Below are positions 1 to 64,000 of a stretch of DNA of 64,000 bases, piece after piece; the stretch's first letter is position 1; each line of letters starts with the position of its first letter. The translations under genes were made by a program, and so were the position numbers. The notes beneath the pieces were generated by a model. That model had not been told where the DNA came from and did no database searches. It worked only from the letters and a program-made list of their open reading frames with translations. The stretch lies in assembly GCF_021018805.1 (NCBI RefSeq), contig NC_086258.1:12111100-12175099 (forward strand), read 5' to 3'. The stretch is from Prinia subflava (Eukaryota > Chordata > Aves > Passeriformes > Cisticolidae).

Positions 1-2073
1 CCATTGATGTCGGCTTGTCAGAGGTGGGAGGAAAGAGCTGATAGGAAAAGGCTCTTGGAGAGAAAAGCTGCTCTGCCTGGCAAAGCTGATTAACGTGTTT
101 CTGTAATTACCACCCAGCTCAGGGTGGCCTATTTAAAAGCACCTTGTCTTGTGTTGGGTGGGGAGGAGCTTCCTGCAGGTCACTGGCAGCATCCTGGTGC
201 TCCGTGTGCAGGAGCAGCACCTGCATCCCCTGGAGAGGGCTGCAGGGCTGGGACATGCAGGGGATGCTGCACTGGAGCCTCTTGCTACAGACACCACCAG
301 TTTAGTGTAAAACTTAGAGGTTAACAGTGGAATCTATTGACATTTTTATTTCTATTCCTGCTTCTCTCTAAGGCAGAATGGGAAAATCCTGAAATGCTTT
401 GGTTTTAGCTCCTTGCCTGCGGAGATTAGCAAAGCATAAACCTTGGAATGATTGGCTTTCCTTCTCCTGACTCGTTAAGGTGTTTGTAATCAGAAAATTG
501 CTTCATTAAGCAATTACTTTGCAATCAGCGGAGAGCTGAAATTACTGAACAATTATTTAGTATTGAGAAGATGAAGTTCTTGCCCTGCAGGGCCCTAACC
601 TTGCAGCTCCTCCCTGGAGCACCTGGGGCAGGGTATAAAGACACCCAGTCTCAGAATTCACCAGTTTGTACTCCTGCAGCCTAAACTGGGCTCCCAGTAA
701 CATCCAAGTTTCTGTTTAAGAAACAAGAAATGCAGAGCCCTAAACTGTAAAGAGCTCTTAAAGCTGGGGTTGTAGAGAAGAAATGGAACTGAAGTGACAC
801 TGATGCTTAGGAGTTACATTGTTTGACTAAGCAGGTTTGAAAGATGTGACCTGGGGTGGACTTAAAATCCTGTTAGGGCACCTTGGATGTGACCCATGGA
901 GCTGTCACCAGGCTGAGGGTGCAGAGCTGGCATATGAAAAGCAGATTGCAGTTCTTTTACCATTCCCTTTGTTTCAAAGTAGGCAATTATTTACACAGCC
1001 CTCTCAGAATGGTGATGGGAGCAGAGAGGGAAGGATTTGTACCAAACACGGGGCCTTGGTGGGTGGAATTTCTGTGAACTTTGGCACAAACCTGCAGTGT
1101 GATGCAGCTGGTAACTGCTGAGGAACACACCTGTCTCGTGGATGTATTGTAGCAGCAACTCAAGGTTGGCTGTCCTGATTTTTGTCTTCCCTGTCAACAT
1201 CAGTTCTCATGAACAAACTGCTCGGAGGCATTTTTTGGAAGTGTTATTGGATCCCGAGCCTGCACAGGGAGGATTAGGTACTTTGGAATTCATTTCACAT
1301 TGGACTTGAAAGCAAGGTCAGAGACTCTGCAGAGGGAAGGTAAAGTCCCCACTGCTGGCTGCAGGCAGAGGAGGGGCTGTGCCACGCTCAGAGCTGGCTC
1401 CAGCCACCCTCCTGTCCTGGCAGCAGCAGCTCCAGCAGCCTCGGGCTGCTCCAGGGGGAATTAGGAGAGGGGTTTAAATGCACCAAATGTCTGCAGAGGA
1501 CTTGCCTCAGACTGGCAAGAGTCTCCCTTTGGCTTAGTTTAATATTTAAATTAAAGCATCTCTAAGTTGTAGTTTGTCTTCACTGTAATGAATATTTTTC
1601 AAGTTAGCAATGACTAATAATTTTATCAGTAATGTTTTCTCCTGGCCTGTGTTAACCAGGTTAAGCTGCTGCCTGTAACGTCAGTTTGGGATTTCCAGCA
1701 CACTCCTTTGTACTTAAATATGCAGTTTTTATTATCTTGGCCTAATCCTCATGAATTTGCATCAGGGTAATTTCATGTGCCCACAGCCTAAAATTAAAAC
1801 ACCTAAAAGGAGGAGGTAGGTTGTTTTTTTTATTTTTAAGTATAAAATTAAGAAGCCTGGAATCTGTGGATATGGTTCAGAGTAATTTATATTTGCATGA
1901 TGTGTCCAAGCCCAGAGTTATTGTGGCCATATCAGCGTGGGCTTGAGGTGATTGGGTTTGTGATGGATGGGCAGTGGGGATGAACTGCAGTCACTCCTTA
2001 CAGGGCTGAGTTATCTCTGAGCTTATCACACAGCAGGCTCGGTGTGTCCCTGCTCCCTGAGCCCTGCAGCCCC

Positions 2074-2229
2074 TGGGCTGGGACAGCCCTGCCACTGCCG
2101 TGTCCTGTCCTGGCACTGCCCTGTCCTGGGCTGGGACAGCCCTGGCACTGCCCTGTCCTGGGCTGGCACTGCCGTGTCCTGTCCTGGCACTGCCGTGTCC
2201 TGTCCTGGCACTGCCATGTCCTGCCCTGG
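2074..2229. repeat. 21-bp GC-rich minisatellite
   Basis: Imperfect tandem copies built around 'tcctggcactgcc', period about 21 bp with one longer variant. The period is a multiple of three, so short open frames run through it on both strands. Confidence 0.85.
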
Positions 2230-4189
2230 GATGTTTATTGTGGAATTGTGCAAACCCAGAAGCTCTGAATTTGTCCTTTGATGTGTCTCCATAGTCAGTG
2301 TAAATGCAGGATCCTAAATCTTCCTTTGATGCAAGGAAAGAGCTGTGGTTTAGTCAGTATTAAAATGAAATCCCGGTGAATTGCAGGGCTGGGTTATTAA
2401 TCACCGTTTTGGATGAACCAGAGAACAAAGTATTTTTGTTTGGGAGTGAAGTCTGTGGCTTTTCCCTAGAACAGCTTCCCCCTCAGCAGGCCTGGCAGCA
2501 GGCCAGCCTGGCATCACGGGGAGGCAGAGCAGGGGAGGGCTGGAGTGGTGGAGTTGTGGAAAGGAAATGTGTGAGTGTAAAAGGAGAGCAGTGAAAATCC
2601 TCTCGCAGAGCTCTGGGGAGCCGTGCCCGTGGCAGGGGCTGCCTGCAGTGTTCCTGCCCCCTCCCTCCCTGGCACCAGTGTTTGGAATGTGCTGGATGAG
2701 TCAGGCTACAAAACAGATCCTCTTGGAGCTTCCCTCCACGGGCAGGATTGGGGATTCTCCCCCACCTGCCTGTTTTATCTGCAAGTCTTTATATATGGAC
2801 TTTCCTCCAGATCTGTGCTGAGATCTTGCTAAATATCCTCTGGGAATCCAAATGGGCTTATATCAAAAAGATACTTCCTCTCATGTCTGTGCTCTTTGAT
2901 TTCTTTAGAAAACCCTACAAGATAAGAGTTTGATTTGAAAAGTCTGGCTTCTCATTAGAGATGCTGAATGGGCTGTTCCCCAAAGTGTTTGTTCGTGGTT
3001 CTGTTTGTTTATTATTATTCCACCAACGTGCCCAGCACAGAGCTCAGCCTGGATTTCCTCTGGATTCCTTTAGAAGCTGATGTCATTCTTCCTGCTTTCC
3101 CCTTTCCTGGTACCCAGGTGGTTTCAGAGGGGTTTTACAGGTGATGCTCAGTAACTCAATGCTTGAGATAATTCAGTTGATACTTTTTGGTTCCTGGAGA
3201 TGGGATGGGGGTGTGGGAACTGGGGGTCTCACTGTGTCACCCACAGTGGCTGGGAATGGCTGCACCAGCTCTGGGCTTCTCATCTTGCTGAAATTGCCTG
3301 ATCCTATCTTGGATTTTCCTTTTTTTTTTTTTGGCCATGTTCCTGTTCATTGCTTAGATGCTCCAATGTGTTCAGGAGATTTAAAAAGTAAAATATAATG
3401 GTGTTGCTTTGCTGTGTGTACCACACGTTCATCCTGGCTGTTTTTGACATATATGTGCCTGTTTTATGTGTCTGAGCCCACTTTGTTCCAGACACTGTCA
3501 GGAACACGTTGCATCAAACTGGCAGCTGCCTCGTATAAAGTGGAATATGAATGAATTCCATTTTATGCTCTTCACTTAAAACTTAATCCAGGATTCTAAG
3601 TGTTCATCTTTAATAGCTCTTCAAGTGTCTGAGAAACATCTCTGTCTGGGGTGGTTTTATCCTTTGCCTGTGAGATGTTTGCCTCAGTGTGGCTGAACTC
3701 CACGTGGAGCCCCAGGGATGTTGATGCAGGGTGGATCCCTGGGCAGCAGGGATGGCTCTGTGCCCACGGCCACGAGAGCTGGTGCAACCTGCCCACCCTT
3801 GCCCTGCAAGCTGCTGCTCTTGTTCCTCTTGGGTTTAGTCACTTAGTCTTTGTAAGGCTTCTTATAGTTGAGTTTTTCCAACTTAGGCATTGCTCCAAAA
3901 ACCCTCTCTTGGAATAATGAGCTTGCTTTGATTCCTTTTAATTAAATCATGTGGAGTAGGCTGGCTGTGTGCATGGCAAAGTCACAGGTTTAGTGTCTTT
4001 GCATTTGGCACCTGGGATGCAGATCTGCTCCAAGTGGCAGCTGCACCCCGGGCTGCTCCTTGGAATTTGGATCAGGAAAAAGCATTGCTGAGGGTAAGGG
4101 GAAGCAGCACCTGCTGCATCCCCGAGTTTGGGATGCACCACGGAGGCTGTGCCACGGGCTGGACAGGAAATGTGTCCGTGTCCTGAGAA

Positions 4190-4298
4190 ATGGAATCATG
4201 GAATTGGCTTGGAGGGGACCTCACAGACCATCCACAGCTTCCACTGAACCAGGTGCCTCAGCCTGGCCTTGGGCACCTCCAGGGATGGGGCAGCAATG
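4190..4298 (-). mobile_element. CR1 LINE 3'-end fragment
   Basis: The plus strand shows the antisense CR1 tail: 'gaatcatggaattggcttgg', then 'aggggacctcacagaccatcc' diverged from the usual 'ggaagggacct...' block, then 'cctggccttgggcacctcc' and 'agggatggggc'. It is 5'-truncated, as most avian CR1 copies are. Confidence 0.7.
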
Positions 4299-7200
4299 AG
4301 CCCTTCAAGAGGGAGCATGAAAACCTCAAACACTGCAGCTGTCTTGCCTCTATTTTATTTCTTTTATCCACCACGTGCAGTGCCTTGTGTGTGCCATTTG
4401 CATTTGGGATTCTTTGTCACCCAGAAGCTGTTTAAAAAATCCCAATCTTCAGCCAAATAAAGCTTTTATATCTCATTATAGATTCTGGGTAGGAGCATCC
4501 TTCTTCTGCAAGGAGGTGTAAAAGGCAGTTTCAGTATAAAATGCTGAATGTTGGAGTAGTTTCTTCTGTGGATAAATTTGGAACACATTCAGTAAGGTAT
4601 CTTAGGGATAAAAGGGGAGTGACTTCAGGGTTTGTTCTGCTGAATGAGAAGAGGATGTTGTGAAGAGCAGAGGCTCTGGATGCCAGCAGAGACATTTGTC
4701 ACACGTCTTTCATGCACTTTGTGTCCGCTGTGCTGGGGTTGGATTCTGGTGTGGAATCACACGCCGTGGTCTGAGCCTTGTGGGTGTTTCTGGAACAAAC
4801 ACTGAGGTCTTGGGCAGAAGAATGAAAGAGCAAGACTTGAGTTTTACAGCTTTGATGAGAAAATGGGTTTATCCTCCTATTTTCTTAAGGGGAAAAAATC
4901 CCTCTCCCTGCAGAAAGAGCCGTGGTGCCCCAGCAGTGCCTCTTGCCTGCTGGGCTGGGCAGTGCCCCTGGTGATGGGAACCTGGCCTGCCTTCCAGAAC
5001 TTTCCATGGCCACTGGGAGTTGGGCAGCATCAGCAGCCTCAGTCCCCTGTTCTGTCACCTCTGGCACTCTGCACTCCCTGCTTTTCACGGCCCCAGCCCT
5101 GAGCTGTTTCCCAACTCAGCAGCTGGCAGGGTGAGCAGAGCCAGGTTTGGGAGTGGTGACGAGCCAGTGCTGGTGGCTCAGGTGACAGCAGAGCCCTTTG
5201 GCACAGCCACGAGCTGCTGCAGCCCCGGCTCCTCAGGAAAGGGGGCTCTGCCCGGGGCTCCTCCTCAGTGCCACACGTGTGTCTTGGCCCCATTAAAAAT
5301 TAAAGGAAAACCTGTAATTGGGTGAAGTTTCCAAAGCAGAGCCATTAATTTGAAGTCAAAATCCAGGAGAGTGTGGGAATTCTGCAGCCAGTGCATGCAG
5401 ACATTCCAGTGGGGTAGGAGCTGATGAATCCACTGAAGGAAGGGGTTTTCCTCTCTGGACAGACTCGTGTTGGGGAGGTCCCTGCTGTGCCCTGCCAGGC
5501 ACTGAACACCTGGCTGCTTTATTTTTCCTTTGAGAGAAGTAAATCCCTTGTGAAACAAAGGGACGGTGATTTGGGAGGTCATTCTGTGGGGATGTCAGGG
5601 GATGATTGGCACCACGGCTTTGGAGTGGCACCATCTCACTTCCCATTTCGGCTTTAAACATGGGTAATGTCCACAGCAAAACCACCTGGTGCTACCCCCA
5701 GACTGGTTTCTTTTCCTGGTTTGGGTGCCAAAACTCCTTTCTGTTGAGACTTCTCCTATTTCCTGCAAATTTGTCAATACAGTGTTTTATCAGTCCTGAA
5801 GTTTCAGCACTGAAATCCTTAAAGAGCTGACATCCGAACTGTCACAAGTTAACAGGGACAAGGTTGGATGAGCCAGTGAGTGTTTCACAGAAGTGTGGCA
5901 ATAAACAAGCAGAGCTTTTAACTTTGCCTGTGTGAGCTGAATAATGAGAATCTCCTGGATCAGGCCACCACGTTTGTGCTTCTGACAGGAGCTTTTCAGT
6001 GAGGCAGGAGGGGATCAGGAGCTCCCATTCCCACAGAGGGGCAGTGCCATCCCCCCAGGGCACTGGGACAGCTCTGCTGCTCCAGATGCAGTGTCCAGGA
6101 GGAGGCTGGAGTGTCCTGTCTCTGTCAGGGAGCACAGGCTCCTTCCAAAGCCAGGAAATGCCTGTCAGCAGCCCTGATGGAGGGCAGGAGGAGCAGCAGT
6201 GCTCCGGAACCGGGCAATGGCTGATAAAAACAGGGGAGAACAACCCAAAGTCTGGGAGGTGTCTGTGCCACCAACAGCAGCTGCTAGGGTTCAGCCCCTC
6301 AGAGCTCTGGGGTTTGGTTGGGCTCTGTTACCTTGTGCACTCATTAGTGCTGGGAGCTGGAGGGGAAGGAATCAGCACCTTGGTGGGGAAGGTAGAGGAA
6401 TAACGATGGGAGGAAAGAAGAAGACAAAAAAGGCACCACCTGGGCTGTGTTACTCACGTACCTGGTTCTTGTCACATCTGAAACTCCCACCTGAGTCCTG
6501 AGCTGGCAGCAGGGCTCAGACTGTGCTTACTCACAGGCTGCCTCCCCTCCTTTCCATTCCCCCTGTCCTCGTGTTTCTCCAGGCCCAAATGATCTGTTTG
6601 CAGTTTGGAAATTGAGACCTACAGACTTTAGTTTTAGAGTCTGAATCCACCTCCATTTACTGTGAGCTGTGTTTAATATTGATGCTCTGGGGACGTGAGG
6701 AGGGATGGAATGAGCCTGTTCTCCTGTGGAAGAAAAAAGCTGAAATTCCCCAGCCCTCAGGTTTGGGTGGCTGCTGAAGCTGCCAGCAGCCAGGCTGGGA
6801 TTTAAGGGGCACATTTTTGCCAATCAGTGTCTTCATCACTGCTGTGAGTGGAGAGAGGAGGAGGTGGGGGCTCTGTGGGAAGATTAATGCAGCCTCTTGG
6901 CTTTCCTGAGTGCTGAGGTTCCCAGAAAGGATGAGGGTGTCACATCACTGCTTCTTGCTTCATATTTTTCCTCCTTTTGCTTGCTTTTCTTGGGTGTTGC
7001 CATCATTAAATGCTTCCATTCATTGTTCCCTCTTCCCTGCTGGCTGGAGACTCTGGCTGTTAATTGAGCAGCACTGTATCTGCTCCTCAGGCTTCTCAGA
7101 TAAACAATTTAAGTCCTTCATCCTCTTTTACTGTGACATTTTAAGACTTTCTCATCTTTGGCTGTCACAGAGAAAAACCTAAAAAGCCCAAACTCTGCTT

Positions 7201-7924
7201 GGTTTGCTTTATAATCTGGCTCCCAATGGCAGCTATTGGAGAGGTGTGTTTTTCCTGCTCTTAAACTTGGGTCTTTATTTCACTGCTTCAGATTGAAGGT
7301 TTTTATTGTGATTCTGGGGTTTCAGTCTCTGTAGCTCTGGAGAAGAGAGAAAGAGCCAGGCTTTTGTCTTTCAAAGGACAGTTGAAAGACTTTCTGTTAT
7401 TATTTGGCCTTCCTTCAAAAAAATGCACTTTTGAGCGTGACAAACCAGCTCCTACCTGGGTGTCTTGAACTCAGCCAAGTTCAAAGATGTTTGAAGCATT
7501 GGGGTTTTTGCCAGTTTGATTTTTCCTCCATCCTCCAGTGTGCTCTCAGTGCTCATAGGAACAGGAATGGGGTGCCACAGCCACAGCTGGGGGCATGCAT
7601 CCCTTTTTCCCAAGGCAAAGGACAGTTTCCAAGGGCTCTCCATCACTTTTCCCCCTTTTTAGCCAACTGTGTGAATGTCAAATTCCTGGGCCTTTTGTGT
7701 CATTTTGTCTCGGGAATGGTGTGGACCTTTACAATTTTCTCACTTCAAAAGAGGGAATTTGTTCAGTTGCAGGTGTAGAGGGTCTGAAATGGAGGATTAA
7801 GTGAGGGGTTATCTTTGATTTCACCTTCCTAAGGCTTTTTGAATATTAATAAATGAAAAATGAATGAGCTGGGTGGGAGTTAGGAGCTGTGCTAAACTCC
7901 CTGCAACCTGTGCTGTCGGTGTGT

Positions 7925-8856
7925 CCCAGGCTGTGGCAGTGACCCTGTCCCCGCTGTGTGCAGTGACCCTGTCCCAGGCTGTGGCAGTGACCCTGTCCCC
8001 GCTGTGGCAGTGACCCTGTCCCCGCTGTGTCCCAGGCTGTGGCAGTGACCCTGTCCCCGCTGTGGCAGTGACCCTGTCCCTGCTGTGTCCCAGGCTGTGT
8101 GCAGTGACCCTGTCCCCGCTGTGTCCCAGGCTGTGTGCAGTGACTCTGTCCCAGGCTGTGGCAGTGACCCTGTCCCCGCTGTGGCAGTGACCCTGTCCCC
8201 GCTGTGTCCCAGGCTGTGGCAGTGACCCTGTCCCGCTGTGGCAGGGACCCTGTCCCCGCTGTGTCCCAGGCTGTGGCAGTGACCCTGTCCCGCTGTGGCA
8301 GTGACCCTGTCCCCGCTGTGGCAGTGACCCTGTCCCCGCTGTGTCCCAGGCTGTGGCAGTGACCCTGTCCCCGCTGTGGCAGTGACCCTGTCCCCGCTGT
8401 GGCAGTGACCCTGTCCCCGCTGTGTCCCAGGCTGTGGCAGTGACCCTGTCCCGCTGTGGCAGTGACCCTGTCCCCGCTGTGTCCCAGGCTGTGGCAGTGA
8501 CCCTGTCCCAGGCTGTGGCAGTGACCCTGTCCCCGCTGTGGCAGTGACCCTGTCCCCGCTGTGGCAGTGACCCTGTCCCCGCTGTGGCAGTGACCCTGTC
8601 CCCGCTGTGGCAGTGACCCTGTCCCCGCTGTGTGCAGTGACCCTGTCCCCGCTGTGGCAGTGACCCTGTCCCGCTGTGTCCCAGGCTGTGGCAGTGACCC
8701 TGTCCCCGCTGTGGCAGTGACCCTGTCCCGCTGTGTCCCAGGCTGTGGCAGTGACCCTGTCCCCGCTGTGGCAGTGACCCTGTCCCCGCTGTGGCAGTGA
8801 CCCTGTCCCCGCTGTGTCCCCGCTGTGGCAGTGACCCTGTCCCCGCTGTGTCCCAG
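7925..8856. repeat. Large minisatellite abutting the exon 4 acceptor
   Basis: About 0.93 kb of tandem units alternating between a 23-bp form, 'cagtgaccctgtccccgctg' plus 'tgg', and a roughly 35-bp form that adds 'tcccaggctgtgg'. Each long unit holds a branch-point-like TGAC, a pyrimidine-rich stretch and 'tcccag|g'. The array ends exactly at the true splice acceptor of exon 4. Minus-strand frames of 370 and 466 codons through it are repeat artefacts. Confidence 0.95.
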
Positions 8857-9015
8857 GCCAGGTACAAGCAGAGCCTGGACCCCACGGTGGACGAGGTGAA
8901 GAAGCTGTGCACGTCGCTGCGCCGCAATGCCAAGGAGGAGCGCGTGCTGTTCCACTACAACGGGCACGGCGTGCCCCGGCCCACGGTCAACGGAGAGATC
9001 TGGGTCTTCAACAAG
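8857..9015 (+). CDS. RPTOR: RPTOR exon 4 (raptor residues 117-169)
   Basis: This exon has 159 nt and 53 codons, phase 0 at both ends, acceptor tcccag|gcc and donor aag|gtgggt. It starts [10 protein letters not shown] and ends EIWVFNK. It belongs to the RNC (raptor N-terminal conserved) domain, which has a caspase-like fold. The motif [12 protein letters not shown] contains His153, at the position of the catalytic His of caspases; raptor is not known to be a protease, and this domain helps bind substrates. The sequence is essentially identical to the human protein as remembered. The acceptor is the final unit of a long minisatellite, and the GTGGGT donor is not a strong match to the GTRAGT consensus. 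Confidence 0.97.
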
Positions 9016-11492
9016 GTGGGTCTGCCTCAGCACAGCCCTGCCAGGCCCTGCAGCTTCTGCTGGGGCAGGGCTGGGTCCTGCAGTCACGGCCTGATTGGGT
9101 TGGAGGGGCCCTGAAGCCCGTGCAGGGCCAGTGCCAGCCCTGCCCATCCCAGGCTGCTCCAGCCCCGGCCAGCCCGGCCTTGGGCACTGCCAGGGATGCA
9201 GGGGCAGCCCCAGCTGCTCTGGGCACCTGTGCCAGGACCTGCCCACCCTCCCAGGGAGGGATTTCTTCCCAGAATGTTCGCTGAGTTTCCCCTCTCAGTC
9301 TGAACCCATTGTCTCATCACTGTCCCAGGTTTAGGATCTGTTCACAGGGTTTAGTTCCCTGTTTGCTTTCTCTGTACACCTGAGGCTGTCCCTGCCCTGG
9401 GGGACACCAGGGGCTCCTCTCCAGTGCTCTGAAGCAATAAATGATTGGCATACAGATGGCAGGGGAACATGGAAACTCGGAATTGCTCCTGCTCTGACTC
9501 CCTGTCCATGTGGACATACCAAGAGAGCATCAAGACAGTCCCTGGAACTGGTTAATGTGGTGTTTGCTGGCCTTTTGCCACATGTTGAGGCTGCAATAAC
9601 ATTTTTCATATATTTATTGTGAGTGCTGCTGTACCAGTAAGGAGTAAAATTCTGGTTTAGCTGCTGTTTCCTGAACAAATCTCAGCATGGCTCTGAAAGG
9701 AGAAAAATCAACATGCCCCAACTTCAGACATGTTTATTCTGACATTTTGAGGAGCTTCTCTACAAATTTTAAATATCTCTGAGCTATTCACTAAACAATT
9801 GAGATGAAATCTGTTCACAGGCAGTTTCCAGTTGAGCTGTTGTTGTGTCATTCCCAGGAGGAGGCACAGAGGGATGGTGGGAGCAGTGTTTGGGCAGGGA
9901 CTTCTGCTCCATGCCCAAGCCAGGGAACAAACAGCGTGTCCAGCCCAGCGTGGCAGCAGCAGAGCTGTACCCTGAGCCACTGAGCTGCAGAGCTGTGCTT
10001 CAGCACCCCTTCCTGCTTCAAACTGCTCATTTACATCTCATTAGCAGAGGGGATGTTTTATGTGACCCCCACAGTAGAGCTGGAACATAAAATTCTTCTC
10101 GTTGGAAATACCACAATATTAATCAGAGCTATAATCTGATCTTAGCTGGAGCAAGATGCACTGGAAATACAAAGGTAAAACAATGCCTGCCCGTAAAATG
10201 GCATTGATGAGATGTGTCAGAGCAGGGTTTTTATGTGGAACTTCCTGGGCTTGGAATGTGCTTCACGAGAGTAGTGACCTTAAGAAAGGCTGTTCGTGCC
10301 TCATTCCACCCTACAGTGATTTGCAGAGCTCCAGCTCCCTAAAACTTTGGCTTTTATCAACAATTTTCCCAATTCATTTGACTGAAACAGCCTAAACTGT
10401 TATAGATGGGCAGAACTGGGTTTGGAAATGCCTCACCCCTGCCTGCCTTATGTAACACATGGTTTATGAGACCTCCTGTCTTTATCAACGCTGATACGTG
10501 TCCTTGAAAATTTGATTTTTGTAAAAAGTTTACTGCTTTTATTACAGCTATTTTAAGTCTCTTGAATTTAAATGAGAGTTATGATCCCATCCATCATCCT
10601 GCTGATGTTAATAGGAACATCACAGCTTTTCCTGAGGATTTTGGGCTGAGCTCAGGGTTGGAGGAACACCAGGTTGCCCTCTGCCTGCAGCTGAGAAGGA
10701 TCTTGCTGGCAGCCACTGGGTATTTGGTGGTGGCTCTGTGCAGGCAGGAATCTGTGGTTTGTATTTTCAGCTGGCTTGGTTCAGGATTGGGTCCTCGGAG
10801 CTGGTTTTAAATGGGTGATTTTTATCCTCTTGCCTCCAGTTATTTGGGGGCGTTCGTTAAGATGGAAGACAAGGAACAAGATCCCTCTTATTTACAGAAA
10901 GGGAACTGTGGGCACTTCACTCTGTTGAAGGCAGCTTTGTTGGTTTTAATTTTAATGGATAATTTGGAAAGTTGCACAGAAGCTAAAGCTGTAATAAAAT
11001 TATGAAGCATCTCGTTAGGCTCAGGCGGGGTAGCGCTGATGGACTGCAGGGGCTTAATTATCCATCCTGATTTATTGATGGGGTTTTCAGTTTAAGATGT
11101 TTGATGTTAAATTAAAGACAGCTGGTTTGCATCCTTTATCAGTGTTGCAGAAATTTGGGATAAAATTGGACTATTAAATGCTGTTTGGAGTTGTTAGCAC
11201 ATATCAGAGCTCTAAATATCTGATACTGAAAACTCTTGGCAAAGTTTTGGGCTTTTTTTTTAGAGTTGGATGTTTCAAATAATGCCACAATAAAATCTGC
11301 TTGTTGCTTGTGTTGACTTGGGCTCACACCCTCATTACTGGTAGATACTGACTGAGATTTGTATTCATTAATATGTTCAACCTAGGTTTTATTCTGGGGT
11401 TTCAGAGTGGGGTTTGGGGGGTGTGTTTTATGACCTGGCCCAGCTCAGGCTCTGCTGTCTGTGGTGACTGCAGTGGTGCTTTCCTCCTGCAG
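9016..11492. other. RPTOR: RPTOR intron 4
   Basis: A degraded CR1 fragment follows the donor by about 65 bp. The rest has no recognisable repeat. The part from about 10480 to 11300 is AT-rich, with several 'ttaatt' and 'attta' motifs, and could hold a conserved non-coding element. No coding sequence is supported. Confidence 0.85.
9082..9275 (-). mobile_element. Degraded CR1 LINE fragment
   Basis: The antisense CR1 order is visible: 'gattgggttggaggggccct', 'cccatcccaggctgctcc', 'cggccttgggcactgcc', 'agggatgcaggggcagcc', and finally 'gggagggatttcttcccaga'. It is more diverged than the 52.4-kb copy. Confidence 0.65.
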
Positions 11493-11639
11493 AACTACAC
11501 CCAGTACATCCCCCTGTCCATCTACGACCTGCAGACGTGGATGGGGAGCCCTTCCATCTTCGTCTACGACTGCTCCAACGCCGGCCTGATCGTCAAGTCC
11601 TTCAAGCAATTTGCACTCCAGAGGGAGCAGGAGCTGGAG
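11493..11639 (+). CDS. RPTOR: RPTOR exon 5 (residues 170-218)
   Basis: This exon has 147 nt and 49 codons, phase 0/0, acceptor ctgcag|aac and donor gag|gtgaga. It runs from [10 protein letters not shown] to REQELE. It completes the pseudo-caspase pair of the RNC domain: VYDCSNAG contains Cys196, at the position of the caspase nucleophile, opposite His153 of exon 4. No change from the human sequence is evident. Confidence 0.97.
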
Positions 11640-13896
11640 GTGAGAGCTCAGGCTGCAGGGCTCTGCTGCCTTTACTCAGCACAAAGGAAGTTTAAGCTTG
11701 CCTTGCTGTATACACTGAAAAATGTGTCTAAAACTGTGTTGGAAAGCAAATTAATTTGCAAATAACTTCGCCACTCTGATCTTTCTGGTTCAGTTTGCTA
11801 TCCCATTAAACTTGGAATGATTTTTAATACAAGCACTAATTAAATGTTAATGTTAATAGAATCAATTTGGGCCCTAATGGTCTTTTCTGCTGAGATGAAT
11901 GCTGAGGTGAACAAGACATCATTATTTTGGTTGCAGAACTCTGGTATCTGGGGCTGGATTTCGATGCAGTTGTGGTTTTGTGCTGTTGAAGTGAATGCAA
12001 AAATACGAGACAGAAAAACCTGATCCACACAGGGATTGTCCTGGTGGTTCCAGTTCTGCAGAGTGTGGAACGTGTTCCCAATGAAAAGCTGTCTTTGGTT
12101 GCAAATGGAATTAATAATAAATTTATTGAAGCAAATTGGAAATGCAAAGTGGAAGGGAAGAAGTTGGAATGTTCTGAGCCTCCCCCTGCTGCCTGTGGCT
12201 CACAGGGAAAGGACATTTGGAAAGGTTCACTTCTTACACTTCCAGGACACTGAATTAGAAACCCCAGGACTTCAGGGAGGAATATGAATTAATCAGGCAA
12301 CTGAGTGTCACAAATACAACCTCCAAACAGGTGTTCAGTGTCCCTGCCTGTCAGTCCTTTCTCTTGGAATTCCAATTTTTGGAGATGCTTTGGTGTGTGG
12401 AAATTCCATTGTACTGAAGCAGACAGTCTGTTAGCCTGGGATATGCAGAACATTTCATTGTTCCTTCTCTTCCATAAAAGAATTCCATATTTTGTTGCAA
12501 TAAGAAACTTCCCTTAGTCTGTGGCTTGGGAAGAACATGAAACTGCCAGACAGGATCAATCAATTGGTAGTGGATGCCTTGTGAAGTCAGAGGAAGGTGG
12601 TCTGAATATCCTTCCCCAAGTTTCCCTGCCAGCCTGGGACTTCCACTGGGATATTTCTGGGGCCTTTCTCCTTTGTTGATACAATGCTCTCTTTCAGCAT
12701 TTTGGTTTTGGTTTCTCATGCTGTTCCCAAGCAGATTGTACAGGTCTGACTTCACCTTCCAATTTTTCCACCAATTCCCACCAATTTTCTCCACCAATTC
12801 CCTTTTCCCCTTGGCTCGTGCTGAGCTCCAGCAGGACCTGAGGCTGCTGAGGGAGGGAGCAGCCCCAGGGGAGCTCTGCTGAGAGGCAGAGCCACTGCTC
12901 AGGGGGAGCTGCTGCAGGAAAACCTCTGCAAGTCTGGCCAAGGGAGAAGGATGAGCACAAGTGATAAAGTCTTTATTTCAACAAACATTCAATCCCATCT
13001 TCTCTGGGGTTCTTCATCTCGTGGAATGTGTGAAGTTACATGGGACAGCTGCTTTGGTGCTGCTGCTCTTGCAGCACAGGTTAACACTACCAGTTAATTT
13101 GGTTGTGAAAATACTTGCAGGGTTATGTGTCAGCTTTTCATTCTGTCCTTAGGTTTCATTAACTCCTGGTGCCTGACTGAAGTTCCCGCTCATGGGGAAT
13201 AAAAAAAAGCAGAGCCTTGCTAACAGAGAGCAGAGCGCTCACAGCGTCATGAGAGCGTGGAGGGGAATTCATTTGGAAAATTATAAATTATCCATTTGTT
13301 CAAATTCATGAAAAGTGAAGCAAAGCTGCAACTGGTGCTCCAGAGGGGCTGCCAGAGTGATCAGGATAATTGTTCCCCATGTCCCTGCAAGGAGATCAGA
13401 GGAGTTTGCTTTTCCCTTAATCTGCCAGAGGGATTCTCACCTTCTGATTCCGTATCTTGCCCTAATGAAAAAAATGCAAAATGTTGGAAAGAAACTTTCA
13501 TGGCTGGATTTTACTTTGTTTACCTGGTTCAGAAAGGTGCTGGGAAGATTGTTCATGTTTTCACTCCCTGAGTTATGAGTCTCAAAGGTCATATTCTTAG
13601 TCAAAATCTTAAACAGCGGAATCCCTGTGCTTTTGGAAAATGGGAATGTTGGTCTTTGGGGCATTTTTACTTTATAGACTGAGCTTTGGTCTACAGGGTG
13701 TTTCTAGACTGACTCTGGGCTTAGCAGTTGAGTGCTGTTAATTAGCCATGAGTTAAATCTCATCTCTAATGAGATGGTGCTGCCACAGCCACCCAGAGCT
13801 CCAGACCCAGAGCTCCAGGGAGCCCTGGCAGCTCCCCCTGGGTTATTTCCTGCCCTTCCCTGACTGCCCCCGGGGGAATTCCCTTGTTCTCTGCAG
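11640..13896. other. RPTOR: RPTOR intron 5
   Basis: No exon or clear transposon is seen. A short 'ccaccaattc' repetition lies near 12770-12810, and a short A tract lies near 13200. Open frames here show no family resemblance. Confidence 0.8.
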
Positions 13897-14072
13897 GTGG
13901 CTGCCATCAACCCCAACCACCCCCTTGCGCAGATGCCTCTGCCGCCGTCCATGAAGAACTGCATCCAGCTGGCAGCGTGCGAGGCCAGCGAGCTGCTGCC
14001 CATGATCCCCGACCTGCCCGCCGACCTCTTCACCTCCTGCCTCACCACGCCCATCAAGATCGCCCTGCGCTG
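13897..14072 (+). CDS. RPTOR: RPTOR exon 6 (residues 219-277)
   Basis: This exon has 176 nt, starts in phase 0 (ctgcag|gtg) and ends after two bases of the Trp277 codon (tg|gtgagt). It encodes [14 protein letters not shown] through TTPIKIALR. The conserved [16 protein letters not shown] and [16 protein letters not shown] stretches belong to the RNC/caspase-like domain. A G-rich minisatellite starts about 45 bp past the donor. Confidence 0.97.
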
Positions 14073-14118
14073 GTGAGTGGGGCAGGGATGGCCAGGACAT
14101 CCCTCTGGCCGCCCTGGA

Positions 14119-14290
14119 GGGTCTGGAGACTGGACAGGGGGGTTTGGAGACTGGACAGGGGGTCTGGAGACTGGACAGAGGGGTCTGGAGACTGGACAGG
14201 GGGGTTTGGAGACTGGACAGGAGGGTTTGGAGACTGGACAGGGGGGTCTGGAGACTGGACAGAGGGGTCTGGAGACTGGACAGGGGGGTC
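14119..14290. repeat. 21-22-bp G-rich minisatellite after the exon 6 donor
   Basis: There are eight copies of 'ggagactggaca' spaced 20-22 bp apart, separated by G runs of four to six. The array begins 47 bp from the exon 6 donor. The G runs lie on the transcribed-sense strand. Confidence 0.93.
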
Positions 14291-14344
14291 TGGGATCTGT
14301 CCAGGGGGGTCAGTTAGACCCACACAGATCCCAGGAGGGCACTG

Positions 14345-14848
14345 ACTCTGATCCCTGTCCATAGGAGTGAACACTCACATGCAGGAAGAATCACAAATCC
14401 TAAGAATTTAAAATAAGTAGTAACTGGTTTATTATAGAATATAAATATAGAAATTAGGATTCTTAGCAGATGGGGCTGAAGAGACAAGATGGAGGAATTG
14501 GGGAGTGGCCCCTGTGCTCCTTGTTCTTGCTCTCGTCCCCCATCTTGTGCTGAGTTGGGTTTTAGAGATTGGTTTAGAGTAGAACTGACATGTTAGCATA
14601 GGTAGTAGGTATTGGTACAATTTTGTAAATATAAAATACGTCTAGGACAGTGTTTGGGTCAGGGGTACTGTACATAAGGTGTGGGGCTCTCTGATCCGCC
14701 CAGTCCCCCCCGTGTCCTGCTCTGCTGGGGAGGCCTTGCAAAGCTCGTTAAGAACTGAGAGATAATTAAGAATAAACAGCCTTGATAACACGAACTGCTG
14801 GACTCAACTTGTCATCTCTGGCTTTGGTGTGAAACACCCAGGGCAAAG
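14345..14848 (+). mobile_element. Probable solo LTR of an endogenous retrovirus (bounds approximate)
   Basis: This AT-richer block differs from its GC-rich surroundings. It has a TATA-like 'taaatataaaat' near 14625-14637 and a polyadenylation signal AATAAA at 14771-14776. A U5-like tail follows, ending '...ggtgtgaaaca' about 75 bp later. This order is that of U3-R-U5. No primer-binding site, gag/pol frame or second LTR is visible, so if it is retroviral it is a solo copy. I could not fix the ends or a target-site duplication. Confidence 0.5.
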
Positions 14849-14869
14849 AGAAGACTGAAAACCTGATTA

Positions 14870-14985
14870 CCCCTGGGAACAGCAACCCCGAGGAAACTCC
14901 CAGGGAACAGCAACCCTGGGGGAACCCTGAGCACCTTGGGGAACAGCAACCCCAAGGAGAATCTCAGGGAATCAATAACCCTGAG
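14870..14985. repeat. Short 'ggaacagcaaccc' repeat
   Basis: About three or four imperfect copies of a roughly 35-bp unit with the core 'gggaacagcaacccc', directly after the probable LTR. Confidence 0.65.
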
Positions 14986-16473
14986 GGGGCACAGCCAGGC
15001 TGTGGGACCCCAGGCGTGCTCCTGGCCTGGAGCTGCCCTGCAGTGTGGGATAGCAGGGCCTCAACTGGGCACCGGGGACAGCAGCTTATTAATGAGAGCT
15101 GGAGAGGTGAAAATATTGTTATCTTCTACTTATTGCGTTTTAGTTTCCAGCTCAATATCTAGGTTTGCTCAGATTAAGGGATTTACTGTTCTGGGAATTA
15201 AATATCTGCTTCCTCAGAGAGCAGGAATGGTACATAGTGCAATACAACTTTCTGTAAACTATCCTTTGCACAAATCACATTCCAAATATTGCAGTTGCTG
15301 TAAATAATGCAGTAGCTTTAAACAGTGCTGGAGCGAGAGGAATGGAGTGATAAACCAGGGAAAGATGTTCTGGAATGACAGCCCAAGTTAATTAGGCAGA
15401 AAGTTAGAAAAGGCTGCTCCAGAGAGCAGGAGCTTTCCAAGAGCAGTGTTTTACCCAGCACCAGGGACCTGGAGCCCCCAGAGCTCAGGGGCTCCATCCC
15501 CAGAGGCTCCTCCAGCTGCTTCTCTCAAGTTTGTGCCTGGTCCAGAATGGAAAAACTTCAGGGCATTTGCTGGACAGGGTCTGAACAGGCAAAGCCCATG
15601 GACACTGCAGGTGGTGGTGAGAAATTGTCACCACAGCCCCAGGAGTCACTCACTGCCCTTTGGAGATATTTGTAATGAGTTCTTTAAACTCTTTCTGTTT
15701 CACATGAGCAGCAAACTGAGCGGGTTCCTGTGGCCAGGCTCTGGTTTGGGTATGTGAAGTTCTGTAGGAGAGGTTTTTTGGTGGGTTTTGTTTGTTAGAT
15801 ATGCTAAGAAAGGTTTTTTTCGGATTCTGTGATTTGTTGAGGAATTTTCTGTTTCTCATCTCCATGGGAACGTGGCTGAGGGGCTGAGCAGGGCAGGTTC
15901 TCCACAGGCTACACCTGCACGAGCATGAGAGATTCTGAGTTGTGTCTCAGGGTGTTTGACAGGAAAGGTGTTTGTAAAACTGCTCAGGGGAAGGGTTTAA
16001 ACACCTCAGCCTCAGCTGGCTGATGCTGGAAGGTGCCATGGGAACTCCTGGATAGTGAAGAATTTCCTCCCTCTTCCAATGCAGTGATTGTGTGGTGTTC
16101 ACTGCACCCTCAGGAGTTTTGTTCTCTGATGAAGGTTATGCTCCTTTTGTGTTCCCAGTTGACTGGCATTGTTGCAGGTGTGATTTTATCCCTGCAGTCC
16201 TGTAAATAATAAGTGCTGCTGTGGATCATTGGTTTTTACTGATGTTAAACACAACAAATGCAAAAACAGACCCTCTGCTGCATTCTAAGAGTTTGATCCA
16301 AGCTGTGTTGATGTTAAAGCTGTTATCCAAAAACAGTTAAACACAAAGACCTTTGCCATTGATTTGAGGTTTTGGGATTAACTCAGCCAATCCTCTGTCC
16401 CACTTTGATTTAGACAAACCACACTGAGTTTCAAAATATTCCTGTGATACCGAGCACCATTTCCTGCATTTCT

Positions 16474-16585
16474 GAGTTTGGGTTGGGAGGGACCTGAGAG
16501 CTCACCCAGTGCCACCCCCTGCCATGGGCAGGGACAGCTTCCACTCCCCCAGGTCCTGTCCAACCTGGTCTTTGAGGTCACCCCT
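16474..16585 (-). mobile_element. CR1 LINE 3'-end fragment
   Basis: The antisense CR1 blocks 'gggttgggagggacctgaga', 'cagtgccaccccctgccatg', 'ggcagggacagcttccactc' and 'caggtcctgtccaacctgg' are in the standard order. Confidence 0.7.
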
Positions 16586-17952
16586 TTATTTTCTTTAATC
16601 TGGGAATGTTAGCATGATCCCAGCTGGCCTGGGACACTTGCAGGGACACCCTTCTCTGAGGCAGCAGATGTCACTGTGCAGAGCTGCTCTCGTGCTCCTT
16701 CCAGCACCAGCAGAAGGGTTAAACTCTGCAGCCTCATCCAGGGCCCGGGCTGTGCCAGGCTGAGCCTGCCTGGGGCTGTTTAGGAGGGAATTTCCCTGCG
16801 TGGTTCTGTAATGCACTGTCGTAAGAATTTTATATTTCAGCAGATTGCACAGGGATCCCTCTGCAGGTTCCTGGGTTCTTTATGGCTGCTCTGTCTGCTG
16901 GATGACGCATGCATCAGCATCAGGAGAGCAGCCTGGGCTCCGTGAGCTCCCAGAGCTGTCCCAGTCCTGGGCTCCAGTGGCTGCCCTTCAGGGGATGTCA
17001 GGAGAGCTGGAGCACTCCTCAGGATCTGATATGAGCCCTGCATGTCTTGTCTTTAAAACATAATTGTCTCTCCTTTATCTGGGAAGGGAAAAACCTTTTG
17101 GACATGGATAATGTGTGAGGAGGGAAGGGCTTGCTGGGCAGCTGAGCCCTCAGTGTCCCCAGGGCTCTGTGCAGTGTGGGGCAAACGTCAGCTGAGATTG
17201 CACAGAGGGCGAAATTGCTGCTTAAACAGCAGAGAGTGCATTCCTGAGGGACTGGGGCAATGGGCTGGGAATGCAGCTCCGGGCTGGGAATGCAGCTCCG
17301 GGCTGTGTTTGCTGGGTTTCCATCCCAGAGCTGTGTTCCCACTGCTGCCCTGAGCTCCAGGGGGAGGGAGGGAGGCAGCGTCCCCCTGCCCACACACTCC
17401 TGCTTCAGCAGCTTGGGGATTTTCCAGGCACTGCTGACAGGACTCGGCGTTTTCCAGGGCTGCTGTTCCTGGAGTAGTGGGATTTGTAAGGCTGAGGAAA
17501 TGGAGTCAGCAGTTTTTTTAATTAAATAACGGAGGTGTCTGAACCTGACGCATTCCTCCCTCCTGCCTTCCCTGCCTGCAGTGCCAGCTCTCCCAGGGAA
17601 GCCCAGGCAGGGCTGATCATTATTCCAGCAGCACAGTCCTGCTCTGTGCTGCTCCCGGGAGGCTGTGCTGGGTGCTGGGAGCCCTTTCCCCCGCCGTGTT
17701 TGGAACACTTGTCACCCTGACAGCTACAATGGCCCACTTCTGACACCTGACGATGGAAATGCCCCAGAATCACGGGGGTGACAAATGCTGAGGGCCTCGT
17801 TTGGCTCTGATCGTGCTGTGTTGAAGTTTCCTACCCAAACACCATTTTAGAAGCAGAAACAGTGCAATAAAGAGCCCTCCTTCTGCATCCTCTGCACTGA
17901 GCCTGGTCATTAAACACTCAATTAGTGTGTTCTGTTTTACTGTCTCTCCCAG

Positions 17953-18012
17953 GTTCTGCATGCAGAAGAGTGTCAGGCTGGTGCCAGGAGTCACGCTGGA
18001 TTTAATAGAGAA
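17953..18012 (+). CDS. RPTOR: RPTOR exon 7 (residues 277-297)
   Basis: This is the smallest exon in the window at 60 nt. It begins with the last base of the Trp277 codon (cccag|g) and ends after two bases of the Lys297 codon (aa|gtaagt). It encodes FCMQKSVRLVPGVTLDLIE. Two positions appear to differ from human, where I recall KCVSLVPG instead of KSVRLVPG. Both splice sites are strong. Confidence 0.95.
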
Positions 18013-20303
18013 GTAAGTCACATTTTGTCTGTATTGGTGTGTCCTGAAGGGGGTTAGGGGAGCAGAAGTCTGGATCAGAGGTGTGAGTTCTCAGCAGGAG
18101 GGAGGTCCCAGGGCTCCCTGGCGTGGGCAGTGGAGCTGCCCATGGCCCCTGGTCAGTACTGGCTGAGATCACATCAGCCCCAGTTCCCTCTGCCATTTTT
18201 GCATGTTTTCAATCAGCTCAGGTCCAAAAAGCCTCTCAGTGCTGCCAGCCCTTCCACACAGGTGTGTTGGGCTAGCCGGGTCCATCAGCAGTGTTAAGGT
18301 TTTTAACTGGGCTAATTTTATATGGGAAAAATTGATTATCTCCTCTCGGCTGAGGAGAGTGAGTGATATTTTGTATAAAGCTGTATTTCAGAGAGACTCA
18401 TTGGACCAAAATAAAAATACAGCTTACAGCTGACAGAGCAGAGACAAACCCTGTCTCTCAGAGGTGTCAGAGTGGTTTTCAGGGAAAGGATTCACCACTG
18501 GGTGAATCCTCTGAAAGCTCTGGGGAAAATGTGCTGGGATTGGGTTTCTTGTGCCTCAAGGAGATGGGAAGCAGGAAGGAAACTTTCCTGAGTGCCAGAG
18601 GTGTGCACAGCTTTGGGGATGAGGAGGAGCTGAGGCCACCTCAGGCCACTGCATAAAGAATGGCTGTGGGATGTTAATTAATTACCCATTGCTACGAGAG
18701 TGTCTCTAATCAATGACGTGGTGAGGTTGCTGAAGGTCTGAGCCGGGCAGCTCTGACTCAGCCTCCCAGAGCACTTGGGTGTTAAATCCTCTTTGAATAA
18801 AGGTTTCCTGGCAGAAATAGGTTTTAGTTGAGGCTCTTGGTCTGTGCTGTGCCACAGCACACGTGTGTGTGTTGCAGGCTCCTCCAGGGGAGGGGTGCCA
18901 GCAGCAGCTTCCTGTGGATATCAAATATTTAAACCTCATCATCTTCATCTTCTCCTCAGATCAGTTATGGGAAACACAGATTTTTATTACAGTCTCGAGA
19001 CAGACCTGGAATAATTCCTGGATTGCCTATGTGTATATTGTAATTTATAATTCAGTTGTCTTTAAAATTGGGGAAGGAGTTTATATTGCAATTAAGCTGC
19101 AGACTTTGAGGCTAAATGAAGCTGCACGTTCTCTGAAGGGCTCCGATTTCCAATTATCCAGGCTGAGCCCGTGTCCTGATGAGGGGACGTGTGGTGGATC
19201 CTGATGTGCATTTATATCACAAAGCTTCTGAGATGAAGACAAAACAATCCTTCAGCTTAGAAATAAAGATTTTTACTGGAGCCAGACAGCAAAATGTACA
19301 GGAATTTTGGTGGAGTGTTGGGAATTTGGGAACGTCTGGCTGCCACCTCATGAGACCTTCTGTTGGCAGCATCTCTGTCCATGTTCCTCCTGCCTTAGGG
19401 GGGTTTTCTGTTTGATCCTAAGACTTCAAATCATCTGTGCTGGAGGTGTGGCTGTTGAGTAGCACGAACTGGGCTTTGTTCTGCTTCTCAAAAAGTCTGG
19501 GAAAAACCCTAAGGAATGGTTTATGGGAATAAATCCATGGGAATCCAAAACTGGGGGCCAGGAACTGGGAATGTACAAGGATGCTTTAATCTTTGATGCT
19601 GCATTGGGCCCCCTCTCCCAAAATCCCACTCTCTGGGGCCCAGGAATGGTATATGGCATTCCTGGGATTTTCATTGTGCAAAAGGAGGGAATTCTAAACA
19701 GAAATCCCCTGAGAAGGGGAAAACCAAAAAACCCCTTGAGAAATGTTCCTGCTTCTGGTGGGGCCGCTTAGAAGAGAGTCTGTGGCAGCCAGAGGAGATG
19801 GCTGTGTCTGTGCCCCAGCTCAGTGTCACTGTCCCTGGAGAGGAGCCTGGTCCCTCTAGTCCCTCGTGTCAGGGCTGGTGACAAAGGGCCCCTCTGGGTG
19901 TCCCCACGGGGGAAGGTCCTGCTGTGGCTGCTCAGGAGCAGAGCCCGCTCCAGGCTGGCGTGCACCAGCACCACATCCATAAACGTCACCAGAAATAACA
20001 AATGTGAGACTAAAATTGATGTTTGTTTCCACTTGAAGCATTATCAAATGTCAGGGGCTGGAAATTGCTCATGTTTTAATGTCTGTTTATTATTTATGGT
20101 GGAAGATGAAAATTCACGGTTTGCCTTTGCACCTGGGCTTGGCAGCTTTCAGCCCCTTGATTTTCTTGTAGAACAGTCAGTAGCAGATGCCAGAGGTGAT
20201 TTCTGTGTCTCAGTGGGTGCTCCTGGCCCTGGTGTCAGGGGCTGCTGTGCCCCGGAGCCCTGGGGAGCTCCCCCAGCCCTGCTGGAGCTGCAGGGCTCGG
20301 TGG

Positions 20304-20600
20304 GGTGTGACTGGCAGGGGTTTCCTGCATTCCCCAGGTGTGACTGGCAGGGGATTCCTGCATTCCCCAGGTGTGACTGGCAGGGGTTTCCTCTGCCCTC
20401 CCCCAGGTGTGACTGGCAGGGGTTTCCTGCATTCCCCAGGTGTGCTGTGCTGGGGTTTCCTGCATTCCCCAGGTGTGCTGTGCTGGGGTTTCCTGCATTC
20501 CCCAGGTGTGCTGTGCTGGGGTTTCCTGCATTCCCCAGGTGTGCTGTGCTGTGCTGGGGTGTCCCCCCTGCCCTCCCCCAGGTGTGCTGTGCGGGGGTGG
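20304..20600. repeat. 33-bp mid-intron minisatellite
   Basis: About nine copies of a unit joining 'ggtgtgactggcagg' or the variant 'ggtgtgctgtgctgg' to 'ggtttcctgcattcccca'. The period of about 33 bp is a multiple of three, which explains open frames of 342 (plus) and 181 (minus) codons through it. Confidence 0.93.
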
Positions 20601-20874
20601 CTCTGCTGTCACCACTGTCACGGGGCTCAGGCAGTGCAGGCACAGCCTGCTGTGGATGCAGAGTGAGGCTGCTGCTCCCAGGGATGGTTTTCATGGCAAC
20701 GCTGTGCTCACCTCCTCCTTCTGCAGCTCCCGCCAGAGCCTCCAGCCTTCGTCTGCCTCAGAGCCTGCCCAGGTTTCCCAGCCCGGCCTTGGCACACGTG
20801 GCTCAGCCCTGGGGTTTGGTGATGGGCACAGGAGCCCTGGGTCCTGTCTGAGCAGCTCCTGCCAGGCCAGGAGG

Positions 20875-21070
20875 TTTCACACAGAACCTGTGAGGTTGGA
20901 AGAGGCCTCTGAGATCACCGAGTGCCAGCTGTGCCCCATCCCCAGCTTGTCCCCAGCCCAGAGCTCTGAGTGCCACATCCTGGACACCTCCAGGGATGGG
21001 GACCCCAAACCCCCCTGGGCAGCCCCTGCCACTGCCTGGGCACCCTTCCCATGGGGAAACTCCTCCTGAT
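20875..21070 (-). mobile_element. CR1 LINE 3'-end fragment
   Basis: Antisense CR1 order: 'cacacagaacctgtgaggtt', 'ggaagaggcctctgagatca', 'cacctccagggatggggacc' and 'gcctgggcacccttcc'. Confidence 0.72.
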
Positions 21071-21638
21071 GGCTCCAAGCTGCCTGCAGCTGCCATCACA
21101 CGGTGTGAGCCGTGCCTGCCTGGCTGGGGAAGCTCAGCAGGGATCCCCTGGTTCCCAGGGAGGCCCCTCTGGCCTGGGGAGCTGCAGAGGGTGTTCTGCA
21201 ATGCAAATATTGACAGAGAATCCTCAGCAGAGCCTCGGTGGCCTCGTGTTCCCCGCGCTCGCTCCGGGGGAGCCATTAGCAAACACTGCTTCAGAGATGT
21301 GTATTTTTCCTCTGAATCCAAGACAGACAGGAATTTTTCATAAGATGTTAATTTCCAGCTGGGTTAGAGCTGTATTTATACACGGGAATGGTGCTGCTGC
21401 ATGTGGCAGAGGAGTGAGTGGCCACAGAAAGGCTTCCTGTGTTGGTCCTGATAGTTCTGATATTTAAAAACTTGTCCCAGAAAGGAAATTGGGTTAAATT
21501 AGGATTGAATCCACAGGATGTCTTAGCAGGTTGCTGCATATTTCTGAAATTTCCTCATGCACTTGCTGATATTTTCTCATGAGGGGAAAGGCAAAATAAC
21601 AGGGGCCTTCTGAAGGGTTTTATTTCCCCCACTTGTAG

Positions 21639-21739
21639 GATTCCTGGGAGGCTGAACGACAGGAGAACTCCCCTGGGAGAGCTGAACTGGATCTTCACAG
21701 CCATCACAGACACCATTGCCTGGAACGTGCTGCCCAGAG
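21639..21739 (+). CDS. RPTOR: RPTOR exon 8 (residues 297-331)
   Basis: This exon has 101 nt. It starts with the last base of the Lys297 codon (cttgtag|g) and ends with the first base of the Asp331 codon (cccagag|gtgagg). It encodes [15 protein letters not shown] through [10 protein letters not shown], with no difference from human that I can see. It lies at the C-terminal side of the RNC domain. Confidence 0.97.
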
Positions 21740-22611
21740 GTGAGGCCAAGGGGGGTCAGATCAATCAGACACTGAAAAGAGGGGGAAATTAAACCCTGAC
21801 ACTGGGAGAGCAGATCAGGATGGAGCTGAAAGCGAGTTTGGTTTTTATTTGTTGTTTTTGCCAGAGCATTGCAGAGACCTGATCATTAGAACCCAGAAAG
21901 GGTTTTCCTGGGCTAACACAATTGTCGTAGCTTGAATAATTCTCTTTCTTGCTGTATTTGTACAGAGCAATCTGTTTTCTTCCAGCCTTGGTTAGTAGCA
22001 TGAATAAAGGCTTTTTTTTTCCCTCTTTGCTGGTAAGGCAGTTTTGTTTCCCATGAGTAACTTCATTTCTCATTTCTCTACCCCTGTTGTGCTCTGAATT
22101 GGTACTTCTGGAGCACAAGCAGCCAAATTTGTAAACAGTTCTCCAACCCTGCTCTTCCTAATGCTCACATGGCATCAGTTCTTCTCTGCCCTGTAGAAGA
22201 GAGCACATTTGCTATCTTTTAGGATTCATTTTGGCTTCTCATCAAACTGCCAGTTAACAGATGGATAGTTCTTGATTAAACAGTACACAGAGGTCCTGTT
22301 CTCCCTCAGTAATTTTCCAAAAACTTTGTCAGGATGAGCTGAAATGAAACACCAAAAGGGAAATTTGATCCAGAAAAGGCAAAAAAGAACCCGAAGTAGA
22401 AAATGTTGAATTGTGCTAACACAGAATGGAGCAGCCATGGTGCTCTGGGGGAGCTCTGAAGGAGAATTTCCCTTTGGTGGTCGTGATCACGTCCCTGCAG
22501 AGCTGCTGCACATCCCCTGTTTCTGGAACAAAATGTTAGCATTTGTCACATCCTCAACCCTTCCTGCATGCTGCCTGAGGTGCTGGTGCTGACTGCTGCC
22601 ATCTCCTGCAG
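21740..22611. other. RPTOR: RPTOR intron 8
   Basis: Unique sequence, AT-rich in the middle with a T tract near 22012. I see no repeat, exon or RNA gene. Confidence 0.8.
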
Positions 22612-22756
22612 ATCTCTTCCAGAAGCTGTTCCGGCAGGACCTGCTGGTGGCCAGCCTGTTCCGGAACTTTCTGCTGGCAGAGAGGATCATGAGGTCCTAC
22701 AACTGCACCCCGGTCAGCAGCCCCCGGCTGCCCCCCACGTACATGCACGCCATGTG
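22612..22756 (+). CDS. RPTOR: RPTOR exon 9 (residues 331-379)
   Basis: This exon has 145 nt. It starts with two bases of Asp331 (ctgcag|at) and ends with two bases of Trp379 (atgtg|gtgagt). It encodes [16 protein letters not shown], then [17 protein letters not shown] and LPPTYMHAM. This segment links the caspase-like domain to the solenoid. A 20-bp minisatellite with potential to form G-quadruplexes begins within about 20 bp of the donor. Confidence 0.97.
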
Positions 22757-22771
22757 GTGAGTGCTGCCCCC

Positions 22772-22983
22772 GGGCCGGGCAGGGGTCCCCGAGGATGGGC
22801 AGGGGTCCCCGAGGGTGGGCAGGGATCCCCCAGGGTGGGCAGGGATCCCCCAGGGTGGGCAGGGATTCCCCAGGGTGGGCAGGGATCCCCCAGGGTGGGC
22901 AGGGATTCCCCAGGGTGGGCAGGGATCCCCCAGGGTGGGCAGGGATCCCCCAGGGTGGGCAGGGATCCCCCAGGGTGGGCAGG
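22772..22983. repeat. 20-bp G-rich minisatellite after the exon 9 donor
   Basis: About ten copies of 'gggtgggcagggatccccca', nearly perfect in the second half. The sense strand has repeated GGGTGGGCAGGG runs suited to G-quadruplex formation. The array starts about 16 bp past the splice donor and leads directly into a CR1 tail. Confidence 0.95.
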
Positions 22984-22984
22984 C

Positions 22985-23096
22985 CCTGGCACAGGTTATG
23001 CCCACAGGAGGGGCTGGGAGCAGCCTGGGGTGGTGGCAGGTGACCCAGGTGACATTTAGGGTCCCCTCCAAGCCCATTCCGTGGTTCCACTGAGTC
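22985..23096 (+). mobile_element. CR1 LINE 3'-end fragment
   Basis: Sense CR1 tail: 'gggagcagcctggggtggtg', 'gcaggtgacccaggtgac', 'agggtcccctccaagccc' and 'attccgtggttccactgag', a diverged form of the terminal octamer region. Confidence 0.62.
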
Positions 23097-23817
23097 TCTG
23101 CAGCGCTGCTCTGGTTCGGGCGGTGGCTCAGGAAGGGAACAGCTTGTGGCAGCCTAATTCCCATCTCCAAAGCTGCTGCTGCTCTGGGCATTCATAATTA
23201 TCCTGTAATTCTGTGGTGCAGAGGCTGCAGTCCAGCCCTGTCATCTTCCCCAACAAATGCCAAGGAAATGGGTCACCTGCTGCCTTTGTTCTCCCAAGGT
23301 AAAGCTGCCCCCCAGGGATGGGAGGAGCAGAGGGCCCGGGGGAAGGATCCTTACCTGGAGCTGCTGAAGTAGGAGAAATTCCTGCTCTCGAGTTCCTCTG
23401 CTTTTACTGTTGCTTTTAAGATGATTAATGGAAATGGAGGTGGCACAGTTATCAAAAAGCTCTTAAATGTACTTCTGCCTATCAAACCAATGTCCCAAGA
23501 ACAATTATAGTAAAAATAATAATAATAACAGCAATAACAAAAATTCTGGCATTTATTTTCTTACTCACTGTGATTAACAGAGAAGCACCAAATTGGGCCA
23601 AGTACAGAGGGGGGCAGTGACACTGAGGGGGCTCCTGGGGGACAGAACAGAGCCTTGCTAAAGGCTGAGGGAGTGACAGGTAAAGGCAGCTGAGGGGGCT
23701 CAGCCTGCATTTCCAGAAGCTTTTGAATAGGTTTCCTCCATAAAAATGTGGAGGAAGGTGAGCACAGAGGGTGCTGATGAATGAGTGCAGCACTGGCAGC
23801 AGCACTGAAGAGCTCAG

Positions 23818-23925
23818 AGTCCCGGAGCAGCCTGGGGCAGCGGGAGGTGTCCCTGGCCCTGGCAGGGGTGGGATGAGCTGAGCTCTAGGTCCCTTCAAAC
23901 CCAAACATTCCATGATTCCATGGTG
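23818..23925 (+). mobile_element. CR1 LINE 3'-end fragment
   Basis: Sense CR1 tail: 'cggagcagcctggggcagcg', 'ggtgtccctggccctggcag', 'taggtcccttcaaacccaaa' and 'cattccatgattccatgg'. The last block is the CR1 terminal octamer repeat. Confidence 0.7.
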
Positions 23926-24385
23926 TGGTTTGTGCAGGGAATGGGGCCAGGCTGGCAGCAGGGAGCCCCAGGAGCCCCTGCAGGTGCAGGCACACACTGA
24001 GGAGGCGGTGCTGGTACCACTAAGCTGCTTTAATTATTGAAAATCCTGGAGGAAACCTGGGAGCCTTTGGCTGGAGCTGTCAGCAGTTGGGCAGCTGAAC
24101 ATTCTGAGTGCTGGGACGTGGCAAACAATGACCCTGAGTGCTTTGGATCAGCAGCTTCTGAGGAAAACTGCTCTGGGCTGCTGTGAGTGGGGTGAGCTGT
24201 GCTGTCACTGTCACCGGGGCTGGGACACTTGTCAGGGAAAGCCACCCTGGTGACTCTGAGCTGCTGCTGGACGTGGCAGAGCTCCAGGCATCAGCTGCAC
24301 TTTGCAAGTGCAGGAGGGTAGGACACAGTGTTGCAGGAGTTTCAAAATTAAACCAGTAAATTTCTGGAGTTATTTATAGCTTGCT

Positions 24386-24488
24386 TTTTTGCCAGCATAT
24401 TAAAAATCTATGTTTTCTGTTCCTTATAGGGACATAATTCCTTCTTATTGCCAGCCTATTAAAAGCCTGTGTTTCTGGTTCCCTATGG
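24386..24488. repeat. Two-copy tandem duplication of about 55 bp
   Basis: Two imperfect copies begin 'ttgccagcatattaaaa' and 'ttgccagcctattaaaa' and run to 'ccttatagggaca' and 'ccctatgggaaca'. Confidence 0.8.
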
Positions 24489-27400
24489 GAACATGACTTG
24501 ACTTGGAGTTGGTGTTGCCATCCATGGGTTGAGCCACAGGAATGAAACTGGGAACTCCTGGATCCCATTTTTTATCTCTCTCAGACTCGCATGGCAGCAC
24601 AATGGGGTCTAGAAACACATTTTCTTTGCTCATATTGTGGTTCTGGAGCACAGTGATGCTGGAAATTCCTTTGGGAAGCTGCAGGATGGTGCTGGAGACA
24701 CCTTTGTGAAGCCCCTTAGAGCACAGCACCATTGCTGCTGCTTCTTGGGATTCATCAGAAGAAATTCCTTAAGAACAGGCACACAAAGAGCTCTTTTCCA
24801 CGTGAATCCTGAACACTGGTGAGGAAGAGAGCAAGGGAGCAGGGAATTGACACACTTTATTCAGTGCCCTCCAAAAAACGTGCAGTTTGCAGCCAATCCA
24901 GCAAAGGGGAAAATTCCACTTTTGTCCGGGGTGGCTCAGTGTGTTATTAGGAACTCTCAGTAAGGACAGATTTAGAAACTAATTTAGGGCTTGTTTAAAT
25001 ATTTTCTAAAAATAATCACTTGTCTATCACCTTTCACTCAGGAATTTCTAATGGATCCCTGATCTGAAACCTGCAGACCCATTTTACAGCTGGGATGAGC
25101 TGGGTGATGAGATGAGGCCAGGGGAAGTGGCCACAGGGTGCTGGAAGGGATGGAACTGCAGCCAGGGGTTGTGGGGCTTTGTGGGACCAAGTCTGTGGCT
25201 CTGGCTGATCCAGCAGAGTTTTCTGATGGGTGTTCTGGCCAGACTTTCCCCACATTTTTGATCCCCAGGCAGTGTTTTGGGGAGCAAGTCTGGCTGCCTG
25301 GCCAGTCCATGTGGGAGTTCACAGTATCCTTTGTAGCTCAAACTTGAGGAAGAGTGGGAATTTCCATTTTTGGGGGGATATTTGTCCCACGAGTTGTCAG
25401 TCTCCTCCCTTCACCAAGAAGGGCAATGTGCTTTGGAGTCAGGAGAGCTGATCTCTGTGGCTGTGCCCCCTTGGACAGAGTCTAACACGGTACTTTTTGT
25501 TTTCCTGCTTTTATTTGCTTTCTGAGTGCTGCCTGCCCAGCCCCATCCCCTGGGGCAGGGGCTGCCTGTGTTTGTGCTGCCTCTCCCTGCAGGGTTTTGG
25601 CTGCTGCAGGCAGTGCTCTGCCCCAGGATTAATATTAACATTAATATTAATATCCATTGATTGGCTGTGCTGTTCAGCTGCCAGTGGCTCTGTCTATTGT
25701 GCATGAGCACAGAGCCCTGTCAGCACCTTGATCTCTGCCATGATGGATTAGAGTTTGTGCATTACTGCTGGTGCCAGCTGCTTTTATTCATGGCCTTTGA
25801 AAAGACCTAATAATGTGTTTGGAAATATTTCCTAACACAGGTCATATATTAAACCCCAAGTGCCTTAATTATGCTTTGAAAGAGCTACAACCCATCCCTA
25901 ATAGAAACACCGTGGTGTGTTTGCAGGCCATGAAATTTGGGTTGAAAGGAGTCATAATGTACTGCAAATACAGCGAGCTGGAGATTGGGGCTGGAAACAA
26001 ACCCATAATGCAGCAAGGCAATTACAGGTGGAGGGTGCAGGATGGATCAGGGCTGCTCAGCCATCCCTCAGGGAAATGAGGCTCCTGCAGCTGCACCCCA
26101 GCACTCAGTGCCTCTGCAAGGTGCAAGTGGTTGTTTGAAGAGGTATTTGGAGCTGTTTGACGTTTGAAGGATTAGATTAGTTCAGATTACACTGTAACCA
26201 GATATTTTTTGTGTCTATGTGTTAGGTCTTTACATCTCCAAGTCCCATTATCGGACTACAGAGACTTTGATGTGGGACAGAAATAGCAAAGCCTGTGCTC
26301 TAAGTTGTGGCTGGAGCAGGGGGATGTGCTGGGAGAAGAAAAGGATTTCAGACTCGTGCCAAATATTCATAGCAATAACTGGTTTTTAAAAATAGCTGTG
26401 TCTGAGCAGCTCCCCAGCTGTGCCCTAAAGCAGCTTAGGGAGGTGACAGGGTCGGTGCCACACAGGTGAGCTGTGGTCACACAGGGCACGGCTGGCACTG
26501 GGCTGGCACAGCAGACGTGGAGGGTCTCGTCCAGCAGACTCAGTGAGCTCGGAAATGTTGGACGGGTTCAGGAGGAGGAGCTGCCCCAGGACTGCAGGAG
26601 GCTTCAGCTCCCTCCAGCTGCTCCTCCAGGCAGGAACTCTCCTGCTCCCTGGTACCTGTGTGGTGCCAGGTAATACCCACTGTTCCCAGAAGGAAAGAGA
26701 ACGTTAAAAGACGTCAAGAATACATTATTTTTTAAAAAAAGACAGAGTTAAAAGCATTAGACATTGAGTCAGCCCCGAAAATTTGAGTGTAAGAACATCA
26801 GCCTCCAGCAGCTGCCAGCTAATGGGTGCCCGTGGGTGCAGACAGACACAGGCTCTAACTGGGCTGAGTTTCTGCTCCCTGGGGGTTTCTGGGGGTTTCC
26901 ATTGCCTGGCAGTTCGTGGGTCTGGGCAATAAACCAGTCCCTGAGCAGGGCTGGGACTCTGCCTTCTGTTCTTTGCTTGAAGTCCAAACCTTGCAGCACC
27001 TCTGGGAAACAAAGAGGCAGCTGATGAGTTCATGTTAAATTATTAAACATTTTAACAGTCCTAGTGTAGTGAAAGGGTATTGCACTGAGGTGGGGTTCCC
27101 TCCACAGACCATTCCTGTTGTGCTGCTGCCTTGGCTTTGGGATAAGCAAAATCACTTTTTTAACCTGAGTCAGTCTTTCTGCTAACAAGAGCTTTTAACT
27201 TTGTGCAATTAGTTCAAGGTATTATTAAAAAAAAATCCTCTTTAACACCTTCTTTCATAGCATAACTCCATTGAAGCACTGGGGTGTTCACATGGTTGTG
27301 TCACCCTGTCAGGGTGGGGGGCCCAGAGTTACTGGAGGAGAGCAGTGAGGAGAGAGGAAAGAAACAGGCTGAGCCCTTTGTGTCCCAAATGCAGTGACAA

Positions 27401-28630
27401 CAAATCCTGCAGAGCACTTTGCAGACAGCAATCTCTGCTGAGGGGGTGCACTGATCTCTGGCTTTCATAAATCACTGGTGGGATGCAGCACCTCCCATCC
27501 TGGTTCCCTGCTGCTCCCAAATTTATCTCTTGTTTGTGTGATGGGAGTTCGGGCAGCACATCCCCGTGTGCCCACCCTTCCCTTCCTTTGGGATATTGAA
27601 GCTGTCAATCTGTGCTCCCCCTCCTCCCAGCCATCACTGTCACCAGCACTGTGACAGCGTTTTCCCTTCTCCTCCTCTCCCCACCCTCCAGGGTTTAGTC
27701 CTTTCCCATTCATTTGTGGCTTGGCTTGAATCCTGTAATCATTGTAACACGTGTTTAATGCCATTGTGTGTTCAGCCAGCACAGTGAGTAACCTGTGTGT
27801 AACCTGTGTGTAACCCTGAGGCTCTGAGGAGGGAGCAGCTGTTCCAGTGGCTGGCAGCAGAGGAGTTGTGATCTGTTTGCTCCTGTGGGCTGGGAGGATT
27901 TGTGTTCTCCACAGACAGAGCAGAAGCAGCGGTTTGGGTGGTTTGGGAGGGCTGGGGAATCATTTCAGGGCTGGTTTGGAATGGCTGGAGAAGCATTTGA
28001 AGTATTTGACTTGAGCAGAGTCTCTTCCACAGCTGACATCCACCAGCAGCCCTTGGTTGTGGAGAGCAGGAGGGTTGAGGTTTCGTGTTGGTGGATTTGT
28101 TTTGGAAGGCTGAGAGGGCTGGCAGAGGTTTGAATGGTTTGGGTAACGCTGACTGTGTGGCTCCAGTGTTTCCAACAGCCTGTTTTCAGAAGCGTCAAAA
28201 AGAGATTTCATTTTAATCTACTCAAATCTCTTTTTAAATTTTTTGTTTGTTCTTTCTGATAACACTTAAACCCTTTGAGATCTGACCTCGCAGGGCTGCT
28301 TTGGGCATTTTTGTAGCAGTATTAGTGCTGCTTACCTAAAATTACAGTGACGAGTTCAGCATCTTCTCCGTGTGCTGCTGCAGTGAGAGACCCACAGAAT
28401 CCTTTTGTGGGCAGCCCAAATCAGAGCAGTTGTCTCTAATCTCTAAACCATTCTCCTCCTGAGCACTAAAAGGTACCTCAAGAGCCCTGTGGGCTGGCAT
28501 TCTCCAGTGCTGCAGAAAATTTCTTTAGGTGTTTTCCCCCTTCTCATTGAGAACAGGGAATGTCGAGCACTGTCAGCCAGTCAGGCATTGCTGTCCACAT
28601 TGGCTGGTCAGAGTTTCAGTTTCCCTGGCT

Positions 28631-28768
28631 ATTCCTTATGGATAATGTGTAATTCCTTATTCCTTATGGACAATGTGTAATTCCTTATTCCTCATGGATA
28701 ACATGTAATTCCTTATTCCTCATGGATAATGTGTAATTCCTTATTCCTCATGGATAACGTGTAATGCC
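28631..28768. repeat. 28-bp AT-rich array before the exon 10 acceptor
   Basis: Five copies of a 28-bp unit with the core 'attccttattcctcatgg' followed by 'ataatgtgta'. It ends about 28 bp before exon 10, so the branch point and part of the pyrimidine tract lie at its edge. Unlike the other arrays, this one is AT-rich. Confidence 0.93.
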
Positions 28769-28796
28769 TTCTCTTCCCTCTCTGCCCTTCCTGCAG

Positions 28797-28872
28797 GCAA
28801 GCCTGGGACCTTGCTGTTGACATTTGCCTTTCCCAGTTACCCACCATTATCGAGGAGGGAACTGCCTTCAGG
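28797..28872 (+). CDS. RPTOR: RPTOR exon 10 (residues 379-404)
   Basis: This exon has 76 nt. It begins with the last base of Trp379 (ctgcag|g) and ends in phase 0 (ttcagg|gtaagc). It encodes QAWDLAVDICLSQLP and TIIEEGTAFR, the start of the helical solenoid. It appears identical to human. Confidence 0.96.
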
Positions 28873-28904
28873 GTAAGCTGGGGGCTGGCCTGAAACCGGG
28901 GCCC

Positions 28905-28996
28905 AGTTCCATCCATCCTGTGACACCTCAGTTCAGTACTGGAGGGGCTTTAAGGTCCCTCCCACCCCAAACTCTGGAATTCTGTGATTCTCCCTT
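28905..28996 (+). mobile_element. CR1 LINE 3'-end fragment
   Basis: Short sense CR1 tail with 'ttaaggtccctcccacccca' and the terminal 'aactctggaattctgtgatt'. Confidence 0.62.
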
Positions 28997-29340
28997 AGAG
29001 GAACAGACAAAAATCAAGTTTAAGCTCTTCCCTGCTGCATGATCCCACATGGGGGTGAGCAGGGAGCTCCTGCCAGTGAAAGCAGTGTCTGAGACCTGGC
29101 TCAGAACATTCCACAGCACTCAAACTTCACCAGGTGTTGTTACCCAAAAGGTCCCAACATGCAGCACAGTTTTGGAAATTAAAGGCCTAAATGTGAAAAT
29201 TATCTCTTATTAGAGTTCTTTTCAAATATAAAATAGAGTTTGAGGGTGTGTCCAGAGGGTTCTCTTAAGCTCAGTGTTGTTAACAGGAGTCACTGCTGGG
29301 GGTTTTCTACCTTTTTTTATCTCAGAGAGCAGAAAAGTAA

Positions 29341-29397
29341 AATTTAAATATTATTATTTTATTATATTATTATATTAATATTATATTATTATCTTTA
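29341..29397. repeat. AT microsatellite
   Basis: An impure run of 'att', 'atatt' and 'ttatt' units with no G or C for nearly 50 bases. Confidence 0.9.
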
Positions 29398-30901
29398 TTC
29401 AGAATGGATTTTTCTTGATATTCCTTTGATATTTCATGAAGTGAAACCTTTAAATAATAATTACTGTACAAGTTTAGGTCCCCGTTCCACCCTGACGTCT
29501 CTCTAATTTTCAGTAACATTCTTGCAGTTTATTTATATTCCCAAACTTCCAAAGGTTTTCTGGCTGTAATTGCAGGTTGTCTCCAAAGCCCTGAGTGCAG
29601 GAGGAGAGCTGTGGGCTCCTGCCAGGCTGGGGGTTGATCAGAATGCCCTGAGGCCTTTATCCTCCCACCCCTTGCCTTCCTCACTCTGTACTGCTTTTCT
29701 TCTCCTGGCTTACGTTCATTTTTGCTTTCAGTCTCTAACAATGTCATCGGAGACTTTTTTATTAGTGTTAACCCTCAGCTGGGCATTCTCTGTCAAGTGA
29801 GCTGAAATTCAGGAGATTTCTGAGTGTTTTGGGGTGGGAAGAGGCGCAGACTTGCTGTGGATCAGACAGGAGGTCAGCGGAGAAGAGTGGCCGTTCTCAG
29901 CTGGAGATCGATCAGGGCAGGCTGGGAACAATTTACAAGCTGCTTTCCAAGCCTGACAAATGTGGTTTCTTGTGTTTTGGCTGGGCTGGAGGCAGGTTGA
30001 GCTGTCAGTGTGCAGCAGGGGCTGGGAGCTGGCGTGCAGCCATGCTCCAGCCTGGCCAGGGAGCAGGGCAGGGGACAGTCCCTGTGCTCCCCTCTGGCAG
30101 CCTGTGCCTGCTGCCTGGCAGGGCTGGGCTGGGCTGCCTGGCAGGGCTGGGGAGCACCCAGTGAGGCACAGGGACCTGCTGGGGGCTGGCAGGGCAGCCT
30201 GCCCTGGCACAGCCCTGGCACAGCCTCGGGGCTGGGCTGTCTCAGCAGCACGTCACAAACCACTTCTGGGCATTCCCAGGGTGTTCTTGCCTGCTCAGAC
30301 CTGCAAAATGCAATAACGTGGTGGAGAAGGGCCTGGGGGCTCCTGCTGCTCCTACAGGGAGGGGTTTGGGCTGGTTTTCCCGCCCTCCTCCATCTCTTCC
30401 CTCCCTTCTTCCCCGCTGATTTCTGTTTCTCTGTGGATTCCTGCCTGGGAGCTGCTGTGTGCTGTGGTCAGTGTGTTCTCACCCCGAGCTGGCAGCACAT
30501 CCTCAGAGTGATGGATGACACGAGGAATTTCTTCTCACTGCTCTCGGGCTGTGTCCGTGGATGGGCAGAGGCAGCCCCGATGCTCCTGAGGAAGCAGAAC
30601 GGCCTCTGCAGAGCAGATAAATGCACTGCTGCCCCTGGGCACAGCAGCCATGCTTCCCTGAGACCTTTGTGGTCCCTTCTCCTGTTTCTCTACTCTTTCC
30701 TTCTTTTTTTCCCAACACATTCAAAGGGACCTGTGTCTGCTCAGTCTTTGAGGAGTTTCTGTGATTTAGAAAACCCCAAGCAAAAATGTATCGGATACAA
30801 ATCACAGCTTTGGGAAACAGGGAAGTCCACAGGTGTCAGAGCTCTTGCCTTGACTCTTGCCTTGGTGTTTAACCCATGCCTGTTTAACCTTTGCTCCCCA
30901 G

Positions 30902-31003
30902 CACAGCCCCTTCTTCGCCGAGCAGCTCACGGCGTTCCAGGTGTGGCTGACCATGGGCGTGGAGAACCGCAACCCCCCGGAGCAGCTGCCCATCGTGCTG
31001 CAG
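30902..31003 (+). CDS. RPTOR: RPTOR exon 11 (residues 405-438)
   Basis: This exon has 102 nt and 34 codons, phase 0/0, acceptor ccccag|cac and donor cag|gtcagt. It encodes [16 protein letters not shown] and [16 protein letters not shown], which look unchanged from human. The segment is in the helical solenoid that contacts mTOR. A 21-bp minisatellite begins about 30 bp after the donor. Confidence 0.97.
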
Positions 31004-31035
31004 GTCAGTCCTGGGGCTGCCGTGGGTCCTGCCGG

Positions 31036-31206
31036 TGCCAGGGGGGTCCCTGTCCATGCCAGGGGTGTCCCTGCCTCTCCCTGCCCATGCCAGGGGGGTC
31101 CCTGTCCATGCCAGGGGTGTCCCTGTCCATGCCAGGGGTGTCCCTGCCCGTGCCAGGGGTGTCCCTGCCCGTGCCAGGGGTGTCCCTGCCTCTCCCTGCC
31201 CATGCC
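31036..31206. repeat. 21-bp minisatellite after the exon 11 donor
   Basis: About eight units of 'gccaggggtgtccctgcc' with variable tails ('cgt', 'cat', 'tctccct'). Frames of 118-193 minus-strand codons across it are artefacts of a period divisible by three. Confidence 0.92.
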
Positions 31207-31629
31207 ATATGTCTGTGTCTCTCCTGCCCCCTCAGCCTCACGCTGCCAACCCTTTGGCCTTTGGGAATATAAATCCCAAGAGCTTCTCCAGGATAGATGG
31301 GAGCTGGTTGTGTGTTCACCAGACCCACGTGGATGAACCCAAAGTGCTTTTCCTGCCCCATCCCGTGGCTCTGGTTGAGCCAAGGCCCTGCTCTGGTCCG
31401 TGTCAGGCTCTGCTGCCTCTCTCAGAGCAGCACATCTTCATCCTCCCTCCTCTGGCATCTCCTCTGTGTCCCAGCTCTGTCAGGCAGAGACTTTTATCTT
31501 CCCCCTTTTCAGAAAGTGGAAGTTACTGCAGTCTAAATCATTTGGAAACGTCTTTTATCCACCTGGTACAGCCTGAGAAGGGTTCCCTTTAATGTGGGGC
31601 TGGAGTCTTGCTGCAGGAGCACACAGCCA

Positions 31630-31712
31630 GGGCTCTGCAGAGCTGGAGGATGTGGGGCTCTGCAGAGCTGGAGGATGTGGGGCTCTGCAGAGCTGGAGGA
31701 TGTGGGCTCTGC
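31630..31712. repeat. 25-bp triplicate
   Basis: Three near-perfect tandem copies of a 25-bp unit with the core 'gcagagctggaggatgtgg'. Confidence 0.92.
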
Positions 31713-33519
31713 TCAGACAGAGGTCCTGTGTTAAAGGAGAGGAAATCCAGGGAAGCTTCAGCCGATGTTTTATGGCAGGGCCAGGATTGCAGCTGGCATC
31801 TGTCAGCCTGCTCCGGCTCCCCTCCCCTGTGCTGACAGAAATACAAACCCCCAGGTACCTGTGGGCTCTGCCCTGCCTGCAGCACAATTTAAAGCCTTTC
31901 TTTTAAAGCAGGGTGGTCCCAGTCCCTCGTGCAGGGATCTGTGAGGAGACTCCCCTTCCCTGCTGGCTGTGTCTGTGACTGACAGCACCATCCATCTCTG
32001 CAAGACCAGATTTTAATTTCCTGAGTCTCCCAAGCCTTGAGAGATGAGGTGGACAAGCAGATGTGTGGTTTGCCTCTGTCACTGCAATGGAAGCAGGCAG
32101 CATTTTGCTCCAGCTCCAACTTTGCTGCTTTCCAATGGATTGTTTGGCACCAGCAGGCTCTGCAGGAGCGTGACTGCAGTGGAACTGAGAGGTCACCTGG
32201 CAAAGGAACCTGTGTTCCTGCCTGGAGCAGAACCGAGCTGGGACAGAGTAATTGTTGTTATAATTATAGCATATTAATTGTACAGTGGAATAAGATTGGT
32301 TGGTAACAGGTCTGAGCACGCTCAGACTGATCCAGGGCAGGAAGGGAGGGAGTTTCAGACCCTTTCTGGTCTGTTCTCAGACCCCAGGGACAGAAGGCAT
32401 CAGAGAGCAGGCAGCACACACAGCGTGGCTCGGGTGTTGTGCAGACCCCTGGGGGGGTGGCATGGGCAGTGCTGTGAGGTTTTGTTTGGCTGGACAGTGG
32501 CAGGGCAGGGCTGTCCCAGGATAGCTCTGGGGGAATGTTCTGGGGTACCCAGCAGTGTGCAGCTGGGCTTGTATCTTCACCCTGCCAGCCTTTCCATCCT
32601 CCCTTTGCTGGCAGTTTGGAGTTCCTTGGTTTCTCTGCAGGCTGGAGGGTCCCAGCTGTGCCGTGTCTGTGCCTCCTGCCCCTGCCAGCTCCTGCTGCTG
32701 TCCCAGCCCTGCTGCAGCCTCACCTGCCCTGCTCTCTGCTCCTGCTTTAATCCCAAACAGCTGCCCCTGTTATTCCTGGGCTGGTTGATGGGATGGGCTG
32801 GTGCCAAATAGGGCAGGATGACCAAAATCCTTTCTCCACTGACCTGTCCTGAGTGTGAGCTCTGCTGTTCCAAGGGAAGCCACAGCAGTGGTTATCACAT
32901 CCCCCTGCTTTCTTCTGGACTTTTCCTGCACCAGCTCAGTATCCAGTACCAATCATCCAGAGGGTGAAATGGGAGCCAAGTAATTTAGTTATTCTTCAAT
33001 ATTAAACATGAAAAATAATCTAATTTCAATATGCAGCATGCAAACACACTGAGAAGGGGATGGAATTGGGGAGGTAAATCACGGAGTCTCTTTCCCTGAG
33101 ATCCCTGCTGAAGGATGTTCCTCAATTTAAACTGAGGATTAAACGTTGCATTCCAATATCTTACATCTGTTAAGGAGATTAAGAACTGCAAGTCTATCTG
33201 TTAATATTTCACACCAGGGTAGGTATAAGCCAGTAAAACACCACCTCATTAGCGTTGTCAGACTCCATTTTAATGAGATTTTTATTAACGACCAACATGA
33301 CCTTTTGCTCCCTCTTAAGTCTGTGATATTGATTTGCCAAGGAAAGCCAAGCCTGTCCTTGTGCTCCCGAGTGCTGGGAGCTGGGCTGTGCTGCCCTTTG
33401 GGTCCTGCTGCAGGACCATCCCAGCTGGGCTGGGAAAGGCAGCTGCAATCTGTGGGGATTGCTTCCCTGCTGCCTGCAGAGCTGCACACAGCAGCATTCC
33501 GGGGTGCCAGGGTGTGCCA

Positions 33520-33779
33520 GTGTCCCCTCCCTGTGCCCTGCAGCCCCAGGCTGTGCTTCCCTGACCCCTCCCTGTGCCCTGCAGCCCAGGCTGTGTTTCC
33601 CTGACCCCTCCTGTGCCCTGCAGCCCCGGCTGTGTTTCCCTGACCCCTCCTGTGCCCTGCAGCCCAGGCTGTGTTTCCCTGACCCCTCCTGTGCCCTGCA
33701 GCCCAGGCTGTGTTTCCCTGACCCCTCCTGTGCCCTGCGGCCCCGGCTGTGTTTCCCTGACCCCTGCTCTGCCCTGCAG
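33520..33779. repeat. 39-bp array of 3'-splice-site-like units ending at exon 12
   Basis: Six to seven copies of a 39-bp unit. Each holds CTGAC (a canonical branch-point match), a pyrimidine tract 'ccctcctgtgccc' and 'tgcag', so each copy resembles a complete acceptor. The last 'ctgccctgcag' is the true exon 12 acceptor. The penultimate copy reads 'tgccctgcgg' at 33731-33740, so its AG is lost. Confidence 0.95.
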
Positions 33780-33863
33780 GTGCTGCTGAGCCAGGTGCAC
33801 CGGCTGCGAGCTCTGGATCTGCTGGGGAGGTTCCTGGACCTGGGGCCCTGGGCTGTCAGTCTG
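33780..33863 (+). CDS. RPTOR: RPTOR exon 12 (residues 439-466)
   Basis: This exon has 84 nt and 28 codons, phase 0/0, acceptor ctgcag|gtg and donor ctg|gtgcgt. It encodes [16 protein letters not shown] and [12 protein letters not shown], a solenoid segment identical to human as far as I recall. It is a small exon lying between two minisatellites, one abutting upstream and one 47 bp downstream. The frame upstream of its acceptor is open through several array units, so use of an upstream copy would add 13-residue blocks without a frameshift. Confidence 0.97.
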
Positions 33864-35079
33864 GTGCGTGGGAGCTGCACGGGGGCTGCACCACTGCCCT
33901 GCCCCGCAGCAGGGGTGGTGAATGCAGGGGTGGTGGATGCAGGGGTGGTGAATGCAGGGGTGGTGAATGCAGGGGTGGTGGATGCAGGGGTGGTGAATGC
34001 AGGGGTGGTGAATGCAGGGGTGGTGGATGCAGGGGTGGTGAATGCAGGGGTGGTGAATGCAGGGGTGGTGAATGCAGGGGTGGTGAATGCAGGGGTGGTG
34101 AATGCAGGGGTGGTGGATGCAGGGGTGGTGGATGCAGGGGTGGTGAATGCAGGGGAGCTCCAGGGGAGGGAGGTGGGATGCACAGATGTGACATGGCCGT
34201 GTCTGTGTGCGGGTGTGGGACATGCAGCGAGTGTCCCTGCAGAGCAGGGGCTGTGTCCATCACAGCCATTCCCGTGCTCCTTTCCAGTACAGCAGAGGGG
34301 AGTTCCCTGGGAGCAGCTAAGTGTAAAATAATGTAAGGGAATAACCAGGAGGAAATATCTGGGGCAGGTAAGAAGGTTTGCCTTACAAAATAAATAGCTA
34401 AAAACAGCATATGCATTTATTATGTGTTCTTTCAGCTTACTGGCTGCATCATTTTCTTCTCTCCCTTTATCTGTTTGGTGTCTGGATTTTACAAGCTCTT
34501 CTGAGCAGGCACGAGCTGCATTCTGCAGTTTGGAAAGTGGCAGCACAGTGTGGAACACAATTTAGAATTAAACAGAGGAGTAGTTTAAAGCACTCCCGTA
34601 AATGGAGCTGTTTGTTGATAAAAGTGATGAAGATGAAGCACCAGCTGGTGGTGGAGCAGCTCAGTGTGGGACTTTCCAGTGGTTTGCTTTACCTGCTCCT
34701 GGAGAGACCTGTTCATTTCCAGGGGAAGGCTGGAACTCCTGAACTCTGTGGCGTGTTTAGCTGGGAGAGCCAACAGCCCCAGCTGAGGGAAGTGAGGATA
34801 TGGAGCATAAACCAGCCCAGGCTGTGAGGAGAGAGAGTGGTGCAGGATTAACTCAGAGTCTCCATGGGCCAAAGGGGTCTGGAAATACCTGGTGACATTC
34901 AGGATTAAAATGGGCAATAAAACACACAGGGATCCCCTTTTTACTGGGAATTATTTCCTACCAGATTTCCCAGCTGTGTGTGTAAAGATGCTGCATCCTG
35001 GGCCCTGCTGCGGGCTGAGCTGCCATGGGGGGTTTCCTCCCAGGGTTTTACTGACAGGGATTTGTTCTCTCCCTCCCAG
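33864..35079. other. RPTOR: RPTOR intron 12
   Basis: A 15-bp array occupies the first 300 bp. The rest is unique intron sequence with no recognised element. Confidence 0.85.
33911..34155. repeat. 15-bp minisatellite after the exon 12 donor
   Basis: About sixteen copies of 'ggtggtgaatgcagg' or the variant 'ggtggtggatgcagg', almost perfectly periodic. The 15-bp period gives 302- and 449-codon minus-strand frames of repeated TTPAF or HHPCI, which are not genes. Confidence 0.96.
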
Positions 35080-35190
35080 GCCCTCTCTGTTGGCATTTTC
35101 CCCTACGTGCTGAAGCTCCTGCAGAGCTCAGCCCGTGAGCTGAGACCTCTCCTTGTGTTCATCTGGGCCAAGATCCTGGCAGTGGACAGT
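35080..35190 (+). CDS. RPTOR: RPTOR exon 13 (residues 467-503)
   Basis: This exon has 111 nt and 37 codons, phase 0/0, acceptor ctcccag|gcc and donor agt|gtgagt. It encodes [17 protein letters not shown] and [20 protein letters not shown], a helical pair of the ARM/HEAT solenoid, unchanged from human as far as I recall. Confidence 0.97.
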
Positions 35191-36936
35191 GTGAGTATCC
35201 CTGCCCCTGCTGGCCTCAGCAGTGCCCTGCCTCAGCCAGAGCTCTGCTCGCTGGGGTTTCAGATTAATAATGAGGCTGGTAAGTAATTGCAGATAAATTT
35301 GTAGAGTCGTATCTCTGACTCAGTGGTTTGTGGGTGCAATTAGTTGAGCACTATAAAATTATTAAGAGAGATTCACACATTAATTCAGGCACAATTGCAA
35401 GTCCATGGAGAATGTCTGAACTGCTGTGGATGTTGCATCTTTCCTCTTTGGGGGTTATTTTTGTGTCTCTCCTCCATTTCAGTATGGAGCACAGCACTGA
35501 ATTTGTGAAGGTTTTCCTGTGCTGATCCAGCATTGTCAGGTTCAGTTTTATAACAGTATTTTCATTAACATCCTAAGAGGATTTGGGAAAGCAAAGAAAA
35601 TGAAAACTATTCCTCTTGGAGCTCTTGTGGAAGAGCTCCTCGTGCCTCAGCCCCAGGCGTGTTCCAGGGCTCAGGTGTGATTCCCTTGTGGGGCTGTGCC
35701 CTCCCCCCTTGCCCCTCACACCTTCCCCCATGCTCTGCCATTGCCTCACTTGTTTGCAGGCTGAGCTTCACAGCAAAACACAGAAAAAACCTCTCCAATG
35801 GTGGCTTTGGGTTTCTGTGTGCTGTTTCACTTGTTCCACCAGCACACGGTGGGAGTGGGAAGGGAGGAGGGGGCAGCTTCCCCAGGGACGCTGCTGAGGG
35901 GGGCAGGCAGCAGCTCCTTGCACGCAGGACATTTTCTGTCAGTGCTGAACGAGCACAGCGAGGCTGCAGCCTGCTTTGGCCGTGCTGTGTCATTACTCAC
36001 ACTGGAGCTGTTTGTTCTGTGAGGGGAGGAGGTGTCGGTGGTGCTGGGTTCCCGTGCCAATCCCAGGAACAGGCAGGGCTGGGGGTCTGGCTGTGTGGCC
36101 CTCCCTGCCCTGAGCCCCAGGAGCTGAGTGTGGATCTGGGCAGCCTCCCCTGTGCTGCTGCCCACGTGCCTCAGCAGTGCCAGGAGCTGTTCTGTGTGAG
36201 GAGCAGAAAGTGCTGACACGGGAAAGGCAGAGGGGAGAGGGAGCCTGGGGCATGCAGGGGTCAGGGAAGCCTCTCTCGTAGCTGCAGCCTGGCAGCAAGC
36301 CAGGCCCTCTGCTCCTGGCTCTGCCAAAACCAGCAGCTTCACTCTCTTCAGCACTAAAATATTCTCTTGCATCTCTGCCTACCATCCCCTCCCCTTTCAG
36401 CAGTTAGTTCCCTCCTTCACCTTCCCCTCCTGATGAAAAATGCACGATCCTGTCTGGGGCAGAGCCGTGCCACAGGGAGCTGGTGCCAAGTCAGGGTTTC
36501 CTCCCTTCCATTTTCACTTTCTCCACGTGGATCCTCCCAGGGTGGCCCCAGAATGTCAGCCTGGAGCCTGAGCTGGTGTCAGGCAAGCCCTGAGCTCCCC
36601 CTGAGCCCAGCCAGGAACCTGCCCTGTGCTCCCAGGGGCTGCCCTGAGGCTGGGCTGGCTGCAGCAGGAGACAGAAATGTGCTGGGGAGGTTTAACGTGG
36701 CACAGAGATGTCTCCTTTGAGCTCACATTTCCTGCTGTTTGTGGCAGAGGCTTCCCTGCTCTGTCCCTGTGGGGCTGTCTGGTTCCAGCCCCCAGGAAGG
36801 GCTTGAGCTTTATTTGGCTTCTCAAATGGAAACCAGGTTGGAGAAAAATGGTTGAGAAATGAAAGGTTTATCATCACTGGAGGAACAAATGTGTGTGTTG
36901 TGGTTCTCACTGTGGTTTTCTTGGTCTCTTTTTCAG
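35191..36936. other. RPTOR: RPTOR intron 13
   Basis: Unique GC-rich sequence, AT-richer at 35280-35620. No transposon, array or exon is seen. Confidence 0.8.
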
Positions 36937-37011
36937 TCGTGCCAGGCTGACCTGGTGAAGGACAATGGACACAAGTATTTCCTCTCAGTCCTGGCAGATC
37001 CTTACATGCCA
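36937..37011 (+). CDS. RPTOR: RPTOR exon 14 (residues 504-528)
   Basis: This exon has 75 nt and 25 codons, phase 0/0, acceptor tttcag|tcg and donor cca|gtaagg. It encodes SCQADLVKDNGHKYF and LSVLADPYMP. It is the first of four consecutive phase 0/0 exons (14-17) that are skipped together in the known short raptor isoform. Confidence 0.97.
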
Positions 37012-37525
37012 GTAAGGACAAGTCCTGTTTGTTCAGAGTCTTTAGCGTTTGCCTGCCCTGTTTTAGCTGTGCTGCTGTTGTGGTGCCACGTGGGGCTGCC
37101 CCCTCCAGTGGCACCCGGTGCTGTTCTGCAGTCCCTGCTGGGCTGTGTGACACAGGCAGCCTCACCAGCCAGGGCTTTGCAGACCCGTTTGGAGTTCTGA
37201 AGGCAGAGTCTCTGTGAGGGTGGGAGCTGGGGCTCCAGGATGGCTGCAGGAGCAGGGAATTGCCCCATAGCTCTGGCAATTCCCTCTGCAGCAGCTGGGC
37301 TCCCATCAGGGGTGTTTGGGGCTCTCCCCATGGCAGGGCCAGGCTGGCTGGGAGGATGCTGGGGAAGTGTCTGGGGTGTAACAGGGCTGATGCCAAGAAA
37401 GGGGAAAGAGAGCTGGAATTTCCTCTTCACGTGGCACGAAGAGCTCTTGGGATAATGCCATGTTTCAGGGGCCTGCAGCTGCCCCTGCCCTGTTCTCAGT
37501 AACCCTCAGTGTGTGTTGTTTCCAG
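37012..37525. other. RPTOR: RPTOR intron 14
   Basis: A 514-bp intron of unique sequence with nothing else recognisable. Confidence 0.85.
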
Positions 37526-37591
37526 GCTGAGCACAGGACGATGACAGCCTTCATCCTGGCTGTGATTGTCAACAACTACAACACTGGGCAG
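37526..37591 (+). CDS. RPTOR: RPTOR exon 15 (residues 529-550)
   Basis: This exon has 66 nt and 22 codons, phase 0/0, acceptor ttccag|gct and donor cag|gtgagt. It encodes AEHRTMTAFILAVIVN followed by NYNTGQ; I recall SYHTGQ in human, so the turn after the helix has diverged slightly. It is part of the skippable 14-17 cassette. Confidence 0.97.
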
Positions 37592-38158
37592 GTGAGTCCC
37601 AGCAGCCTTTTCATCCTCTCCCCCCTCTCTCTGCCTCATGCCTCTGCTTTGATCAAAGTGTCCTGGCTTGCATTAAAGCCCAAACCTGAACCTGGACACA
37701 GAACTAGGACATTGGGTTTTGTTATTTCTGTGTTAAGAGAGGAATTGGGCTGCAGGTGTGACAGGCATTCTGCACCCAGCACCTGGCAGAGGGGCACAAG
37801 GACAAGAGTCCCTTCACAGCCACTGGCACAGAAAGAGTCCCTGGTCCTGTCCAGTGGCACCCTGATGGCTGGGAATGGTCTCTGCGTTGAGCCATAAACC
37901 TTGGGGCTCTGACAGGTGCAAGGAATGTTTCCAAAGAGGAAAAACCAAGCTTTAGCATTACAGAAAGCATTTTAATGCTCGACTATTTCATCAACTCTAG
38001 CTGCCTTTCCCTTCATGCTGCTGGTGTTCTGTAACAAAACCAGTCTGGAACCACTGATCATTTTCTCTTGGCTTCCTGACTCCTTCAGAAACATTCTCCC
38101 TGTGTGGGGACGAGGTGGGAAGCCGTCCCCCCAACACAAGGCGTGGTGTGTGTTGCAG
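37592..38158. other. RPTOR: RPTOR intron 15
   Basis: A 567-bp intron of unique sequence. No repeat is recognised. Confidence 0.85.
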
Positions 38159-38350
38159 GAGGCCTGCCTGCAGGGGAACCTGATCGCCATCTGCCTGGAG
38201 CAGCTCAGCGACCCGCACCCGCTCCTGCGGCAGTGGGTGGCCATTTGTCTGGGCAGGATCTGGCAGAACTTCGACTCAGCCCGCTGGTGTGGAGTGAGAG
38301 ACAGCGCCCATGAGAAGCTCTACAGCCTCCTCTCAGATCCAATCCCAGAG
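38159..38350 (+). CDS. RPTOR: RPTOR exon 16 (residues 551-614)
   Basis: The longest coding exon in the window: 192 nt, 64 codons, phase 0/0, acceptor ttgcag|gag and donor gag|gtaaaa. It encodes EACLQGNLIAICLEQL, HPLLRQWVAICLGRIW and EKLYSLLSDPIPE. The alternating amphipathic helices are HEAT-type, and the helix LLRQWVAICLG is typical of the family. I see one change from human, Ser567 where human has Asn (EQLSDPHP). Confidence 0.97.
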
Positions 38351-39356
38351 GTAAAAATCCAGCTCTCCTGCTGAACGCCACTCGAGTTGGCAGAAGGACA
38401 GGAGTTCTGCAAAGCAGGACACGACTTCTAGAGCGTTGTGTTTGTGTCTGGTTCAGAGAAAGATCTTGCTGCTGTTGCTTCAAGGTGATGCAAATCAAAC
38501 AAGCCCTGCAGGAGGAGCTTCCAAAGAAGTGCAGAGGGAGTTCATAGAGCCCCAGAGCCCTGGGACCTGGGCACTGCAGTTAGGAAATGCCATAGGTTTT
38601 CCTTCCTTGCATATCAGAAACTGTTAAAAATGTGATCCCAAAACTCACTGTGTTTTGCAAAAAACCTTCTAATCTTTTTTGTCCAAGTGTGAAAACTCCT
38701 CTCCCCCTGCTCATTGTGAAAATGCATCTTTAATTGGCTGTGTTTTACCTTTGTGGCACTCCCAGGAGAGGAGGGATTGTGCAGGGCCTGGCAGTGACTG
38801 ACAGAGCCCATCAGACCCAGCACACACACTGGGAGAAGGGAGCTGAGATAAACAGCTCTGATAACGTGCAGAGATTAGAGATGAGGTTCCCTTCCACATC
38901 CACTCTCTGTCCTGCATCCTCCTTCTCTTGCACCTGGCCCTGTGCTCCCCACTTTTTGAGCAGTGTTTCTGCAGAAATGGGGTTTCCAAAGTTTTCCCTG
39001 ATTTTTCTCCTTTTTTCCATCATCTACCTTCCCATAAGCCCGTACCCGAGGACTGTACTCAGCACCCCTATAAAGGATCCACATCCCAACAGGAGCCCTG
39101 TGTACCTTACTCCTGTTAATTAATATTCAAAGCAGCACCAACTGGAAGAGTCACCCATGGGAAGGTCACTGAGTGTTGAGGGAAATGAAACATATCCTGC
39201 ATCTGTGAATGTCTGAATCTCCGTCTGCTGGGGCTGTGGCTCCCCACGGGCTCCCTGCTCACCCAGCAGGAGCTGAGGTGTGCAGCGCCCGTTTGTGGGG
39301 ACAGACGAGCCCCCCGTGGCAGCAGGGGACACAGGCAGGGCTCTCTGTGTCCCCAG
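38351..39356. other. RPTOR: RPTOR intron 16
   Basis: Unique intron sequence with no array or transposon recognised. Confidence 0.85.
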
Positions 39357-39497
39357 GTTCGCTGTGCCGCCGTCTTTGCCCTGGGCACCTTCGTGGGCAA
39401 CTCAGCGGAGCGCACGGACCACTCGACCACCATCGACCACAACGTGGCCATGATGCTGGCCCAGCTCATCAACGACGGCAGCCCCATGGTCCGCAAG
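39357..39497 (+). CDS. RPTOR: RPTOR exon 17 (residues 615-661)
   Basis: This exon has 141 nt and 47 codons, phase 0/0, acceptor cccag|gtt and donor aag|gtagcc. It encodes VRCAAVFALGTFVGN, ERTDHSTTIDHNVAMMLAQL and INDGSPMVRK, a HEAT repeat. Human reads VSDGSPMVRK, so IN replaces VS. The GTAGCC donor lacks the usual purine-A-G at +3 to +6 and is the weakest in the window. This could favour skipping at the end of the 14-17 cassette, but that is inference. Confidence 0.96.
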
Positions 39498-40853
39498 GTA
39501 GCCGGGGTGGGGACACGGGTGTGAGCCAGCAGGAGCCAGCAGGAGCCACCAGGAGCCCACCAGGAGCAGTTCACTGTCTGCAGTACAAACCCAGTTGTAG
39601 ATTCAAGGCCCACGTGGGCACACACTGCTGGGCTGGCTGAGCTCACAGAGACTGGCACAGCTCTGGCAAGGCATCACTGTGCCTCCTTTATCTAGGTTTG
39701 GCATTCCTGGTAGTGAGTTTCTCAGGCTCTTCTCTTCCCATATTTAGCCCTGTTTTTCTCAGTAACCTTGACGAATTTCTGAGGGCTCTAATAACAAAAC
39801 TGCAGGTGGTTTGATGAGATCACTCACAAGCAGTTTGGCTGGTGCATCAGAATGGCCTGCACAGATGCATTGCTACAGGCTGGGCTGTGCTCAGCCCTGC
39901 TCTGGGCTCCCACAGCTGCCCTGAGCCTGCCCAGGGAGTTTGTGCAGAGAATGTGAGAGCTCTGCTCACTGGAAAGGTCTCCCTGCCCTTAGAGCCCCAG
40001 AGCAGCTCTCCAGGATTGGGAGAGTTACAGTTTCTGATGCACCATCGTACATCAATAGTGCATTAGATGGTTTTTGACATTCTGGATTGTTTTTGAGGGC
40101 TGTTCTGAAGTGTCCTAATGTTTGTGTTTACTTGACTGGAACATCAACACCCTGGCAGTTGTCACCGGCGTGGCAAAGATTCATTTCTGTTGTCTCGTTC
40201 CAGCATTTAATCAGTTTAATTCAAGAGAGAGCTGCGTGTCACACTGACTGCTCTGTGAGATTCATAAATCTCTCCTTGGGAGATCAGTCCCTGAGCAGAG
40301 GCAGCAGCCAAAGCCAGCTCTGTCTGCTGTTCCCAGGGGCCAGAGGTGTCTCTGGAGGGGCTGAGTTCTGTGCAGGGCTGGGCAGTGCCAGGAGGGTCCG
40401 GCTGTGCCACGGGGGGCTGAGAACCCCCAGCCCTGGCACGGCCCCTGTCTCTGAGGCAGCCACACACATCCCAGGGGCTGGGCCAGGCCAGGGCTGCCTG
40501 GGACAGGACATCAGCCTGGCAAACTTGGGCAGAGTCAGCAGAGCACCCCTGGGTGGTTTGGGTTGGAAGGGACCCTAAAGCTCATCCTGTTCCAGCCCCT
40601 GCTGTCCATGGGACACCTCCCACCAGAGCAGGCTGCTCCAAAGGGAGGAAGCCTGTCCGGGTAGAAAAGGCTCGTGAGGAATTAAGTGTGAGACAGGGTC
40701 CTCTGGCTTTCTGCAGTTCAGCCCTTGAATTAAGGAAGAATTCTCACCCTGGATGGCCCCCCAGTAACACCAACAATGTTTGTCAGTGTTTGCCTTCAGT
40801 CCCTTGTTTCTCACCTGTGTAACCATGAGATGTTTCTCGTGCTCTTTCCCCAG
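39498..40853. other. RPTOR: RPTOR intron 17
   Basis: A CR1 fragment lies near 40.6 kb. The rest is unique sequence. Confidence 0.85.
40545..40645 (-). mobile_element. CR1 LINE 3'-end fragment
   Basis: Antisense CR1: 'ggtttgggttggaagggacc', 'ctaaagctcatcctgttcca', 'gggacacctcccaccagagc' and 'aggctgctccaaa'. Well preserved but short. Confidence 0.8.
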
Positions 40854-40971
40854 GAGCTGGTGGTGGCCCTGAGTCACCTGGTGGTTCAGTACGAGAGCAA
40901 TTTCTGCACTGTGGCCTTGCAGTTCATAGAAGAGGAGAAGAATTACCCTCTCCCTTCTCCAGCTGCTCCAG
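40854..40971 (+). CDS. RPTOR: RPTOR exon 18 (residues 662-701)
   Basis: This exon has 118 nt. It starts in phase 0 (ccccag|gag) and ends with the first base of Glu701 (ccag|gtgggg). It encodes ELVVALSHLVVQYESNF and TVALQFIEEEKNYPLPSPAAP. The first part closes the HEAT block. The end starts a flexible Pro-rich region with Ser696-Pro697, a reported proline-directed phosphosite. The tail reads PAAP where I recall PATT in human. Confidence 0.96.
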
Positions 40972-42235
40972 GTGGGGGCTTGGCTTTGGCTGGGCAGGGG
41001 ATGTAGGGCCTGAAAGTACTTGGGAATTATGTAAGGAGTTTTCCTAACACAGTGACTTCTTGCTGTTGGGGATTTATTAAAGAGCCCTGTTGTGACATGG
41101 TGAGTGACCAGGAGGGGAGATCTGGTGTCTCTTCAGCCCCGTGAGATGTTACTCTGGAGAAATCCATCCTCCACCTAAGCCTTGGCTGTAGCTCAGCAGG
41201 AACCTCCTCTCCCATTCAGAGAGATTCCCTTCAGCTCCAGGCTGAAGGATATTGGTCAGGGCACACACAGGCTTATTTTCTTCTTCCCCTCTGGAATCAC
41301 ACCTGAACATTCAGTGTCACGTTGACCTGGTGAGAGCTCCAGCACTCCATGAACCAGCCCTGCTGCTGTGAGGGCCAGACAAGGAAGGGAGGAACTCTGT
41401 GCCCTGAGCTGTGGCCTCATCCCTTTTGTTGTGTCTGTGGCTTTATGTGAAGAATGAAATATCCTGGTGAAGTTGTCTGTAACCTCACCTTTTCTTTAGA
41501 TGTAAACTGCAGTGGAAATCTTGACGGATAACAGGAGAGTCTTACAGACAAGACTGTGCTGTCTCTGCACAGAGTGGTTTGGTCTCTCTGTCCTCTGAAT
41601 AACTGCATCATATTGGAAAATGAGCTCCTCCCCATCTGCTGCAGGAAATAAACCCTGCACGCAGTTTATACAGTGCTTTTCCTGGTCCAAAAGAACCCTG
41701 AAGTGGGGTGCTCTGGAGGCATTGGCCCCTCACCACAGTGCAGCCACTCTGCAGGGAAACAGAGCAGCTCTTCTGAGGCCCTGGGACTGTGTGTGCTCAG
41801 GGTGAAATACGACTTGAAATCAGGCCTCAAATTTGGTGAGGAAACCAGAATTTTCATAGCTCCTGATGATGAGAAAATGCAGGGGGGGGTTCAGTGGGCA
41901 GCAGCAGAGAAGAGCTGGCCAAAGTGCCCCAGACTGTCCTGGCACAGGGGCTGGGCAGTGGCCCAGCACCACCTGCAGAGCAGAGTCACCAGGGCCCCTG
42001 GGGGGCTCTGGCAGGGCTGGGCTCACCCGGCCTTGCTGGGTGTCCCAAAGCCCAGCGTGGGCAGCAGAGACAGGAGCCGTGCTGGATCTGCTCCCAAGCC
42101 TTGTTCCTCTTTAGCCTGGAGAATCACAGATGCCGTTCCCGTGGGTGGTGTGTCAGGCCTGGTTTGTGTTTGGGAGGTGTCCCCAGTGCTGTGAGGGTTC
42201 AGTTCCAGCTGTGACTGCTCTGCTCTTGCCCGCAG
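40972..42235. other. RPTOR: RPTOR intron 18
   Basis: Unique sequence with an eight-G run at about 41882-41889. No transposon or array is recognised. Confidence 0.8.
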
Positions 42236-42376
42236 AGGGCGGGAGCCTGACGCCGGTGCGGGACGGGCCCTGCACGCCACGGCTGCGCTCCGTCAGCTCC
42301 TACGGCAACATCCGCGCCGTCACCACGGCCAGGAACCTCAACAAGTCCCTGCAGAACCTCAGCCTCAACGAGGAGT
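42236..42376 (+). CDS. RPTOR: RPTOR exon 19 (residues 701-748), phosphosite cluster
   Basis: This exon has 141 nt, from the last two bases of Glu701 (cgcag|ag) to the first base of Ser748 (gagt|gtaagg). It encodes GGSLTPVRDGPCTPR, LRSVSSYGNIRAV and NLNKSLQNLSLNEE. RLRSVSSYGN holds Ser719, Ser721 and Ser722, the known RSK and AMPK sites, all intact. Thr706-Pro707 is also present. Apparent changes from human are Gly711 for Ser, Thr731 for Ala and Asn734 for Ser. Confidence 0.96.
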
Positions 42377-42801
42377 GTAAGGAACCCTTCCCACTGCTCC
42401 CGCTTCCCGTGCCCCTTGTGCCAGCCAGGAAACACCACGGGCAGGACAGGACGGGCTGGAACCAGAGCTTCAGCCCAAACTGTCCGGCTCCGAGGCTCGG
42501 ATGAGGAGTCCCCTCATAATTAGTTGCAATTTTCTGGTCATTAGCATTGATTTTCTGAGTGTTTGGGGACTAAAAATGTGCCTTCCAGCTTCCAAGTATA
42601 AGTGGATTTTAACTCAGTCTTTTGCTTATTCTGTGTTTAATCACTCGGTATTAAAAAGGGGAATTGTGGCTTTGCCCCCTGGGTGAGGGGTTTCCTTCGC
42701 TGAGTGTGGCAGGATTTAGAAAAGGGCTGTTATCTGTTGTCTGGGTGAGAATTGTTCTCCTGCCAGTCCTCATTCCAGCATCTGCTGTTCTGTCCTGGCA
42801 G
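42377..42801. other. RPTOR: RPTOR intron 19
   Basis: A 425-bp intron, the shortest in the window, with nothing else recognisable. Confidence 0.85.
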
Positions 42802-42960
42802 CTGGAAGCTCTGTGGCGTTCTCCCCTGGGAACCTGAGCACGAGCAGCAGTGCCAGCAGCACGCTGGGCAGCCCCGAGAACGAGGAGTACATCCTGTCCT
42901 TCGAGACCATCGACAAGATGAGAAGAGTCAGCTCCTACTCCTCCCTCAACTCCCTCATAG
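42802..42960 (+). CDS. RPTOR: RPTOR exon 20 (residues 748-801), AMPK site Ser792
   Basis: This exon has 159 nt, from the last two bases of Ser748 (ggcag|ct) to the first base of Gly801 (catag|gtgagc). It encodes a Ser-rich stretch (FSPGNLSTSSSASSTLGSP), then EYILSFETIDK and MRRVSSYSSLNSLI. Ser792 keeps the AMPK consensus: Met787 at -5, Arg789 at -3 and Leu796 at +4. Phosphorylation there recruits 14-3-3 and inhibits mTORC1. Val790 replaces the Ala I recall in human, and Tyr777 replaces His. Confidence 0.97.
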
Positions 42961-44067
42961 GTGAGCACAGCCCCTCCTGCCCTGGGTCCTGGCTCCAGCA
43001 GTTCTCTCCCTGTTGTGCGTGGCTGGGTCACCCCAGTGGAGGGATGGGAGTGGGAGCTGTTGGCTCCAGTTCTGAGCTTCACTGCAATCCTGTTAGGAAC
43101 TCGGGCACAAAAATGTGGGGGCCACAACAGCTTTGCTTTAAACTACCTGAGGCTTTTTAAACAGTCTGAGCCATTTTGGCACCACATCACAGGCACCATG
43201 CAGAAGGACCTGGCTTTTGGAATGGCCTCCTTCCAGGGAAAGCAGCATGCACAGGGAAGTGCTGGGGGAAGTCTCTCGATTTCCTCTGTAATCAGTAAAT
43301 GGGCCCATATTTTCACAAATCAGGGCAGAGAGAGCAACTCAGGGAGAAATCACCTGGGTGATAGAACTGCCTTGACCAAAGAAACATTTTCTCTGCTCTG
43401 TTTTCTAGGAGAATTAATGGTGATTTGGCTCTCTCGAGTTGAAAGATTCAAGGATTGTAATTACTGAGCCCCTGTGGCAGTTTAAAATCATGAGTTCATT
43501 AGGAACTTGATCAGTTAATTTGCTTTTGATTATCAGTAATGACATTGGATCTTCTGAAGCATGGCAGGGATGTTAGGAAATTCTCTCCATCTTGAGCTAG
43601 GACTTGAGTTTTCCCGTTCCCACTGGTGTCTGCTTGATGGCTGGTGTGTGTCTCACAAGAGCTGTGCAGCACAGCTGGAAAAGGCTCTGGAGAGGAGCTG
43701 GAGGTGGTGAGGGGAGCCTTGGAAAGAGAGAGCAGCTCTCCAAGGCATCCCTCATTCCTGTTCCATCAAAGAGCTCAGACCCAGCTGGAAACGCAGAGCT
43801 TAGAGAAGTGTTTAAAATTCATGACTCGCACAGAATCCCATTACCTCCCCATTTGCCTGCTGCAAGCCAGGCTTTTCTCATTCCTTCTGAAGCCTCCCCA
43901 TCCTGCAGCCCTGTCTGCTGCTCCCCGAGGAGAGGAGCCACAGCCCCAGCCACCCCCACAGCTCTGCAGCCCGGGCTGACCCCGTTCCTCCGTGTCCTGA
44001 CGTGCCCTGGGCTGCTGCAGGGGAGCTGGGGGAGCCCAGGGGGCAGAGACTTGAGACTGAGGGAATG

Positions 44068-44094
44068 CTCTGCTCTGCTCTGCTCTGCTCTGTC
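44068..44094. repeat. CTCTG pentanucleotide microsatellite
   Basis: Five uninterrupted copies of 'ctctg'. Confidence 0.9.
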
Positions 44095-44295
44095 TTCTGG
44101 AAGAGGAGATGGGGCTCTGGCTCTCCAGTAACTCCTCTGCCAAGCATCTGAGACAGCCAGAGCAACAAAAAAGGTGTTTGGGGCCTGTGAGGAGGCTCCA
44201 AGTGAAGCAGAAATCTGGTCTGTAAGAGTGAAAGGAGAAATTTTCAGCCACAGTTTGTGTTCTGTGCTCTGCATTCCCTAAGCTGATTCACTGAT

Positions 44296-44455
44296 CACAG
44301 AATTCTGAATGGTTTGGGTTGGGAGGGACCCTAAAGCCCATCCAGTGCCACCCCTTGCCATGGGCAGGGACACCTCCCACTGCCCCAGGGTGCTCCAAGC
44401 CTGTCCAAGCTGGCCTTGGACACTTCCAGGGATCCAGGAGCAGCCACAGCCTGCT
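44296..44455 (-). mobile_element. CR1 LINE 3'-end fragment
   Basis: A well-preserved antisense CR1 end: 'cacagaattctgaatggttt', 'gggttgggagggaccctaaa', 'ccatgggcagggacacctcc' and 'ctggccttggacacttcc'. Confidence 0.85.
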
Positions 44456-45433
44456 GATGCTCAGGTCTTTGTTCCTCTCTGGCAGTTTCAGGAACTTGGT
44501 GTGTGAGAGATTGTTCTGGATCAGCCTCTGACTGGCACCATACAATGTACTTCTTCCCAAAAACTTGAGGAGAACCTCTCCATTCCTCCTTGTCCCATTT
44601 TACAAACAGTTCCTCAGCTACCTGTGGGCCAAATGTCCCCGTTATGGCTCCCCAAATGCAGCAGACACGCTCTCAGCGAGCTCGGTGTTCTCTGGCAGCT
44701 GCTCCTTGGCCACACAGGCCAGTACCAGGAGAGACATTTATTTCTGGCCCAGTTTTCCAGCTGGCAAGAGGCAGTTTGTGGTTAGTCAACAAAGACATCA
44801 TTTTGGAGGGGAAGCTGAGCCTTGCTGCTTTTCCATACAGCCACTCATTAATCTTGGTGTCCTGGAAATGTTCAGTTTCAAGATAGGAAAAGGGATGGAA
44901 TTAAGATGGGGGTTTGCATACCTCGAGGCAGATTATTCATATCCAAACTGCACGATGAAAGCCTTTGTCCTACAGAGAGCTTCGCTGGAAAGATTATCTT
45001 AAGGAGTGATCAAAGAAGGAGGAAAATAAATCTTGGAGCAATGAAATGCTGGGGAATTGTTGTGTTTTCCAGCAGGAGAGGCTGGGGGTGGAGAACTCTT
45101 TGCCATTTCCTAGGATCTGCCTCAGAGGTTGCTGCAGTGAGGGTGAGGAGAGCAGAGGTGGAGGTGGACAGTGAGGTGCAGGAGAGAGTCTGGGGGCAGG
45201 GGAGCCTCCTGCTCCCCTGTGTTAATGCACTGAGATAAAGGAGCTGGCAGCCAGCAGCGCTGGTGCCTGGGGCAGGCACAGCACCAAACCCCAGGGGTTT
45301 GCGTGGGGGTTGGCAGTGGGAATGTGCTGCTCACAGGGGATGTGTCCCCAGCGGTGACACCAGCTCTGGACAGGGACACCTGCTCTGAGACACCTCCCTC
45401 TAGTGAGCTGTGCTGGGGCTTGTGTGGAAGCAC

Positions 45434-46280
45434 GGGGAGCTCCAGCTGTGTCGGGGAGCTCCAGCTGTGCCAGGGAGCCCCAGCTGTGCCGGGGAGCTCC
45501 AGCTGTGCCAGGAGGCTCCAGCTGTGCCAGGGAGCTCCAGCTGTGCCGGGCTGTGCCAGGGAGCTCCAGCTGTGCCAGGAGGCTCCAGCTGTACCAGGGA
45601 GCCCCAGCTGTGCCAGGGAGCTCCAGCTGTGCCAGGAGGCTCCAGCTGTACCAGGGAGCCCCAGCTGTGCCAGGGAGCTCCAGCTGTGCCGGGGAGCCCC
45701 AGCTGTGCCGGGGAGCCCCAGCTGTGCCGGGGAGCTCCAGCTGTGCCGGGGAGCTCCAGCTGTACCAGGGAGCCCCAGCTGTGCCGGGGAGCTCCAGCTG
45801 TGCCGGGGAGCTCCAGCTGTGCCGGGGAGCCCCAGCTGTGCCGGGGAGCTCCAGCTGTGCCGGGGAGCTCCAGCTGTACCAGGGAGCCCCAGCTGTGCCG
45901 GGGAGCTCCAGCTGTGCCGGGGAGCCCCAGCTGTGCCAGGGAGCCCCAGCTGTGTCGGGGAGCCCCAGCTGTGCCAAGGAGCCCCAGCTGTGCCGGGGAG
46001 CTCCAGCTGTGCCGGGGAGCTCCAGCTGTACCAGGGAGCCCCAGCTGTGCCGGGGAGCTCCAGCTGTGCCGGGGAGCTCCAGCTGTGCCGGGGAGCTCCA
46101 GCTGTGCCGGGGAGCTCCAGCTGTGCCGGGGAGCTCCAGCTGTGCCGGGGAGCCCCAGCTGTGCCGGGGAGCTCCAGCTGTGCCGGGGAGCTCCAGCTGT
46201 ACCAGGGAGCCCCAGCTGTGCCGGGGAGCTCCAGCTGTGCCGGGGAGCTCCAGCTGTGCCAGGGAGCTCCAGCTGTGCCC
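45434..46280. repeat. 19-bp minisatellite, about 45 copies
   Basis: The unit is 'gagctccagctgtgccggg' with a 'gagcccc' or 'ccagg' variant. A 19-bp period shifts the frame by one each copy, and the unit lacks a stop in any phase. All six frames are therefore nearly open, giving spurious frames of 298-501 codons on both strands. No protein should be called from it. Confidence 0.97.
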
Positions 46281-48049
46281 CTGGAATTGCCCAGGGGTGG
46301 GAGTGAGCCCCTGCAGGGCCCCGGGAGGGCTCAGGTGTGCAGGGAGTGAGCTGTGCCTGCAGGGACCAGGCTGCTCCAAAGCAGAGCTCAGGGAGCTGCA
46401 GGGGTTTGGGGTCTCCCCGGGGTCCCTCCTGGCTAGAGGAGGGGTCTGTGCCGTGCACACTGACACTGCAGCTGTGCTTGGGCTGCTTTTGCTGTGGTGC
46501 TGGTGGGAAGTGGAGCTGCCCCATCTGTGCAGGTGGAGGCTGGAAATCAGTGCAGTGATTTTTACAGGGGATTGGAAACAAACCCTGTCCCAGCCTGGCA
46601 AATCAAAGGGAGTAAATGAAGCCATCAGCAGTGGGGTTTGCATCCACTTTGGCTCTCCCTGGAGCTGCTGGAGCCCGGCCCATCCTCGGGGCTCACAGGT
46701 GAACCCCACGTGTGCAGGGAAAATCAAACTCTGGGGAAAGGCAATTTATTTTTGACATTCTTAGCAGAGAGGGATCATTTTGTAAACATGAATCCACGCT
46801 GCAAGGTGCACTGAACTGGCTGGGAGTCGGTGTGACTAATTACAGAGCTGTCTGCTTCCATTAGTGCCCGGGCCCTGCTCGGCTCCTGGTTTCATCTTGG
46901 GGACAGCTGGGCCCTGGAGTGAAATGGAGCTGCTGCTCTGCTGCCACCTCTGCTGCTGTCCTTACCCTGGGGACTGGGGCTGGGGATGTGACAGGGAGCT
47001 GGGTCACAGTGTCACTGCTGCACTGACAGTGGGGCGGTGGCAGCAGGAAGGAGCAGCCTTGGGAGCACCAGCCCTGAGCCCCAGGTGCCTTTGTAGAACC
47101 TCCCTGTGTTCTCCTCAAAGGCTGCCACTGGAGAGGTGAGGTTCTTCTCTTTGAGAGATTCTCTACAAAGGCTGTGAAGGGGGAATTGCACTGGCACAGT
47201 TCTGCTTAAAATTTGGTTTTTCCCTGACACTTAGATGTATAAAAAATGTTGTTGGGTTTCTTTCTCCGTGATCGAGGTGGTTACCAGAGCCCCTGGGAAA
47301 TCAGCTGGGTGCCCCCCTCACTCGTCCTTCTCTCCCTTTTACTCTCTTTCAAGGGCTTTAAAGAGCTGAAGGCATCCAGATTTCCCACCGGCCCTTATGT
47401 AACAGGCTGGAGTGTGGGAGGCAGAGCTCTGGGCACAGCTCTGGGCACACCTCAGACATTACCTGGCTGCTGCTTCACCAGCTGAGCCTCTTTTCCTCCC
47501 ACACCTTGTAGCACTTTGCCTCTCTCCCTTCTTGTTCTTTATCCTTCCCCCTCCAGTTTTGCTTTCATTGGTAATAGAAGCTTCCAGGATTTAACATTGT
47601 TATCTGTTTACAGCCTTTGCAATTTTACAGCATTATATAAATATTAGACAATATTACATAAATATATGTTTACAGCCTTATAACAATTTACATTGTTAGA
47701 GGTTTTACAGCCTTGCCAGTGCCTAAAGGGGCTCCAAGAGGACTGGAGACGGGATTTACACAGGGGCTTTGCACTGCCACAGGGCAGGGTGACATGGTCA
47801 CCCCCAGCACAGGAACAGCTCGCTCCACGTGGTCCCTTCAGAAACACCAGTGAGATTCCCAGGTGCAGATTTAAGCAGACATCACTTGGAACATCCTTTG
47901 GATGCCAGGAGAGAGGGAGGAGCTGGGGTGTGGGAGCTGCCTTGGCCCTTTGCAGAGTGTTTGTCACAGTGTGGGCACTTGGGGCAGGGGAAGGTTCCCC
48001 CTTCAGAGCAGCAGGGCAGGCTCCTGTTGCTGCCCTCAGCCAGTGCTCA

Positions 48050-48125
48050 GAGCTGCTCTGTGCCAGGCTGCTCTGTGCCAGCCTGCTCTGTGCCACCCTG
48101 CTCTGTGCCAGGCTGCTCTGCTGTG
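48050..48125. repeat. 15-bp repeat
   Basis: Five copies of 'tgctctgtgccaggc' with small changes. Confidence 0.9.
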
Positions 48126-49067
48126 GAGGATCAGGTTCAGCTCTGCCAGGTGAGGAGCTGCTTGGTGACCACGGGGCCCTCTTCTCCCAACTTTATATTT
48201 AGATGGCTCCAGAAACACGGGAGGGAAAGCAGTAACAGCTTGATCTGTCATTTAGCACTGATTGTGACTCATCTGAAATCTCTATTTTAGCTCCTTTTTG
48301 TTGTTAGTACAACCACTTTAACATTGTCCAAATGGCTCCACTCCCAGCCGGGGCGTTGCACGATCAGACACCGGCAGGGCTCGGAGGCTGAGGAACAAAT
48401 TCTCGCCCAAAAGCAGCAAAATAAAATGTTCACGGAATTTTGTCAGTTGTTGCAAATGCTTATTAATTTGATTTGTACTTTGAATCTGTCAGTCCCTTCT
48501 GCTGAAATACCAAACAGCTGATCTGCTCATTAAATAACAAATTGGAGGAATTGATACAAATGTCAATAGGAAAGACTGAGTTGGACTCGCTGCTTCCTGA
48601 GGGCTCAACTCCTAAAGCTTTGCTTTAAACATTCAGTAAACTTGTGGAGTGTACAAACCCCTGAACAATTCAATACAAATCACCACAACAGTATCAGGCA
48701 GTGACTGTGGGTTTATACCGTTAAGTATTTCAGCTCAGGATACCCAGACATGATCCACTTGGCCTCTCCAGGTGATTTGCTTCAGGAGCCTGCAAAAGCA
48801 GGAGTTGGACGGGAGATGATTTAGGGAGTCTTTACTTTGCTTCCTCCACTTTGGTTTCACAAACTCTTGCAGAGTTCACAGACAGGCAAAAGGGAGACAA
48901 AATGCCCATGTGGGATGTTTTTGAGCTCCTCTCTTGATGTTCCCTGAGATGTCATTGCGTTGTTTGGAGTTCTAATGAATTTTCTCACATCAGATCAAAG
49001 AACTGGAGTTGATGGATTGTCATGTGCTGCAGGGCTTTGGGGTTTGTTGTGTTTTTTATTATTCTAG

Positions 49068-49186
49068 GTGTGAGTTTCAACAGTGTTTATACCCAAATTT
49101 GGAGAGTGCTCCTTCACCTGGCTGCCGACCCCTATCCCGACGTGTCCGACCTGGCCATGAAGGTCCTCAACAGCATTGCCTACAAG
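49068..49186 (+). CDS. RPTOR: RPTOR exon 21 (residues 801-840)
   Basis: This exon has 119 nt, from the last two bases of Gly801 (ttctag|gt) to phase 0 (aag|gtatgt). It encodes VSFNSVYTQIWRVLLHLA and DPYPDVSDLAMKVLNSIAYK. This is the final helical repeat before the linker. Asp825 and Leu829 replace Glu and Val of human, conservative changes. Confidence 0.97.
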
Positions 49187-50816
49187 GTATGTGCCTGTCC
49201 CTGCTCACTGTGCCTGCCCGTGTTTGGATGTGGATCTCTCCATGCTTAGGCAAGGCTTAGGCAGACTGACCTGGATGGGTCTGTTGGAGTGCTCTGCCCT
49301 TTGCAGAAGGAGCTTTTAATGCTTCACCATGGTAAAATCTGCTCTGAACTCTTGCTCAGGTAAAATGAATAAATGGGGGAGGGCCTGGGGTTGTTGTAGG
49401 GTATAAATTAGGTGCAGATCTCGGACAGTAGGTCTGGTTTAGAAGTCTACTTGTCTAGATCAGTCCCTGGGATAAACCTTAAGTATCCTTCATTAAATTA
49501 TCCGTTTGCAAACTGATTTAGATAATGCAAGTGGGACTGGCGTGCAGACTGAAGCCACAACGGCTCTCCAACCCAGGTGAACTAGTACATGTGAGTCAGC
49601 ATGCAGACCCCTGCCACTCCTCACCCCAGCCCAGGCTGGGTGCCTAAACCTCCATCCTCATCCCATCTCATCCTGGGGGTGACAAGATGTCCCTGCAGGT
49701 GCCACCCTGGGCCAGCACCTTGCCCCAGCCCAGGCCAGGCCACCCCAGGACATCTTCTCACCCCGTGCCTCCCCTGGCTGGGCACAGAAAGCTCCGTTGA
49801 ACCTTTCTGGCCACTCGAGCATCCAGACCATGAGCCATTGCAATGGGAACTCTCTTACTGGGCCTTTCCAGGGAACAGTGCAGACCCTCAGCCTGAAGCT
49901 GCAGTAAGAGATGCCAGCACTGTGCACTGCCATCTTAATGCCTCAGAGATCTCTGCTTTGAAATCACATTTTCTCTTGAGACTATAGTTACTGACTTGAA
50001 CTCTGATTTGTTTGAAGTGCACGTGCCAGTGAGTGGTAAGGGCTGGGTTTGGGACAGAGAATTCTCTTGGCAGTGGGGACAGCAAGCTCAGCCCTTCCCT
50101 GGCGAGACAGGGGTACAACAAATGACAGGCTGGAGATGCCAAACGAGGGGAAGAAGGAAAGGAGAAGGTGGAAGATTTCCCTCTCTTTGCTCTAGGTGCA
50201 TGAAACTATTTCAGTTCTGTGTTTGGAAGGCTTTTTGCAAGGTGAAATGTTGCTCCTGCTATGAAAAGGGATATAAAGAGGAACCAGATCTGCTTTTCCT
50301 GACCGAAATGTGTTTTCAGGAGTTGCTCCCTGGCCAGTGGAGATCTCCGGTATCAGTGCTGATATCGATGCTGCTGTGCCAGCAGGAGCTGTGGTCATTC
50401 CGTTGCCATATCCCTAGGGAATGCTGCACTGAGGGGCAGTTCTGTGTTACTCTAACGAGTCTGGGGTGGCTGTGCTGGTGCTGAGTCCCACAGCTCGGTG
50501 ACGGGTGTGACGCTGCACGGCTGGGCCAGCTGCTCTGCCCCTGCTTCCTAAGGCAGCGCTCTTCCAACAGGCTTGGAAACAGGAAGCATTCCCACGGGCA
50601 AGGACTTTCATCTGGGGATGCTTCAGCGAACAAAACTGATTTGTTCCTCTCTGCCTTAGCCCTGAGAGCCGTCAGGAGCGTTCAGTACTGGCTTGGTGCC
50701 GCGCTGGGGCGGCTGCTGCGCATGCCGGGGGCTTTGCTTTGGCCAGGACCACCTGCCTTGGGTGGCTTCTAATGAAACCCGACCCCCAAACACAGAGCAG
50801 CCAGGCTGAGCTGCCC

Positions 50817-50938
50817 CCCAGGGGTGTTCAGGCTGCTCTGAACTGCTCTGGCTCTGCCCCACGGGGGTGTTCAGGCTCGGGTGCTGCTCTGGCTCTGCCC
50901 CACGGGGGTGTTCAGGCTCGGGTGCTGCTCTGGCTCTG
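50817..50938. repeat. 39-40-bp CpG-containing repeat
   Basis: Two close copies, and a third partial one, of a unit holding 'ctctgccccacgggggtgtt' and 'caggctcgggtgctg'. Confidence 0.88.
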
Positions 50939-51469
50939 CTGTGAGCGGTGCTGCGGGACCGCGCCGGGCTCGGGGCTCTGCTGGGAGCTCAGGCAGGAGC
51001 TGCCCCGTGTCCAGTGCAAATCAGTGACAATCAAAGCTTTGGTAGCTGTGCCCTGAGACCTTTCCCTCGTGCTGATGGAGCCTGTGGGATGTAGAAGGGA
51101 GGGCTGGACGTGGGCACCGCTCCTCCCCAGGGTGTGCAAGCACTGCCCGCTCGGGGGTTGAATTTTACCAGTGAATGCAAACAAAAATTGTTCTGCTTAA
51201 AGAAAAATACTGCCTCAGGTGATGTCAAACTCTTGAATGTTCCAGGGGTTTAATATTTTGGTTTAATTACTGTAAAATTGAGGGAAAGAGAGGCTTCATT
51301 TTGGAGCTGGGCCAGCTGAGGTTTTCTTCCACTGGCACAGCTGAGCAGAGCACTGCGGTCTGGGGGCTCTGGCTGGGGCTGGGGGCTTCAGTGGGAGCAG
51401 CTGGGCAAACCATCCATGGGCTTCCACAGCTGGAGAGTGGTGAGGGACTAAATATTGCAGAACCATGGA

Positions 51470-51600
51470 ATAGGAGACATCCCAAAGCCCCTGGACATGT
51501 TCCTGTGTCACTGCTGTGGGTGGCCCTGCCTTGGCAGGGGGGTTGACCTGGGTGATCTCCAGAGGTCCCTCCCATCCCCTGTCCTGTGATTCTGTGGTTG
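51470..51600 (+). mobile_element. CR1 LINE 3'-end fragment
   Basis: Sense CR1 end: 'ctgccttggcaggggggttg', 'acctgggtgatctccagagg', 'tccctcccatcccctgtcct' and the terminal 'gtgattctgtgg'. The 5' limit is uncertain. Confidence 0.75.
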
Positions 51601-51718
51601 TTGTTACCAAACGAGACCAGAGTGTCCTGCTGGGGTTTTTACTGGAGCCAGGCTGTGGATCTGTTTCTCCAGAAGGGCTCCAGGCTCTGGGGCTGTGCTG
51701 CCTGTAAGCAGCCGGTGT

Positions 51719-52162
51719 GTGGGCTGCCAGGCTGCCTTCCTGCAGGGATCTGGGCTGCCCAGGCTGCCTTCCTGCAGGGATCTGGGCTGCCCAGATGTGC
51801 AGCCTTCCTGCAGGGATCTGGGCTGCCCAGGCTGCAGCCTTCCTGCAGGGATCTGGGCTGCCAGGCTGCCTTCCTGCAGGGATCTGGGCTGCCAGGCTGC
51901 CTCCCTGCAGGGATCTGGGCTGCCAGGCTGCAGCCTTCCTGCAGGGATCTGGGCTGCCCAGATGTGCAGCCTTCCTGCAGGGATCTGGGCTGCCAGGCTG
52001 CCTTCCTGCAGGGATCTGGGCTGCCCTGGCAGCCTTCCTGCAGGGATCTGGGCTGCCCAGATGTGCAGCCTTCCTGCAGGGATCTGGGCTGCCCAGATGT
52101 GCAGCCTTCCTGCAGGGATCTGGGCTGCCCAGGGGTGCAGCCTTCCTGCAGGGATCTGGGCT
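51719..52162. repeat. Minisatellite with repeated 'ttcctgcag|g'
   Basis: About fourteen units of 26-37 bp sharing 'ccttcctgcagggatctggg' and then 'ctgcc' with optional 'cagatgtgcag'. Every unit has a good acceptor-like 'ttcctgcag|g', but the array is about 1 kb from exon 22. Open frames of 166-297 codons through it are artefacts. Confidence 0.95.
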
Positions 52163-52446
52163 GGGTTGTTCCCTGGGCTCGTCAGGCACTGCTGAGCCTC
52201 ACCCAGGCTGCGGCTGCCTTGGGATTTATGTTTATGATGCAGGTGGGAATGGTGCAGTTCTCCTTCCCGGCCTGAGCCTTGGAAAACGCCCAGACCTGCT
52301 TTATGTGAGCACCAAAACAAACAGCAGGGACCCAGGGCTCAGTGTTGGCCTCTAGAGACTTCCTGAAATCAAAGTTTTGAGAGGGAACTTTGCTTCAGCC
52401 CAGGTTGCTTTGTCCAGGTGTTTTTAACAGAAGGCTTGAGGCAGAG

Positions 52447-52800
52447 TCACAGAATTATTTAGGCTGGGAAGGCCCTCTGAGCCCATCCAGTCCAACCATT
52501 CCCCCAGCACTGCCAAGGCCACCGCTGAGCCATGTCCCCAAGTGCCACATCCCCAGGGCTGTTAAATCCCCCCAGGGATGGGGACTCCAGCACTGCCCTG
52601 GGCAGCTGGGCCAGGGCTGCACAGCCCTTTTAGAGAAGGAATTTTCCCCAATACCCAACCTAAACCTCCCCTGGCACAACTTGAGGCTATTTCCTCTTGT
52701 CCTGTTGTCCCCTGGGAGCAGAGCCCGAGCCCCCTGGCTGTCCCCTCCTGTGCAGAGCCACAGGGTCCCCCCTGAGCCTCCTTTCCTCCAGGCTCAGGAT
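52447..52800 (-). mobile_element. CR1 LINE 3' region, longest copy
   Basis: About 350 bp of antisense CR1 in correct order: 'agtcacagaattatttaggc', 'ccatccagtccaaccattcc', 'agggatggggactccagcac', 'gagaaggaattttccccaat', 'ttcctcttgtcctgttgtcc' and 'ctcctttcctccaggctca'. The truncated end lies near 52800. Confidence 0.93.
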
Positions 52801-53138
52801 GTGCTTTATGATTTATGGTCGTGGTGGGAGCTGCAGGACTCAGTCAGGAGCTGTGAGGGAAAGGCTGGTGGCTGTGGGGAGCCCTGGACAGCTTTGGGGA
52901 CCCCGGGCTGTCCCCTGCCCTGTGTTTGGGCTGCTGGGGCAGGCGCTGGCTCTGCTCAGGGTTTCTCAGGGCTATCTTCCTGGGTGAGTGTTCCTGCCTA
53001 GGGCAGCAGTGAAAGCAGCCGGTGCTGGGGGCAGCCCGGGGGCTTTGCTGTGCCCCCAGCCCATGGAGAGCTCCCTGCCTGCCCCGGGCTGGCCGTGCCA
53101 GGGCCGTGCCAGCTGCTCAGGCTCCCTCTTCTCCCCAG

Positions 53139-53242
53139 GCCACGGTCAACGCTCGCCCCCAGCGCATCCTGGACACGTCCTCGCTGACCCAGTCGGCCCC
53201 TGCCAGCCCCACCAACAAGGGCATGCACATCCACCAAGTGGG
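53139..53242 (+). CDS. RPTOR: RPTOR exon 22 (residues 841-875), Ser863 region
   Basis: This exon has 104 nt, phase 0 start (ccccag|gcc), ending after two bases of Gly875 (gtggg|gtaagt). It encodes ATVNARPQRILDTSSL and TQSAPASPTNKGMHIHQV. This starts the disordered linker between solenoid and WD40 propeller. Ser859 and Ser863-Pro864 (mTOR/MAPK site) are intact. Ile850, Met869 and Val874 differ from Val, Val and Ala that I recall in human. Confidence 0.96.
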
Positions 53243-54003
53243 GTAAGTCCAGCCCGGCCTTCCAGCACCTTCTGTGGGAGGGGTGGGTGCTCCCTGCCCA
53301 GCCCCAGCCCGGGGAGCTGCCCCAGGGACAGGGAACACCTGTGTGTCAGCAGGGCTGAGGTGTGCAGGAAGGAAAGCTCTGGGAAAAGGTGGGGAGCTTC
53401 CTCCTGTTTCCCTTTAGGGCCAAGGGTAACAAGCCCTCTCACAGTGAGCTGAAAGAAAGAGCTGACTTGGGCTGCTTTTACCTTCCCTGAGCTGTGCCTG
53501 CTGCACTTGGAGCTGATAAAAGCTGGGTTAACTGATGGACATCACACCCTGCCTGAGCTGCAGGGAAACAGAGTTCTGTGGGCAGAGCTGGGGGCTGAAA
53601 ATGGGATTATTTCCCAAAACTCCTCTCCAAGAGAAAACACCACACGTTAGATGTGCTGGTCCCATAACCAGTGTGCACCAGTCAGATTCCAAGTGGGAAC
53701 AGAGGGCCCAGTTTAAATTCAAATGCTTTGAAGCTTCAGTCCCCCCATGGAAGTGCAGCCCCTGGTCAGGGTGACTTGGGTCAGGCATCACAGATTCCCA
53801 GAACATCAAGGTTCATCCCCTCAGTGTGGAGCTGGCACAGTCAGAGTTCACTCTTGGTTTGGGGTTGGCCTTTGGAGGGGGCGTGGGAATTGTGATGTTT
53901 CTGCAGAGAAGGCACCACAAATCCTGTGAGAAAGAAACAAAGTGAAAATAACACAGGACACATGCAAATCTCGTGTGCAGTGACCCCTCCGTTCTGTCCC
54001 CAG
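53243..54003. other. RPTOR: RPTOR intron 22
   Basis: Unique sequence of 761 bp. No array or clear transposon is seen. Confidence 0.85.
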
Positions 54004-54184
54004 GGGGTCACCTCCAACCACGAGCACAAGCAGCTCCAGCCTGACCAACGAGGTGCCCAAGCAGCCGGTGAGCCGCGACCTGGCGTCCGTGCGCCCCAGC
54101 GTCACCAACGTGGGCGTGCAGTACACCCCCCACTCCCACCAGTTCCCCAGGACAAGGAAAATGTTTGACAAAGGCCCAGAGCAG
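54004..54184 (+). CDS. RPTOR: RPTOR exon 23 (residues 875-935), variable linker
   Basis: This exon has 181 nt, from the last base of Gly875 (cccag|g) to phase 0 (cag|gtaagg). It encodes GSPPTTSTSSSSLTNEV, PKQPVSRDLASVRPSVTN and TPHSHQFPRTRKMFDKGPEQ. Ser877-Pro878 is kept. The middle (about residues 902-914) is the least conserved stretch in the window and appears one residue shorter than human, while the SHQFPRTRKMFDKGPEQ end is invariant. Confidence 0.95.
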
Positions 54185-54856
54185 GTAAGGAGCTTTCCCT
54201 GCCAGCTCTGGCAGCTTCTGCCCACTGGGGTTTGTCCCACTTTCTGTCGGTTGTGGTTTATTTCTGTGCATCCCTCGTTTGCTTCCAGCTGCTGCCAATG
54301 CAGATTGGCTGCCTCTAACCAGCCAAATAAAAATTGATTAATTTATTTTCTTCAGGATAAATTGTGTTTTACAGCTTTTGATAGGGCATTATTCACTTCT
54401 GCCACTAAGCAATGTGTCTAATCAGAGCCTGTGGCTTACTCTTGTGTAAACATTTGTGTGTCTGAGTGGCAGCCCAGAGTGAGGCCCTGACCCTGGGGCT
54501 GCTCTCCAGCCCTGCCAGAGCAGGGACAGGGGGCAGCTGCCATCACAAGGACAAAAAGTGCTGCAGCCCCAGCAGCAGCAACCCCTTCCCTTCTCTGGGG
54601 CTTGGCAGCAGCAGCCTGGGTGGTGTTTCTGAAAGCCTGGCTGGAACCTGAGGGAATGGAGCAGCTTTTCCCTTTTCCCCTGGGGTGTCCTGTGCTGTGT
54701 GGCAGACACTCATCCAGGCACTCATCCACATCCATTGGCACGAGCTGTGCCTGCATCCTGAGTCATCCTCGCTGCTCCCCTCACCACATCCTTGGGAGCC
54801 TGTGACACAGCTCCTCCTGGGACCTCCCTGAGGTGCCGTGGGGCTGCTGCAGCCTG

Positions 54857-54955
54857 GATCCCTGATCCCTGACCCCAGATCCCAGATTCCAGATCTCTGA
54901 TCCCTGCAGCTGAGGGAACGTGCACCTTCCCAAGGAACGTGCACCTTCCCAAGGA
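54857..54955. repeat. 'gatccctga' run plus 19-bp duplication
   Basis: Degenerate copies of 'gatccctga/gatcccaga/gattccaga' are followed by two direct copies of 'aacgtgcaccttcccaagg'. Confidence 0.85.
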
Positions 54956-55026
54956 ACAACCCTGGCGCCTGATCCCAAAGCCGGGAGCACAGAGTTCCTG
55001 TCCTATTGGAGCTTGTGGTGCCTGGC

Positions 55027-55105
55027 TGGGGCGGTGTGGGTGTCCCTGGGGGTGTCCTGGGGGTGTCCCTGGGGTGTCCCCGGGGTGTCCCTGCCCTGCA
55101 GGGTG
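55027..55105. repeat. Short 'gggtgtccctg' array before exon 24
   Basis: Six or seven units of 11-15 bp with the core 'gggtgtccc'. It ends about 20 bp from the exon 24 acceptor. Confidence 0.85.
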
Positions 55106-55125
55106 ACCCTGTCCCCTCCCCACAG

Positions 55126-55236
55126 ACAGCGGACGATGCTGACGATGCCGTGGGACACAAGAGCTTCATCTCGGCCGCGGTGCAGACGGGCTTCTGCGAC
55201 TGGAGCGCCAAGTACTTCGCCCAGCCCGTCATGAAG
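55126..55236 (+). CDS. RPTOR: RPTOR exon 24 (human residues 937-973)
   Basis: This exon has 111 nt and 37 codons, phase 0/0, acceptor cacag|aca and donor aag|gtaacc. It encodes TADDADDAVGHKSFIS and AAVQTGFCDWSAKYFAQPVMK. An acidic DDADD stretch precedes the conserved GFCDWSAKYFAQPVMK. Val945, Ala954 and Lys965 differ from Ala, Thr and Arg in human as remembered. Confidence 0.96.
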
Positions 55237-58200
55237 GTAACCCTGGGGGCTGTGCCAGCCCTGCCCGCCCTCCCTGCCTTTCCCTGCCACCTGGGGAGGC
55301 AAAGGAATGGATTTCCTTACCCCGTGCTGCCCCGGGGACTGCGGGTAAAGTCAGGAAGAGAGAAGTGACCAGAGGGAGCAGAAGGGTCAGGGAGGGTGGG
55401 ACAGACACAGCCCGGGGGAAAGCTCAGCTCCCCATGGAGCACAATCCACAAAAAATGTAGGAATGAGGAGAGGCTCCGTGCCCAGATCCCCTGGTTTGGC
55501 CTGGTTGCACTGCAGAGTTGTTCTGTCTGAAATGTTGTGGTTTTTCTGCATATAGAAAATTGCATTATAGCTAAAATGAATTGGGTTTTTAAATAAATAA
55601 ATAGAAGGCTCTTTTCCCCAGAAAGGGCAGTGACAGGCTGGAGAAAGAGAGATGCTGTTTTCTTTCTGACATTTCATCTGAGTCTCCTGGTAAAAGAGAC
55701 AGGGAAGTGGAGGGGGGAGGCTGCCCTGGGGAGCTGCAGTGGCAGCAGGACAGATCCTCTGCCCCGCTGTCCTCAGGGGGGATTTGGGAGCTGCTGTCCT
55801 TCCAGCACACACCCCTTCAGCTTACAGAGGAGAAAGGGAGAGTGCCTGGATGCCCACGAGTGCCTGGGGGAAGCTTGGGGAGAATTACTGTTGTTTAAAG
55901 TTTAAGAAAGTGTTGTGTAATACCAAAGAAAAATATAATTTTGGTAATGACAAATTTGCATCCAGGTCTCTTCAGAAGTGATTTGTTTGGGTAACTAAGT
56001 TGTCTCTGTGTGAAGTGAGAGACAAACTGAAACCTTGTTCCAGGAAAACCTCAAACCAGACCTCTTAAGAGATGGGTAAAGGTATCAGTGACTGGAAAGA
56101 GAAGCTATCAAATTCCCAGAATGTTTTAGCTGTTAAATTCCCAGAATGTTTTAGGCAAAGCTCAGGTTTCAGGTCTAAGTATGAAACAGGACGAGCAGTA
56201 AATCTCCCTCATTAGAGGCAGCTTGCAGGTGCTCTGGGAGTCTCAGGGAGCCCAAAGGTGTCAGGATTTGAGCTCAGTCTCCTGGAGGGGTTGCCTTGCC
56301 CGGCAGGGACAATGCCCAGGCTCCATTAACGCCTCTCCACAGCGGATGTTTGTGTCCCAGCTCTGCTGCTGAGCTCGTGGTAATGAGGAAATTGTGGTTT
56401 TAGTGTGGTTTTAGTGCTGCCTCAGCTGGGAGCTGGGGCTGAGCCATCTTCCCCACACTCCTGGAATGTTCAGGTGCCAGGGTGAGGTAATTGCCTGAGT
56501 TTAAGGATATCAGAACAGGGCAGGCTCTTGATTTCCAGAGGGAATCACCAGGGAAACATTGCCTGAAACTTCCTCAGCTGCTGTGAAATTCCCTTTCTGC
56601 TGAAGCTGCCCAGTGATTCCTTAGGGCACATCTGGGATGTGGGGCTGGGCTGCCTGGCCAGGCCTCCACCAGGGCTTTTTCTCCTCAAGATGAGCTTCAG
56701 TGCCTTCATTCAAGCCCAGACCAGAGCACAAGAGGAGGAAGATGATGTTTGAGCTCTTAGTTCTTATTAAAATCATTTGTCTGCTCCCTAGGAAAATCTC
56801 TTCCCAGGGAAGAGGGGGGTCTTATTAATAAAATAAATCAGAGTAGGCAGCCAGGCACGGGCAGGGGCAATGGGGAGCTCTGTGGGGGAATGGCTCTACT
56901 ACTACTTCCTGCATATAAAATAGATTAAATTGCTCTATGGGGGGCAATAAAAAACGTGGAGCATTCCTGTACTTCTGTAATTCACAGGAGCCAGGGAGGG
57001 GAGGCATGGAAAGGAGGTTCTGCAGCCCAGGGTGCCCCGTGGCTCCCAGGGAGCAGGAGCAGGGCACAGCCCTAGCTCTGGCAGGAGCTCCCTGAGCCTC
57101 TGGGGCTGGGAACTGCCCCTGCCTGGGGCTGAGCAGGGACCATGAGCTGTCCTCAGCAGCCGTGGGTGAAGCTGGGACACAACCAAATCTGTGTTTGCTA
57201 ATCACACCAGGCAGAGAATTGATTTCCCTGTTACTTGTGCAAAGCAGCTTTGAAAGGCCAAGGAGAGGGAGTTTTCTGCAGGTGTTATCCTGTCCTAACA
57301 GGGAGTTCTGGTGACTTTGGGGTTGGACTGTGTGTGCCAGGGACAGGGAGGGAGCTCTGGGAGAACTTTCTCTGAGCTTTCTTGGCTGGAAGTCAGGACT
57401 GACAGCTCGGGTGCTGCCTGAGTTTCCATGGAGCCCCTGTTCTGCAGTCCCTGTTCCTGCAGCAGCAGGGAACAGTCCTGGCTGGTGGCTGCTGCCTTTT
57501 GGGAGCTTCAGCCTCATGAAAAAGGCAAAGAGTGAAGTGTACCAAGTACTGATGGAAAAATGACATTGATGCTTAATTCCAGCCGTTCTTTTGGAGCTGC
57601 TCCCTGCCTTCATAAACAGGGAAAGACAAGGCAACTGTTCCTGTAATGAATAAACATAAAATGACTGTGAGTGCATCTTAGTCATTTTTAATTTATGGAT
57701 TTAGTTTTGCTTCATGGACCTTGCCCTGAGAATGCTTTCACTGGAAAGACTGAGGGATTAATTTCCAGTGTAAATCAGGGGCTCCGTTTCAAGCCATCAT
57801 TGCAGGTTTGATTTATTGATTATCTAATCAAATAAACGGAGAAAGAAAACGCTGCACTGTAAATTCTCCGTGTGCCAGGAAAAGCAGGTCCCTGCCTCTG
57901 ATCCCTGCAGAAGCTTTTCCTCTTCCTGCAGTCCCTGGTGGCTCAGGGCTGTTCTGGGAGCCACGGGGCGCAGGAAAGCCTCAGTGCCAGCTGTCAGGAA
58001 GTCCTGAGTCAAGGAGAGAGGGAGCCAGCATCTGTTACTGCCAGGGCTGGCAGAACATGCAGGCAGGAGCGGGGAAGGATCCTGGAAGGTGAGAATTACA
58101 TAAGCAGCCCTTCCTGATAAATCCCTGCCGGAGCTGCTCGGCCCTGGGATGAAGTCCTGGGAGAGGAGAGAGATCCTGCAACTGCTGCAGGAACGGTGAC

Positions 58201-59538
58201 CAGGGAGAGCTGGATTTACCTCTGGAGCTTGTGCCCGGTGCCCCCTGCTCCCCCTGGCACCCACTGCCACGGGGGGAGAGAGAGACCCAGGGCAGGGAGG
58301 GAGAGCTCTGCTGGGGGGTTCAGCTGCTCCCTGCTCCCTGGCTGGGACAGCCTTTACCTGCGTGTTCTGACTCTGCCCTGGTGGTCCAAGGCCTCTTCCC
58401 TGGCCTTTCTTTAATTTATTCCCAGAGAAGCTGGATTTTCATTAAGGTGTAGGTGTTATCTCTCCCCTCTCAAATTCCTTTGATGTATTTTAGGTGAGGT
58501 TTGTTTATTGCTTTTCATTAGGGGTCGTTTGTCATTGCCTATCTAATAGGTGTTGTGCTGAAATAAAGTGCTTTTTTCTTTGCCAGGAGGAAAGGTGGAG
58601 GGTGGGCTTCTTATTTATTTATTTTACAGGAGCAGAAGTCCAAGTCAGTAACAGCTGTTTTCTAAAGGATAACGTGGTTGGAAGGCAGTGTTTGTAATAG
58701 TGACAGATGATTTAAGGACTTTCTCATTCAGGGAAAACAGGGTTTGTTTGTGGGAATTTGTCTTCCTTCTCCAAGGGTAACTCCTTTGGAATAACCAGCA
58801 TGAAAGGAAGCTGGATCAGGACCCTGTAGCTCAGCTCCTTCATTGGTCCAAGGGTGGTTCTGGAGCAGGGGAGCCTTGGGTAATTGCTTAAATATGAAGA
58901 ACACCCCATACATAGCTCCTGCCATGGTTTGGGGTGAGATCTTGTGAGTTTATTCCTTCTGAGCCTGTGTTCTGGATGAGGGTGGGCGTGCCCATGGTGG
59001 GAGCAGCACTGGGGCTGCCCTGGCCTCGTGCCTGGAGCACAGCTTTTGTAGGGGAGCCCTGGAGTGCTGAAACCTGGCCTGTGGGTGTGAATAAATACCA
59101 TCAAATGGCTCAGAGTGCTTGTGACTGCAGGGCACTCTCCAGTTTTGGAGGGAATTCTGTGTGTGATCAAAGCCAGGTGGCACAGGGGCACCAGAGCAGG
59201 GAACCAGAACAGGGCTGTTCCTGGTGAATGGGGTGGGAACCTGAACATCCCAGGGATTTGGGAGTGTAGCCATGCCCTGCTCGGCCAGCAGCCCCTGATT
59301 AGCAGGAAGAGAAGGAATTCAGTGTGTTCTGAGCTGGCTGCAGCAGGGCTGTGCTCCCTCTTTGATCCCGGGGTTGCTATGTGAGGCTTCCCAGCCGAGG
59401 AGAGTTAAGAGAGAAATCAGTGCTGTGCTGAGATCACGCCTGCAGTGCTCAGAGGGGACAGGCACGGGCACTGTGGCATCCCTCAGCAAACTCTGCCCTG
59501 TGGGGTCACTGTCTGTGTGTGTGTTCCTGTCCTGGCAG
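55237..59538. other. RPTOR: RPTOR intron 24
   Basis: A 4.3-kb intron with few repeats: a direct repeat of 'aattcccagaatgttttag' near 56110-56155 and an AT-rich block at 57580-57850. A 286-codon minus-strand frame (56825-57685) has no family resemblance and no splice or promoter context, so I do not call it. Confidence 0.8.
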
Positions 59539-59644
59539 ATCCCCGAGGAGCACGACCTGGAGAGCCAAATCCGCAAGGAGCGCGAGTGGCGCTTCCTGCG
59601 CAACGCCCGCGTCAGGAAACAGGCGCAGAAGATCATCCAGAAGG
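59539..59644 (+). CDS. RPTOR: RPTOR exon 25 (human residues 974-1009)
   Basis: This exon has 106 nt, phase 0 start (ggcag|atc), ending with the first base of Gly1009 (aagg|gtgaga). It encodes IPEEHDLESQIRKEREW and RFLRNARVRKQAQKIIQK, a strongly charged helix leading into the WD40 propeller. RNARVRKQAQKI differs at a few positions from human RNSRVRRQAQQV; all changes are conservative for a helix. Confidence 0.96.
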
Positions 59645-61897
59645 GTGAGAGCTTCCCCTGCCCAGGCTGCCTGTAACCCAATCAGCCGTGTCCCAATTAG
59701 TGATGGCCCCGTGCAGCCCCTGGTGCCTGTTCCCTGCTGCTGCTGCAGGTGCTGCCCTGCTGCTCCCCCACTCTGCTCTCAGCTTTGAGGCACTCGGGTT
59801 CTGCTCTGAGGGGTGAAGGGGGATGCTGAAGGGTTAAATCCAGAGCTGCAGGCTCAGGCTTTGATGTGGGACAGACCATGGAGCTGCTGGACCTGTGTCC
59901 CCAGCCCGGGACACTCCTCAGGGATGTCTCTCACGTTCCCTGCTCTGCTGGCCTCTGTACGTGGTTGTTTACTCCTTGTATCCCACTTTATTTGGAATAT
60001 TTGTACATGTGCTCTGTGCTCTCCCAAGGTGCCTCAGGTCCCTGCTGTGTCAGCAGGAGCTCCCAGGAACCTGGGAATCTTTAGGGCTCTCTGAGGCAGC
60101 TTTGGGCTGGAATTCTCTCAGCACAGGAATTTATTCCAATAAAGTGGAACCTAATGAAGCTTCCTGAGGAATTTGCATTCCTCAGTTTTTCCCTGCTATG
60201 TGCCCTGAGCAGCAGAGGCTGGGCAGCCACAGTTCCAGGAGCTCCTGGTGTCCTGCCCGAGGCAGGGAGGCCTTTGGAGGCACACAGGGCTGGCAGTCCC
60301 AGGGTGCTCAGGAAAAGTGCCCAGGGCTCAGCCCTGTCACCCGAGGCTGCTCCTGTGAGTGAGCCTGGAGCTTCGTGCCAGGAAACTGCAGAATATCATC
60401 AACCAGAGAAACAGAAATGATCCTGCAGCCCAGGAGATGGCCTGGGAGATCTGATGGAATACAAACAAGGGGATTTTTCATGCTTGCCTGGAGAAGTTAA
60501 ATCTCTTTCGAGACAGTGTTCATATTTGGTGGCCTGACCTGAGTGACTGAAATGCCACTATTCATTAAAAAAATCATGATAACGTGAAATATTAAAAAGA
60601 ATTAAAGCAGACTTACAAGCTTTTAATGAAAATTAGATTCAGTGGATGCATCCTAAAACAAACTGGGCTGAATGGATGTCTCCTGGGTTTAGGGGTTTGT
60701 GTGATGAATTCAGAGAGTGCCAAACCCCAGCAGTGTCAGGGGTCCCAACACTGCTTGTGAATAGCAAACTGCTCTGAGGACAGGATGGGAGAAGTCTTTA
60801 GCCATCATTTTAAGGTCTCTGTGGAAAATGAATTTTTCATTTGCAAATTAACCTAAAATTTCAGGGAACTGAAATGGAAGGTTAAATAAATAATCCACAA
60901 GCTACAGTGAAAAGCTGTATTTTAAATTGAAAAAAAAAAAAAGGCATTTTCATATTTTATATTTTGAAGAAATAGTGTTGGCTTTTCCCTCAACATGATC
61001 TGACATTTCCCTGGGTTTGGCTGGGCTTGTTCTCTTTGCTTGCCAGTGTGAAGGATGAGGGATTTGTCACCACAGTTCTTGGTTTGTACCTCAAGACCTG
61101 AGACAGCTGCAGTGGGGTCTGAGAATCTTAAAATTTAAAGAAATTTGAATCAGCAGGAAGTGAGACTTCAAGTACAGTTTTATCTTTCCTCACAAATGAA
61201 TTATCTTTGATTACCTGTCAAAATACTTGTGAAAGCAATATGACCTACTTTGATTTAAAAAGGAATTTAGCTGCATTTTTCATTTGACAAGGAAACAAAT
61301 ATATTTTAATATAAATTATCAGCAAAGCAGAGATTTTCTTCTTCTGACACTTATGTGGTTTCTTTGGTTTTACTGCAAGAAGATTGTGATGGTTACTGCT
61401 GCATACATGTAGAAAGATGAACACTGCCTTGCAGTGAGAGAGTGATGGCTGATTAGTAACATTTTAATCAAAAAGTCTGCAAAATGAGCTGGGCACCAGC
61501 TCAGTGCTGGGATGCTGAGGAGCTGGAGGTGTGCTGAGCACAGGTTGTTAGCTTGGAGTGGGAAAGCTGAGGAGGAAGAGGAAAGGCACCCACAGTGTGG
61601 CTGACACTGCACACGAGCCTGTGTTTGATACTGGTAACTCAGCCAAGAGGCCACTGAAATTAGAAAATGTTAATATTCTTAAAACTCTTGGAAGGAGGGA
61701 AGGGCTGGGGGTGTCCTGGTGAGAGCTGGGGCAGGGGTGACCTGTGGCCCTGGGAAGCTGGGGCTGCCCTGGGGACACTCCCAGGTGTGAGCTGAGCTGG
61801 CTGCTGTCCCCAGGGACACTCCCAGGTGTGAGCTGAGCTGGCTGCTGTCCCCAGAGACACTCCCAGGTGTGAGCTGAGCTGGCTGCTGTCCCCACAG
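59645..61897. other. RPTOR: RPTOR intron 25
   Basis: An AT-rich non-repetitive island spans about 60530-61400, with an A tract near 60929. A 41-bp triplicate ends at the exon 26 acceptor. No exon or transposon is recognised. Confidence 0.85.
61773..61897. repeat. 41-bp triplicate ending at the exon 26 acceptor
   Basis: Three tandem copies begin at 61773, 61814 and 61855. Each has 'actcccaggtgtgagctgag' and ends 'ctggctgctgtccccag'. The third carries a CA insertion, giving 'ccccacag', the true acceptor. The first two copies end with intact AG and are potential decoy acceptors; use of either would shift the frame. Confidence 0.96.
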
Positions 61898-62012
61898 GCA
61901 TTTCCAGGCTGGACGATCAGATCTTCCTCAACAGGAACCCGGGCGTGCCCTCTGTGGTGAAGTTCCACCCCTTCACCCCCTGCATCGCCGTGGCCGACAA
62001 GGACAGCATCTG
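61898..62012 (+). CDS. RPTOR: RPTOR exon 26 (human residues 1009-1047), WD40 start
   Basis: This exon has 115 nt, from the last two bases of Gly1009 (cacag|gc) to the first two of Cys1047 (atctg|gtgagg). It encodes ISRLDDQIFLNRNPGV, PSVVKFHPFTPCIAVA and DKDSI, the first strands of the C-terminal WD40 propeller. Reading straight through the donor gives TGG TGA, a false Trp followed by stop. The exon end lies inside the first copy of a six-copy 41-bp array. Confidence 0.97.
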
Positions 62013-62256
62013 GTGAGGGCTGGGGACCCAGGGCACAGCAGGGACAGCATCTGGTGAGGGCTGGGGACCCAGGGCACAGCAGGGACAGCATCTGGTGAGG
62101 GCTGGGGACCCAGGGCACAGCAGGGACAGCATCTGGTGAGGGCTGGGGACCCAGGGCACAGCAGGGACAGCATCTGGTGAGGGCTGGGGACCCAGGGCAC
62201 AGCAGGGACAGCATCTGGTGAGGGCTGGGGACCCGGGGCACAGCAGGGACAGCTGG
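62001..62256. repeat. 41-bp array duplicating the exon 26 splice donor six times
   Basis: Six tandem copies start at 62001, 62042, 62083, 62124, 62165 and 62206, with a partial at 62247. Each begins 'ggacagcatctggtgagg', the last 12 exon bases plus the donor. Copies are nearly identical, with one a-to-g change in the sixth. Potential donors lie after 62012, 62053, 62094, 62135, 62176 and 62217. Any but the first adds an immediate in-frame TGA. Confidence 0.98.
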
Positions 62257-62616
62257 CCCTTTGTCCTGGCTCTCTCTCAGCAGGTGGAGGTGTTGAAATC
62301 CTGCCCTGGCAGGGTGGGCAGGCCCTGGCACAGGTGCCCAGAGCAGCTGTGGCTGCCCCTGGATCCCTGGCAGTGTCCCAGGTTGGGCAGGGCCTGGAGC
62401 AGCCTGGGACAGTGGCAGGTGTCCCTGCCATGGCAGGGGTGGCACTGGGTGGGCTCTGAGGTTGTTGCAGCCCAAACCATTCCAGAGTTCCATGACACGT
62501 TATTAATCAAACGATGCCAAACTCCAAAGGAGAAATCCCAAATCTGGTAACCAGTGCATCTCTTCACAGCTTGCACAGAGAGCTGAAAACTGACGGGCTG
62601 TTTCTTCCTCCCACAG
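62013..62616. other. RPTOR: RPTOR intron 26
   Basis: The first 245 bp are the donor-containing array and the next 200 bp are a CR1 tail. Only about 120 bp before exon 27 are unique. Confidence 0.9.
62300..62497 (+). mobile_element. CR1 LINE 3'-end fragment
   Basis: A well-preserved sense CR1 tail: 'gtgcccagagcagctgtggc', 'tgcccctggatccctggcag', 'ggcctggagcagcctgggac', 'aggtgtccctgccatggcag' and the end 'ccaaaccattccagagttcc'. Confidence 0.88.
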
Positions 62617-62741
62617 TTTTTGGGACTGGGAGAAAGGGGAAAAGCTGGATTATTTCCACAACGGGAACCCTCGGTACACGCGGATCACAGCCATGGAGTA
62701 CCTGAACGGGCAGGACTGCTCCCTGCTGCTCACTGCCACAG
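62617..62741 (+). CDS. RPTOR: RPTOR exon 27 (human residues 1047-1089), WD40
   Basis: This exon has 125 nt, from the last base of Cys1047 (cacag|t) to the first base of Asp1089 (acag|gtgagg). It encodes FWDWEKGEKLDYFHNGN, PRYTRITAMEYLNGQD and CSLLLTAT, completing one WD40 blade and starting the next. Ile1070 replaces human Val; otherwise it appears identical. Confidence 0.97.
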
Positions 62742-63890
62742 GTGAGGGACACTGTGCCACCCTGGGGCCCTGGCACTGTGCCAGTCCAGCTGAGTTCCTC
62801 TGGACCTGCTTCTCTCCCCTCCATGGGCTGTCCCAGCCTGGCTCTTCCCTCCCTGCCCTCACGTGCCTGCTCCCAGCTCGGGGCCATTTCCAGGATCAAA
62901 CCTGCAAGTTCTTCCTGGCAGCACTGAGAGCTCTCAAGGAGGTGCTGCAAAGACTTTCCAAGGACTGACCAGTCCCACACTTGCTGCAGCCGTTCCCATC
63001 TGAGTCTTTGCTTGGTTGTGCTCACCCCTCCTGTGGCACACCCGGGACAAGGTGATTTTAGTGGTTAAAGCTGCTGTGCAGAGCTGAAATTGTGCAGCAA
63101 CCAAAACAGAGGAGCTCCAGTTCTGTTCCTTGTGCTGTGCTCCTGTGGAGCAGGCAGGGCTCAGCCTCACACCAAACCTGTCTGAGTTTCTCTGCTGTCC
63201 TCGTCTCACCTGAGCTGCTCTCCAGCTGCATTGAGAGGAGGAGACCTTGCCCAGTCTCTGGTCTGTAAAGCTGTGAGTCAGATCTGCTCCTCTCCCAAGG
63301 AACCATTCCAAAGCTGGCACTCAGAGTGTTTTCAACAGCTTCTCCAGCTTCCTGCTCAACTGTGCAGGTTGGGTGTAATTAAGGGAGGGGGAAGGGGAGC
63401 TGAGAGAGCCTTTAGGACATATTTCTTTCAATTTATTGATTCTTAGCACAAAAATTTCACAGATGGGGAGCAAATTGAAAAAAATACACAGTGTTCTTGA
63501 AAGATTTGCTGCTGATGGGCTGGGCTTTGATGCTGCTGCTTCTGTGGGGCTGTTTTGTGTTGAGTGGGTACTTGTGTGGCCCTCGGCACCAATCCAGAGA
63601 TGAATCCTGGAGAAAATGTCAAGGAAATGGAGAGAGATTGAATGTCAGGTGTTGTTCAAGGGAGGAGAAAAGCTCTTCCAGAACAGCTCCAGTAGAACAA
63701 AGCTTTAGGTTTCTTGCATGTAAATTAGAGAGGAAAAACAACTCCAACTAAAAGTGTTCAAGTGACACTCAGAGATCTGGGGTCTGTGTGACTTCAGTTC
63801 TGCCTCTCCTCTTCTTCCTCGTGCTCGAGGAGCTGCGGGAGCTGCACCAGCAGTGACTTTGCTTTGTGTTCTTTCTCTGTGCTCCCCAAG
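62742..63890. other. RPTOR: RPTOR intron 27
   Basis: Unique sequence of 1.15 kb with no recognised repeat or exon. Confidence 0.85.
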
Positions 63891-63995
63891 ACGATGGTGC
63901 CATCAGAGTGTGGAAGAACTTTGCAGACCTGGAGAAGAACCCAGAGATGGTGACAGCCTGGCAGGGGCTGTCAGACATGCTGCCAAGCACACGAG
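63891..63995 (+). CDS. RPTOR: RPTOR exon 28 (human residues 1089-1123), at the window end
   Basis: It starts with the last two bases of Asp1089 (cccaag|ac) and encodes DGAIRVWKNFADLEKN and PEMVTAWQGLSDMLPSTR. DDGAIRVWKNF is the typical D-x-x-I-R-V-W ending of a WD40 blade. The next bases 'cgag|gtggg' fit a donor after 63995, in the phase expected before Gly1124. Only five intron bases are present, so the end is probable rather than shown. Ser1121 replaces human Thr. Confidence 0.93.
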
Positions 63996-64000
63996 GTGGG

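Follow-up and report, generated by a model that had tools for sequence, protein, structure and literature searches.

In sequence stuttering, repeats expand locally within avian introns and may copy the ends of exons together with their splice sites (Hron et al. 2026, PMC12954441). In chicken, 190 of the 236 introns affected by exon stuttering are on dot chromosomes, and the copied exon parts measure 20–187 bp, according to the accessible part of that paper. In humans, tandem repeats at exon–intron boundaries within segmental duplications change splicing or create introns (PMC2812944), CBS 844_845ins68, a duplicated intron/exon junction, is tolerated with one copy in use (PMC2630376), and the length of a VNTR in intron 18 of ABCA7 goes with skipping of the neighbouring exon (PMC6660495).

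We analysed tandem arrays in a 64-kb stretch of Prinia subflava DNA (the window; GC content 52.5%). The gene carrying these arrays looks like bird RPTOR: exons 4–28 were read through with GT-AG introns, and the spliced frame is colinear with human RPTOR (residues 1–1007 of 1008 against 5h64_B 117–1124, 2245 bits). We take RPTOR to be on chicken chromosome 18, which is not a dot chromosome. Searches with a partial RPTOR protein (576 aa) against two collections not meant for vertebrates gave no matches in viral_contigs and seven stretches fitting a pattern in genome_contigs, none of which encodes a relative.

Among described phenomena, the arrays most closely resemble sequence stuttering, which was reported from the dot chromosomes of chicken, in that RPTOR carries TRF-detectable tandem expansions of tens of bases in its introns (PMC12954441). 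As in the human segmental duplications, minisatellite units are present at exon–intron boundaries; the human cases concern primate paralogs that arose by recent duplication and whose transcripts are altered, while RPTOR is a conserved gene with an intact frame, analysed here at the DNA level (PMC2812944). CBS 844_845ins68 is one 68-bp duplication at one exon, whereas RPTOR has arrays at or near eleven intron ends (PMC2630376). The ABCA7 VNTR is likewise an intronic minisatellite, but it is one locus with a human disease association and, as far as the available text describes it, without the gene-wide clustering seen in RPTOR (PMC6660495).

Array positions relative to splice sites

Using TRF, we identified 29 merged tandem arrays in the window, two rows with a period below 7 having been left out before merging (one of them, 44066–44092, is a separate array). 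Arrays were present in 15 of 25 introns, with a median intron coverage of 3.3%. All ten arrays that the original prediction had placed at named splice sites were found, and one at the exon 17 donor was added (Table 1). The predicted periods (15, 20, 21–22, 23/35, 28, 39 and 41 bp) were confirmed, with 11–12 bp (exon 24) and 10 bp (exon 17) in addition.

Table 1. Coordinates in the window of three RPTOR exons and of the eleven arrays at or near splice sites
Feature	Relation to splice site	Position	Strand	Basis
RPTOR exon 4		8857..9015	+	read-through frame, human RPTOR alignment
RPTOR exon 12	arrays on both sides	33780..33863	+	read-through frame, human RPTOR alignment
RPTOR exon 26	arrays on both sides	61898..62012	+	read-through frame, human RPTOR alignment
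Exon 4 acceptor array	before acceptor, edge 2 bp into exon	7922..8858	+	TRF
Exon 6 donor array, 21 bp, G-rich	start 46 bp past donor	14119..14311	+	TRF
Exon 9 donor array, 20 bp, G-rich	start 20 bp past donor	22777..22983	+	TRF
Exon 10 acceptor array, 28 bp, AT-rich	end 26 bp before exon	28630..28770	+	TRF
Exon 11 donor array, 21/42 bp, not G-skewed	start 20 bp past donor	31024..31190	+	TRF
Exon 12 acceptor array, 39 bp	end exactly at acceptor (0 bp)	33524..33779	+	TRF
Exon 12 donor array, 15 bp, G-rich	start 45 bp past donor	33909..34155	+	TRF
Exon 17 donor array, 10 bp	start 25 bp past donor	39523..39567	+	TRF
Exon 24 acceptor array, 11–12 bp, G-rich	end 32 bp before exon	55038..55093	+	TRF
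Exon 26 acceptor array, 41 bp	at acceptor, edge 11 bp into exon	61772..61908	+	TRF
Exon 26 donor array, 41 bp	over donor, starts 12 bp into exon	62001..62253	+	TRF

The arrays were closer to splice sites than random placement allows, as had been proposed: 11 of the 29 merged arrays were located within 50 bp of a splice site, compared with 1.29 expected (P = 2.2e-8) under a seed-based null, in which each array was collapsed and one unit per array was placed randomly in introns. Under this null, six donor-side arrays (0.63 expected, P = 3e-5) and five acceptor-side arrays (0.66 expected, P = 5e-4) were within this distance, as were 8 of the 12 arrays scoring at least 200 (0.54 expected). The excess was observed at both donors and acceptors with every score threshold tried (50, 80, 100 and 200). 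Four of the 29 arrays touch the splice site itself; without them, 7 of 25 remained near splice sites (1.11 expected, P = 8e-5). When whole arrays were placed anywhere, exons included, boundary overlap was close to chance (4 versus 2.8 expected, P = 0.3). The excess lies in proximity to splice sites, not in straddling.

It is very unlikely that this pattern is only the usual abundance of minisatellites in a GC-rich avian gene, spotted in hindsight. Certain small chicken chromosomes do carry many minisatellites (16, 21–23, 25–28 and two linkage groups, although 18 is not listed in the accessible part of PMC4992247), straddling by itself does not exceed chance when placement is unconstrained, and the pattern was picked by a reader from one gene in one window. 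However, the P value of approximately 2e-8 survives a generous correction for choice, and GC-matched and seed-based nulls gave similar results, with P values that already strain such a reading.

Weak arrays (score 30–50) behaved differently from strong ones, with 5 of 40 near splice sites versus 1.66 expected; at this lower cut-off, 2 of 71 arrays were wholly inside exons and were left out. Since weak arrays are little biased and strong arrays strongly, the bias therefore concerns how arrays grow or are retained more than how they arise, so that selection may play a part. One form of retention would be that near-exon arrays last longer because large deletions removing them also strike the exon. 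Enrichment that grows with array size and early duplications that are not raised near splice sites would fit this, but most exon-adjacent units are closely alike and not evidently old, and a deletion shield could hardly yield an excess of about eightfold or more confined to 50 bp, so that we consider it highly improbable.

Exons 12 and 26 are flanked by arrays on both sides, a count little above the 1.25 expected by chance from 5 + 6 hits among 24 exons (calculated by hand), and we do not treat them as special.

Splice signals and composition of the arrays

On the acceptor side, the exon 4 array is composed of mixed units of 22–24 and 34–36 bp with a higher period of 57 bp. It contains 15 TCCCAGGC strings, counting the real site, and its last copy is the real 3′ splice site, TGTCCCAG/GC. 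Ten decoy acceptors in this array scored 8.6–9.0, compared with 8.6 for the real one; all splice scores here are based on approximate consensus frequencies and are rough. In the exon 12 array, CTGAC-pyrimidine-CTGC(A/G)G modules occur six times. Number six is the real site and number five has lost its AG, which leaves five intact modules, the real one among them. The exon 26 array has three CTGAG...CCCCAG-type modules, of which the last (CCCCACAG) is the real site; the copies fall below the score cut-off used for acceptors. Branch points in these arrays were named by motif only. Arrays before acceptors had been predicted to supply mostly pyrimidine tracts and AG, and three of the five did so, those of exons 4 and 12 on their scores and that of exon 26 on its motif alone; the exon 10 unit (0.60 pyrimidine) is AT-rich and without AG, and the exon 24 unit is G-rich.

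The 39-bp exon 12 unit corresponds to 13 codons, and the frame is open across the exon-proximal units, but 13 codons are open by chance about half the time (hand estimate) and we do not regard this as a signal. That the module adjoining the real exon 12 site no longer has its AG may reflect selection against a competitor; one of five is no evidence for this. Copying of exon sequence at the exon 26 acceptor was rejected, as the similarity between the unit and the exon start was not significant (P = 0.47).

On the donor side, GC skew in the six arrays was 0.58, 0.26, −0.02, 0.78, 0.0 and 0.29. The prediction of mostly G-rich arrays after donors was accurate for four of them and failed for the two with skews of −0.02 and 0.0. 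Pyrimidine content was 0.37, compared with 0.54 in the 18 interior arrays (P = 0.006) and 0.51 in array-free donor flanks (P = 0.012). The array at the exon 26 donor repeats the last 12 exon bases plus GTGAGG six times, the first being the real site, so that five extra exact copies of the 12 exon bases with a donor follow it. The second donor, if used, would lead to an immediate stop. Among the six donor-side arrays, only this one contains strong donor copies.

Sense-strand G-quadruplex-like patterns were detected in the donor arrays of exons 9, 12 and 26. R-loops or G-quadruplexes could form on G-rich sense strands past donors, stalling replication and setting off expansion, a version of local expansion with a named trigger. 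With a GC skew of at least 0.26 in four of six donor arrays, and with G-quadruplexes proposed for stuttering (PMC12954441), this trigger is conceivable, but we judge it quite unlikely: acceptor-side arrays are about as enriched (5 versus 0.66) and are not G-skewed as a group, the donor–acceptor difference in skew gave P = 0.08, and the same patterns occur in the acceptor arrays of exon 24 (sense strand) and exon 12 (opposite strand), as well as in one interior array on the sense strand and one on the opposite strand.

The units had been described as unrelated and of independent origin, which is mostly correct. However, 8 of 136 unit pairs (17 of the 29 units compared) were similar at P ≤ 0.01, compared with 1.4 expected, so that the units share short GC-rich words. 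For most near arrays, the best TRF rows matched at 85–99% (83% for exon 4; 76% for part of the exon 11 array), and such high identity would point to fairly recent growth; interior arrays were alike to near arrays in match percentages.

Candidate causes of the excess

Introns are GC-richer just past donors (0.68 at 7–20 bp and 0.62 at 21–50 bp, arrays left out), yet the excess persisted under flanking-GC-matched placement (10 of 20 arrays near splice sites versus 1.04 expected), and composition was rejected as the cause. Unit-GC-matched placement gave expectations of 1.08 (20-array set) and 0.88 (16-array set); the 29-array set yielded no value, probably owing to an AT-only array for which there was no match. 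Attraction of arrays to splice-like sequence was also rejected, since the 18 interior arrays showed no excess near splice-like decoys at 50 or 100 bp (1 versus 1.16 and 2 versus 1.81 expected). Likewise, incipient duplications were not raised at other splice sites: outside arrays, short-range self-similarity at array-free intron ends was not elevated, with none within 200 bp at two higher cut-offs. Intron length was not related to the presence of arrays (P = 0.35). Exon GC was 0.63 versus 0.58 (P = 0.05), so that a small effect of exon GC is possible.

Array-bearing splice sites were neither weaker nor stronger than others (donors, P = 0.64; acceptors, P = 0.79; rough scores), and compensation for weak sites was rejected. 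The absence of such a relation gives no sign that arrays are kept for splicing. If they were, donor-side G-runs would act as intronic enhancers, and branch point, pyrimidine and AG modules would reinforce acceptors. The low pyrimidine content of donor-side arrays, the acceptor modules inside the exon 4, 12 and 26 acceptor arrays and the stronger bias of large arrays are in line with this role; however, G skew is absent from two of the six donor arrays, an acceptor module is missing from two of the five acceptor arrays, copied sites are competitors, as the stop after the second exon 26 donor illustrates, and the samples comprise only six and five arrays. We therefore find splicing aid a doubtful explanation, and selection for splicing is not supported as the cause of the arrays. 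The suggestion that survival of an array depends on its keeping splicing signals likewise does not fit, given that 18 of 29 arrays, including the highest-scoring one, are more than 50 bp from any splice site and that five of six donor arrays are without strong donor copies.

Probable local expansion of intron-end sequence

The RPTOR arrays probably arose independently by local tandem expansion of sequence at intron ends, as in sequence stuttering, and they resemble a lately described form of avian repeat instability rather than a new regulatory device. A unit of approximately 10–60 bp at or near a splice junction would be duplicated and would then multiply via slippage, repair or meiotic conversion. 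Because the exon cannot be disrupted, surplus copies would accumulate within the intron, leaving the copy nearest the exon as the working site. If the initial unit covered the junction, every copy would carry a splice site; the spliceosome would then pass over the copied sites and use the copy next to the exon, and arrays would be tolerated because one working site remains.

Local expansion is supported by the excess at both types of site, unexplained by GC, by the interior arrays without splice-like neighbours and by the exon 26 donor copies, in which an exon edge and its donor are copied into the intron while the exon stays intact, as in exon stuttering (PMC12954441). CBS 844_845ins68 offers a human precedent for a tolerated junction copy (PMC2630376). 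Against it, a duplication hot spot should leave early stages, and self-similarity is not raised at array-free ends; the idea that expansions start at intron ends accordingly fits better than the survival reading, although early duplications are not commoner there. In addition, exon stuttering is concentrated on dot chromosomes, while the window has a GC content of 52.5%, and the exon part copied in RPTOR is 12 bp at most, below the published range (PMC12954441). The published exon-stuttering screen (at least 20 nt, 42.1 bits), applied to proximal introns on the plus strand only, gave no RPTOR match; the best proximal exon matches (12 nt, 24.3 bits) equalled the best in shuffled introns. The other three touching arrays showed no significant match to the exon start.

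The original prediction knew of no such description for RPTOR, and none was found in the open PMC texts searched, although events of this kind were described in 2026 (PMC12954441). The main text of that paper, whose list of 115 genes is supplementary, does not mention RPTOR, and its accessible part does not deal with how near purely intronic arrays are to splice sites.

A broader possibility, to which we attach only tentative weight, is that working splice junctions promote minisatellite growth in this genome via transcription, chromatin or splicing. Intron ends of many genes would then be repeat nurseries, some repeats would become tandem splice modules, and the 39-bp units at exon 12 would add in-frame 13-residue blocks as the copy number changes. 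If the intron-end excess holds over other genes, it shows where avian minisatellites grow and offers a way to study the mechanism behind sequence stuttering, possibly away from dot chromosomes, which are hard to sequence; should RPTOR be only one such gene among many, it would serve as a clear illustration of a newly described phenomenon. The six exon 26 donors with the same core and the five intact exon 12 acceptor modules form natural tandem series of splice sites for the study of site choice.

Clustering of tandem arrays at RPTOR splice sites

The exons of RPTOR were first located with an approximate protein query, and their boundaries were then set by spliced alignment, giving 25 exons, 24 intervening GT-AG introns and a single open frame of 1008 aa in the window. 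Exon numbers 4 to 28 presuppose three upstream exons, and the last exon was extended to the window end, which is not a placed donor. Residues 117–1124 of human RPTOR (5h64_B) aligned with window residues 1–1007 in a single stretch (2245 bits), and the introns were compact.

The TRF output of 50 rows, minus two rows of period <7, was merged into 29 arrays with a score of at least 50. Eleven of these had a splice site no more than 50 bp away, compared with 1.25–1.48 expected when whole arrays were randomly placed within introns. Because arrays grow from a small unit, we used a seed-based null, in which one unit per array was placed in introns only, with arrays collapsed; the expectation was 1.29 (P = 2.2e-8), or 0.63 for donors alone (6 observed) and 0.66 for acceptors alone (5 observed). 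Under this null, 6 arrays were observed within 20 bp (0.53 expected) and 12 within 100 bp (2.56 expected), and removal of the four site-touching arrays left 7 of 25 near (1.11 expected). All ten sites named in the original prediction were thus recovered within 50 bp, with the exon 17 donor added, and the arrays lay closer to splice sites than under either random placement. The excess rose with array score: 5/40 near (1.66 expected) in the weakest class (30–50), 1/9 (0.37) at 50–80, 2/8 (0.34) at 80–200 and 8/12 (0.54) at ≥200. All counts derive from a single sequence of a single gene in one species. Boundary overlap was not in excess (4 arrays vs 2.8 by chance, P = 0.3, whole arrays placed anywhere, exons included), indicating that nearness to a splice site is remarkable, whereas touching the site itself is not.

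The GC content of array-free intron was higher directly 3′ of donors, and that of array-bearing exons was slightly higher (0.63 vs 0.58, P = 0.05). Flanking GC did not account for the excess: positions matched for it gave 1.39 against 11/29 for the full set (P = 3e-8) and 1.04 against 10/20 for scores ≥80 (P = 1e-8). Intron sequences scoring like real sites in a rough matrix of consensus frequencies (69 donor-like, 109 acceptor-like) served as decoys. Of the 18 interior arrays, those farther than 50 bp from a splice site, 1 lay within 50 bp of a donor-like decoy (1.16 expected) and 2 within 50 bp of an acceptor-like decoy (1.81 expected); real junctions, rather than splice-like letters, therefore seem to matter. 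Short-range self-similarity outside arrays showed no rise near splice sites; a simple hot spot at which duplications first arise is thereby disfavoured, though with little power.

Arrays over and beside splice sites

Four arrays touched a splice site: the acceptors of exons 4, 12 and 26 and the donor of exon 26. The 41-bp unit over the exon 26 donor takes in the final 12 bases of the exon together with the GTGAGG donor, a string present in six exact copies, the first being the real site. As the copies are identical in core, the choice must come from context; by reading-frame check, use of the second donor would lead to an immediate stop. At the exon 12 acceptor, a CTGAC-pyrimidine-CTGC(A/G)G module occurs in six copies of 39–40 bp, the last flush with the exon; the AG is lost in the fifth, and the sixth is the real site. 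A 39-bp unit corresponds to 13 codons, and the units nearest the exon keep the frame open, so splicing to a module farther upstream would insert 13-residue blocks in frame. At the exon 4 acceptor, TCCCAGGC occurs 15 times with the real site last, and ten upstream acceptors equal it in score (rough consensus matrix). The exon 26 acceptor has three modules, counting the real site. The two arrays flanking exon 26 share their period and show weak unit similarity (P about 0.01, uncorrected for 136 pairs), probably by chance.

The seven other near arrays exclude the site itself: five start 20–46 bp 3′ of donors (exons 6, 9, 11, 12 and 17) and two stop 26–32 bp 5′ of acceptors (exons 10 and 24).

Asymmetry and likely origin of the arrays

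The pyrimidine fraction of donor-side arrays was 0.37, compared with 0.54 in interior arrays (P = 0.006), 0.51 in array-free donor flanks (P = 0.012) and 0.59 in acceptor arrays (P = 0.017); the corresponding P values for GC skew were 0.04, 0.03 and 0.08. Acceptor arrays did not differ from interior arrays in pyrimidine (P = 0.31) or GC skew (P = 0.77). Given several tests on sets of 6 and 5 arrays, the asymmetry can be called suggestive only. The predicted contrast between G-rich arrays after donors and pyrimidine-supplying arrays before acceptors was partly borne out, in four of six donor-side arrays and three of five acceptor arrays. The accompanying proposal, that arrays survive only where splicing signals are kept, did not fit, with 18 of 29 arrays farther than 50 bp from any splice site. 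Splice-site strength (rough consensus matrix) gave no support to selection for arrays as a splicing aid.

Hron et al. (2026; PMC12954441) describe sequence stuttering, in which introns on chicken dot chromosomes expand locally, with some cases copying an exon edge plus donor or acceptor; length varies strongly between birds, and the mechanism is given there as unknown. The RPTOR arrays share the anatomy described in that source, and we therefore read them as independent local intron-end expansions. The exon part (12 nt, 24.3 bits) falls below the exon-stuttering threshold published there (≥20 nt and 42.1 bits), so we call the arrays a variant of sequence stuttering, alike in anatomy but below the detection threshold. 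Most likely, independent local expansions would begin at intron ends, proceed away from the exon, and be tolerated because the exon-proximal copy functions. The human CBS 844_845ins68, reported as one tolerated duplicated junction (PMC2630376), offers a single-duplication precedent for such tolerance, and an ABCA7 intron VNTR is reported as a case where repeat length can vary with splicing (PMC6660495).

Interior arrays

In intron 7, seven CC(C/T)CAGGTGTG strings follow pyrimidine-rich stretches, setting acceptor-like and donor-like sites back to back; 7 donors and 6 acceptors exceeded the cut-off (rough consensus matrix). Since no exon separates the acceptor-like and donor-like halves, the arrangement resembles recursive splice sites. 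Other interior arrays are listed below.

Features of the RPTOR window, with positions in nucleotides
Position	Location	Feature
	Acceptors of exons 4, 10, 12, 24, 26	Near arrays (n = 5), ≤50 bp
	Donors of exons 6, 9, 11, 12, 17, 26	Near arrays (n = 6), ≤50 bp
4190–4300		Putative CR1-like fragment, resembling the terminus of an avian element
20304–20551	Intron 7	Interior array, 33-bp unit
45433–46279	Intron 20	Top-scoring array, 19-bp unit x45, >2.4 kb from nearest exon
51734–52163	Intron 21	36-bp array, unit includes acceptor-like CCTTCCTGCAG, next exon 975 bp away
61772–61908	Flanking exon 26	41-bp period
62001–62253	Flanking exon 26	41-bp period
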